A stretch of 64,000 nucleotides of DNA from Diphasiastrum complanatum. Taxonomy: Eukaryota > Streptophyta > Lycopodiopsida > Lycopodiales > Lycopodiaceae. The stretch covers positions 12,859,484 to 12,923,483 of the forward strand of contig CM055102.1 of the NCBI GenBank assembly GCA_029204225.1, given 5' to 3'. Made by a program: the position numbers and the translations under genes. The notes beneath the pieces were generated by a model. That model worked only from the letters and a program-made list of their open reading frames with translations, did not search any database and was not told the origin of the DNA. This document shows positions 1 through 64,000 of the stretch, piece by piece (within the stretch, counting starts at the first letter, position 1; every line of letters starts with the position of its first letter).

Positions 1-280
1 ACGAAAAATTGAAATTAAGTATCATATCAGAGAGATTTTTGGCGCCCAAGCTTTGAAAATAGCAATGGCAAGGAGATCCAGATCTACAATCGAGTCTGTG
101 ATTCTTTACAATGAGAAAGATGAAGCTGATAACTGGAAGCCAACAAAATGTATGAAGAACTCATGGGTATTGTTGCATCCATCATCAAATCGACAAAAGA
201 AAAGAGCAAAAATGACCTACAAATCTTATTGGAAAGCAAAAATTTTGGAGTTTAAGACTACCTCGGGAGGTCAATAGAAC
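1..280 (+). other. left-edge sequence with an unidentified 74-codon open frame
   Basis: This is the only stretch of the left half that I do not find repeated elsewhere in the window. A plus-strand frame runs from a Met codon at 53 to a stop at 277. It is basic and Lys/Arg-rich, with a Trp-containing middle (EADNWKPTKC) and a second Trp near the end. It shows no signal peptide, membrane segment or motif I recognise. The frame is also open for a short way upstream of the Met, so it may be the last exon of something that starts outside the window. Repeated DNA begins at about 284, which marks the outer edge of the amplified unit. Confidence 0.3.
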
Positions 281-1380
281 TGAAGTGTTAAAAAATGAAT
301 TTCAATAATTGGGCTGTGACTATTTGACCTCTAATGCCAAAATTGGCCCTATCAACCAGTGACACCAAGATGTTTGACTAGAAAACTATATGACATCCCT
401 AAAGTGTTCACTGATTCTCTTTATCAGTCAGTAAATCCCTACTTAACTATTACAGTTTGGCACCTTGTTACTTAGCGTTTCAATTTCTACCCATTACCAG
501 GCTTCACGGGTATCAATGAGTTATTCTTCTTGGTTCATTTCCCAATCAGGCAGAAGGTTTGGCGTTGTAGTATAGATTATCTAGCTTGTCAGTGGATACA
601 CGGACCTCGTTCACGCTTGAACTGTACTCACATTGCTTGAAGACATGCAAGTCATGATGCTCAACTAGGATCAGAATGCAGCTCGATTGAACACCTATCA
701 GATTCCTACTTTTACTTGTTGTAAAAATTAATTGCAAAAAGATCTTGAAAGCTGAAAACTAATCTACATGCATCCTACAAATCAACAACAAGAAACAAGA
801 AACTGAATAGACAGCATTATGAATGTTCAAGGATCAAGAAACACTCATGTCTTGATTCTTGGACAACCCAAGAACATCAAGAACTAAAATGTAAAGGAAT
901 CTGCAAGATCTATGCCACAATTTCAACCTATTTAGTTTACTTGAATGCTTGATTCTACACTATTCTGCAAACAAGAAAGCTAATCCACTCTAATCCACAA
1001 TGCATTTGGAAGAAAGCAAGAAACTAATCTAAATCCACAACCACACATGGAGAATGGAAGTGCAAGATTATAAAAAACAACACACAAGAAGCCACTACGA
1101 TTAAGAAGCTCAAGAATTGCCAATACTCGTGGAGGATTTTCTATTCAATCAGGAGTAGAGACAATACATAAAAAGCTCCCTCACAAAAGAGGGGAGCTCT
1201 TAAATAAGCAAGAGGGCTACCTATGTGGATGTAAGCCACGATAGGATGTAAGCCACGATCCCAAAAGCATTACTGATTCATAAGAAATGCCAAGGATCGG
1301 CAATAATCAGCACTCTCTCGAATGCATATGTCATCACTAGACTCCAAAGTCTAGTAGCTGCAGCGTCAACTCATTATACG
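281..1380 (-). repeat. repeat segment Q, copy 1 (LTR-like, AT-rich)
   Basis: This segment recurs at about 9410-10270, 18761-19330, 33024-33960 and, inverted, at 50280-51180 and 62657-63190. Read on the minus strand it follows the coiled-coil ORF and resembles a long terminal repeat: a TATA-like TATTTAA at 1200-1206, followed by the inverted repeat AGCTCCC/GGGAGCT around 1172-1199. No clear TG...CA ends or tRNA primer site could be fixed, so LTR is an inference. Short open frames here (for example 546-737 minus, and the plus-strand frame best seen at 33102-33383) resemble nothing I know and are probably incidental. Confidence 0.5.
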
Positions 1381-2516
1381 ATGAGTTTTATGAAATCCCT
1401 AGAATTACTGGCCAATTGATCGCTTTGTCCCTTGGTCGCTTTGTTGGCCATGGATCTCTTCTTTCGATGGGCATGTAGAATGGATTGACTCTTTTCCAGG
1501 ATGGTCCCATAGGTATTCTTGTAGCCTCCTATTGTCCTTTAGGATTTTGTTTTTCCATTCTGGCTATGGCTGATGGACTGCAATAGTGTCTAACCTTGAG
1601 GAATACTTGCTTTTGTCCAGGTCATATTTCTCGCCCCTCATGCTTCAAGGGTATTTCCTTCCGAATTTCTCGGACTTATGGTATCGGCCATCTTGGATTT
1701 GGGCTCGATCTGCTAGGTCGCCTTTAGCTTTAGTGGGAGTCTTGCCAAATATTCATCAAGGGTCTTGGTACATTTGTCTTCCTTTCTATTCCTTTCACTA
1801 GTTGAGGGCTCAATTTCACTTGCATTGAAACCAGTAGGTGGCAGCGTAAGCTTCTAGAAGTTGGTATCATAACTTGGGGGTCATCAAACTCTTCAGTGTC
1901 AACATTGGTTTTGGGTAGGTTAGGTGGGTTGTGATCGGGTGAGGATGGCATGAATTTGGTGGGTTGTCCAAGGATAGGGTTCTTGATGAGGTTATACATG
2001 GAATCGGGAGAGCTAATTTTTTTAATAAACTCGTCTCTCGGGCTTTGTACATCTCAGGAGGTCCTTCGTGTGGTCTCAAGGGTTGACTCATGTAGGGATG
2101 GGGGAGTGATGGCTCGGGAACATGGTGCGTGGGCACGAAGGTTTGAAGAATTTCAACATTGAAAAATGAGAAGTTCTATAGCTAGGTTGGGGGGTTGAGA
2201 GATCACTTTCAAAAGCGTTTTTGGTCTCCTTCCCATCCGATCCCAAACTACCATCCAACTGGTACATTGATTCGTCGTGTCCTGCAACGTCATCATCTCC
2301 ATCTTTGTCCTTTGGTTGTCGCTCAAAATTTCCTGCTTGGGCCTTGCACGCAGTGTTCCATAGTTGGTTCACTTTGTCCAAAACTTTTTGTAGGTCCTTC
2401 GTTGTTTCCTCCAATTGCCTTTGGGACTCTTGGATGGCTTTTTTTTGTTTATTAGCAGCTCGTGTGAAATTCATCTTGTCAACCTTCTCTTGAATAAGTC
2501 TTACGTGGTTCTCCAT
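1381..2516 (-). pseudogene. coiled-coil, retroelement-type ORF, copy 1 (broken)
   Basis: The frame starts at the Met codon ending at 2516 (MENHVRLIQEKVDKMNF) and reads to 2088, where it leaves the frame used by the better copy at 10677-11417. Downstream pieces continue in other frames at 1867-2136 and 1730-1999. The first 60 or so residues have the heptad look of a coiled coil. An acidic, Asp-rich patch (KDKDGDDD) and a Pro/His-rich middle follow. The layout, a coiled coil followed by a low-complexity region without membrane segments, would fit a gag-like structural protein, but I see no zinc knuckle, protease or reverse transcriptase. It lies just downstream, on the same strand, of the transposase-like gene. 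Confidence 0.45.
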
Positions 2517-2984
2517 TTTGATAATGGCAGTTAAAGCTTTATCATTTTACCTAGGAGGATATAAATTTGTTAAGACAAATAAGATCATTTTTGTCAAAAG
2601 ATCTTATGTTTTGAACATTTTAGGATTTCTTGATGGTAATGTTCCTTTAAGGAGCTCCCATTATTCAATGTATTCAACTTATATTGAGCTTAGTGGAAAT
2701 AAGGATAATGCACATCTATTAGATGCATACGCTAGCAGAAAATTTCTTCGTGACAATACTGCCATAGAATTTGACACAAAATATTCTGATGAATAGTTGA
2801 CACTTTGTATTTTGGTATAATACAATCAATACATTTACATTCAGTATTTTTCCTCTCTTGTTCAATGAATTTGCAATGCAATTCTGAACATGTCATGATT
2901 TGATGACAATGATGACCTTCTACTCAACAATCATCTAACTTTCTCTTCTTGTATGAACTTGCATGTTTTTCTAAACTTGTTGTA
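2517..2984. repeat. spacer between transposase-like gene and coiled-coil ORF, copy 1
   Basis: This AT-rich spacer is shared with about 11418-11874 and 35082-35500. It is probably the 3' untranslated region of the minus-strand transposase-like gene. A 92-codon plus-strand frame (2518-2796) is shortened or broken in the other copies, so I do not call it a gene. Confidence 0.4.
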
Positions 2985-4844
2985 TTATGTGGACTTTGTT
3001 ATCTGTCGAATCTGAACTTTACGGTGGAACCACTGAAACAATTGACAAATGTAGTTTCGTTTCTCATTGGTTCCTCCATGTTGTGTATTTCGATGAAATG
3101 CTGCTCGTGCTTGACGGTGTGACTTTTCCATCCCTTGTGATGACCATACACTCAAGCTTCCATATGTATTTGCAAAAAATGCTGTATGATCTCTTAGTAT
3201 GTGCTGCATATGTCAAAATCATAATGTTAGTCTTATGTTTGGATCTAAATATATACGAAAATTTGAAAGCATTTTAGAAATTTTATACTAACCATGTAAT
3301 GGGTGATTTGATCTTCTCCCCATGCTTTTGATACTGCATAAAGAAACTCGACACAAGTCCTTTGGACAGCTTTCTTATCAATATCAGACTATTTTTCTTT
3401 TCTTAAAATAGCGATCATACTTTCAAATTTTTTCCATACATCAACTTTTAGTACTCTGGTTTTGCCGTCTTTCTCGAAGTCGTGAGTGGCAGCAAAAATA
3501 TCTATCCAGACTGAGTGTTGAATATTAGAAGCCTCACCCGTATGCTATTATAGGAAATGATGTGCTTTTGCTCCTCTTATGCTTGGCTTAGTTGGCATGT
3601 TCCCATTCTTTCCTGAAAGCTTTTCATCTTTTTGAATTTTGACATGTCCTTTATGGAGTTCGGCTTTTGATAAAATATCTTCTAATCGAGAGATAGCTTC
3701 CTTTGCTAATGATGCTTGCTTAGTATTCCAATCAAAAACTATATGAAGATAAATGATCTTTTCTATTAATCTAATTTCTGCATGAAGAGTGCAAACATGC
3801 ACATTTTTTAAGGGGATAGGCAGCACAGGCTTCCAGTTTGGATCTGCATATTCTCTATTAATTCTTGTACTCCTAGTTACATCTTTTGCCATTTTCATGC
3901 AGTACAAACAAGGGTGTTTAGATGTAGCACCGTGAGAGACATTATACATACATTTCAATGTTTTCAAATCACCTGCTAAGTGCCATTCAATATTGAAGTC
4001 TCCAACTCCTGGAACATTGAGAAGTCCTCCATCCATATGGTCCTTGATAATCCTAGGATAAGATGATATATCTCATGATCCTCTTTCAACACCTATCCGA
4101 AGAATTAATCAGACTTAGTTTACAATGTATTAATACTATTCAATGAATGTAATGTAATAATGAGGCTAGTTACCTGAAACGCTGCCAACCACCATATACC
4201 ATTTTCTGACTGGACACTGAATCTGAAATCTTCTTGGTTCTCTGTTTGTGATAGAACACCATTCATGAGAGTTATACTGACCCTCTCCATCTTCTGCCCT
4301 TTCACAGTTTCAGACTCATCTAACTTAAGTACTATGATTATTTTGCCATTCACCTTTTCATAGGTTATATCATAGAATGTGACGATGTATCTCAGTAAGT
4401 AATTTAGATCAACAAATAAATTGTTTGATGAATTATAGAATATCGATCTTCCATCAATTTCATACACCTCCTCAATATGAAATGGAGTTCCAGTGATCTT
4501 ATGCATACCTATGTTTAATGTATCCCCCTCTTTCTTCAAGTGATATGTCCTAGGGATTAGGACTTTTCTAATTTGAACTTGCTTAAAAGCTTTTCTAATT
4601 ACTTTAAATATTGTTGCATATGCTTCCCTGCTAATACCCGCAAAATCACAAGCACCCTGAACTATAAGGCTTATCTAAAATTTTTTGAATGTCCACCATC
4701 ACAGACTCTGCTATTTTACACTTTACATTTGAAATCCTATTGTTCATCACGATACGGTCAGTGGATTTGTATGTCAATATTGTGAACAATGGCGTTCCTA
4801 GTGAAGCATTGTCTTTAATATTCCGAGGAGCTACTAATGCAGAT
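2985..4844 (-). pseudogene. transposase-like gene, copy 1 (most complete 3' part, degenerate)
   Basis: Four minus-strand blocks can be joined. A 5' exon begins after a poly-T/CAG acceptor at 4844. A second block ends at a donor at 4174. An 81-bp intron (4093-4173) leads to a third block, 4092-3293. An 89-bp intron (3204-3292) leads to the last block, 3203-2985, ending in TAA. Both introns are GT-AG and phase 0. Candidate functional residues are an Asp in IIVLKLDES, an Asp in HLAGDLKTLK followed by a zinc-type PCLYC, and a Glu in SSQGMEKSH. This order resembles a DDE/RNase H-like transposase with a Cys-containing insertion. The copy is dead: it has a frame change between the YSSG and QGACDFAG parts, an in-frame stop after ILRKEK, and a deletion of about 20 bp near 4065. 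Confidence 0.5.
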
Positions 4845-5600
4845 CTGCAAAAAAAAACAGATAGTTAACAGAATATCACCATAGCTGAAATTAAATCCAA
4901 TAGCAAGGTATAACAATTGTATAATCTTCTCTTTTGTTTGATCGGTACTTGGTACACCATTAGATGAGAGTGGGGCCTCTGCATATATTTTCAGTCATGG
5001 GCCAAGAATACACCCTTTTATTTATAGGCTATCCATTAGTATGAAAAAAAGGCTATTAATAGATTACCTATTTCTAGATAAATAATTTTGCATGCAAAAT
5101 GGACAACTTATTTATAAAATGTCTTGCGCAATGGACAAGTTATATATAGGATATCCATTATGCCTAACAAGCATTTTTTCTATTTTAGCATATTATGCCA
5201 AAGCTACAATTAAGAAATGATATGCATATTGTGACATTAGCACACAATCATAAAAGTAACTCATTCCAGGTATTCATTACAAATGATATGCATACCTAGT
5301 GACATTGAATAGTAGCATGAGCACAAACTTATCAAAATAACTCATAACGGGTGGCTACTAAAAGGATTATCATGGTGTTTGCAGAATATCTTGACTCTTA
5401 GTAAACACCTTCTAAGCCTCCCCATGGAGGGTAGAACACCTTCAATTTAGGTCTTTACATCAGGTAAACTCTAATGACTAGAGCTTTACATCCCTTTGGA
5501 TCTGTTCTTGGGCAATATTCTTGAGAACATAAAATCTTTTTAATTTGACAATGTTAATGGTTTAATGATGTGTACACATAACATGAAGTTCTTTGCCCAA
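4845..5600. repeat. AT-rich region upstream of transposase-like gene, copy 1
   Basis: This stretch is shared with about 13690-14395, 19330-19850, 22130-22860, 28640-29280, 37370-38110 and, inverted, 48120-48880 and 59770-60510. It includes a directly repeated block around ACTTATTTATAAAATGTCTTGCGCAATGGACAAG and no convincing open frame. It would be intron or 5' flank of the minus-strand gene. Confidence 0.4.
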
Positions 5601-5605
5601 CATCT

Positions 5606-5851
5606 TTAGGAAATTTGAGCACGCATGCCATAAAGCGAAGCCTGTGTAGATGGGGTCAACTCTTGATTGTAAGAGTTATATTGCCACACAAAGTTCTCAT
5701 CATGATCAATTCTTATTTTTGTGTCCTTATTGAAATAAAAATAATCATTTCCTATAGCCTTGCACTTAAAGACCATGAGCTTTCTAGCATGATTTATTGA
5801 ATGGCCATTGTTAGAGTCACTTATTGAAAAAGCGAGGAGAATGGCGTACAA
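5606..5851 (-). pseudogene. possible 5' exon of the transposase-like element, copy 1
   Basis: An 81-codon frame (middle part IGNDYFYFNKDTKIRIDHDE) is preserved in part in the equivalent place in other copies: minus 38120-38308 and plus about 59580-59760. It lies upstream of the transposase-like exons on the same strand, so it may be an N-terminal exon. I see no known motif, and the frame is broken in the 23 kb and 59 kb copies. Confidence 0.3.
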
Positions 5852-6480
5852 AGATAGAACTAAACAAATTGATATTTCTCTTTATAATAGCTTGTCCTTC
5901 CAATATAATTCGATAGGCCATATTTTTTTTCTAATATGCATCTTGACTTTCAAGGGGGCCTCAACCCTAAACTTCAAGTTAACACAAATTCAACTAAATT
6001 GAGACTACAGTCATATTTTGATACTTCTCAGGTAAATTCATATATTTAGAGACTTCTTAACCAAATTGAATGTAGATTCATTGTCTCTAAGTATATATTA
6101 TTATCATGTGATAACAACATTAGTTTTAACCTTATTAGTTATACATTCTTAATATTCAATAGATGAGTTATAAGAGGAGAATTTCTATTTAAAATCATGA
6201 ATAGTCTCAAAATAGTGGTTTTTGTGTTAGTCCTAAATTGTATGGATAGATGCCGAATGACTCCCCACTAAATCACTGACCAATTGACCAATTGACTTGG
6301 GTTCAAATCACTGTTGGTGCGATGTTAGTATCTTAGAGCATTGTGATCCGTACTCAAGTTCAACCCATTATTCAGTATAATGCAACATTTACATAACAAT
6401 TGCTAGTGTGGTTCAATTTATTATTGATAAACAACATATGTTTTCACAGGTAGAATGTATAGTGTTGGCATTAGAAAATA
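5852..6480. repeat. repeat segment U joined to CKX intron 1 remnant, copy 1
   Basis: From 5852 to about 6275 the sequence matches the element flank also seen at 23060-23520. From about 6280 it matches CKX intron 1 (compare 29930-30120). Exons 2-5 of this CKX copy are therefore missing, and the break lies near 6280. No gene is seen here. Confidence 0.6.
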
Positions 6481-6556
6481 ACATCAATCATCGAATGAAA
6501 GAAAATCATTTGTTACAACAAAAAGTAGACTAACATAAACTGCCATAAATCCATTA

Positions 6557-7226
<670 letters not shown>

Positions 7227-7826
7227 ACCTCCTCTCGATTGATCGAATACGGAACAACTGTTGGGTTATACTTATTCTGGACCGATGCTGCAAAGCGCTA
7301 CTCTATGTGTCGAAAGTCCTAACATGCATCGAAAGCGTTGACTACATTGAGCTGATCAATCCCATCTACGAGAAGCGTTATTCAATTGGCTTGAGGACAT
7401 TCTATAGCAGTGTTGGTCAGACCTCTCTACTCGTATTGGGGAAGTAACCACTAGAAGATGTTCAAAACAATGATGTTAATTACGCCAAATCAATTGTGAG
7501 GTTATTCAAATTATAATGCAATTTCTTTATCTTAATATCTCAAGAGAATCCTAACTGAGATGCACACAAGGAAACTGCAACATTTTCAAATGGGCATAGT
7601 TCAGGAGCAAATGTCTTGTAAAGAAGTATCTACAGAGTTTACTATGTAGAGATTACAAGTTTGGCCACATCTTTGAGCTTCCTAGAAATAAGAAAAAAGA
7701 TCAGCACATTCAGTTCTGACATAGGAGAAGTGGTTTTATATGTACTATGCATATAAACGATCCCAATTAGTACAATTGAACTGTGTATCACAGTGAAAGC
7801 TTAAACTAAGCCAAAGATCAGCTGCG

Positions 7827-7829
<3 letters not shown>

Positions 7830-7870
<41 letters not shown>
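7830..7870. repeat. (CT)n microsatellite in CKX upstream region
   Basis: About 20 CT units followed by GATCGATCTCGATCTCG. It corresponds to 31502-31534 in copy 3 and to (GA)n at 52653-52695 in the inverted arm. It is contracted to about four units at 17279-17287 in copy 2. Confidence 0.95.
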
Positions 7871-7873
<3 letters not shown>

Positions 7874-8238
7874 CGATCTCGATCTCGCTCTCTCCGCAAA
7901 CACATATTCCGTTGGTGGTGTTAAGGATCGCAACAGTTCAGCAAGATATATAGAGGACACTGAACTGTAGCCTTTGGTGGACTTTGGTGGAGCACTGCGA
8001 AATTGGAATATACGAGGGCCTACCACGCATGGACCTGGCCGTCTGGGATCTCATTAGAGACTGCCTCTGTCGCACAGGCCCCATTACATCCAAGGAAAAA
8101 TATATCTTTTGTTTTTTTCTTAATCCCATATATTATCATTGGATGCAGTAGGGCTATCACTGGATGGAGTAGGGCCGGGAGTGCAGGTGCACATGGAGTG
8201 CACGCCTTAATCAGCAGGCCGTATCTTTCAGAATCCAT

Positions 8239-8508
8239 GTGGAGATTCAAAGTTCAAATTTCCAACTTCTAAAATTCCCAGCTATACACAATCTCCACCC
8301 TCAACATCAAAAGATACGAATCCTGAAAGTCCCGGCCTCTCACACACATGAGAACCTCAGAAACTTGTTATCTGTGATGGAGACCGAGCAAACACTAGTT
8401 TCTAAGCTCGGCTATTTCAATTTCCGTGCAGCTACGAGCCTACGATGCATGCATAGAGCTGCATCATCATGGGAAACTGCAACTTGTATCAAATCTTTAA
8501 TCCATTGA
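8239..8508 (+). CDS. small unidentified ORF, 89 codons (doubtful)
   Basis: This frame starts with MEIQSSNFQLLKF and ends in CIKSLIH. It is divergent from CKX, about 1 kb from the CKX start codon. It is open in all four upstream-region copies (17579-17923 with a longer N-terminus, 31900-32169, and 52018-52287 minus). Because the copies are nearly identical duplicates, an open frame is weak evidence of selection. No motif or membrane segment is seen. It could equally be non-coding promoter DNA. Confidence 0.2.
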   Translation: MEIQSSNFQLLKFPAIHNLHPQHQKIRILKVPASHTHENLRNLLSVMETEQTLVSKLGYFNFRAATSLRCMHRAASSWETATCIKSLIH

Positions 8509-8819
8509 CGACAGGAGCAAGCAAGATTTAGACACTGCAACTTGTATCAAATCCATTGATACAGGAGCAAGCAAGATTTAGACAATCCTTTGAACTTTGA
8601 AGGCTGCTCCAGCCGGCCTACAATCAAAGGAGATCTTATGCAGCAAATCGGATCGTCAGGTCACTATTTCCATTATTGAGGTCACTATTTCCATTATTGA
8701 TGACTGGAGCAAGTGTGAAGAGTCAAAGAAATCCTCATATGTACATATTTAGAATTAATAGCGAATGCGTCACCTGTAATTGACAATGCTCCAATTCTTT
8801 ATCACGACTCGAGAGCCAA

Positions 8820-8920
8820 AAGAATTCTAAATATGCAGATTAATAGTGATAATATATGCAGCAAATAAAGAATTTTAAATATGCAGATTAATAGTGATAA
8901 TATATGCAGCAAATCAGATC
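8820..8920. repeat. short tandem duplication unique to copy 1
   Basis: A block of about 48 bp (ATATGCAGATTAATAGTGAT followed by AATATATGCAGCAAAT) is present twice in a row with one C/T difference. Copies 2 and 3 and the inverted copies have it once. Confidence 0.8.
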
Positions 8921-9409
8921 GTCGGTGCAACGGTCACTAGTTCCATGATTGATGACTGGAGCAAGTGTGAAGAGTCAAGGAAATCCTCATATGTACATAT
9001 TTAGAATTAATAGCCAATTCTTTCTCACTAGTGACTACTCGAGACTCGACAGTAGAAACAATTTTAAATATCAGCTACTAATAGTAAGAAACTATCGAAG
9101 GTGATAATACAATTCCACGAAAGATTAGAAGCCTCCCCAAGTGACATGTGGAGAAGTTTCATGTTTTCCCTACAAGCATAATGTTACACTATCCCTCGCT
9201 TTTAGCTTTGCCTTGCTACTTGTAAGCTAATGTAGTTGAGCTATTTGGGTGATTTGATACCATTGGTGTTAAAAAGTTTGAAACTAATCTTATAAAAAAT
9301 CCACAAAATTATTATGAAATCGGTTTAAGCTTAAAATAAAACCTTAAACTCTCAAATTTATAGCTAAACTCGATTGATTTTGAGTCATATAAACAACCTA
9401 TAAAGTTAG

Positions 9410-10270
9410 AATGTGTTACTTGGCATTTCAATTTCTGCCCATTACCAGGCTTCACGGGTATCAATGACTTATTATTCTTGGTTCATTACCCAATCAGGCA
9501 GAAGGTTTGGCGTTGTAGTATAGATTATCTAGCTTGTCAGTGGATACACGGACCTCCTTCATGCTTGAACTATACTCACGTTCCTTGAAGACATGCAAGT
9601 CATGATGCTCAACTAGGATCATAATGCAGCTCGATTGAACACCTATCAGATTCCTACTTCTACTTGTTGTAAAAATTAATTGGAAAAAGATCTTGAAAGC
9701 TGAAAACTAATCTACATACATCCTGCAAATCAACAACAAGAAACAAGAAACTGAATAGGAAGCATTATGAATGTTGAAGGATCAAGAAACACTCATTTCT
9801 TGATTCTTGGACAACCCAAGAACATAAAGAACTAAAATGTAAAGGAATCTGCAAGATCTATGCCACAATTTCAACCTATTTAGTTTACTTGAATGCTTGA
9901 TTCTACACTATTCTGCAAACGAGAAAGCTAATCCACTCTAATCCACAATGCATCTAGAAGAAAGCAAGAAACTAATCTAAATCCACAACCACATATGGAG
10001 AATGGAAGTGCAAGATTGTAAAAACCATCACACAAGAAGCCACTATCATTAAGAAGCTCAAGAATTGCCAATACTCATGGAGGATCTTCTATTCAATCAA
10101 GATAAGCAAGAGGGCTACCTATGTGGATGTAAGCCAGGATAGGATGTAAGCCACGATCCCAAAAGCATTCTTGATTTATAAGAAATGCCAAGGATCGGCA
10201 ATAATCAGCACTCTCTCGAATGCATATGTCATCACTAGACTCCAAAGTCTAGTAGCTGCAGCCTCAACTC
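9410..10270 (-). repeat. repeat segment Q, copy 2
   Basis: Shortened relative to 281-1380: about 190 bp are lost at the left junction, and the TATA/hairpin stretch is deleted near 10100. The left junction at about 9409 joins directly to the CKX upstream region of copy 1 and marks the boundary between macro-units. Confidence 0.6.
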
Positions 10271-10302
10271 ATTATACGATGAGTTTTCCGAAATCCCTAG
10301 AA

Positions 10303-10590
10303 TTACTGGCCAATTGATCGCTTTGTGCCTTGGTCGCTCTGTTGGCCATGGATCTCTACTTTTGATGGGCGTGTAGAATGGATTGACTCTTCTCCAGGAT
10401 GGTCCCATAGGTGTTCTTGTAGCCTCCTATTGTCCTTTAGGATTTTGTTTTTCCATTCTGGCTGTGGCTGCTGGACTACAATAGTGTCTAACCTTGATGA
10501 ATACTTGCTTTGGTCCAGGTCATATTTCTCGCCCCTCACGCTTCGAGGGTATTTCCTTCCGAATTCCTCGGACTCTATGGTATCGGCCAT
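10303..10590 (-). pseudogene. C-terminal part of the coiled-coil/retroelement-type region, copy 2
   Basis: A 95-codon frame starting MADTIESEEFGRKYPR lies downstream of the coiled-coil ORF on the same strand and is present in copies at 33968-34255, 49985-50272 and 62495-62719. It is hydrophilic and basic. A neighbouring frame over its last third also stays open, so the original reading frame is uncertain. No known domain is seen. Confidence 0.35.
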
Positions 10591-10676
10591 CTTGGATTTT
10601 GGCTCGATCTGCTAGGTCGCCTTTAGCTTTAGTGAGAGTCTTGCCAAATATTCATCAAGGGCCTTGGTACATTTGT

Positions 10677-11417
10677 CTACCTTTCTATTCCTTTCACTAG
10701 TTGAGGGCTCAACTTCACTTGCATTGAAACATGTAGGTGGCGGCGTAAGCTTCTAGAAGTTGGTATCATAACTTGGGGGTCATCAAACTCTTCGGTGTCA
10801 ACATTGGTTTTGGGTAGGTCAGGTGGGTTGTGATCGGGTGAGGATGGCATGAATTTGGTGGGTTGTCCAAGGATAGGATTCTTGACGAGGTTATACATGG
10901 CATCGGGAGAGCTAATTTTTTTAATAAACTCGTCTCGTCGGGCTTTGTACATCTCAAGAGGTCCTTCGTGTGGTCTCAAGGGTTGACTCAGGTAGGGATG
11001 GGGGAGTGATGGCTGGGGAACATGGTGCGTGGGCACGAAGGTTTGAGAGAATTCCAACATTGAAAAATGAGAAGTTCTATAGCTAGGTTGGGGGGTTGAG
11101 AGATCACTTTCAAAAGCGGCTTTGGTCTCCTTCCCATCCGATCCCAAACTACCATCCAACTGGTACATTGATTCGTCGTGTCCTGCAACGTCATCATCTC
11201 CATCTTTGTCCTTTGGCTGTCGTTCAAAATTTCCTGCTTGGGGCTTGCACGCAGTGTTCCATAGTTGGTTCACTTTGTCCAAAACTTTGTGTAGGTCCTT
11301 CGTCATTTGCTCCAATTGCCTTCGGGACTCTTGGATGGCTTTTTCTTGTTTATTAGCAGCTCGTTTAAAATTCATCTTGTCAACCTTCTCTTGAATAAGT
11401 CTTACGTGGTTCTCCAT
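10677..11417 (-). CDS. coiled-coil, retroelement-type ORF, longest copy (246 codons)
   Basis: This is the best preserved version of the family. It starts at the Met codon ending at 11417. Residues 1-60 look like a coiled coil (LIQEKVDKMN, then QLEQMTKDLHKVLDKVNQLW). Residues 65-80 form an acidic Lys/Asp patch, and residues 120-160 are rich in Pro, Ser and His. It continues past the point where copies at 34431-35081 and 49159-49809 carry a one-base deletion (after NLVK), and ends at an early stop just after KGIER. Other copies read on from there, so even this one may be truncated. A structural protein of a mobile element is my best guess; I cannot place it in a family. Confidence 0.4.
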   Translation of the reverse strand: MENHVRLIQEKVDKMNFKRAANKQEKAIQESRRQLEQMTKDLHKVLDKVNQLWNTACKPQAGNFERQPKDKDGDDDVAGHDESMYQLDGSLGSDGKETKAAFESDLSTPQPSYRTSHFSMLEFSQTFVPTHHVPQPSLPHPYLSQPLRPHEGPLEMYKARRDEFIKKISSPDAMYNLVKNPILGQPTKFMPSSPDHNPPDLPKTNVDTEEFDDPQVMIPTSRSLRRHLHVSMQVKLSPQLVKGIER

Positions 11418-11874
11418 TTTGATAATGGCAGTTAAAGCTTTATCATTTTACCTAGGAGGACATAAATTTGTTAAGACAAATAAGATCATTTTTGTCAAAA
11501 GATCTTATGTTTAGAACATTTTAGGATTTACTGATGAGAATGTTCATTTAAGGAGCTCCCATTATTCAATGTATTCCACTTATATTGAGCTTAGTGGAAA
11601 TAAGGATAATGCACATCTATTAGATGCATACGCTAGCAAAGAATTTCTTCGTGACAATATTGCCATAGAATTTGACAAAAAATCTTATGATGAATAGTTG
11701 ACACTTTGTATTTCGGTATAATACAATGAATACATTTACATTGAGTATTTCTCCTCTGTTGTGCAAAGCAATTCTGAACATGTCATGATTTGATGACAAT
11801 GATGATCTTCTACTCAACAATCATCTAACTTTCTCTTCTTGTATGAACTTGCATGCTTTTCTAAACTTGTTGTA
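11418..11874. repeat. spacer, copy 2
   Basis: Corresponds to 2517-2984. No gene is supported. The plus-strand frame seen in copy 1 is interrupted here by a stop near 11513. Confidence 0.4.
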
Positions 11875-13686
11875 TTGTGTGGACTTTGTTATATGTCGAA
11901 TCTGAACTCTGCGGTGGAACCACTAAAACAATTGACAAATGTAGTTTCGTTTCTCATTGGTTCCTCCATGTTGTGTATTTCGATGAAATGTTGCTTGTGC
12001 TTGCGAGTGTGACTTCTCCATCCCTTGTGATGACCATACACTCAAGTTTCCATATGTATTTGCAAAACATAATATATGATCTCTTAATATGTGTTGCATA
12101 TGTCAAAATCATAATGTTAGTCTTATGTTTGGATCTAAATATATATAAAAATTTGAAAGCATTTTAGCAATTTTATACTAACCATGTAATGAGTGATGTG
12201 ATCTTCTCCCCGTGCTTTTAATACTGCATTAAGAAACTCGACACAAGTCCTTTGGACAACTTTCTTATAAATATCACACTATTTTTCTTTTCTTAAAATA
12301 GCAATCATACTATCAAACTTTTTCCATACATCAACTTTTGGTACTCTAGTTTTGCCGTCTTTCTCGAAGTCCTAAGTGGCAGCAATAATATCTGTCTATG
12401 CTTGGCTTAGTTGGCATGTTCCCATTCTTTCCTGAAAGCTTTTCATCTTTTTGAATTTTGACATGTCCTTTATGGAGTCCGGCTTTTGATAAAACATATT
12501 CTAATCAAGAGATAGCTTCCTTTGTTAATGATGCTGGCTTAGTATTCCAATCAAAAACTATATGAAAATAAATGATCTTTTCTATTAATCTAACTTTTGC
12601 ATGAAGAGTGCAAACATGCACAATTTTTTAAGGAGATAGGCAGCATAGGCTTCCAGTTTGGATCTGCATATTCTCAATTAATTCCTGTACTCCTAGTTAT
12701 ATCTTTTGCCATTTTCACGCAGTACAAACAAGGGTGTTTAGATGTAGCACCGTGAGAGACATTATACATACATTTCAATGTTTTCAAATCACCTGCTAAG
12801 TGACATTCAACATTGAAGTCTCCAACTCCTGGAACATTGAGAAGTCCTCCATCCATATGGTCCTTGATGATCCTAGGATAAGATGTCCTTGAGAATATTC
12901 ATGATAATATCTCGTGATCCACTTTCAGCACTTGTCCAAAGAATTAATCAAACTTAGTTTACAATGTATTAATACTATTCAATGAATGTAATGTAATAAT
13001 GAGGCTAGTTACCTGAAACGCTGCCAACCACCATATACCATTTTCTGACTGGACACTGAATCTGAAATCTTCTTGGTTCTCTGTTTGTGATAGAGCACCA
13101 TTCATGAGAGTTATACTAACCCTCTCCATCTTCTACCCTTTCACAGTTTCTAACTCATCTAACTTAAGTACTATGATTATTTTGCCATTCACCTTTTTCG
13201 TAGGTTATATCATAGAATGTGACGATGTATCTCAGCAAGTAATTTAGATCAACAAATAAATTGTTTGATAAATTATAGAATATCGATCTTCCATCACTTT
13301 CATACACCTCCTCAGTATGAAATGGAGTTCCAGTGATCTTATGGATACCTATGTTTAATGTATCCCTCTCTTTCTTCAAGTGATATGTCCTAGGGATTAG
13401 GACTCTTCTAATTTGAACTTGCTTAAAAGCTTCTCTAATTAGTTTAAATATTGTTGCATATGCTTCCCTGCTAATACCCGCAAAATCACAAGCACCCTGA
13501 ACTATAAGGATTATCTAAATTTTTTTGATTGTCCACCATCAAAGACTCTGCTATTTTACACTTTACATTTGAAATCCTATTGTTTATCATGATACGCTCA
13601 GTGGATTTGCAAGTCAATATTGTGGCCAATGACATTCCTAGTGAAAATTTGTCGTTAATATATCGAGGAGCTACTAAAGCAGATCT
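11875..13686 (-). pseudogene. transposase-like gene, copy 2 (internally deleted)
   Basis: The last exon (with the GMEKSH-type Glu region in degenerate form), part of the third block and the 5' exons are present. About 180 bp are lost near 12392, removing the stretch after the GNMPTKPS part of the protein. The second block keeps the frame from 13379 down to about 13190, where an extra T near 13197 breaks it. A 5' exon frame (SALVAPRYINDKFSLGM) reads at about 13486-13690. Not functional. Confidence 0.5.
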
Positions 13687-14395
13687 GCAAAAAAAAAAAA
13701 CAGATAGTTGACAGAATATCACCATAGCTGAAATTAAATCCAATAGCAAGGTATAACAGTTGCATAATCTTCTCTTTTGTTTGATCGGTACATGCTATAC
13801 CATTAGATGAGAGTGGGGCCTCTGCATATATTTTCAGTCATGGGCCAAGAATACACCCTTTTATTTATAGGCTATCCATTAGTATGAAAAAAAAAGGCTA
13901 TTAATAGATTACTTATTTTGAGATAAATAATTTTGCATGCAAAATGGACAACTTTTTTATAAAATGTCGTGCGCAATGGACAAGTTATCTATAGGATATC
14001 AATTGTGCCAAACAAGCATTTTTTCTATTCTAGCATATTATGCCAGAGCTACAATTAAGAAATGATATGCATATTGTGACATTAGCACACAATCATAAAA
14101 GTAACTCATTCTAGGTATTCATTACAAATGATATACATACCTAGTGACATTGAATAGTAGCATGAGCACAAACTTATCAAAATAACTCATAAAGGGTGGC
14201 TACTAAAAGGATTATCATCGTGTTTGCAGGATATCTTGACTCTTAGAAGACACCTTCTAAACCTCCCCATGCAGGGTAGAACACTTTCAATTTAGGTCTT
14301 TACATCAGGTAAACTCTATTGACTAGAACTTTACATCCCTTTGGATCTGTTCTTGGGCAATATCCTTGAGAACATAAAATCTTTTAAATTTGATC
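13687..14395. repeat. AT-rich element flank, copy 2, ending at a junction with the CKX 3' flank
   Basis: Matches 4845-5560. At about 14395 the sequence switches, at a short TTGA/GTGA-like overlap, to the CKX 3' flank. The piece with the candidate N-terminal exon and the CACTA-like terminus is missing from this unit. Confidence 0.55.
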
Positions 14396-15248
14396 ATAAA
14401 CCTTAGCTACTTAGTGATAGTTTGGTGCAATCTACTCTCATGCATCATGTCCATTGATTTTTAATTTTTCATGGACTAGCTAAAGCTATAATTGAACAAT
14501 TAACTATGCAAAGTTATCTCGAGTTTCATTCAAGCAATTGCCTATTACCAACTAGACTCGTCTAATGCAAGGTTAGTTGTAGGCTAATCCTACTCAACAA
14601 GGGAGGTTGTAGTTGAAAGAGATTATGGTACACCCTTAAAGTTAAAGAGCTACATAATATGCAATGTTTAGATTATTTGGCCTAGCTCGATATAGGTTTA
14701 ATTGAGGGACCAATTAGGTACAAGCATTAATTGGGCATAGAAGACTTGAAAATGATTTGTGCAAGGACGTTATACATGGTAAATGGAGTATATAACCTTT
14801 TGCTTTTACATTAACAAAGTTAGGAAGGTGCTATTTATAGTGGCACAAGCACACCATAGATCCAGCCATTGCATTGATGAAAGATGAAAATGAATTGTTC
14901 TAGCTTAGTAAGAAGTTTTGTTGGAGTTGATAATTTTGAGAGCATCATAAACATTCATTGAGCACATTTTCTTCTTCGTCTAAGCTAGCTTGCATGGAAG
15001 ACCCCTACATCATTTGCTCTTTCTGATTTTGCTTCGTCTAGCTCAGGGGAGAAAGTTGGATACAACAAGTCACTATGATATTCATAGATGGGTGGTGAGC
15101 AACTCTCCAACGTTTTGTTTGAAAATTCCATGTTCAAGGTCTTTGAGATAGTAGCCCTAGTGATGTCAAGTTGAACACGTGTGAGAGTGACAAAACACTG
15201 TCTCTTACCCAGCTCAATTGGCACCCATGTAAGTGTACACTTCACATT
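14396..15248 (-). repeat. CKX 3' flank (segment V), copy 2, shortened
   Basis: Matches 24530-25310 and 26045-26120. About 740 bp between GATGTCAA and GTTGAACAC are missing at about 15168, and this removes the MITE found in the other copies. The open frame at 14985-15245 is a by-product of that join plus the unidentified frame described at 25128-25406. Confidence 0.6.
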
Positions 15249-16675
15249 TTACCCTTCATGGGAAAGAATATTATATAAGCCTTTGCATTTATGACAAATG
15301 GTGCTTGCATGTGAGTTTTCAAACAACCTGGAGAATGCATCAATGCTCCAGGCTTTGTCCCATAACTCTGGAGGAACAAAGACTGATCCGAGCTCGCAGT
15401 CAAAATGGGTTCTCCATTCGACCTGATTGACGTAGTGTGGAAGATATTGTTTGTACTCGATGAATTTTGTTCTACAGAAATATATAATCTTGCTATTTTG
15501 ATCCATTAACGTTTCTGATGTTGGAGCTGAGCGTGGTGATGCATATCCGAGTAGTCCTACCACGTAGAAGATATCTTCGCTAGGTGTCACCGCAGACATC
15601 CGGGAATCCCATCTATACAACAGTGGCAAAGGAAGGGTTGCAATCACTAGTTGTCGTCAACGAGTATGATAATGTTTGGATCTCAGTCTCGACTCGTCTT
15701 TTGTTGCATTTAATTTTAATTTCCCAGTATGAACATGCAGAAATGAAGACAATAGTTGAATAGAGGACTTACTTGTTACGGTTGAGGGGATAGACAAGCA
15801 TCGGTCCATTTATAACTCCGCTCCGCTTTTGCTTGAAAACCCAAGCATCAAACTCGATAATCCGGCTCTTGGGAATGAATAGGTTCAACCACGGGTGAGG
15901 AGTGTACCAGAGACCTGACTTTCGGAGATCTCTTTCCTTGTCGTGGACCCTGTTGAGAAAGCCCAAATACGAAGCATCTATGATGCTGATTTCGGATGGA
16001 AGATAATGAAGCAGCTCTAACAATGAATTTAACTTCTGCGTGGCACAAAAGAAAATTTCAAGTCACTCGAAGCTTAAGCAGATCACAAGCGAATTAAAAA
16101 TTTTCATAAAATGAACAAAGCTTGTAACTGGAGCCATAATCAAAAGTTATGTATCTTAACGTGACTGCAATATAATAACACTTATCATTGTATTAAACGT
16201 GATAATGACTACAGATTACCTTGCCTATCAAGTTTGATTCACGCTCAAAATAGGCCTTGGTGAGCTCCATACAATAAAGGACTGGAGCATCTGATTCTAT
16301 CGTGACATTGGAATTCACGTCTTCTAATGTATGGGACTCCATCTTCAAGCTTAGATGGTTTGGTGAGAAGTATGCAAGCTTCAATGTTGCAACGATGTCC
16401 TGTGCTGAAGATGCGTATAGAATTGCAGATGGGCGGTCGTGATACATGTGGCCGAAGTCTTGAGATGCCTTGGCGGTGCTCGAGAAGGAAATATTTAGGT
16501 TGAGATTCAATGCCGTAAGTTCCATGCAATTTTCTTTGGATAAAGAGCAGCATGGGGTGGCAGCTGTGACGATGAAATCGGGGAAAGAACGCATAAAGGA
16601 GAGTAAATATAACCCAAGCGAGATGCACGGCAAGCATGCAGACGGAATTGTGGTCGAAGTGCGTCTAGATGTCAT
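15249..16675 (-). pseudogene. chimeric, internally deleted CKX (copy 2), 360 codons still open
   Basis: This is a CKX copy with three exons that still splice in phase. Block one, 16675-16220 (456 bp), joins exon 1 to the 3' part of exon 3 at about 16349 (protein context YFSPNHLSLKMESHTLED). Exon 4 is 16035-15773 (263 bp). The last exon, 15612-15249 (364 bp), starts as exon 5 and leaves it after WRTHFD, running about 49 residues into former 3' flank. The lengths sum to 1083 bp, an exact multiple of three ending in a stop. The N-terminal signal is kept. The GHS flavin-attachment motif, the catalytic Asp (TDYL) and the catalytic Glu (FDYIEG) are all lost, so oxidase activity is not expected. It is counted as a pseudogene, but a transcribed short protein is possible. 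Confidence 0.8.
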
Positions 16676-18760
16676 AGCTCCTCTCGATTGATCGAATACG
16701 GAACAACTGTTGGGTTATACTAATTCTGGACCGATGCTGCAAAGCGCTACTCTATGTGTCGAAAGTCCTATCATGCATCGAAAGCTTTGACTACATTGAG
16801 CTGATCAATCCCATCTACGAGAAGCGTTATTCAATTGGCTTGAGGACATTCTATAGCAGTGTTGGTCAGACCTCTCTACTCGTATTGGGGAAGTAACCAC
16901 TAGAAGATGTTCAAAACAATAATGTTAATTACGCAAAATCAATTGTGAGGTTATTCAAATTATAATGCAATCTCTTTATCTTAATATCTCAAGAGAATCC
17001 TAACTGAGATGCACACAAGGAAACTGCAACATTTTCAAATGGGGATAGTTCAGGAGCAAATGTCTTGTAAAGAAGTAGCTAGAGAGTTTACTATGTAGAG
17101 ATTGCAAGTTTGGCCACATCTTTGAGCTTCCTAGAAATTAGAGAAAAGATCAGCACATTCAGTTCTGACATAGGAGAAGTGGTTTTATATGTCCTATGCA
17201 TATAAACGATCCCAACTACTACAGTTGAACTGGGTATCACAGTGAAAGCTTAAACTAAGCCAAAGGTCAGCTGCGGCGCTCTCTCTCGATCGATCTCGAT
17301 CTCGCTCTCTCCTCAAACACATATTCCGTTGGTGGTGTTAAGGATCGCAACAGTTGAGCAAGATATATAGAGGACACTGAACTGTAGTCTTTGGTGGACT
17401 TTGGTGGAGCACTGCGAAATTGGAATATTCGAGGGCCTACCACGCATGGACCTGGCCGGCTGGGATCTCATTAGAGACTGCCTCTGTCGCACAGGCCCCA
17501 TTACATCCAAGGAAATATATCTTTCGTTTTTTTCTTAATCCCATTTATTATCATTGGATGCAGTAGGGCTATCATTGGATGGAGAAAGGCCGGGAGTGCA
17601 GGTGCACATGGAGTGCACGCCTTAATCAGCAGGCCGTATCTTCCAAGATCCATGTGGATATTCAATGTCCAAATTTCCAACTTCTAAAGTTCCCAGCTAT
17701 ACCCAATCTCCACCCTCAACATCAAAAGATACGAATCCTGAAAGTCCCGGCCTCTGACACACATGAGAACCTCAGAAACTTGTTATCTGTGATGGAGACC
17801 GAGCAAACACTAGTTTCTAAGCTCGGCTATTTCAATTTCCGTGCAGCTACGAGCCTACGATGCATGCATAGAGCTGCATCATCATGGGAAACTGCAACTT
17901 GTATCAAATCTTTAATCCATTGACGACAGGAGCAAGCAAGGTTTAGACACTGCAACTTGTATCAAATCCATTGATGACAGGAGCAAGCAAGATTTAGACA
18001 ATCCTTTGAACTTTGAAGGCTGCTCCAGACGTCCTACAATCAAAGGAGAGCTTATGCAGCAAATCGGATCGTCAGGTCACTATTTCCATTATTGATGACT
18101 GGAGCAAGTCTGAAGAGTCAAAGAAATCCTCATATGTACATATTTAGAATTAATAGCGAATGCGTCACCTGTAATTGACAATGCTCCAATTCTTTATCAC
18201 GACTCGAAAGGCAAAAGAATTCTAAATATGCAGATTAATAGTGATAATATATGCAGCAAACCAGATCGTCGGTGCAACTGTCACTAGTTCCATGATTGAT
18301 GACTGGAGCAAGTGTGAAGAGTCAAAGAAATCCTCATATGTACATATTTAGAATTAATAGCCAATTCTTTATCACTAGTGACTACTCGAGACTCGACAGT
18401 AGAAACAATTTTAAATATGAGCTATTAATAGTAAGAAACTATCGAAGGTGATCATACAATTCCACGAAAGATTAGAAGCCTCCCCAAGTGACATGTGGAG
18501 AAGTTTCCTGTTTTCCCTACAAGCATAATGTTACGCTATCCCTCGCTTTTAGCTTTGCCTTGATACTTGTAAGCTAATGTAGTTGAGCTATTTGGGTGAT
18601 TTGATACCATTGGTGTTAAAAAGTTTGAAACTAATCTTATAAAGGATCCACAAAATTATTATGAAATCGGTAAAAGGTTAAAATAAAACCTTAAACTCTC
18701 AAATTTATAACTAAACTCAATTGATTTTGAGTCATATAAAAAACCTATAAAGTTAAAATG
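16676..18760 (-). promoter_or_regulatory. CKX upstream region, copy 2
   Basis: Corresponds to 7227-9409, with the CT microsatellite contracted to a few units (17279-17287) and without the extra short duplications of copy 1. The frame corresponding to 8239-8508 reads 17579-17923 here, with a longer N-terminus. Confidence 0.55.
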
Positions 18761-19330
18761 AAGTGTTAAAAAAGAAATTTCAATAATTGGGCTGTGACTA
18801 TTTTACCTCGAATGCCAAAATTGGCCCTATCAACTAGTGACACCAAGATGCTTGACTAGAAAACTATACGACATCCCTAAAGTGTTCACTGATTCTCTTT
18901 ATTAGTCAGTAAATCCCTACTTAACTATTACAGTTTGGCACCTTGTTACTTGGCGTTTCAATTTCTGCCCATTACCAGGCTTCACGGGTATCAATGAGTT
19001 ATTCTTCTTGGTTCATTACCCAATCAGACAGAAGGTTTGGCGTTGTAGTATAGATTATCTAGCTTGTCAGTGGATACACGGACCTCGTTCACGCTTGAAC
19101 TGTACTCACATTGCTTGAAGACATGCAAGTCATGATGCTCAACTAGGATCAGAATGCAGCTCGATTGAACACCTATCAGATCCTAATTCTACTTGTTGTA
19201 AAAATTAATTGGAAAAAGATCTTGAAAGCTGAAAACTAATCTACATGCATCCTGCAAATCAACAACAAGAAACAAGAAACTAAATAGAAAGCATTATGAA
19301 TGTTGAAGGATCAAGAAACACTCATTTCTT
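18761..19330 (-). repeat. repeat segment Q, copy 3, truncated
   Basis: Matches 281-850. It ends abruptly after CACTCATTTCTTG at about 19330, where sequence from the transposase-like element flank begins. The coiled-coil ORF is absent from this unit. Confidence 0.6.
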
Positions 19331-20735
19331 GCGCAACGGACAAGTTATAAAATGTCTTGCGCAACGGACAAGTTATATATAGGATATCCATTGTGCCTAA
19401 CAAGCATTTTTTCTATTCTAGCATATTATGCCAAAGCTACAATTAAGAAATGATATGCATATTGTGACATTAGCACACAATCATAAAAGTAACTCATTCT
19501 AGGTATTCATTACAAATGATATGCATACCTAGTGACATTGAATAGTAGCATGAGCACAAACTTATCAAAATAACTCATAAAGGGTGGCTACTAAAAGGAT
19601 TATCATGGTGTTTGCAAAATATCTTGACTCTTAGTAAACACCTTCTAAGCCTCCCCATGGAGGGTAGAACACCTTTAATTTAGTCTTTACATCATGTAAA
19701 CTCTAATGACTAGAGCTTTACATCCCTTTGGATCTGTTCTTGGGCAATATCCTTGAGAACATAAAATCTTTCAAATTTGACAATGTTAATGGTTTAATGA
19801 TGTGTACACGTAGCATGAAGTTCTTTGCCCAACATCTTTAGGAAATTTGAGCATGCATGCCATAAAGCGAAGCCTGTGTAGACAGGGTCAACTCTTGATG
19901 GTAAGAGTTATATTGCCACATATATTGTCGCATCATGATCAATTTTTATTTGTGTGTCCTTATTGGAATAAAAATAATCATTTCCTATAGCCTTGCACTT
20001 AAAGGCCATGAGCTTTCTAGCATGATTTATTGAATGGCCATTGTTAGTTGCACTTTTTGAAAAAGCGAGAAGAATGGCTTACAAAGATAGAACTAAACAA
20101 ATCGATATATCTCTTTATAATAGCTTGTCCTTCCAATATAATTTGATAGGCCATTTTTTTTTCTAATGTGCATCTTGATTTTCAAGGGGGCCTCCAACCC
20201 TAAACTTCAAGCTAAAACAAATTCAACTAAATTGAGACTACAGTCATATTTTGATACTTCTTAAGTAAATTCATATTTTGAGACTTCTTAACCAAATTGA
20301 ATGTAGATTTATTGTCTCTAAGTATATATTATTATCATGTGATAACAACAATAGTTTTAACCCTATTTACTATACATTCTTAATATACAATAGATGAGTT
20401 ATAAGAGGAGAGTTTCTATTTAAAAACATGAATAGTCTCAAAATAGTGATTTTGGTGTTAGTCAATTCTTTTGAAACATATAAACTTTTTGTTCAGTATA
20501 AATATAGAGAATGTACTCAACTAAAATTCTAACTGTGAATTCTTGTATTGTTTGTTTATGTTCATGCAGAACGGGCATCGAGATGGGTTTTCATATTTTG
20601 AGAGTAAATTTTTTGCAAATGTTGCAAGTTTCTTCTATCCATGCTCCAACAAAATAGTAGCACATGGTGTGCTACTCTGTTTATCCGTCAAAAACTGTAA
20701 TAGACGTCAAAATTGACACTGGTATTGCATGTCAC
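19331..20735. repeat. duplicate of the element flank (segments U and U2)
   Basis: Matches 22365-23640, so the same flank occurs twice in succession in this unit (19331-20735 and again from about 22365). A block between two TAGTC words is deleted at about 20460. No gene is seen. A perfect 9-bp hairpin lies at 20656-20676. Confidence 0.55.
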
Positions 20736-20829
20736 TTTTTGACACCCAAGACACCAAAAACATGTTGAACTAGCTTGTGCACATGGACTTCCACGTTAGG
20801 TTTTGGTAGTCGAATGCGATGTACAGTCC

Positions 20830-22120
20830 TATGCTTGGCTTAGTTGCCATGTTCCCATTCTTTCTTGAAAGCTTTTCATCTTTTTGAATTTTGACATGTC
20901 CTTTTTGGAGTCCTGCTTTTGATAAAACATCTTCTAATCGAGAGATAGCTTCCTTTGCTAATGATGTTGGCTTAGTATTCCAAACAAAAACTACATGAAG
21001 ATATTGATCTTTTCTATTAATCTAACTTCTGCATGAAGAGTGCAAACATGCACATTTTTTAAGGGGATAGGCAGCACAGGCTTCCAGTTTGGATCTGCAT
21101 ATTGTCTATTAATTCTTGTACTCCTAGTTACATCTTTTGCCATTTTCATGCAATACAAACAAGGGTGTTTAGATGCAGCACCGTGAGAGACATTATACAT
21201 ACATTTCAATGTTTTCAAATCACTTGCTAGGTGCCATTCAACATTGAGGTCTCTAACTCATGGAACATTGAGAAGTCCTCCATCCATATGGTCATTGATG
21301 ATCCTAGGATAAGATGTCCTTGAGAATATCCATGATAATATATCATGATCCTCTTTCAGCACCTATCCAAAGAATTAATCAAACTTAGTTTAAAATGTAT
21401 TAATACCATTCAATGAATGTAATGTAATAATGAGGCTAGTTACCTGAAACGCCGCCAACCACCATATACCATTTTCTGACTGGACACTGAATTTGAAATC
21501 TTCTTGGTTCTCTGTTTGTGATAGAGCACCATTCATGAGAGTTATACTCACCCTCTCCATCTTCTACCCTTTCACAGTTTCTAACTCATCTAACTTAAGT
21601 ACTATGATTATTTTGCCATTCACCTTTTCATAGGTTATATCATAGAAAGTGACGATGTATCTCAGCAAGTAATTTAGATCAACAAATAAATTGTTTGATA
21701 AATTAAAGAATATCGATCTTCCATCACTTTCATACACCTCCTCAATATGAAATGGAGTTCCAATGATCTTATGCCTACCTATGTTAATGTATCCCTCTCT
21801 TTTTTCAAGTGATATGTCCTAGGGATTAGGACTTTTCTAATTTGAACTTGCTTAAAAGCTTCTCTAATTAGTTTAAATATTGTTGCATATGCTTCCCTGC
21901 TAATACCCGCAAAATCACAAGCACTCTGAACTATAAGGCTTATCTAAAATTTCTTGAATGTCCACCATCAAAGACTTTGCTATTTTACACTTTACATTTG
22001 AAATCATATGGTTCATCATGATATGCTGAGTGGTTTTGCAAGACAATATTGTGGCCAATGACATTTCTAGTGAAGCATTGTCTTTAATATTCCGAGGAGC
22101 TACTAATGCAGATCTGCAAA
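20830..22120 (-). pseudogene. transposase-like gene, copy 3 (3' end missing)
   Basis: The third block with HLAGDLK-like and PCLYCMKMAKDVTRS motifs is readable at 20991-21218. The second block and the 5' exon follow upstream, to the CAG acceptor near 22118. The final exon with the candidate catalytic Glu is replaced at about 20830 by flank sequence. There are several frame breaks. The inverted counterpart is 60520-61800. Confidence 0.5.
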
Positions 22121-23795
22121 AAAAAACAGATAGTTAACAGAATATCAGAATAGCTGAAATAAAATCCAATAGCAAGGTATAACAGTTGCATAATCTTCTC
22201 TTTTGTTTGATCGGTACTTGCTATACCATTAGATGAGAGTGGAGCCTCTGCATATATTTTCAGTCATGGGCCAAGAATACACCCTTTTATTTATAGGCTA
22301 TCCATTAGTATGAAAATAAAAGGCTATTAATAGATTACTTATTTATAAAATGGACAACTTATTTATAAAATGTCTTGTGCAATGGACAAGTTATATATAG
22401 GATATCCATTATGCCTAACAAGCATTTTTCCTATTCTGTCATATTATGCCAAAGCTACAATTAAGAAATGATATGCATATTGTGACATTAGCACACAATC
22501 ATAAAAGTAACTCATTCTAGGTATTCATCACAATTGATATACATATCTAGTGACATAGAATAGTAGCATGAGCACAAACTTATCAAAATAACTCATAAAG
22601 GGTATCTACTAAAAGGATTATCATGGTGTTTGCAGAATATCTTGACTCTTAGTAAACACCTTCTAAGCCTCCCCATGCAGGGTAGAACACCTTCAATTTA
22701 GGTCTTTACATCAGGTAAACTCTAATGACTAGAGTTTTACATCCCTTTGGATGTGTTCTTGGGCAATATCCTTGAGAACATAAAATCTTTTAAATTTGAC
22801 AATGTTAATGGTTTAATGATGTGTACACGTAGCATGAAGTTCTTTGCCGAACATCTTTAGAAAATTTGAGCACGCATGCCATAAAGCGAAGCGTGTGTAG
22901 ACATGGGCAACTCTTGATGGTAAGAGTTATATTGCCACATATATTGTCGCATCATGATCAATTTTTATTTGTGTGTCCTTATTGGAATAAAAATAATCAT
23001 TTCCTATAGCCGTGCACTTACAGCCCATGAGCTTTCTAGCATGATTTATTGAATGGCCATTGTTAGTTGCACTTATTGAAAAAGCAAGGAGAATGGCGTA
23101 CAAAGATAGAACTAAACAAATCGATATTTCTCTATATAATAGCTTGTCCTTCCAATGTTATTTGATAGGCCATTTTTTTTTTCTAATATGCATCTTGATT
23201 TTCAAGGGGACCTCCAACCCTAAACTTGAAGTTAGCACAAATTCAACTAAATTGAGACTACAGTCATATTTTGATACTTCTTAAGTAAATTCATATTTTG
23301 AGACTTCTTAACCAAATTGAATGTAGATTCATTGTCTCGAAGTATATACTATTATCATGTGATAACAACATTAGTTTTAACCTTATTAGTTATACATTCT
23401 TAATATTCAATAGATGAGTTAAAAGAGGAGAGTTTCTATTTAAAAACATGAATAGTCTCAAAATAGTGGTTTTTGTGTTAGTCCTAAATTGTATGGATAG
23501 ATGCCGAATGACTCCCCACTAAAGAGGTATATGACTTTGCATTTAGAAAATCCTTTGATCCAGTAGTCGATAAATTGAAAAGGGAGGGTCATCCTCCATA
23601 GTCAATTCTTTTGAAACATATAAACTTTTTGTTCACTATAAATATAGAGACTGTACTCAACTTAAATCCTAACCGTTAATTCTTGTATTGTTTGTTTATG
23701 TTCATGCAGAACGGGCATCGAGATGGGTTTTGATATTTTCAGAGTAAATTTTTTGCAAATTTTGCGAGTTTCTTCTATCCATGCTCCAACAAAAT
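22121..23795. repeat. element flank (segments U and U2), copy 3
   Basis: Non-coding repeat sequence, mirrored at 58830-60510. The candidate N-terminal exon of the element is degenerate here (around 22880-23060). The plus-strand frame at 23060-23284 is an accident of the AT-rich strand. Confidence 0.4.
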
Positions 23796-23816
23796 AGTAG
23801 CACATGGTGTGCTACT
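23796..23816. other. perfect short hairpin
   Basis: AGTAGCACA-TGG-TGTGCTACT: 9-bp perfect arms around a 3-base loop. Also at 20656-20676, 38732-38752 and, in reverse orientation, 58831-58851. Confidence 0.85.
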
Positions 23817-23879
23817 CTGTTTATCGGTCAAAACCTGTAATATGTGTCAAAATTGACACTGGTATTGCATGTCACTTTT

Positions 23880-24232
23880 TGACGTCCAAGACACCAAAAA
23901 CACGTTGAACTAGCTTGTGCACATGGAGTTCCACGTTAGGTTTTGGTAGTCGAATGCAATGTACAGTTGGATGCTGGATTGTGACGTCCACTTGGCGGTC
24001 GAATAGCAACGTCCACATGGGCGGCATAATGTGACGTTCATGTGGACAACCTCGATCAGTGTCCTACTGATGGATCCTGCGGAGCTAGTTGGCATAGGCA
24101 TCATTTTTGCGACACATTTTATAGTTGTGAAAATTTGATGACCCTGTTGTGACATGTTTTGTGGCACCTTTGTAGATTCAAAAAACCTAAATGTGTGATT
24201 TCACATTGGAAATCATGGCGAGTGTTGTAGTG
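23880..24232 (-). mobile_element. CACTA-like transposon terminus, left-arm copy
   Basis: Read on the minus strand from 24232 the sequence begins CACTACAACACTCGCC. It is followed by subterminal words such as GTGCCACAAAACATG and TGTCGCAAAAATGATGCC, and by repeated GTCCACATG/CATGTGGAC words. This is the usual look of a plant En/Spm (CACTA) end. The matching opposite end and a 3-bp target duplication were not found. The same end occurs at 39167 (minus) and 58492 (plus). Confidence 0.55.
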
Positions 24233-24492
24233 ATCCCTTGTCTAACTATAAGTAATAGGTAGGTGTATTCTACTCTCATGCATAATGTCCTCACTAGCAA
24301 TTTTTTGCATGGACTCCAATTCAAGTTATAGTTAAACTATGAATTATCTTGAGTTTTTCTAAAGTTAACAACTAATGTATTTTTAATTTGTCGTCGTAAT
24401 CTTCCCATATGTTGTAAGTTGATGTATCATCTGTGGTCATGATCCCAAGATAGTACCTAGGAGCATTAGTCAATGTAACCAATTCCCTAGTT

Positions 24493-24520
24493 TGTGTGTG
24501 TGTGTGTGTGTGCGCGCGCG
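24493..24520. repeat. (GT)n/(GC)n microsatellite
   Basis: Alternating GT run continuing into GCGCGCGC. Equivalent runs lie at about 39429-39469, 42001-42030, 44568-44597, 47135-47164 and, as AC, 58206-58231. Confidence 0.9.
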
Positions 24521-25127
24521 CATGTGCTTGAGGTGACCATAAACCTTAGCTACTTAGTGATAGTTAGGTGCAATCTACTCTCATGCATCATGTCCATTGA
24601 TTTTTAATTTTTCATGGACTAGCTAAAGCTATAATTGAACAATTAACTATGCAAAGTTAACTTGAGTTTCATTCAAGCAATTGCCTATTACTAACTAGAC
24701 TCGTCTAATGCAAGGTTAGTTGTAGGCTAATCCTACTCAACAAGGGAGGTTGTAGTTGAATGAGATTATTGTACACCCTTAAGGTTAAAGAGCTACATAA
24801 TATGCAATGTTTAGATTATTTGGCCTAGATCGATAAAGGTTTAACTGAGGGACCAATTAGGTACAAGCATCAATTGGGCATAGAAGACTTGAAAATGAAT
24901 TGTGCAAGGATGTTATACACGGTAAATGGAGTATATAACCTTTTGCTTTTACTTTAACAAAGTTAGGAAGGTGCTATTTACAGTGGCACAAGCACACCAT
25001 AGATCCAGCCATTGCACTGATGAAAGATGAAAAAGAATTGTTCTAGCTTAGTAAGAAGTTTTGTTGGAGTTGATCATTTTGAGAGCATCATAAACATTCA
25101 TTGAGCACATTTTCTTCTTGGTCTAAC

Positions 25128-25406
25128 TTAGCTTGCATGGAAGACCCCTACATCGTTTGCTCTTTCTGATTTTGCTTCGTCTAGCTCAGGGGAGAAAGTT
25201 GGATACAACAAGTCACTATGATATTCATAGATGGGTGGTGAGCAACTCTCCAATGTTTTGTTTGAAAATTCCATGTTCAAGGTCTTTGAGATAGTAGCCC
25301 TAATGATGTCAACTCTTTTATTGAATGCCCTATCATAAAAATTTCCTAAGATTTGTCTTCCAATAAGTGGTGAGGTGGAGGGTACTTTCTTTGTTCTACT
25401 TATAAG
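25128..25406 (-). other. unidentified open frame in CKX 3' flank
   Basis: About 90 codons without a clear Met start, ending in TAA. Recognisable stretches are VPSTSPLIGRQILGNFYDRA and SPELDEAKSERAND. The frame is also readable in the inverted copy (about 57325-57603). The composition looks protein-like, so it may be an exon relic of a mobile element or of a lost gene. It is on the same strand as CKX, about 1.05 kb past the CKX stop. Confidence 0.3.
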
Positions 25407-25456
25407 TTATGCTCTAGAGTTTGACTCCAATTTGCTAGTTAGTTGCTTCACCAAAC

Positions 25457-25792
25457 CATAGTTCCATCGTATAATACAAGCATATAATACGGTGCCATAT
25501 AATACATGTATTATACTTTTTTTGGATAAAAAATACCTATAGCTAATAAATAGCCCTACCTGTACCTTTTGACAATTGACAAGTTTTTATCAAATAATTC
25601 ATATGTGATCCACGGTTTTCTTTAGAATTTTGTTCTTAAGTTTATGTTTGAAGGGATGAACAATAAGATAAAATAATCTCATTTTTGTTTTTGAGTAAGA
25701 CTATTGAAAATTATAATATAGTGATCAAATATTTATATAACACGTTAATTATATGGTATATTACTATAAAATACGTATTATATGCAACTATG
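25457..25792. mobile_element. MITE with CATAGTTGCAT-type terminal inverted repeats
   Basis: The left end reads CATAGTT(c/g)CATCGTATAATAC and the right end is its near complement, GTATTATATGCAACTATG. The interior is very AT-rich and palindromic (TATAATACATGTATTATA at about 25498). Both sides are flanked by CACCAA, a possible target duplication. No coding capacity. Longer 361-bp versions lie at 40405-40765, 42972-43332, 45539-45899 and 56914-57274. Confidence 0.65.
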
Positions 25793-27689
25793 CACCAAGC
25801 TTCAATGCTTTTTTTTTATAGTCATGGAGCATATTGATTAAGTAGCAACCTTGCTACTTGTACCCGCATCTTTTATAGATAGTGATATGGTTATGTAGGT
25901 TCCTTGTTACTTGTGCTGACATTTTTTATGCACAAATATATGGTGTACATTGAGTAATAAGTGATCGAGTTTAATCGTCATAGAGCACATGACTCCAAGA
26001 TGTCAACAAGTCAAGCTATGTATGAGTGACAAGACACAGTTACCCAACGTGTTGAACACATGTGAGAGTGACAAAACACTGTCTCTTACCCAGCTCAATT
26101 GGCACCCATATAAGTTTACACTTCACATTTTACCCTTCATGGGAAAGAATATTATATAAGCCTTTGCATTTATGACAAATTGTGCTTGCATGTGAGTTTG
26201 CAGACAACCTGGAGAATGCATCAATGCTCCAGGCTTTGTCCCATAACTCTAGAGGAACAAAGACTGATCGGAGCTCGCAGACTAACTTTACAGGTACATC
26301 ATAATCCCGTTCTCATTATTTAAGAGTATCCTATCAAATATCAACTATTCACAGTTTTAGGCACACCATTTATTTAAGTCTTATGCTTCCCAACATAAGA
26401 CTCAGCAGCCCATCTTGTTCACAACACTTCTTTGAGGTGAACCATTATCTGCTTTAGGAAAGAGTTTTGCTCCTCCAAAAAAATCTTTGACCAGGAGACA
26501 AAATGGCTTTGGGATCGTACCTCAGTTTTCTTTCACGAAATCTGGGCCACAAACGGTCAAAATGGGTTCTCCATTCGTCCTGATTGACGTAGTGTGGAAG
26601 ATATTGTTTGTACTCGATGGATTTTGTTCTGCAGAAATATAATATCTTGCTATTTTGATCCATTAACGATTCTGCTGTTGGAGCTGAACGTGGTGATGCA
26701 TATCCGAGCAGTCCTACCGCGTAGAAGATGTCTTCGCTAGGTGTCACCGCAGACATTCGGGAATCCCATCTATACAACAGTGGCAAAGGAAGGGTTGCAA
26801 TCACTAGTTATCATCAACGAGTATGATAATGTTTGGATCTCAGTCTCGACTCGTCTTTTGTTGCATTTAATTTTAATTTCCATGTAAGAACATGCAAAAA
26901 TGAAGACAATGGTTGAATAGAGGACTTACTTGTTACGGTTGAGGGGATAGACAAGCATCGGTCCGTTTATGCCTCCGCTCAGCTTTTGCTTAAAAACCCA
27001 AGCATCAAACTCTATAATCCGGCTCTTGGAAATGAATAGGTTCAACCACGGGTGAAGAGTGTACCAGAGACCTGACTTTCGGAGATCTCTTTCTTTGTCG
27101 TGGACCCTGTCAAGAAAGCCCAAATACGAAGCATCTATGATGCTGACTTCGGATGGAAGATAATGAAGCCGTTCTAACAATGAATTTAACTTCTGCGTGG
27201 CACAAAAGAAAATTTCAAGTCACTCGAAGCTTAAGCATATCACAAGCGAATTAAAAATTTTCGTAAAATGAACAGAGCTTGTAACTGGAGCCATAATCAA
27301 AAGCTATTTATCTTTACGTGACTGCAATATAATAACACTTATCATTGTATTAAATGTGATAATGACGACAGATTACCTTGCCTATCAAGTTTGATTCACG
27401 CTCAAAATAGGCCTTGGTGAGCTCCAGACAATAAAGGACTGGAGCATCTGATTCTATCGTGACATTGGAATTCACATCTTCTAATGTATGGGACTCCATC
27501 TTCCAGCTATTCACATCTTTGCCTTTAACCAACACGGACCCTTCGATATAATCAAAAGAATTCTCCCTTCCTTGTGAAATCAACATCTCTTGATCTTTCG
27601 TAAAAGCTGAAAAATCTGAGTAGTAAGCTCGAACCCATTTCACCTAGAAATAAGCAGCCATATTCAAGGTGTAGAAAGACATATAAGAT

Positions 27690-27694
<5 letters not shown>

Positions 27695-27723
<29 letters not shown>
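27695..27723. repeat. (GA)n microsatellite in CKX intron 2, copy 3
   Basis: About 14 GA units just inside intron 2. The inverted copy has a longer CT run at 54952-54997. Confidence 0.9.
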
Positions 27724-27728
<5 letters not shown>

Positions 27729-28055
27729 TTGCACTACCTTAGGAGGAACATGATGGAGGCGGATTTTGGCTTTAGTTATGATAGCGAATTGTCCCAGACC
27801 TCCTAACACCGAGTAGAAGAGATCTGCATGTTGGTGTTTGGAGCATATCACGATCTCTCCTTTTCCTGCCAATTCCATATATAATTCAAGTATTGTCCAT
27901 TTTATTTCTCTATTACTATCTCTTGTTCTAAAAGAAAGTTAATATGAAACTAGGCATGTAAGGTTGTAGTGAAGGGAGGGGGGGGCCCGCCTGAGGCCCT
28001 TCCTTGCTTAGGCAACCCGGACCAGCAAGGAAGGCCCAAGGGCTTCGGGCCTCCC

Positions 28056-28373
28056 CTTACGTTATGCCATTGTGCTAAGTTTTTTTTTTTTTTGTTTTTT
28101 TTTTTTACGTTTGTGGGGGAATGTGGATGTGGACAGCCTATGACGAGCTACCACATACCACATACACATTCCACCGGAGAGAGGAGAGAGAACGTGCATT
28201 CCACCGGAGAGAGGAGAGAGAACGTGCATTCCACCGGACAGAGAACGTGATTTCCACGGGAGAGAGGAGAGAGAATGACAGATTACTAGGAGAGAGAAAA
28301 TTGGATGGACATTATGCTCCTAGAGGTGGTCCCAAAATACAAAGGACACCTGAGCACAAGGCATTACGATAAG
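28056..28373. mobile_element. small foldback element in CKX intron 1
   Basis: CTTACGTTATGCCATTGTGC at 28056 and the imperfect complement at 28352-28373 (outer end CTTATCGTAATGCCTTGTGC on the other strand) form inverted ends of about 22 bp. Inside are T-rich tracts and about three copies of a 31-bp minisatellite built on CATTCCACCGGAGAGAGGAG (28170-28270). A GC-rich block (27975-28055) adjoins it. The same element is present in the inverted CKX copy (about 54304-54620), so it predates the duplication. Confidence 0.5.
28170..28270. repeat. 31-bp minisatellite
   Basis: Two exact units and a shorter, diverged third of CATTCCACCGGAGAGAGGAG followed by AGAGAACGTG. Mirrored at about 54425-54520. 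The short open frames over it (for example 28121-28372) are repeat artefacts. Confidence 0.85.
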
Positions 28374-28398
28374 AGGAAGAATTTGTACTATAGAATGG

Positions 28399-29598
28399 CC
28401 AGGCTGGTTTATTGCATAGTTCAAGCGATTTATTTATTATGAATAAAAAGTTTATCAATTGCATGCCTAAAGCATCACTGAACTTTTTTCTTTACATCCA
28501 GAACTCTTAAGTGCACAAAAATGCCTTGCTGAAAATAACTTTACAAATGTGCAAGGTGTGCCTGTTATAAATAGAATGCATTAAGATTGCGTAACAACCT
28601 TCAATTTGGTTTCGTATTGTAGTTTGAGGAAGCCTTAAATGGCACAAATGAGAGTGGAGCCTTTGCATATATTTCCAGTCATGGGCCAAGACTACACCCT
28701 TTTATTTATAGGCTCTCCATTAGTATGAAAATAAAAGGCTATTAATAGATTACTTATTTATAGATAAATAATTTTGCATGCAAAATGAACAACTTATTTA
28801 TAAAATGTCTTGCGCAATGGACAAGTTATATATAGGATATCCATTATGCCTAACAAGCATTTTTTCTATTCTAGCATATTATGCCAAAGCTACAATTAAG
28901 AAATGATATGGATATTGTGACATTAGCACACAATCATAAAAGTAACTCATTCTAAGTATTCATTACAATTGATATACATACCTAGTGACATTGAATAGTA
29001 GCACGAGCACAAACTTATCAAAATAACTCATAAAGGGTGGCTACTAAAAGGATTATCATGGTGTTTGCAGAATATCTTGACTCTTAGTAAACACCTTCTA
29101 AGCCTCCCCATTCAAGGTAGAACACATTCAATTTAGGTCTTTACATCAGGTAAACTCTAATGACTAGAGTTTTACATCCCTTTGGATCTGTTCTTGGGCA
29201 ATATCCTTGAGAACATAAAATCTTTTAAATTTGACAATGTTAATGGTTTAATGATGTGTACACGTAGCATGAAGTTCTTTGCCCAACATCTTTAGGAAAT
29301 TTGAGCACGCATGCCATAAAGCGAAGCCTGTGTAGACAGGGTCAACTCTTGATGGTAAGAGTTATATTGCCACATATATTGTCGCATCATGATCAATTTT
29401 TATTTGTGTGTCCTTATTGGAATAAAAATAATCATTTCCTATAGCCTTGCACTTAGTGCCCATGAGCAAGCCCATGAGCTTTCTAGCATGATTTATTGAA
29501 TGGCCATTGTTCGTTGCACTTATTGAAAAACCGAGGAGAACGGCTTACGGAGATAGAACTAAACAAATCGATATTTCTCTTTATAAGCACATGTTTTT

Positions 29599-29632
<34 letters not shown>

Positions 29633-29913
29633 CTATAAGCTTTCTAAGCATTTCAATAAAAAGAAAAGAGTGTATCATCTACAACTCACAAAGCAATTTT
29701 AGATGCCTCTCCAAAGTTGACTAATTCACCTACAACTCATGAAACAATTTTTAGAGCTCTCTAAAGTCCTGCAATTCAACTAGAGGGTCCTTCCAAAATC
29801 GATCATTTTTTCACTACATCCACTTTCATAACATCAAAGCAACGAGATTTGTGGTCTATATAAATATTCTTGCATCGATAAAACAAATGTCCACTACAAA
29901 TTATAAATTATGG
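28399..29913. other. 1.5-kb segment present in copy 3 intron 1, absent from the inverted copy
   Basis: The segment is bounded by ATGG on both sides (28395-28398 and 29910-29913). At the matching place in the other arm (54283-54286) a single CCAT, the complement of ATGG, joins the flanks directly. Inside, about 28640-29580 is a piece of the transposase-element flank (compare 22230-23130), followed by a (GA)n run at 29602-29631 and about 280 bp not seen elsewhere. It is either an insertion with a 4-bp duplication or a deletion in the other arm between 4-bp repeats. Confidence 0.75.
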
Positions 29914-30200
29914 TAGGATGAAAATTCCTTGACCAATTGACTTGGGCTCAAATCACTGTTGGTGCAATGTTAGTATCTTAGAGCATTGTGATCCGTACTC
30001 AAGTTCAACCCATTATTCAGTATAATGCAACATTTACATAACAATGCTAGTGTGGTTCAATTTATTATTGATAAACAACAAATGTTTTCACAGGTAAAAT
30101 GTATAGTGTTGGCATTAGAAAATAACATCAATCATCGAATGAAAGAAAATCATGCGTTACAACAAAAAGTAGACTTAAATAAACTGCCATTAATCCATTA

Positions 30201-30401
<201 letters not shown>

Positions 30402-30900
30402 TCACCACGTCGATCCATAGCTCGCCACCGCTAGCCTCCACAAACGGAACCGCAGCTTCTCCGAATCCATGCACGCCCACCTCGATGCCTTTCAGGCTAG
30501 ACATTTCGATTACAATCCCATGCAGAGCTTGTGCTTGGCCGTAGATAGAATGACCTGCTCCTTTTGCAGCTATGGTTAGATTGTTTGGTGAGAAGTATGC
30601 AAGCTTCACTATTGCAACGATGTCCTGTGCTGAAGATGGGTATATAATTGCAGATGGGCGGTCGTGATACATGTGGCCGAAGTCTTGAGATGCCTTGGCG
30701 GTGTTCGAGAAGGAAATATTTAGGTTCAGATTCAATGCAGCAAGTTCCCTGCAGTTTTCTTTGGATAAAGAGCAGGATGGGGTGGCAGCTGTGACGATGA
30801 AATCGGGGAAAGAACGCATAAAGGAGAGTAAACATAACCCAAGCAAGATGCACGGCAAGCATGCAGACGGAATTGTGGTCGAAGTGCGTCTAGATGTCAT

Positions 30901-31499
30901 AGCTCCTTTCGATTGATCGAATACGGAACAACTGTTGGGTTATACTAATTCTGGACCGATGCTGCAAAGCGCTACTCTATGTGTCGAAAGTCCTAACATG
31001 CATCGAAAGCGTTGACTACATTGAGCTGATCAATCCCATCTACGAGAAGCGTTATTCAATTGGCTTGAGGACATTCTATAGCAGTGTTGGTCAGACCTCT
31101 CTACTCGTATTGGGGAAGTAACCACAAGAAGCTGTTCAAAACAATGATGTTAATTACGCAAAATCAATTGTGAGGTTATTCAAATTATAATGCAATCTCT
31201 TTATCTTAATATCTCAAGAGAATCCTAACTGAGATGCACACAAGGAAACTGCAACATTTTCAAATGGGGATAGTTCAGGAGCAAATGTCTTGTAAAGAAG
31301 TAGCTAGAGAGTTTACTATGTAGAGATTACAAGTTTGGCCACATCTTTGAGCTTTCTAGAAATAAGAAAAAAGATCAGCACATTCAGTTCTGACATAGGA
31401 GAAGTGGTTTTATATGTACTATGCATATAAACGATCCCAACTACTACAATTGAACTGTGTATCACAGTGAAAGCGTAAACTAAGCCAAAGATCAGCTGC

Positions 31500-31537
<38 letters not shown>

Positions 31538-33023
31538 CGATCTCGATCTCGCTCTCTCCTCAAACGCATATTCCGTTGGTGGTGTTAAGGATCGCAACAG
31601 TTCAGCAAGATATATAGAGGACACTGAACTGTAGTCTTTTGTGGACTTTGGTGGAGCACTGCGAAATTGGAATATACGAGGCCTACCACGCATGGACCTG
31701 GCCGGCTGGGATCTCATTAGAGACTGCCTCTGTCGCACAGGCCCCATTACATCCAAGGAAATATATCTTTTGTTTTTTTCTTAATCCCATATATTATCAT
31801 TGGATGCAGTAGGGCTATCACTGGATGGAGTAGGGCCGGGAGTGCAGGTGCACATGGAGTGCACGCCTTAATCAGCAGGCCGTATCTTTCTAGATCCATG
31901 TGGAGATTCAAAGTTCAAATTTCCAACTTCTAAAGTTCCCAGCTATACCCAATCTCCACCCTCAACATCAAAAGATACGAATCCTGAAAGTCCCGGCCTC
32001 TGACACACATGAGAACCTCAGAAACTTGTTATCTGTGATGGAGACCGAGCAAACACTAGTTTCTAAGCTCGGCTATTTCAATTTCCGTGCAGCTACGAGC
32101 CTACGATGCATGCATAGAGCTGCATCATCATGGGAAACTGCAACTTGTATCAAATCTTTAATCCATTGACGACAGGAGCAAGCAAGATTTAGACACTGCA
32201 ACTTGTATCAAATCCATTGATACAGGAGCAAGCAAGATTTAGACAATCCTTTGAACTTTGAAGGCTGCTCCAGCCGGCCTACAATCAAAGGAGATCTTAT
32301 GCTGCAAATCGGATCGTCAGGTCACTATTTTCATTATTGAGGTCACTATTTCCATTATTGATGACTGGAACAAGTGTGAAGAGTCAAAGAAATCCTCATA
32401 TGTACATATTTAGAATTAATAGCGAATGCGTCACCTGTAATTGACAATGCTCCAATTCTTTATCACGACTCGAGAGGCGAAAGAATTCTAAATATGCAGA
32501 TTAATAGTGATAATATATGCAGCAAATCAGATCGTCGGTGCAACAGTCACTAGTTCCATGATTGATGACTGGAGCAAGTGTGAAGAGTCAAAGAAATCCT
32601 CATATGTACATATTTAGAATTAATAGCCAATTCTTTCTCACTAGTGACTACTCGAGACTCGACAGTAGAAACAATTTTAAATATCAGCTACTAATAGTAA
32701 GAAACTATCGAAGGTGATAATACAATTCCACGAAAGATTAGAAGCCTCCCTAAGTGACATGTGGAGAAGTTTCATGTTTTCCCTACAAGCATAATGTTAC
32801 ACTATCCTCGCTTTTAGCTTTGCCTTGATACTTGTAAGCTAATGTAGTTGAGCTATTTGGGTGATTTCATACCATTGGTGTTAAAAAGTTTGAAACTAAT
32901 CTTATGAAAAATCCACAAAATTATTATGAAATCGGTAAAAGGTTAAAATAAAACCTTAAACTCTCAAATTTATAACTAAACTCAATTGATTTTGAGTCAT
33001 ATAAAAAACCTATAAAGTTAAAA
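30901..33023 (-). promoter_or_regulatory. CKX upstream region, copy 3
   Basis: Corresponds to 7227-9409. It has the (CT)n run at 31502-31534 and the doubled GGTCACTATTT...CATTATTGA word of copy 1 (about 32320-32360), but not the 48-bp duplication. The unidentified 89-codon frame lies at 31900-32169. It is mirrored at 51180-53296. Confidence 0.55.
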
Positions 33024-33960
33024 TGAAGTGTTAAAAAATGAATTTCAATAATTGGGCTGTGACTATTTGACCTCTAATGCAAAAATTGGCCCTATCAACT
33101 AGTGACACCAAGATGCTTGACTAGAAAACTATATGACATCCCTAAAGTGTTCACTGATTTTCTTTATCAGTCAGTAAATCCTTACTTAACTATTACAGTT
33201 TGGCACCTTGTTACTTGGCGTTTCAATTTCTGCCCATTACCAAGCTTCACGGGTATCAATGACTTATTATTCTTGGTTCATTACCCAATCGGGCAGAAGG
33301 TTTGGCGTTGTAGTATAGATTATCTAGATTGTCAGTGGATACACGGACCTCCTTCATGCTTGAAATATACTCACGTTGCTTGAAGACATGCAAGTCATGA
33401 TGCTCAACTAGGATCAGAATGCAGCTCGATTGAACACCTATCAGATTCATACTTCTACTTGTATCAAGAAACACTCATGTCTTGATTCTTGGACAACCCA
33501 AGAACATCAAGAACTAAAATGTAAAGGAATCTGCAAGATCTATGCCACAATTTCAACCTATTTAGTTTACTTGAATGCTTGATTCTACACTACTCTGCAA
33601 ACGAGAAAGCTAATCCACTCTAATCCATAATGCATCTAGAAGAAAGCAAGAAACTAATCTAAATCCACAACCACATATGGAGAATGGAAGTGCAAGATTG
33701 TAAAAAACATCACACAAGAAGCCACTATCATTAAGAAGCTCAAGAATTGCCAATACTCATGGAGGATCTTCTATTCAATCAAGATAAGCAAGAGGGCTAC
33801 CTATGTGGATGTAAGCCACGATCCCAAAAGCATTCTTGATTCATAAGAAATGCCAAGGATCGACAATAATTAGCACTCTCTCAAATGCATATGTCATCAC
33901 TAGACTCCAAAGTCTAGTAGCTGCAGCCTCAACTCATTATACGATGAGTTTTCCGAAATC
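33024..33960 (-). repeat. repeat segment Q, copy 4
   Basis: Matches 281-1380 with losses near 33460 and 33780. Its inverted counterpart is 50280-51180. The plus-strand frame 33102-33383 (93 codons; also minus 50755-51156 and 62860-63141) is Trp- and Cys-rich but resembles nothing I know. Confidence 0.55.
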
Positions 33961-35081
33961 CCTAGAATTACTGGCCAATTGATCGCTTTGTCCCTTGGTC
34001 GCTCTGTTGGCCATGGATCTCTTCTTTTGATGGGCATGTAGAATGGATTGACTCTTTTCCAGGATGGTCCCACAGGTATTCTTGTAGCCTCCTATTGTCC
34101 TTTAGGATTTTGTTTTTCCATTCTGGCTGCGGCTGTTGGGCTACAATAATGTCTAACCTTGAGGAATACTTGCTTTGGTCCAGGTCATATTTTTTGCCCC
34201 TCATGCTTCGAGGGTATTTCCTTCCGAATTTCTCGGACTCTATAGTATCGACCATCTTGGATTTTGGCTCGATCTGCTAGGTCGTCTTTAGCTTTAGTGG
34301 GAGTCTTGCCAAATATTCATCAAGGGCCTTGGTACATTTGTCTTCCTTTCTATTCCTTTCACTAGTTGAGGGCTCAACTTCACTTGCATTGAAACCTGTA
34401 GGTGGCAGCGTAAGCTTCTAGAAGTTGGTATCATAACTTGGGGGTCATCAAACTCTTCGGTGTCAACATTGGTTTTGGGTAGGTCAAGTGGGTTGTGATC
34501 GGGTGAGGATGGCATGAATTTGGTGGGTTGTCCAAGGATAGGATCTTGACGAGGTTATACATGGCATCGGGAGAGCTAATTTTTTTAATAAACTCGTCTC
34601 GTCGGGCTTTGTACATCTCAGGAGGTCCTTCGTGTGGTCTCAAGGGTTGACTCAGGTAGGGATGGGGGAGTGATGGCTGGGGAACATGGTGCGTGGGCAT
34701 GAAGGTTTGAGAGAATTCCAATATTGAAAAATGAGAAGTTCTATAGCTAGATTGGGGGGTTGAGAGATCACTTTCAAAAGCGGCTTTGGTCTCCTTCCCA
34801 TCCGATCCCAAACTACCATCCAACTGGTACATTGATTCGTCGTGTCCTACAACGTCATCATCTCCATCTTTGTCCTTTGGCTGTCATTCAAAATTTTCTG
34901 CTTGGGCCTTCCACGCAGTGCTCCATAGTTGGTTCACTTTGTCCAAAACTTTTTGTAGGTCCTTCGTTGTTTCCTCCAATTGCCTTGGGGACACTTGGAT
35001 GGCTTTTTCTTGTTTATTTGCAGCTCGTTTAAAATTCATCTTGTCAACCTTCTCTTGAATAAGTCTTACGTGGTTCTCCAT
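33961..35081 (-). pseudogene. coiled-coil, retroelement-type ORF, copy 4 (frameshifted)
   Basis: The Met codon ends at 35081. A stop after KAQAENFE (near 34884) and a one-base deletion after YNLVK (near 34551) break the frame. The downstream frame MVDTIESEKFGRKYPR (33968-34255) is open. The deletion after NLVK is shared with the inverted copy at 49159-50272, so the lesion predates the inversion. The early stop is not shared. Confidence 0.5.
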
Positions 35082-35499
35082 TTTGATAATGGCAGTTAAA
35101 GCTTTATCATTTTACCTAGGAGGACATAAATTTGTTAAGACAATTAAGATCATTTTTGTCAAAAGATCTTATGTTTTGAACATTTTAGGCTTTACTGATG
35201 GGAATGTTCCTTTAAGGAGCTCCCATTATTCAATGTATTCCACTTATATTGAGCTTAGTAGAAATAAGGATAATGCACATCTATTAGATGCGTACGCTAG
35301 CAGAAAATGATGAATAGTTGACACTTTGTAATTTGGTATAATACAATCAATACATTTACATTGAGTATTTTCCTCTCTTGTTCAATGAATTTGCAAAGCA
35401 ATTCTGAACATGTCATGATTTGATGACAATGATGACCTTCTACTCAACAAGCATCTAACTTTCTCTTCTTGTATGAATTTGCATGCTTTTCTAAACTTG

Positions 35500-37360
35500 T
35501 TGTATTATGTGGACTTTGTTATATGTCGAATCTGAACTTTGCGGTGGAACCACTGAAACAATTGACAAATGTAGTTTCGTTTCTCATTGGTTCCTCCATG
35601 TTGTGTATTTCGATGAAATGCTCCTCGTGCTTGCCAGTGTGACTTCTCCATCCCTTGTGATGACCATACACTCAAGCTTCTATATGTATTTGCAAAAAAT
35701 GCTATATGATCTCATAGTATGTGCTGCATATGTCAAAATCATAATGTTAGTCTTATGTTTGGATCTAAATATATATGAAAATTTGAAAGCATTTTAGAAC
35801 TTTTATACTAACCATGTAATGAGTGATGTGATCTTCTCCCCATGCTTTTGATATTGCATTAACAAACTCGACACAAGTCCTTTGGACAGCTTTCTTATCA
35901 ATATCAGACTATTTTTCTTTTCTTAAAATAGCAATCATACTATCAAGCTTTTTCCATACATCAACTTTTAGTACTCTGGTTTTGTCGTCTTTCTCGAAGT
36001 CCTGACTGCCAGCAATAATATCTGTCCAGACTGAGTGTTGAATGTTAGAAGCCTTACCCGTATGATTTGATAGGAAATGATGTGCTTTTGCTCATCCTAT
36101 GCTTGGCTTAGTTGGCATGTTCCCATTTTTTCCTAAAAGCTTTTCATCTTTTTGAATTTTGACATGTCCTTTATGGAGTCCTGCTTTTGATAAAACATCT
36201 TCTAATAGAGAGATAGCTTCCTTTGCTAATGATGCTGACTTAGTATTCCATGAAAAACTATATGAAGATAAATGATCTTTCTATTAATCTAACTTCTGCA
36301 TGAAGAGTGCAAACATGCACAATTTTTAAGGGGATAGGCAGCACAGGCTTCCAATTTGGATCTGCATATTCTCTATTAATTCTATTACTTCTAGTTACAT
36401 CTTCTGCCATTTTCATGCAGTACAAACAAGGGTATTTAGATGTAGCACCGTGAGAGACATTATACATACATTTCAATGTTTTCAAATCACCTGCTAAGTG
36501 CCATTCAACATTGAAGTCTCCAACTCGTGGAACATTGAGAAGTCCTCCATCCATATGGTCCTTGATGATCCTAGGATAAGATGTTCTTGAGAATATCCAT
36601 GATAATATATCATGATCATCTTTCAGCACCTATCCAAAGAATTAATCAGACTTAGTTTACATTGTACTAATATTATTCAATGAATGTAATGTAATAATGA
36701 GGCTAGTTACCTGAAACGCTGCCAACCACCATATACCATTTTCTGACTGGACACTGAATCTGAAATCTTCTTGGTTCTCTGTTTATGATAGAGCACCATT
36801 CATGAGAGTTATACTAACCCTCTCCATCTTCTGCCCTTTCACAGTTTTTGACTTATCTAACTTAAGTACGATGATTATTTTGCCATTCACCTTTTCATAG
36901 GTTATATCACAGAATGTGACGATGTATCTCAGCAAGTGATTTAAATCAACAAATAAATTGTTTGATGAATTATAGAATATCGATCTTCCATCAGTTTCAT
37001 ACACCTCCTCAATATGAAATGGAGTTCCAGTGATCTTATGCATACCTATGTTTAATGTATCACTCTCTTTCTTCAAGTGATATGTCCTAGGGATTAGGAC
37101 TTTTCTAATTTGAACTTGCTTAAAAGCTTCTCTAATTAGTTTAAATATTGTTGCATATGCTTCCTTGCTAATACCCGCAAAATCACAAGCACCCTGAACT
37201 AAAAGGCTTATCTAAAATTTTTTGAATGTCCACCATCAAAGACTCTGCTATTTTACACTTTACATTTGAAATCCTATTGTTCATCATGATACGCTCAGTG
37301 GATTTGCAAGTCAATATTGTGGCCAATGACATTCCTAGGAGGAGCTACTAATGCAGATCT
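35500..37360 (-). pseudogene. transposase-like gene, copy 4
   Basis: All blocks are present. The last exon ends near 35505 (GMEKSHWQARGAFHR region). The third block with GDLKTLKCMYN and PCLYCMKMAEDVTRS reads at 36258-36629. The second block with VLKLDKSKTVK reads at 36783-37076, and the 5' exon begins near 37358. The 81-bp intron is recognisable between 36630 and 36712. The stop after ILRKEK and the frame change near the 5' end are shared with other copies, and a short deletion near 37340 is private to this arm. A few repairs would be needed for function. Confidence 0.5.
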
Positions 37361-39167
37361 GCAAAAAAAAACAGATAGTTAACAGAATATCACCATAGCT
37401 GAAACTAAATCCAATAGCAAGGTATAACAGTTGCATAATCTTCTCTTTTGTTTGATCGGTACTTGCTACACCATTAGATGAGAGTGGGGCCTCTGCATAT
37501 ATTTTCAGTCATGGGCTAAGAATACACCCTTTTATTTATAGGCTATCCATTAGTATGAAAAAAAGGCTATTAATAGACTACTTATTTTTAGATAAATAAT
37601 TTTGCATGCAAAATGGACAACTTATTTATAAAATGTCTTGCGCAATGGACAAGTTATATATAGGATATCCATTATGACTAACAAGCATTTTTTCTATTCT
37701 AGCATACTATGCCAAAGCTACAATTAAGAAATGATATGCATATTGTGACATTAGCACACAATCATAAAAGTAACTCATTCTAGGTATTCATTACAAATGA
37801 TATCCATACCTAGTGACATTGAATAGTAGCATGAGCACAAGCTTATCAACATAACTCATAAAGGGTGGCTACTAAAAGGATTATCATGGTGTTTGCAGAA
37901 TATCTTGACTCTTAGTAAACACCTTCTAAGCCACCCCATGGAGGGTAGAACACCTTCAATTTAGGTCTTTACATCAGGTAAACTCTAATGACTAGAGCTT
38001 TACATCCCTTTAGATATGTATTTGGGCAATATCCTTGAGAACATAAAATCTTTTAAATTTGACAATGTTATTGGTTTAATGATGTGTACACATAGCATGA
38101 AGTTCTTTGCCCAACATCTTTAGGAAATCTGAGCACGCATGCCATAAAGCGAAGCCTGTGTAGATAGGGTCAACTCTTGATGGTAAGAATTATATTGCCA
38201 CATAAGGTTCTCATCATGATCAACTTTTATTTTTGTGTCCTTATTGGAATAAAAATAATCATTTCCTATAGTCTCGAAGTATATATTATTATCATGTGAT
38301 AACAACATTAGTTTTAACCTTATTAGTTATACATTCTTAATATCAATAGATGAGTTATAAGAGGAGAGTTTCTATTTAAAAACATGAATAGTCTCAAAAT
38401 AGTGGTTTTTGTGTTAGTCCTAAATTGTATGGATAGATGTCGATTGACTCCCCACTAAAGAGGTATATGACTTTGCATTTAGAAAATCCTTTGATCCAGT
38501 AGTCGATAAATTGAAAAGGGAGGGTCATCCTCCATAGTCAATTCTTTTGAAACATATAAACTTGTTGTTCACTATAAATATAGTGAATGTACTCAACTTA
38601 AATCCTAACCGTTAATTCTTGTATTGTTTTGATATGTTCATGCAGAATGGGCATCGAGATGGGTTTTGATATTTTGAGAGTAAATTTTTTGCAAATTTTG
38701 TGAGTTTCTTCTATCCATGCTCCAACAAAATAGTAGCACATGGTGTGCTACTCTGTTTATCCGTCAAAAACTGTAATAGATGTCAAAATTGACACTAGTA
38801 TTGCATGTCGCTTTTTGACGTCCAAGGCACCAAAAACATGTTGAACTAACTCGTGCATATGGACTTCCACGTTAGGTTTTGGTAGTCGAATGCGATGTAC
38901 AGTTGGATGCTGGATTGTGACGTCCACATGGACGTTGAATAGCAATGTCCACATGGGCCTCAGAATGTGATGTTCATGTGGACAACCTTGATCAGTGTCC
39001 TACTGATGGCTCCTACGGAGCTAGTTGGCGTAGGCATCATTTTGCGACACGTTTTATAGTTGTCAAAATTCGACGACCCTGTTGTGACATGTTTTGTGGC
39101 ACCTTTGTAGATTCAAAAAACCTAAATGTGTGATTTCACATTGGAAATCATGGCAAGTGTTGTAGTG
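37361..39167. repeat. element flank with candidate N-terminal exon and CACTA-like end, copy 4
   Basis: Contains the shortened minus-strand frame 38120-38308 (IGNDYFYSNKDTKIKVDHDE), a deletion joining it to downstream flank at about 38270, the hairpin at 38732-38752, and the CACTA-like terminus whose outer base is 39167 (minus strand, TGTTGTAGTG). No intact gene. Confidence 0.5.
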
Positions 39168-40404
39168 AACCCTTGTCTACCTATAAGTAATAAGTAGGTG
39201 TATTCTACTCTCATGCATAATGTCCTCACTAGCAATTTTTTGCATGGACTCCAATTCAAGTTATAGTTAAACTATGAATTATCTTGAGTTTTTCTAAAGT
39301 TAACAACTAATATATTTTTAATTTGTCGTCGTAATCTTACCATATGTTGTAAGTTGATGTATCATCTGTGGTCATGATTCCAAGATAGTACCTAGAAGCA
39401 TTAGTCAATGTAACCAATTCCCTAGTTTGTGCGTGTGTGTGTGTGTGTGTGTGTGCGCGCACGCGCGCATGTGCTTGAGGTGATCGTAAACCTTAGCTAC
39501 TTAGTAATAGTTAGGTGCAATCTACTCTCATGCATCATGTCCATTGATTTTTAATTTTTCATGGACTAGCTAAAGCTATAATTGAACAATTAACTATGCA
39601 AAGTTATCTTGAGTTTCATTCAAGCAATTGCCTGTTACCAACTAGACTCGTCTAATGCAAGGTTAGTTGTAGGCTAATCCTACTCAAGAAGGGAGGTTGT
39701 AGTTGAACGAGATTTTGGTACACCCTTAAGGTTAAAGAGCTACATAATATGCAATGTTTAGATTGTTTGGCCTAGCTCGATATAGGTCTAACTGAGGGAC
39801 CAATTAGGTACAAGCATTAATTGGGCATAGAAGACTTGAAAATGAATTGTGCAAGGATGTTATACATGGTAAATGGAGTATATAGCCTTTTGCTTTTACT
39901 TTAACAAAGTTAGAAAAGGTGCTATTTACAGTGGCACAAGCACACCATAGATCCAGCCATTGCATTGATGAAAGATGAAAAAGAATTGTTCTAGCTTAGT
40001 AAGAAGTTTTGTTGGAGTTGATAATTTTGAGAGCATCATAAACATTCATTGAGCACATTTTCTTCTTCGTCTAAGCTAGCTTGCATGGAAGACCCCTACA
40101 TCATTTGCTCTTTCTAATTTTGCTTCGTCTAGCTCAGGGGACAAAGTTGGATACAACAAGTCACTATGATATTCATAGATGGGTGGTGAGCAACTCTCCA
40201 ATGTTTTGTTTGAAAATTCCATGTTCAAGGTCTTTGAGATAGTAGTCCTAGTGATGTCAACTCTCTTATTGAATGCCCTATCATAAAAATTTCCTAAGAT
40301 TTGTCTTCCAATAAGTGGTGAGGTGGAGGGTACTTTCTTTGTTCTACTTATAATTTATGCTCTAGAGTTTGACTCCAATTTGCTAGGTAGTTGCTTCACC
40401 AGAC

Positions 40405-40765
40405 CATAGTTGCATCGTATAATACAAGCATATAATATGGTGCCATAAAATACGTATATTATACTTTTTTTGGCTAAAAAATACGTATAGCTAATAGATA
40501 GCCGTACCTGTACCTTTTGACAATTGACAAGTTTTTATCAAATAATTCATATGTGATCCACGGTTTTCTTTAGAATTTTGTTCTTATGTTTATGTTTGAA
40601 GGGATGAATACTAAGATAAAATAATCTCATTTTTGTTCTTGAGTTAAACTATTGAAAATGATAATATAGTGATCAAAAATGTATAATATGTTGTATTGTA
40701 CATATTTATATACTACGTTTGTTATATGGTATATTATTATAAAATACGTATTATATGCAACTATG
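40405..40765. mobile_element. MITE (CATAGTTGCAT ends), tandem unit 1
   Basis: A 361-bp element with the same inverted ends as 25457-25792 and flanking CACCA(a/g). Carried along in the tandem units. Confidence 0.65.
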
Positions 40766-41373
40766 CACCAAGCTTCAATGGTTTTTTTTTATAGTCATGG
40801 AGCATATTGATTATGTAACTTCATTGTTACTTGTGCTGACATTTTTTATGCACAAATATATGGTGTACATTGAGTAATAAGTGATCGAGTTTAATAGTCA
40901 TAGAACACATGACTCCAAGATGTCAACAAGTTAAGCTATGTATGAGTGACAAGACACAATTACCCAACGTGTTGAACATGTGTGAGAGTGACAAAACATT
41001 TTCTCTTACCCAGCTCAATTGGCACCCATGTAAGTTTACACTTCACATTTTACCCTTCACAGGAAAGAATATTATATAAGCCTTTACATTTATGACAAAT
41101 GGTGCTTGCATGTGAGTTTGCAGACAACCTAGAGAATGCATCAATGCTCCAGGCTTCTTCCCATAACTCTGGAGAAGCAAAGACTGTTTGGAGCTCGCAG
41201 ACTAACTTTACAGGTACATCATAATCCTGTTCTCATTATTTAAGAGTATCCTATCAAATATCAACTATTCACAATTTCAGGCTCACCATTTATTTAAGTC
41301 TTATGCTTCCCAACAGAAGACTCAGCAGCCCGTCTTGTTCACATCACTTCTTTGAGGTGAACGATTTTTTGCT

Positions 41374-41690
41374 TTAGGAAAGAGTTTTGCTCCTCCAAAA
41401 AATTCTTTGACCAGGAGAGAGAATGGCTTGTTGATCGTACCTCAGTTTTCTTTCACAAAATCTAGGCCACAAATGGTCAAAATGGGTTCTCCATTCGTCC
41501 TGATTGACGTACTGTGGAAGATATTGTTTGTACTTGATGGATTTTGTTCTACAGAAATATAATATCTTGCTATTTTGATCCATTAACGTTTCTGCTGTTG
41601 GAGCTGAGCGTGGTGATGCATATCCGAGTAGTCCTACCGCGTAGAAGATGTCTTCGCTAGGTGTCACCGCAGACATCCGGGAATCCTATC
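41374..41690 (-). pseudogene. stranded CKX exon 5, tandem unit 1
   Basis: Exon 5 of CKX from the acceptor (CTATATAG-type) to the stop, 104 codons, with YLPQY in place of YLPHY and LSPGQ near the end. No other exons remain in the unit, so it cannot form a CKX. Confidence 0.9.
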
Positions 41691-42971
41691 TATATAACAG
41701 TGCAAAGGAAGGGCTGCAATCAATAATTGTCATCAACGAGTATGATAATGTTTGGATAAGTAATAGGTAGGTGTATTCTACTCTCATGCATAATGTCCTC
41801 ACTAGCAATTTTTTGCATGGACTCCAATTCAAGTTATAGTTAAACTATGAATTATCTTGAGTTTTTCTAAAGTTAACAACTAATATATTTTTAATTTGTC
41901 GTCATAATCTTCCCATATGTTGTAAGTTGATGTATCATCTATGGTCATGATCCCAAGATAGTACCTAGGAGCATTAGTCAATGTAACCAATTCCCTAGTT
42001 TGTGCGTGTGTGTGTGTGTGTGTGTGCGCACCCGAATGTGCTTGAGGTGATCATAAACCTTAGCTACTTAGTGATAGTTTGGTGCAATCTACTCTCATGC
42101 ATCATGTCCATTGATTTTTAATTTTTCATGGACTAGCTAAAGCTATAATTGAACAATTAACTATGCAAAGTTATCTTGAGTTTCATTCAAGCAATTGCCT
42201 ATTACCAACTAGACTCGTCTAATGCAAGGTTAGTTGTAGGCTAATCCTACTCAAGAAGGGAGGTTGTAGTTGAACGAGATTTTGGTACACCCTTAAGGTT
42301 AAAGAGCTACATAATATGCAATGTTTGGATTGTTTGGCCTAGCTCGATATAGGTTTAACTGAGGGACCAATTAGGTACAAGCATTAATTGGGCATAGAAG
42401 ACTTGAAAATGAATTGTGCAAGGATGTTATACATGGTAAATGGAGTATATAGCCTTTTGCTTTTACTTTAACAAAGTTAGAAAAGGTGCTATTTACAGTG
42501 GCACAAGCACACCATAGATCCAGCCATTGCATTGATGAAAGATGAAAAAGAATTGTTCTAGCTTAGTAAGAAGTTTTGTTGGAGTTGATAATTTTGAGAG
42601 CATCATAAACATTCATTGAGCACATTTTCTTCTTCGTCTAAGCTAGCTTGCATGGAAGACCCCTACATCATTTGCTCTTTCTAATTTTGCTTCGTCTAGC
42701 TCAGGGGACAAAGTGGGGTACAACAAGTCACTATGATATTCATAGATGGGTGGTGAGCAACTCTCCAATGTTTTGTTTGAAAATTCCATGTTCAAGGTCT
42801 TTGAGATAGTAGTCCTAGTGATGTCAACTCTCTTATTGAATGCCCTATCATAAAAATTTCCTAAGATTTGTCTTCCAATAAGTGGTGAGGTGGAGGGTAC
42901 TTTCTTTGTTCTACTTATAATTTACGCTCTAGAGTTTGACTCCAATTTGCTAGGTAGTTGCTTCACCAGAC

Positions 42972-43332
42972 CATAGTTGCATCGTATAATACAAGCATAT
43001 AATACGGTGCCATAAAATACGTATATTATACTTTTTTTGGCTAAAAAATACGTATAGCTAATAGATAGCCGTACCTGTACCTTTTGACAATTGACAAGTT
43101 TTTATCAAATAATTCATATGTGATCCACGGTTTTCTTTAGAATTTTGTTCTTATGTTTATGTTTGAAGGGATGAATACTAAGATAAAATAATCTCATTTT
43201 TGTTCTTGAGTTAAACTATTGAAAATGATAATATAGTGATCAAAAATGTATAATATGTTGTATTGTACATATTTATATACTACGTTTGTTATATGGTATA
43301 TTATTATAAAATACGTATTATATGCAACTATG
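42972..43332. mobile_element. MITE (CATAGTTGCAT ends), tandem unit 2
   Basis: Exact-spacing copy of the unit 1 element, 2567 bp further on. Confidence 0.65.
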
Positions 43333-43940
43333 CACCAAGCTTCATTGGTTTTTTTTTATAGTCATGGAGCATATTGATTATGTAACTTCATTGTTACTTG
43401 TGCTGACATTTTTTATGCACAAATATATGGTGTACATTGAGTAATAAGTGATCGAGTTTAATCGTCATAGAACACATGACTCCAAGATGTCAACAAGTTA
43501 AGCTATGTATGAGTGACAAGACACAATTACCCAACGTGTTGAACACGTGTGAGAGTGACAAAACATTTTCTCTTACCCAGCTCAATTGGCACCCATGTAA
43601 GTTTACACTTCACATTTTACCCTTCACAGGAAAGAATATTATATAAGCCTTTACATTTATGACAAATGGTGCTTGCATGTGAGTTTGCAGACAACCTAGA
43701 GAATGCATCAATGCTCCAGGCTTCTTCCCAGAACTCTGGAGAAGCAAAGACTGTTTGGAGCTCGCAGACTAACTTTACAGGTACATCATAATCCTGTTCT
43801 CATTATTTAAGAGTATCCTATCAAATATCAACTATTCACAATTTCAGGCTCACCATTTATTTAAGTCTTATGCTTCCCAACAGAAGACTCAGCAGCCCGT
43901 CTTGTTCACATCACTTCTTTGAGGTGAACGATTTTTTGCT

Positions 43941-44257
43941 TTAGGAAAGAGTTTTGCTCCTCCAAAAAATTCTTTGACCAGGAGAGGGAATGGCTTGTTG
44001 ATCGTACCTCAGTTTTCTTTCACAAAATCTAGGCCACAAATGGTCAAAATGGGTTCTCCATTCGTCCTGATTGACGTACTGTGGAAGATATTGTTTGTAC
44101 TTGATGGATTTTGTTCTACAGAAATATAATATCTTGCTATTTTGATCCATTAACGTTTCTGCTGTTGGAGCTGAGCGTGGTGATGCATATCCGAGTAGTC
44201 CTACCGCGTAGAAGATGTCTTCGCTAGGTGTCACCGCAGACATCCGGGAATCCCATC
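43941..44257 (-). pseudogene. stranded CKX exon 5, tandem unit 2
   Basis: Same as the unit 1 fragment except for a few changes (IPSPGQ for ILSPGQ). The frame runs open upstream through intron 4 remnant into flank (to 44399), giving a 152-codon frame whose first third is not CKX. Confidence 0.9.
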
Positions 44258-45538
44258 TATATAACAGTGCAAAGGAAGGGTTGCAATCAATAATTGTCAT
44301 CAACGAGTATGATAATGTTTGGATAAGTAATAGGTAGGTGTATTCTACTCTCATGCATAATGTCCTCACTAGCAATTTTTTGCATGGACTCCAATTCAAG
44401 TTATAGTTAAACTATGAATTATCTTGAGTTTTTCTAAAGTTAACAACTAATATATTTTTAATTTGTCGTCATAATCTTCCCATATGTTGTAAGTTGATGT
44501 ATCATCTATGGTCATGATCCCAAGATAGTACCTAGGAGCATTAGTCAATGGAACCAATTCCCTAGTTTGTGCGTGTGTGTGTGTGTGTGTGTGCGCACCC
44601 GAATGTGCTTGAGGTGATCATAAACCTTAGCTACTTAGTGATAGTTTGGTGCAATCTACTCTCATGCATCATGTCCATTGATTTTTAATTTTTCATGGAC
44701 TAGCTAAAGCTATAATTGAACAATTAACTATGCAAAGTTATCTTGAGTTTCATTCAAGCAATTGCCTATTACCAACTAGACTCGTCTAATGCAAGGTTAG
44801 TTGTAGGCTAATCCTACTCAAGAAGGGAGGTTGTAGTTGAACGAGATTTTGGTACACCCTTAAGGTTAAAGAGCTACATAATATGCAATGTTTGGATTGT
44901 TTGGCCTAGCTCGATATAGGTTTAACTGAGGGACCAATTAGGTACAAGCATTAATTGGGCATAGAAGACTTGAAAATGAATTGTGCAAGGATGTTATACA
45001 TGGTAAATGGAGTATATAGCCTTTTGCTTTTACTTTAACAAAGTTAGAAAAGGTGCTATTTACAGTGGCACAAGCACACCATAGATCCAGCCATTGCATT
45101 GATGAAAGATGAAAAAGAATTGTTCTAGCTTAGTAAGAAGTTTTGTTGGAGTTGATAATTTTGAGAGCATCATAAACATTCATTGAGCACATTTTCTTCT
45201 TCGTCTAAGCTAGCTTGCATGGAAGACCCCTACATCATTTGCTCTTTCTAATTTTGCTTCGTCTAGCTCAGGGGACAAAGTTGGATACAACAAGTCACTA
45301 TGATATTCATAGATGGGTGGTGAGCAACTCTCCAATGTTTTGTTTGAAAATTCCATGTTCAAGGTCTTTGAGATAGTAGTCCTAGTGATGTCAACTCTCT
45401 TATTGAATGCCCTATCATAAAAATTTCCTAAGATTTGTCTTCCAATAAGTGGTGAGGTGGAGGGTACTTTCTTTGTTCTACTTATAATTTATGCTCTAGA
45501 GTTTGACTCCAATTTGCTAGGTAGTTGCTTCACCAGAC

Positions 45539-45899
45539 CATAGTTGCATCGTATAATACAAGCATATAATACGGTGCCATAAAATACGTATATTATACTT
45601 TTTTTGGCTAAAAAATACGTATAGCTAATAGATAGCCGTACCTGTACCTTTTGACAATTGACAAGTTTTTATCAAATAATTCATATGTGATCCACGGTTT
45701 TCTTTAGAATTTTGTTCTTATGTTTATGTTTGAAGGGATGAATACTAAGATAAAATAATCTCATTTTTGTTCTTGAGTTAAACTATTGAAAATGATAATA
45801 TAGTGATCAAAAATGTATAATATGTTGTATTGTACATATTTATATACTACGTTTGTTATATGGTATATTATTATAAAATACGTATTATATGCAACTATG
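45539..45899. mobile_element. MITE (CATAGTTGCAT ends), tandem unit 3
   Basis: Exact-spacing copy of the unit 2 element, 2567 bp further on. Confidence 0.65.
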
Positions 45900-46507
45900 C
45901 ACCAAGCTTCAATGGTTTTTTTTTATAGTCATGGAGCATATTGATTATGTAACTTCATTGTTACTTGTGCTGACATTTTTTATGCACAAATATATGGTGT
46001 ACATTGAGTAATAAGTGATCGAGTTTAATCGTCATAGAACACATGACTCCAAGATGTCAACAAGTTAAGCTATGTATGAGTGACAAGACACAATTACCCA
46101 ACGTGTTGAACACGTGTGAGAGTGACAAAACATTTTCTCTTACCCAGCTCAATTGGCACCCATGTAAGTTTACACTTCACATTTTACCCTTCACAGGAAA
46201 GAATATTATATAAGCCTTTACATTTATGACAAATGGTGCTTGCATGTGAGTTTGCAGACAACCTAGAGAATGCATCAATGCTCCAGGCTTCTTCCCAGAA
46301 CTCTGGAGAAGCAAAGACTGTTTGGAGCTCGCAGACTAACTTTACAGGTACATCATAATCCTGTTCTCATTATTTAAGAGTATCCTATCAAATATCAACT
46401 ATTCACAATTTCAGGCTCACCATTTATTTAAGTCTTATGCTTCCCAACAGAAGACTCAGCAGCCCGTCTTGTTCACATCACTTCTTTGAGGTGAACGATT
46501 TTTTGCT

Positions 46508-46824
46508 TTAGGAAAGAGTTTTGCTCCTCCAAAAAATTCTTTGACCAGGAGAGAGAATGGCTTGTTGATCGTACCTCAGTTTTCTTTCACAAAATCTAGG
46601 CCACAAATGGTCAAAATGGGTTCTCCATTCGTCCTGATTGACGTACTGTGGAAGATATTGTTTGTACTTGATGGATTTTGTTCTACAGAAATATAATATC
46701 TTGCTATTTTGATCCATTAACGTTTCTGCTGTTGGAGCTGAGCGTGGTGATGCATATCCGAGTAGTCCTACCGCGTAGAAGATGTCTTCGCTAGGTGTCA
46801 CCGCAGACATCCGGGAATCCCATC
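46508..46824 (-). pseudogene. stranded CKX exon 5, tandem unit 3
   Basis: Same as the unit 1 exon fragment, with the same upstream open frame as unit 2 (to 46966). The splice acceptor is kept but there is no upstream CKX exon. Confidence 0.9.
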
Positions 46825-46891
46825 TATATAACAGTGCAAAGGAAGGGCTGCAATCAATAATTGTCATCAACGAGTATGATAATGTTTGGAT

Positions 46892-48056
46892 AAGTAATAG
46901 GTAGGTGTATTCTACTCTCATGCATAATGTCCTCACTAGCAATTTTTTGCATGGACTCCAATTCAAGTTATAGTTAAACTATGAATTATCTTGAGTTTTT
47001 CTAAAGTTAACAACTAATATATTTTTAATTTGTCGTCATAATCTTCCCATATGTTGTAAGTTGATGTATCATCTATGGTCATGATCCCAAGATAGTACCT
47101 AGGAGCATTAGTCAATGTAACCAATTCCCTAGTTTGTGCGTGTGTGTGTGTGTGTGTGTGCGCACCCGAATGTGCTTGAGGTGATCATAAACCTTAGCTA
47201 CTTAGTGATAGTTTGGTGCAATCTACTCTCATGCATCATGTCCATTGATTTTTAATTTTTCATGGACTAGCTAAAGCTATAATTGAACAATTAACTATGC
47301 AAAGTTATCTTGAGTTTCATTCAAGCAATTGCCTATTACCAACTAGACTCGTCTAATGCAAGGTTAGTTGTAGGCTAATCCTACTCAACAAGGGAGGTTG
47401 TAGTTGAAAGAGATTACGGTACACCCTTAAGGTTAAAGAGCTACATAATATGCAATGTTTAGATTATTTGGCCTAGCTCAATATAGGTTTAATTGAGGGA
47501 CCAATTAGGTACAAGCATTAGTTGGGCATAGAAGACTTGAAAATGATTTGTGCAAGGACATTATACATGGTAAATGGAGTATATAACCTTTTGCTTTTAC
47601 TTTAACAAAGTTAGGAAGGTGCTATTTATAGTGGCACAAGCACACCATAGATCCAGCCATTGCATTGATGAAAGATGAAAAAGAATTGTTCTAGCTTAGT
47701 AAGAAGTTTTGTTGGAGTTGATAATTTTGAGAGCATCATAAACATTCATTGAGCACATTTTCTTCTTCCTCTAAGCTAGCTTGCATGGAAGACCCCTACA
47801 TCGTTTGCTCTTTCTGATTTTGCTTCGTCTAGCTCAGGGGAGAAAGTTGGATACAACAAGTCACTATGATATTCATAGATGGGTGGTTAGCAACTCTCCA
47901 ATGTTTTGTTTGAAAATTCCATGTTCAAGGTCTTTGAGATAGTAGCCCTAGTGATGTCAACTCTTTTATTGAATGCCCTATCATAAAAATTTCCTAAGAT
48001 TTGTCTTCCAATAAGTGGTGAGGTGGAGGGTACTTTCTTTGTTCTACTTATAAGTT
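46892..48056. repeat. partial fourth tandem unit
   Basis: Begins like units 2 and 3, then from about 47390 carries variants typical of the copy 2 flank (CAACAAGGGAGG, GAAAATGATTTGTGCAAGGAC). It ends at CTTATAAGTTA, where the inverted arm starts. No MITE or exon 5 in this piece. Confidence 0.8.
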
Positions 48057-49130
48057 AATTCTTACCATCAAGAGTTGACCCTATCTACACAGGCTTCGCT
48101 TTATGGCATGCATGCTCAGATTTCCTAAAGATGTTGGGCAAAGAACTTCATGCTATGTGTACACATCATTAAACCAATAACATTGTCAAATTTAAAAGAT
48201 TTTATGTTCTCAAGGATATTGCCCAAATACATATCTAAAGGGATGTAAAGCTCTAGTCATTAGAGTTTACCTGATGTAAAGACCTAAATTGAAGGTGTTC
48301 TACCCTCCATGGGGTGGCTTAGAAGGTGTTTACTAAGAGTCAAGATATTCTGCAAACACCATGATAATCCTTTTAGTAGCCACCCTTTATGAGTTATTTT
48401 GATAAGCTTGTGCTCATGCTACTATTCAATGTCACTAGGTATGGATATCATTTGTAATGAATACCTAGAATGAGTTACTTTTATGATTGTGTGCTAATGT
48501 CACAATATGCATATCATTTCTTAATTGTAGCTTTGGCATAATATGCTAGAATAGAAAAAATGCTTGTTAGGCATAATGGATATCCTATATATAACTTGTC
48601 CATTGCGCAAGACATTTTATAAATAAGTTGTCCATTTTGCATGCAAAATTATTTATCTAAAAATAAGTAATCTATTAATAGCCTTTTTTTCATACTAATG
48701 GATAGCCTATAAATAAAAGGGTGTATTCTTAGCCCATGACTGAAAATATATGCAGAGGCCCCACTCTCATCTAATGGTGTAGCAAGTACCGATCAAACAA
48801 AAGAGAAGATTATGCAACTGTTATACCTTGCTATTGGATTTAGTTTCAGCTATGGTGATATTCTGTTAACTATCTGTTTTTTTTTGCAGATCTGCATTAG
48901 TAGATCCTCCTAGGAATGTCATTGGCCACAATATTGACTTGCAAATCCACTGAGCGTATCATGATGAACAATAGGATTTCAAATGTAAAGTGTAAAATAG
49001 CAGAGTCTTTGATGGTGGACATTCAAAACATTTTAGATAAGCCTTTTAGTTCAGGGTGCTTGTGATTTTGCGGGTATTAGCAGGGAAGCATATGCAACAA
49101 TATTTAAACTAATTAGAGAAGCTTTTAAAA
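48057..49130 (+). pseudogene. inverted element flank and 5' exon of transposase-like gene (truncated)
   Basis: Reverse complement of about 37120-38195. The 5' exon block after TTTTTTTTGCAG (about 48889) runs to GAAGCTTTTAA near 49130. It then jumps straight into the sequence before the coiled-coil ORF. Everything from the second block to the last exon, about 2 kb, is deleted relative to the left arm. Confidence 0.65.
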
Positions 49131-49158
49131 TGATAAAGCTTTAATTGCCATTATCAAA

Positions 49159-50272
49159 ATGGAGAACCACGTAAGACTTATTCAAGAGAAGGTTGACAAG
49201 ATGAATTTTAAACGAGCTGCTAATAAACAAGAAAAAGCCATCCAAGAGTCCCCAAGGCAATTGGAGGAAACAACGAAGGACCTACAAAAATTTTTGGACA
49301 AAGTGAACCAACTATGGAGCACTGCGTGGAAGGCCCAAGCGGAAAATTTTGAACGACAGCCAAAGGACAAAGATGGAGATGATGACGTTGTAGGACACGA
49401 CGAATCAATGTACCAGTTGGATGGTAGTTTGGGATCGGATGGGAAGGAGACCAAAGCCGCTTTTGAAAGTGATCTCTCAACCCCCCAATCTAGCTATAGA
49501 ACTTCTCATTTTTCAATATTGGAATTCTCTCAAACCTTCATGCCCATGCACCATGTTCCCCAGCCATCACTCCCCCATCCCTACCTGAGTCAACCCTTGA
49601 GACCACACGAAGGACCTCCTGAGATGTACAAAGCCCGACGAGACGAGTTTATTAAAAAAATTAGCTCTCCCGATGCCATGTATAACCTCGTCAAGATCCT
49701 ATCCTTGGACAACCCACCAAATTCATGCCATCCTCACCCGATCACAACCCACTTGACCTACCCAAAACCAATGTTGACACCGAAGAGTTTGATGACCCCC
49801 AAGTTATGATACCAACTTCTAGAAGCTTACGCTGCGACCTACAGGTTTCAATGCAAGTGAAGTTGAGCCCTCAACTAGTGAAAGGAATAGAAAGGAAGAC
49901 AAATGTACCAAGGCCCTTGATGAATATTTGGCAAGACTCCCACTAAAGCTAAAGACGACCTAGCAGATCGAGCCAAAATCCAAGATGGCCGATACTATAG
50001 AGTCCGAGAAATTCGGAAGGAAATACCCTCGAAGCATGAGGGGCAAAAAATATGACCTGGACCAAAGCAAGTATTCCTCAAGGTTAGACATTATTGTAGC
50101 CCAACAGCCGCAGCCAGAATGGAAAAACAAAATCCTAAAGGACAATAGGAGGCTACAAGAATACCTGTGGGACCATCCTGGAAAAGAGTCAATCCATTCT
50201 ACATGCCCATCAAAAGAAGAGATCCATGGCCAACAGAGCGACCAAGGGACAAAGCGATCAATTGGCCAGTAA
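49159..50272 (+). pseudogene. coiled-coil, retroelement-type ORF, inverted copy (frameshifted)
   Basis: The first frame (49159-49809, 216 codons) carries the coiled coil, the KDKDGDDD acidic patch and the Pro/His-rich middle. A one-base loss after MYNLVK shifts the end. The lost frame resumes at 49725-49946, and the third piece (MADTIESEKFGRKYPR) is 49985-50272. Only the first part could be made as a protein. The NLVK lesion is shared with copy 4 at 33961-35081. Confidence 0.5.
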
Positions 50273-50279
50273 TTCTAGG

Positions 50280-51180
50280 GATTTCGGAAAACTCATCGTA
50301 TAATGAGTTGAGGCTGCAGCTACTAGACTTTGGAGTCTAGTGATGACATATGCATTTGAGAGAGTGCTGATTATTGCCGATCCTTGGCATTTCTTATGAA
50401 TCAAGAATGCTTTTGGGATCGTGGCTTACATCCACATAGGTAGCCCTCTTGCTTATCTTGATTGAATAGAAGATTTTCCATGAGTATTGGCAATTCTTGA
50501 GCTTCTTAATGATAGTGGCTTCTTGTGTGATGTTTTTTACAATCTTGCACTTCCATTCTCCATATGTGGTTGTGGATTTAGATTAGTTTCTTGCTTTCTT
50601 CTAGATGCATTATGGATTAGAGTGGATTAGCTTTCTCGTTTGCAGAATAGTGTAGAATCAAGCATTTAAGTAAACTAAATAGGTTGAAATTGTGGCATAG
50701 ATCTTGCAGATTCCTTTACATTTTAGTTCTTGATGTTCTTGGGTTGTCCGAGAATCAAGACATGAGTGTTTCTTGATACAAGTAGAAGTATGAATCTGAT
50801 AGGTGTTCAATCGAGCTGCATTCTGATCCTAGTTGAGCATAGTTCAAGCATGAAGGAGGTCCGTGTATCCACTGACAATCTAGATAATCTATACTACAAC
50901 GCCAAACCTTCTGCCTGATTGGGTAATGAACCAAGAATAATAAGTCATTGATACCCGTGAAGCCTGGTAATGGGCAGAAATTGAAACGCCAAGTAACAAG
51001 GTGCCAAACTGTAATAGTTAAGTAAGGATTTACTGACTGATAAAGAGAATCAGTGAACACTTTAGGGATGTCATATAGTTTTCTAGTCAAGCATCTTGGT
51101 GTCACTAGTTGAATAGGGCCAATTTTTGCATTAGAGGTCAAATAGTCACAGCCCAATTATTAAAATTCATTTTTTAACAC
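50280..51180 (+). repeat. repeat segment Q, inverted copy
   Basis: Reverse complement of 33024-33960. Minor indels, including loss of about 25 bp around 50838. No supported gene. Confidence 0.55.
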
Positions 51181-52649
51181 TTCATTTTAACTTTATAGGC
51201 TTTTTATATGACTAAAAATCAATTGAGTTTAGTTATAAATTTGAGAGTTTAAGGTTTTATTTTAACCTTTTACCGATTTCATAATAATTTTGTGGATTTT
51301 TTATAAGATTAGTTTCAAACTTTTTAACACCAATGGTATGAAATCACCCAAATAGCTCAACTACATTAGCTAACAAGTATCAAGGCAAAGCTAAAAGCGA
51401 GGATAGTGTAACATTATGCTTGTAGGGAAAACATGAAACTTCTCCACATGTCACTTGGGGAGGCTTCTAATCTTTCGTGGAATTGTATTATCACCTTCGA
51501 TAGTTTCTTACTATTAGTAGCTGATATTTAAAATTGTTTCTACTGTCGAGTCTCGAGTAGTCACTAGTGAGAAAGAATTGGCTATTAATTCTAAATATGT
51601 ACATATGAGGATTTCTTTGACTCTTCACACTTGCTCCAGTCATCAATCATGGAACTAGTGACTGTTGCACCGACGATCTGATTTGCTGCATATATTATCA
51701 CTATTAATCTGCATATTTAGAATTCTTTCGCCTCTCGATTCGTGATAAAGAATTGGAGCATTGTCAATTACAGGTGACGCATTCGCTATTAATTCTAAAT
51801 ATGTACATATGAGGATTTCTTTGACTCTTCACACTTGTTCCAGTCATCAATAATGGAAATAGTGACCTGACGATCCGATTTGCAGCATAAGATCTCCTTT
51901 GATTGTAGGCCGGCTGGAGCAGCCTTCAAAGTTCAAAGGATTGTCTAAATCTTGCTTGCTCCTGTATCAATGGATTTGATACAAGTTGCAGTGTCTAAAT
52001 CTTGCTTGCTCCTGTCGTCAATGGATTAAAGATTTGATACAAGTTGCAGTTTCCCATGATGATGCAGCTCTATGCATGCATCGTAGGCTCGTAGCTGCAC
52101 GGAAATTGAAATAGCCGAGCTTAGAAACTAGTGTTTGCTCGGTCTCCATCACAGATAACAAGTTTCTGAGGTTCTCATGTGTGTCAGAGGCCGGGACTTT
52201 CAGGATTCGTATCTTTTGATGTTGAGGGTGGAGATTGGGTATAGCTGGGAACTTTAGAAGTTGGAAATTTGAACTTTGAATCTCCACATGGATCTAGAAA
52301 GATACGGCCTGCTGATTAAGGCGTGCACTCCATGTGCACCTGCACTCCCGGCCCTACTCCATCCAGTGATAGCCCTACTGCATCCAATGATAATATATGG
52401 GATTAAGAAAAAAACAAAAGATATATTTCCTTGGATGTAATGGGGCCTGTGCGACAGAGGCAGTCTCTAATGAGATCCCAGCCGGCCAGGTCCATGCGTG
52501 GTAGGCCTCGTATATTCCAATTTCGCAGTGCTCCACCAAAGTCCACAAAAGACTACAGTTCAGTGTCCTCTATATATCTTGCTGAACTGTTGCGATCCTT
52601 AACACCACCAACGGAATATGCGTTTGAGGAGAGAGCGAGATCGAGATCG

Positions 52650-52697
<48 letters not shown>

Positions 52698-53296
52698 GCA
52701 GCTGATCTTTGGCTTAGTTTACGCTTTCACTGTGATACACAGTTCAATTGTAGTAGTTGGGATCGTTTATATGCATAGTACATATGAAACCACTTCTCCT
52801 ATGTCAGAACTGAATGTGCTGATCTTTTTTCTTATTTCTAGAAAGCTCAAAGATGTGGCCAAACTTGTAATCTCTACATAGTAAACTCTCTAGCTACTTC
52901 TTTACAAGACATTTGCTCCTGAACTATCCCCATTTGAAAATGTTGCAGTTTCCTTGTGTGCATCTCAGTTAGGATTCTCTTGACATATTAAGATAAAGAG
53001 ATTGCATTATAATTTGAATAACCTCACAATTGATTTTGCGTAATTAACATCATTGTTTTGAACAGCTTCTAGTGGTTACTTCCCCAATACGAGTAGAGAG
53101 GTCTGACCAACACTGCTATAGAATGTCCTCAAGCCAATTGAATAACGCTTCTCGTAGATGGGATTGATCAGCTCAATGTAGTCAACGCTTTCGATGCATG
53201 TTAGGACTTTCGACACATAGAGTAGCGCTTTGCAGCATCGGTCCAGAATTAGTATAACCCAACAGTTGTTCCGTATTCGATCAATCGAAAGGAGCT
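51181..53296 (+). promoter_or_regulatory. upstream region of the intact CKX gene
   Basis: Mirror image of 30901-33023. The (GA)n run at 52653-52695 lies about 600 bp before the start codon. The minus-strand 89-codon frame at 52018-52287 is intact. GA/CT tracts are common in plant promoters, but I see no specific element that would show how the gene is controlled. Confidence 0.5.
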
Positions 53297-54947
53297 ATGA
53301 CATCTAGACGCACTTCGACCACAATTCCGTCTGCATGCTTGCCGTGCATCTTGCTTGGGTTATGTTTACTCTCCTTTATGCGTTCTTTCCCCGATTTCAT
53401 CGTCACAGCTGCCACCCCATCCTGCTCTTTATCCAAAGAAAACTGCAGGGAACTTGCTGCATTGAATCTGAACCTTAATATTTCCTTCTCGAACACCGCC
53501 AAGGCATCTCAAGACTTCGGCCACATGTATCACGACCGCCCATCTGCAATTATATACCCATCTTCAGCACAGGACATCGTTGCAATAGTGAAGCTTGCAT
53601 ACTTCTCACCAAACAATCTAACCATAGCCGCAAAAGGAGCAGGTCATTCTATCTACGGCCAAGCACAAGCTCTGCATGGGATTGTAATCGAAATGTCTAG
53701 CCTGAAAGGCATCGAGGTGGGCGTGCATGGATTTGGAGAAGCTGCGGTTCCGTTTGTGGAGGCTAGCGGTGGCGAGCTATGGATCGACGTGGTGAAGGAG
53801 GCATTGAAGAAGGGAATGGCGCCGAGATCTCTAACGGACTATCTGTATCTGAGCGTGGGAGGGACACTGTCCAATGCCGGGGTCAGCGGGCAGGCCTTTA
53901 GATATGGCCCTCAGATCTCCAACGTCCTTGAACTGGAGGTCGTCACAGGTAACTTTGCTCATTATGGTCTTCATTTTTGTCAATGCCTTTTCTGTTAATG
54001 GATTAATGGCAGTTTATTTAAGTCTACTTTTTGTTGTAACGCATGATTTTCTTTCATTCGATGATTGATGTTATTTTCTAATGCCAACACTATACATTTT
54101 ACCTGTGAAAACATTTGTTGTTTATCAATAATAAATTGAACCACACTAGCATTGTTATGTAAATGTTGCATTATACTGAATAATGGGTTGAACTTGAGTA
54201 GGGATCACAATGCTCTAAGATACTAACATTGCACCAACAGTGATTTGAGCCCAAGTCAATTGGTCAAGGAATTTTCATCCTACCATTCTATAGTACAAAT
54301 TCTTCCTCTTATCGTAATGCCTTGTGCTCAGGTGTCCTTTGTATTTTGGGACCACCTCCAGGAGCATAATGTCCATCCAATTTTCTCTCTCCTAGTAATC
54401 TGTCATTCTCTCTCCTCTCTCCCGTGGAAATCACGTTCTCTGTCCGGTGGAATGCACGTTCTCTCTCCTCTCTCCGGTGGAATGCACGTTCTCTCTCCTC
54501 TCTCCGGTGGAATGTGTATGTGGTATGTGGTAGCTCGTCATTGGCTGTCCACATCCACATTCCCCCACAAACGTAAAAAAAAAAACAAAAAAAACAAAAA
54601 CTTAGCACAATGGCATTACGTAGGGGGAGGCCCGAAGCCCTTGGGCCTTCCTTGCTGGTCCGGGTTGCCTAAGCAAGGAAGGGCCTCAGGCGGGCCCCCC
54701 CCTCCCTTCACTACAACCTTACATGCCTAGTTTCATATTAACTTTCTTTTAGAACAAGAGATAGTAATAGAGAAATAAAATGGACAATACCTGAATTATA
54801 TATGGAATTGGCAGGAAAAGGAGAGATAGTGATATGCTCCAAACACCAACATGCAGATCTCTTCTACTCGGTGTTAGGAGGTCTGGGACAATTCGCTATC
54901 ATAATTAAAGCCAAAATCCGCCTCCATCATGTTCCTCCTAAGGTAGT

Positions 54948-55001
<54 letters not shown>

Positions 55002-56252
55002 CTCATATCTCATAAAATCTTATATGTCTTTCTACACCTTGAATATGGCTGCTTATTTCTAGGTGAAATGGGTTCGAGCTTACTACTCAGATTTTTTGGC
55101 TTTTACGAAAGATCAGGAGATGTTGATTTCACAAGGAAGGGAGAATTCTTTTGATTATATCGAAGGGTCCGTGTTGGTTAAAGGCAAAGATGTGAATAGC
55201 TGGAAGATGGAGTCCCATACATTAGAAGATGTGAATTCCAATGTCACGATAGAATCAGATGCTCCAGTCCTTTATTGTCTGGAGCTCACCAAGGCCTATT
55301 TTGAGCGTGAATCAAACTTGATAGGCAAGGTAATCTGTTGTCATTATCACATTTAATACAATGATAAGTGTTATTATATTGCAGTCACGTAAAGATAAAT
55401 AGCTTTTGATTATGGCTCCAGTTACAAGCTCTATTCATTTTACAAAATTTTTTAATTCGCTTGTGATATGCTTAAGCTTCGAGTGACTTGAAATTTTCTT
55501 TTGTGCCACGCAGAAGTTAAATTCATTGTTAGAACGGCTTCATTATCTTCCATCAGAAGTCAGCATCATAGATGCTTCGTATTTGGGCTTTCTTGACAGG
55601 GTCCACGACAAAGAAAGAGATCTCCGAAAGTCAGGTCTCTGGTACACTCCTCACCCGTGGTTGAACCTATTCATTCCCAAGAGCCGGATTATAGAGTTTG
55701 ATGCTTGGGTTTTTAAGAAAAAGCTGAGCGGAGGCATAAACGGACCGATGCTTGTCTATCCCCTCAACCGTAACAAGTAAGTCCTCTATTCAACTATTGT
55801 CTTCATTTTTGCAGGTTCTTACAGGGAAATTAAAATTAAATGCAACAAAAGACGAGTCGAGACTGAGATCCAAACATTATCATACTCGTTGATGATAACT
55901 AGTGATTGCAACCCTTCCTTTGCGACTGTTGTATAGATGGGATTCCCGGATGTCTGCGGTGACACCTAGCGAAGACATCTTCTACGCGGTAGGACTGCTC
56001 GGATATGCATCACCACGCTCAGCTCCAACAGCAGAATCGTTAATGGATCAAAATAGCAAGATATTATATTTCTGCAGAACAAAATCCATCGAGTACAAAC
56101 AATATCTTCCACACTACGTCAATCAGGATGAATGGAGAACCCATTTTGACCGTTTGTGGCCCAGATTTCGTGAAAGAAAACTGAGGTACGATCCCAAAGC
56201 CATTTTGTCTCCTGGTCAAAGATTTTTTTGGAGGAGCAAAACTCTTTCCTAA
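53297..56252 (+). CDS. CKX: cytokinin oxidase/dehydrogenase (CKX), intact
   Basis: Five exons: 53297-53948, 54815-54942, 55063-55329, 55514-55776 and 55937-56252. They sum to 1626 bp, 541 residues plus TAA, a usual CKX length. All introns are GT-AG. The enzyme is an FAD protein that removes the isoprenoid side chain of cytokinins. Residues 1-40 look like a secretory signal. KGAGHS at 113-118 holds the His (117) expected to bind FAD covalently. TDYL (Asp181) and FDYIEG (Glu294) fit the catalytic acids by spacing from maize CKX1. HPWLNLF, YLPHY (493-497) and LSPGQ (527-531) are further family marks. The C-terminus has no obvious targeting signal. The start is the Met before the hydrophobic stretch. 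The only unbroken copy in the window. Which family member it is cannot be told here. Confidence 0.93.
54304..54620. mobile_element. foldback element in intron 1 of the intact CKX
   Basis: Inverted counterpart of 28056-28373, with the minisatellite at about 54425-54520 and A-rich tracts near 54575. A GC-rich block (about 54620-54712) follows. The long frame 54245-54730 that crosses it is an artefact of the repeats. Confidence 0.5.
54952..54997. repeat. (CT)n microsatellite in CKX intron 2
   Basis: About 23 units starting ten bases inside intron 2. Longer than the 14-unit equivalent in copy 3. Confidence 0.9.
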
Positions 56253-56913
56253 CTCAGATAATGGTTCACCTCAAAGAAGTGATGTGAACAAGATGGGCTG
56301 CTGAGTCTTATGTTGGGAAGCATAAGACTTAAATAAATGGTGAGCCTAAAACTGTGAATAGTTGATATTTGATAGGATACTCTTAAATAATGAGAACAGG
56401 ATTATGATGTACCTGTAAAGTTAGTCTACGAGCTCCGATCAGTCTTTGTTCCTCTAGAGTTATGGGACAAAGCCTGGAGCATTGATGCATTCTCCAGGTT
56501 GTCTACAAACTCACATGCAAGCACAATTTGTCATAAATGCAAAGGCTTATATAATATTCTTTCCCATGAAGGGTAAAATGTGAAGTGTAAACTTATATGG
56601 GTGCCAATTGAGCTGGGTAAGAGACAGTGTTTTGTCACTCTCACATGTGTTCAACACGTTGGGTAACTGTGTCTTGTCACTCATACATAGCTTGACTTGT
56701 TGACATCTTGGAGTCATGTGCTCTATGACGATTAAACTCGATCACTTATTACTCAATGTACACCATATATTTGTGCATAAAAAATGTCAGCACAAGTAAC
56801 AAGGAACCTACATAACCATATCACTATCTATAAAAGATGCGGGTACAAGTAGCAAGGTTGCTACTTAATCAATATGCTCCATGACTATAAAAAAAAAGCA
56901 TTGAAGCTTGGTG

Positions 56914-57274
56914 CATAGTTGCATATAATACGTATTTTATAGTAATATACCATATAATTAATGTGTTATATAAATATGTATAATCCAACGTATTATACAT
57001 ATTTGATCACTATATTATAATTTTCAATAGTCTTACTCAAAAACAAAAATGAGATTATTTTATCTTAGTGTTCATCCCTTCAAACATAAACTTAAGAACA
57101 AAATTCTAAAGAAAACCGTGGATCACATATGAATTATTTGATAAAAACTTGTCAATTGTCAAAAGGTACAGGTAGGGCTATTTATTAGCTATAGGTATTT
57201 TTTATCCAAAAAAAGTATAATACATGTATTATATGGCACCGTATTATATGCTTGTATTATACGATGCAACTATG
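56914..57274. mobile_element. MITE (CATAGTTGCAT ends), inverted arm
   Basis: A 361-bp copy with ends GCATAGTTGCATATAATACG and GTATTATACGATGCAACTATG. TTGGTG lies on both outer sides. Confidence 0.65.
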
Positions 57275-57324
57275 GTTTGGTGAAGCAATTAACTAGCAAA
57301 TTGGAGTCAAACTCTAGAGCATAA

Positions 57325-57603
57325 CTTATAAGTAGAACAAAGAAAGTACCCTCCACCTCACCACTTATTGGAAGACAAATCTTAGGAAATTTTTATGATA
57401 GGGCATTCAATAAAAGAGTTGACATCACTAGGGCTACTATCTCAAAGACCTTGAACATGGAATTTTCAAACAAAACATTGGAGAGTTGCTCACCACCCAT
57501 CTATGAATATCATAGTGACTTGTTGTATCCAACTTTCTCCCCTGAGCTAGACGAAGCAAAATCAGAAAGAGCAAACGATGTAGGGGTCTTCCATGCAAGC
57601 TAA
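57325..57603 (+). other. unidentified open frame in CKX 3' flank, inverted arm
   Basis: About 92 codons with no early Met, ending at TAA 57601-57603. It has the same stretches as the frame at 25128-25406 (GRQILGNFYDRAF, YEYHSDLLYPTF). Same strand as CKX. No family recognised. Confidence 0.3.
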
Positions 57604-58491
57604 GTTAGACCAAGAAGAAAATGTGCTCAATGAATGTTTATGATCCTCTTAAAATGATCAACTCCAACAAAAGCTAGAACAATTCTTTTTCATCTTTCAT
57701 CAATGCAATGGCTGGATCTATGGTGTGCTTGTGCCACTGTAAATAGCACCTTCCTAACTTTGTTAAAGTAAAAGCAAAAGGTTATATACTCCATTTACCG
57801 TGTATAACATCCTTGCACAATTCATTTTCAAGTCTTCTATGCCCAATTGATGCTTGTACCTAATTGGTCCCTCAGTTAAACCTATATCGAGCTAGGCCAA
57901 ATAATCTAAACATTGCATATTATGTAGCTCTTTAACCTTAAGGGTGTACCGTAATCTCTTTCAACTACAACCTCCCTTGTTGAGTAGGATTAGCCTACAA
58001 CTAACCTTGCATTAGACGAGTCTAGTTGGTAATAGGCAATTGCTTGAATGAAACTCAAGATAACTTTGCATAGTTAATTGTTCAATCATAGCTTTAGCTA
58101 GTCCATGAAAAATTAAAAATCAATGGACATGATGCATGAGAGTAGATTGCACCAAACTATCACTAAGTAGCTAAGGTTTATGATCACCTCAAGCACATTC
58201 GGGTGCGCACACACACACACACACACACACAAACTAGGGAATTGGTTACATTGAGTAATGCTCCTAGGTACTATCTTGGGATCATGACCATAGATGATAC
58301 ATCAACTTACAACATATGGGAAGATTACGACGACAAATTAAAAATATATTAGCTGTTAACTTTAGAAAAACTCAAGATAATTCATAGTTTAACTATAACT
58401 TGAATTGGAGTCCATGCAAAAAATTGCTAGTGAGGACATTATGCATGAGAGTAGAATACACCTACCTATTACTTATAGTTAGACAAGGGAT

Positions 58492-58830
58492 CACTACAAC
58501 ACTCGCCATGATTTCCAATGTGAAATCACACATTTAGGGTTTTTGAATCTACAAAGGTGCCACAAAACATGTCACAACAGGGTCATCAAATTTTGACAAC
58601 TATAAAATGTGTCGCAAAAATGATGCCTACGCCAACTAGCTCCGTAGGATCCATCAGTAGGACACTGATCGAGGTTGTCCACATGAACGTCACATTATGC
58701 CGCCCATGTGGACGTTGCTATTCGACCGCCAAGTGGACGTCACAATCCAGCATCCAACTGTACATTGCATTCGACTACCAAAACCTAACGTGGAACTCCA
58801 TGTGCAGAAGCTAGTTCAACGTGTAAAAAG
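58492..58830 (+). mobile_element. CACTA-like transposon terminus, inverted arm
   Basis: Starts CACTACAACACTCGCC and continues with GTCGCAAAAATGATGCC and repeated GTCCACATG-type words. Counterpart of the end at 24232. The frames 58557-58814 and 58697-58945 over it are incidental. Confidence 0.55.
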
Positions 58831-60510
58831 AGTAGCACACCATGTGCTACTATTTTGTTGGAGCATGGATAGAAGAAACTCACAAAATGTGCAAAAAATT
58901 TACTCTGAAAATATCAAAACCCATCTCGATGCCCGTTCTGCATGAACATAAACAAACAATACAAGAATTAACGGTTAGGATTTAAGTTGAGTACATTCTC
59001 TATATTTATAGTGAACAAAAAGTTTATATGTTTCAAAAGAATTGACTATGGAGGATGACCCTCCCTTTTCAATTTATCGACTACTGGATCAAAGGATTTT
59101 CTAAATGCAAAGTCATATACCTCTTTAGTGGGGAGTCATACAATTTAGGACTAACACAAAAACCACTATTTTGAGACTATTCATGTTTTTAAATAGAAAC
59201 TCTCCTCTTATAACTCATCTATTGAATATTAAGAATGTATAACTAATAAGGTTAAAACTAATGTTGTTATCACATGATAATAGTATATACTTCGAGACAA
59301 TGAATCTACATTCAATTTGGTTAAGAAGTCTCAAAATATGAATTTACTTAAGAAGTATCAAAATATGACTGTAGTCTCAATTTAGTTGAATTTGTGCTAA
59401 CTTCAAGTTTAGGGTTGGAGGTCCCCCTGAAAATCAAGATGCATATTAGAAAAAAAAAATGGCCTATCAAATAACATTGGAAGGACAAGCTATTATATAG
59501 AGAAATATCGATTTGTTTAGTTCTATCTTTGTACGCCATTCTCCTTGCTTTTTCAATAAGTGCAACTAACAATGGCCATTCAATAAAGCATGCTAGAAAG
59601 CTCATGGGCTGTAAGTGCACGGCTATAGGAAATGATTATTTTTATTCCAATAAGGACACACAAATAAAAATTGATCATGATGCGACAATATATCTGGCAA
59701 TATAACTCTTACCATCAAGAGTTGCCCCTGTCTACACAGACTTCGCTTTATGGCATGCGTGCTCAAATTTCCTAAAGATGTTCGGCAAAGAACTTCATGC
59801 TACGTGTACACATCATTAAACCATTAACATTGTCAAATTTAAAAGATTTTATGTTCTCAAGGATATTGCCCAAGAACAGATCCAAAGGGATGTAAAACTC
59901 TAGTCATTGGAGTTTACCTGATGTAAAGACCTAAATTGAAGGTGTCCTACCCTGCATGGGGAGGCTTAGAAGGTGTTTACTAACAGTCAAGATATTCTGC
60001 AAACACCATGATAATCCTTTTAGTAGATACCCTTTATGAGTTATTTTGATAAGTTTGTGCTCATGCTACTATTCTATGTCACTAGGTATGTATATCAATT
60101 GTAATGAATACCTAGAATGAGTTACTTTTATGATTGTGTGCTAATGTCACAATATGCATATCATTTCTTAATTGTAGCTTTGGCATAATATGATAGAATA
60201 GGAAAAATGCTTGTTAGGCATAATGGATATCCTACATATAACTTGTCCATTGCACAAGACATTTTATAAATAAGTTGTCCATTTTATAAATAAGGAATCT
60301 ATTAATAGCCTTTTATTTTCATACTAATGGATAGCCTATAAATAAAAGGGTGTATTCTTGGCCCATGACTGAAAATATATGCAGAGGCTCCACTCTCATC
60401 TAATGGTATAGCAAGTACTGATCAAACAAAAGAGAAGATTATGCAACTGTTATACCTTGCTATTGGATTTTATTTCAGCTATTCTGATATTCTGTTAACT
60501 ATCTGTTTTT
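58831..60510. repeat. element flank, inverted arm
   Basis: Mirror of 22130-23816, starting with the hairpin at 58831-58851. About 85 bp found in the other copies before the hairpin (around GACATGCAATACC) are missing. The candidate N-terminal exon near 59580-59760 is interrupted by a stop. Confidence 0.5.
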
Positions 60511-60519
60511 TTTTGCAGA

Positions 60520-61805
60520 TCTGCATTAGTAGCTCCTTGGAATATTAAAGACAATGCTTCACTAGAAATGTCATTGGCCACAATATTGACTTGCAAAACC
60601 ACTCAGCATATCATGATGAACCATATGATTTCAAATGTAAAGTGTAAAATAGCAAAGTCTTTGATGGTGGACATTCAAGAAATTTTAGATAAGCCTTATA
60701 GTTCAGGGTGCTTGTGATTTTGCGGGTATTAGCAAGGAAGCATATGCAACAATATTTAAACTAATTAGAGAAGCTTTTAAGCAAGTTCAAATTAGAAAAG
60801 TCCTAATCCCTAGGACATATCACTTGAAAAAAGAGAGGGATACATTAACATAGGTAGGCATAAGATCATTGGAACTCCATTTCATATTGAGAAGGTGTAT
60901 GAAAGTGATGGAAGATCGATATTCTTTAATTTATCAAACAATTTATTTGTTGATCTAAATTACTTGCTGAGATACATCGTCACATTCTATGATATAACCT
61001 CTGAAAAGGTGAATGGCAAAATAATCATAGTACTTAAGTTAGATGAGTTAGAAACTGTGAAAGGGTAGAAGATGGAGAGGGTTAGTATAACTCTCATGAA
61101 TGGTGCTCTATCACAAACAGAGAACCAAGAAGATTTCAAATTCAGTGTCCAGTCAGAAAATGGTATATGGTGGTTGGCGGCGTTTCAGGTAACTAGCCTC
61201 ATTATTACATTACATTCATTGAATAGTATTAATACATTGTAAACTAAGTTTGATTAATTCTTTGGATAGGTGCTGAAAGAGGATCATGATATATTATCAT
61301 GGATATTCTCAAGGACATCTTATCCTAGGATCATCAATGACCATATGGATGGAGGACTTCTCAATGTTCCATGAGTTAGAGACTTCAATGTTGAATGGCA
61401 CCTAGCAAGTGATTTGAAAACATTGAAATGTATGTATAATGTCTCTCACGGTGCTGCATCTAAACACCCTTGTTTGTACTGCATGAAAATGGCAAAAGAT
61501 GTAACTAGGAGTACAAGAATTAATAGAGAATATGCAGATCCAAACTGGAAGCCTGTGCTGCCTATTCCCTTAAAAAATGTGCATGTTTGCACTCTTCATG
61601 CAGAAGTTAGATTAATAGAAAAGATCAATATCTTCATGTAGTTTTTGTTTGGAATACTAAGCCAACATCATTAGCAAAGGAAGCTATCTCTCGATTAGAA
61701 GATGTTTTATCAAAAGCAGGACTCCAAAAAGAACATGTCAAAATTCAAAAAGATGAAAAGCTTTCAAGAAATAATGGGAACATGCCAACTAAGCCAAGCA
61801 TAGGA
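60520..61805 (+). pseudogene. transposase-like gene, inverted copy (3' end missing)
   Basis: The 5' exon starts after TTTTTTTTGCAG at 60519. The second block ends at donor 61188. An 81-bp intron (61189-61269, GT-AG) is followed by the third block, whose long frame reads at 61414-61641 and contains CMYNVSHGAASKHPCLYCMK. A stop replaces a Trp/Gly codon after FSMFH near 61374, the second block has a TAG after KG near 61067, and a one-base loss lies near 60851. The sequence leaves the gene at about 61805, before the exon with the candidate catalytic Glu. Confidence 0.5.
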
Positions 61806-61965
61806 CTGTACATCGCATTCGACTACCAAAACCTAACGTGGAAGTCCATGTGCACAAGCTAGTTCAACATGTTTTTGGTGTCTTGGGTGTCAAAAAGTGA
61901 CATGTCAAAAAGTGTCTTGTTTTTAGTTCAACATGTTTTTGGTGTCTTGGGTGTCAAAAAGGAGA
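61806..61965. repeat. breakpoint region with a short direct duplication
   Basis: AGTTCAACATGTTTTTGGTG followed by TCTTGGGTGTCAAAAAG occurs at about 61861-61897 and again at 61926-61962. After the second copy the sequence jumps to the middle of the coiled-coil ORF. This is the outer end of the inverted homology with 20735-20830. Confidence 0.85.
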
Positions 61966-62656
61966 CCAAAGCCGCTATTGAAAGTGATCTCTCAACCCCC
62001 CAACCTAGCTATAGAACTTCTCATTTTTCAATGTTGGAATCCTCTCAAACCTTCGTGCCCACGCACCATGTTCCCCAGCCATCACTCCCCCATCCCTACC
62101 TCAATCAACCCTTGAGACCACACGAAGGACCTCCTGAGATGTACAAAGCCCGACGAGACGAGTTCATTAAAAAACTTAGCTCTCCCGATGCCATGTATAA
62201 CCTCGTCAAGAATCCTATCCATGGACAACCCACCAAATTCATGCCATCCTCACCCAATCACAACCCACCTGACCTACCCAAAACCACACCGAAGAGTTTG
62301 ATGACCCCCAAGTTATGATACGAACTTCTAGAAGCTTACGCCGCCACCTACAGGTTTGAATGCAAGTGAAGTTGAGCCCTCAACTAGTGAAAGGAATAGA
62401 AAGGAAGACAAATGTACCAAGGCCCTTCATGAATGTTTGGCAAGACTCCCACTAAAGCTAAAGGCGACCTAGCAGATCGAGCCAAAAATCCAAGATGGCC
62501 GATACTATAGAGTCCGAGAAATTTGGAAAGAAATACCCTCGAAGCATGAGGGGCAGAAAATATGACCTGGACCAGAGCAAGTATTCCTCAAGGTCAGACA
62601 TTATTGCAGCCCAGCAGCCGCAGCCAGAATGGAAAAACAAAATCCTAAAGGACAAT
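61966..62656 (+). pseudogene. coiled-coil ORF, 5'-truncated copy
   Basis: Begins within the ETKAA(I/F)ESDLSTPQ part, so the coiled coil is lost. The frame that starts upstream at 61869 (149 codons) is a fusion made by the breakpoint. The downstream frame MADTIESEKFGKKYPRSMRG is 62495-62719 and runs into segment Q. A short deletion near 62286 removes codons before TPKSLMTPK. Confidence 0.5.
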
Positions 62657-63190
62657 GTGTTTCTTGATCCTTCAACATTCATAATGCTTCCTATTCAGTT
62701 TCTTGTTTCTTGTTGTTGATTTGTAGGATGTATGTAGATTAGTTTTCAGCTTTCAAGATCTTTTTCCAATTAATTTTTACAACAAGTAGAGTATGAATCT
62801 GATAGGTGTTCAATCGAGCTGCATTATGATCCTAGTTGAGCATCATGACTTGCATGTCTTCAAGCAACGTGAGTATAGTTCAAGCATGAAGGAGGTCCGT
62901 GTATCCACTGACAAGCTAGATAATCTATACTACAACGCCAAACCTTCTGCCTGATTGGGTAATGAACCAAGAATAATAAGTCATTGATACCCGTGAAGCC
63001 TGGTAATGGGCAGAAATTGAAATGCCAAGTGACAAGGTGCCAAACTGTAATAGTTAAGTAAGGATTTACTGACTGATAAAGAGAATCAGTGAACACTTTA
63101 GGGATGTCATATAGTTTTCTAGTCAAGCATCTTGGTGTCACTAGTTGATAGGGCCAATTTTGTCATTAGAGGTCAAATAGTCACAGCCCA
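62657..63190 (+). repeat. repeat segment Q, outer inverted copy, truncated
   Basis: Joined directly to the coiled-coil relic after AAGGACAATG at 62656, so about 570 bp of the segment are missing. No gene is supported. Confidence 0.55.
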
Positions 63191-64000
63191 ATTATTGAAA
63201 TTCATTTTTTAACACTTCATTTTAAATTTATAGGTTTTTTATATGACTCAAAATCAATTGAGTTTAGTTATAAATTTGAGAGTTTAAGGTTTTATTTTAA
63301 CCTTTTAACGATTTCATAATAATTTTGTGGATTTTTTATAAGATTAGTTTCAAACTTTTTAACACCAATGGTATCAAATCACCCCAATAGCTCAACTACA
63401 TTAGCTTACAAGTATCAAGGCAACGCTAAAAGCGAGGGATAGCGTAACATTATGCTTGTAGGGAAAACAGGAAACTTCTCCACATGTCACTTGGGGAGGC
63501 TTCTAATCTTTCGTGGAATTGTATTATCACCTTGGATAGTTTCTTACTATTAATAGCTCATATTTAAAATTGTTTCTACTGTCGAGTCTCGAGTAGTCAC
63601 TAGTGATAAAGAATTGGCTATTAATTCTAAATATGTACATATGCGGATTGCTTTGACTCTTCACACTTGCAGTCATCAATCATGGAACTAGTGACAGTTG
63701 CACCGACGATCCGATTTGCTGCATATATTATCACTATTAATCTGCATATTTAGAATTCTTTTGCCTCTCGAGTCGTGATAAAGAATTGGTGCATTGTCAA
63801 TTACAGGTGACGCATTCGCTATTAATTTTAAATATGGACGTATGAGGATTTCTTTGACTCTTCACACTTGCTCCAGTCATCAATAATGGAAATAGTGACC
63901 TGACGATCTGATTTGCTGCATAAGCTCTGCTTTGATTGTAGGCCGGCTGGAGCAGCCTTCAAAGTTCAAAGGATTGTCTAAATCTTGCTTGCTCCTGTCA
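63191..64000 (+). promoter_or_regulatory. CKX upstream region, outer inverted copy, cut by the window edge
   Basis: Matches 51181-52010. It implies that a further CKX copy in plus orientation may lie just beyond the right edge, since each such region elsewhere in the window is followed by a CKX exon 1. Confidence 0.55.

Follow-up and report, generated by a model that had tools for sequence, protein, structure and literature searches.

A mirrored pair of cytokinin oxidase/dehydrogenase gene units in Diphasiastrum complanatum is very probably the edge of a 90-kb inversion within a tandem array

A 64,000-nucleotide stretch of Diphasiastrum complanatum DNA (contig C11, positions 12,859,484-12,923,483; henceforth the window, whose numbering may run on past its right edge) contains a large mirrored repeat. 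We find that this repeat is very probably the edge of a 90-kb inversion within a tandem array of cytokinin oxidase/dehydrogenase (CKX) genes. As such it is an event of a known kind and no special palindrome. Since the inversion would lie inside a pre-existing array of direct repeats, the arms would be just two of many paralogous units that now stand face to face.

RESULTS

The inverted repeat and its arms

The inverted repeat noted in a preliminary description of the window is real, and the coordinates given there are correct to within tens of bases by self-BLAST and by alignment of the arms. The left arm (20715-38196, minus strand) is an array unit inside the inverted segment, while the right arm (48057-61916, plus strand) lies outside it and is an array unit that runs in the usual direction. 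Self-BLAST gives four inverted matches between them, i.e. 20715-23823 with 61916-58824 (98.1%), 23900-28398 with 58824-54283 (97.1%), 29910-35114 with 54286-49126 (98.1%) and 37120-38192 with 49128-48056 (99.3%). Aligned as reverse complements, the arms are 98.9% identical over 13,794 columns. This is far above chance; a single shuffle of the right arm gave one match at E ≤ 1. The left arm is also collinear, in reverse, with most of the uninverted unit at C11:12,573-12,588 kb.

The arms differ by 150 substitutions and 16 indels, two of which are at least 100 bp in length. These two, of 1,515 and 2,008 bp, are both absent from the right arm, so that the scattered substitutions and the segments confined to the left arm that were described previously are seen in the alignment. 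The shorter (28399-29909) lies in intron 1 of the left-arm CKX gene (copy C) and is missing from its right-arm counterpart (copy D); its ends share a 4-bp microhomology (ATGG). The longer (35115-37119) has a 3-bp microhomology (TTA). Both look like deletions with microhomology, presumably losses rather than gains. In looking for signs of transposon ends at these differences, we found no inverted pair within the 1.5-kb segment, while the 2-kb one has two weak pairs, both internal. The units of two further CKX copies, E and F, contain the 1.5-kb segment and lack the 2-kb segment, and the large arm differences look like ordinary variants of the array unit.

Almost the whole of the window is repetitive, 63,085 of its 64,000 bases being repeated elsewhere within it and 915 being unique. 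By self-BLAST, the sequence outside the arms belongs to the same repeat families. The spacer between the arms (38197-48056, minus strand, by self-BLAST) consists from 39183 to 48057 of about 3.5 head-to-tail copies of a 2.57-kb unit, three of which carry the last CKX exon (41374-41689, 43941-44256 and 46508-46823, all minus strand). Fewer copies of the 2.57-kb unit are present in the related uninverted stretches that were fetched. A megablast search of 39183-41755 against a plasmid collection gave no match, nor did a search of Rfam at gathering scores. The array also carries a block at 34200-35000 (plus strand) that behaves like a dispersed repeat in a genome-wide DNA search, with 93-100% identity on C11 and 76-83% elsewhere among the best 40 of 1,127 first-look candidates.

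The transposase-like genes proposed earlier for the arms find no support, as no transposase family was found in Pfam scans of 21 of the 24 open reading frames of at least 120 amino acids (20 frames at E 0.01, and ten at E 10, which added one frame to the first 20). Two related open frames, 10677-11447 (256 amino acids) and 49129-49809 (226 amino acids), match no Pfam family above cut-off and have weak coiled-coil-like matches. No family identity was reached for the frames at 3548-4674 and 36783-37211.

CKX copies and their coding state

The presence of CKX genes in both arms, as first described, is supported by the Pfam families PF09265 and PF01565, which define membership of the family here. 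The best matches of the exons among solved structures are to cytokinin oxidases/dehydrogenases, a group whose solved structures come mostly from plants. In copy D of the right arm (53297-56252, plus strand), five exons are separated by GT-AG introns and give an open frame of 541 amino acids. A single protein covers the full profiles of both FAD_binding_4 (PF01565, 1-139 of 139) and Cytokin-bind (PF09265, 1-281 of 281), so copy D is a predicted cytokinin dehydrogenase. Copy C of the left arm (26454-30900, minus strand) likewise has five exons, with a one-base insertion and frameshift in exon 1. The previously described difference in CKX state between the arms is thus one between an open and a frameshifted gene. 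Copy B (15399-16675, minus strand) has part of exon 1 fused to the middle of exon 3, lacks exon 2 and has a truncated exon 5. A further copy of exon 1 lies at 6604-7226 (minus strand), detected by profile and exon search; no other CKX exons were found downstream of it within the window.

The coding state was tallied for ten copies, B to K; M, N and O were left out because their translation began at exon 2 in the wrong phase, and their stops do not mark them as broken. Copies F (12,578,468) and G (12,435,915) are open like D, and E is open until a 4-base insertion near its end. Frameshifts affect copies C, H, I and J, the last having an exon 1 that is doubtfully paired with exons 8 kb away, and B and K are partial. 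The indels of C and E both fall in single-base runs and so could be sequence errors. The ratio dN/dS, estimated by two methods, is 0.19-0.28 between D and F (on few changes) and 0.28-0.39 for either D or F against G. These values are consistent with constraint on the coding function.

A tandem array of CKX units on C11

The window is part of a mostly head-to-tail array of CKX genes and gene fragments that extends over C11 from approximately 12.44 to 13.02 Mb (about 0.6 Mb). Searching the genome (1.74 Gb in 5,176 contigs) for PF09265 gave 110 matches, all 114 of 114 candidates being scored, and 95 of these are on C11. Within 12.4-13.02 Mb there are 92, which fall into 41 clusters, single-exon fragments included, where a cluster comprises CKX exon matches separated by gaps of less than 1.5 kb. 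Three further C11 matches lie at 11.844 Mb. The remaining 15 are on C1, C2, C13, C18 and C4092, with exon DNA that is about 69-75% like that of copy D where aligned. The direct nature of the array is seen at C11 12.495-12.60 Mb, where 35 of the 35 self-matches listed are direct (megablast, at least 93% identity and at least 1.5 kb). The closest long pair seen, C11 12,567,567-12,579,779 and 67,223-79,450 in continued window numbering, is 99.5% identical over 12.2 kb.

Nearly equal PF09265 scores were obtained for copies at C11 11,844,181-11,845,682, 12,435,915-12,441,040 and 12,676,438-12,677,613, the first two being equally similar to copy D (about 94%) over exons 2-5. These three appear to be a separate sub-lineage, one of them about 0.6 Mb away from the array. 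Nearly equal scores are also seen for the copies on C18 (15.52 Mb, in a contig of chromosome size) and on C4092 (a contig of 38 kb), which are perhaps a leftover haplotype.

Orientation switches at two points

Between C11:12,817,277 and 12,907,539 (90,263 bp, of which the window contains the end, 1-48056) the array units are reversed, i.e. on the minus strand. A probe from 38000-38600 matches on the plus strand inside this segment in 12 of 12 cases, and on the minus strand outside it in 50 of 50 among the C11 matches listed. CKX exons are on the minus strand inside (13 of 13) and on the plus strand outside (76 of 79). Among the matches listed on C11, the block at 34200-35000 is reversed inside (6/6) and in its usual direction outside (21/21). 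The left half of the right junction is reversed in 7/7 listed matches inside and usual in 26/26 outside, and the left half of the left junction in 9/9 and 25/25, respectively; the right-half junction matches (6 and 5) agree by eye. Pooling the five match sets, 47 of 47 inside are reversed and 198 of 201 outside are in the usual direction, among the matches listed for the DNA probes. Units inside are thus reversed and, but for three CKX matches, those outside are not, as required for an inversion with two breaks.

These sets overlap in place, and some places count repeatedly through piecewise matches. The DNA-probe sets are the best 40 of 97 to 1,127 candidates. Before counting, 1 of 63 matches was dropped for probe 38000-38600 (on C449), 15 of 110 for CKX (not on C11, the trio at 11.844 Mb being kept apart), 13 of 40 for 34200-35000 (not on C11), and 7 of 40 and 6 of 40 for the right and left junctions (self and right-half matches). 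For about 300 kb of the array it is the probe matches that define the orientation. The three CKX fragments that are backwards outside the inverted segment lie at C11 12,496,619, 12,724,485 and 12,952,476, and so the array also holds smaller flips or rearrangements.

Reciprocal breakpoints and their footprint

The right breakpoint lies at 48056/48057, as located by a junction search and by the restored joints. The assembled right junction was matched over its full length by 1 of 40, i.e. itself, and the other 39 end at the joint (the best 40 of 97 first-look candidates). The same holds for the assembled left junction (12,817,276/12,817,277), where the full match is again only itself and 39 end at the joint (the best 40 of 324).

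We then asked what joints are obtained on undoing the inversion, with other units of this array, not another genome, standing for the uninverted state. One restored joint (J2) places the flank beginning at window position 48057 next to the start of the segment (from 12,817,277, reversed), with 2.5 kb taken on each side. It aligns over 5,000 of 5,000 bp both with 12,570,691-12,575,682 (99.04% identity) and with 70353-75351 in continued window numbering (98.98%). Among the matches listed, the intact joint is present at full length at four places besides the window; at the joint itself 5 bp are missing. The other restored joint (J1) has no spanning alignments when unmodified, as the 57 bp that immediately precede 12,817,277 are present again, inverted, at the end of the segment. 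This 57-bp inverted duplication of the sequence ending at C11:12,817,276 occupies 48000-48056 (minus strand) with one mismatch. On removal of one copy, J1 gives 17 spanning alignments of 90.5-96.9% identity, some of which are neighbouring tandem copies. Reversing the segment at the two reciprocal breakpoints therefore restores older joints. Since these joints exist in other units, while each assembled junction is matched in full only by itself among the best 40 candidates, the two junctions join old neighbours in a new way, as is characteristic of an inversion.

The 57-bp inverted duplication and the 5-bp loss fit a staggered break repaired by end joining, presumably the pathway that operated here. 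Staggered breaks with end joining have been described as leaving inverted duplications at the ends of inversions (PMC3355041).

At the left breakpoint there is a second inverted repeat (C11:12,815,770-12,820,891), in which CKX exon 5 and its flank face each other in convergent orientation. Here 12,815,770-12,817,276 is repeated in inverted form at 12,819,381-12,820,891, with 95.2% identity over 1.5 kb.

Nearest relatives of the arms

Each arm was divided into 1-kb bins, and the opposite arm was compared in each with the other copies fetched. In the left arm another copy was closer in 14 of 17 bins, with the opposite arm best in two and one tie; in the right arm another copy was closer in 12 of 14 and the opposite arm best in 2 of 14. 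The better-matching copy was often that at C11:12,573-12,588 kb. Note that one opposite arm is set against many copies in this test, that several margins are only 1-5 identical bases per kb, and that bins which either large indel interrupts lean towards other copies. The same trend is found within bins that are almost fully covered by the opposite arm. The arms are thus mostly not each other's closest relatives among the copies fetched, as those of a palindrome homogenized by conversion should be, and the conversion between arms that had been suggested for the repeat is not indicated by these comparisons.

DISCUSSION

We propose that repeated duplication built a mostly head-to-tail array in which CKX genes stand together with fragments of such genes and trapped repeats. 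This array would then have been broken at two points separated by 90 kb, with the middle (12,817,277-12,907,539) rejoined in reverse. One break would have been staggered, giving rise to the 57-bp inverted duplication, and the other would have lost 5 bp, as expected for non-homologous end joining. Formerly consecutive units would in this way become facing units at both breakpoints, and the arms at the right breakpoint would be an inverted unit lying close by and the closest of the uninverted units.

The preliminary description held that the repeat was unlike a simple read-through artefact, with which we agree, and took it for an old inverted duplication, where the reciprocal breakpoints point instead to an inversion in an array of direct repeats. 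A true inverted duplication that made a palindrome, for example by a fold-back event, could account for arms that are 98.9% identical. It predicts one junction without a reciprocal partner, and arms that are nearest relatives; two reciprocal junctions are seen 90 kb apart, with every counted match between them reversed, a spacer of direct repeats, and arms that are mostly closer to other units. We regard such an origin as barely credible. An assembly error, in which the assembler or scaffolder reversed a stretch of the array or misjoined two haplotypes, is a further rival. Units that share as much as 99.5% identity over 12 kb make this the type of locus where assemblers fail, and the 5,176 contigs perhaps include leftover duplicates, given the CKX copies of nearly equal score on C18 and C4092. 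An assembler is more likely to flip a sequence at a gap or at a long inverted overlap. The window contains no N, and neither do the fetched loci that were checked, the left breakpoint included; the joints are at non-homologous positions with the 57-bp inverted duplication and the 5-bp loss, i.e. the footprint of repair. An error is therefore unlikely, and we infer that the assembly is correct across the junctions.

Reduced CKX activity might also result from the facing CKX units, by way of hairpin RNA and small RNAs, an effect that would be compatible with the inversion. The precedent is in soybean, where the I locus is an inverted cluster of CHS genes, 27 kb in length, with siRNA (PMC3804491). 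The two loci are alike in that duplicated metabolic genes are arranged in inverted orientation; they differ in that siRNA is reported for soybean, and in that the CKX genes at the reported junction here diverge. With copies C and D both oriented away from that junction, their sense RNAs would not run across it. The left breakpoint is the place where a hairpin RNA could most easily arise, as read-through from the upstream CKX could fold back over the convergent exon 5 and flank. That upstream CKX has exons 2-5, and its exon 1 was not found in the fetched DNA. Moreover, the three fully open copies, with dN/dS of 0.19-0.39, point to a retained coding function. Silencing of this kind is accordingly improbable in our estimation. 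A bolder proposal, in which the inversion created convergent and divergent CKX pairs and a hairpin from the left breakpoint lowers CKX genome-wide, giving a dominant, heritable cytokinin setting and making the locus an analogue, for CKX, of that for CHS in soybean, would be a long shot.

The inversion that we favour has its closest parallels elsewhere. The Drosophila mojavensis inversions 2h and 2q (PMC3355041) similarly have reciprocal breakpoints with end sequence duplicated in inverted form, for which staggered breaks and end joining are invoked. The duplications described there are of kilobases, in contrast to 57 bp at one of two breaks here; unlike those inversions, the present one is inside a tandem array, so that kilobase-scale inverted repeats are found at its ends too. 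In poplar, inversions inside a tandem array are reported after induced breaks (PMC10460964). The NRX1 array described there resembles ours in having reversed stretches amid highly similar tandem genes, and differs in that Cas9 cut a seven-gene array of about 100 kb, in contrast to an unedited-looking array of about 0.6 Mb. The KCS genes of Populus (PMC13253262) are likewise multi-copy enzyme genes in tandem, with copy-number variation reported; the gene is a different one, and a link to Helitrons is claimed for Populus KCS. A literature search with coarse terms, covering titles and openings of abstracts in a partial listing, found no CKX array of the present kind and gave nothing usable on sex linkage of the array.

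A tandem gene array in which a stretch has been inverted can thus present, at the seam, what looks like a large palindrome, the footprint of break repair being visible at the level of single bases. If confirmed, this CKX array, in which some open copies are under apparent constraint, would provide a natural system for the study of CKX dosage.
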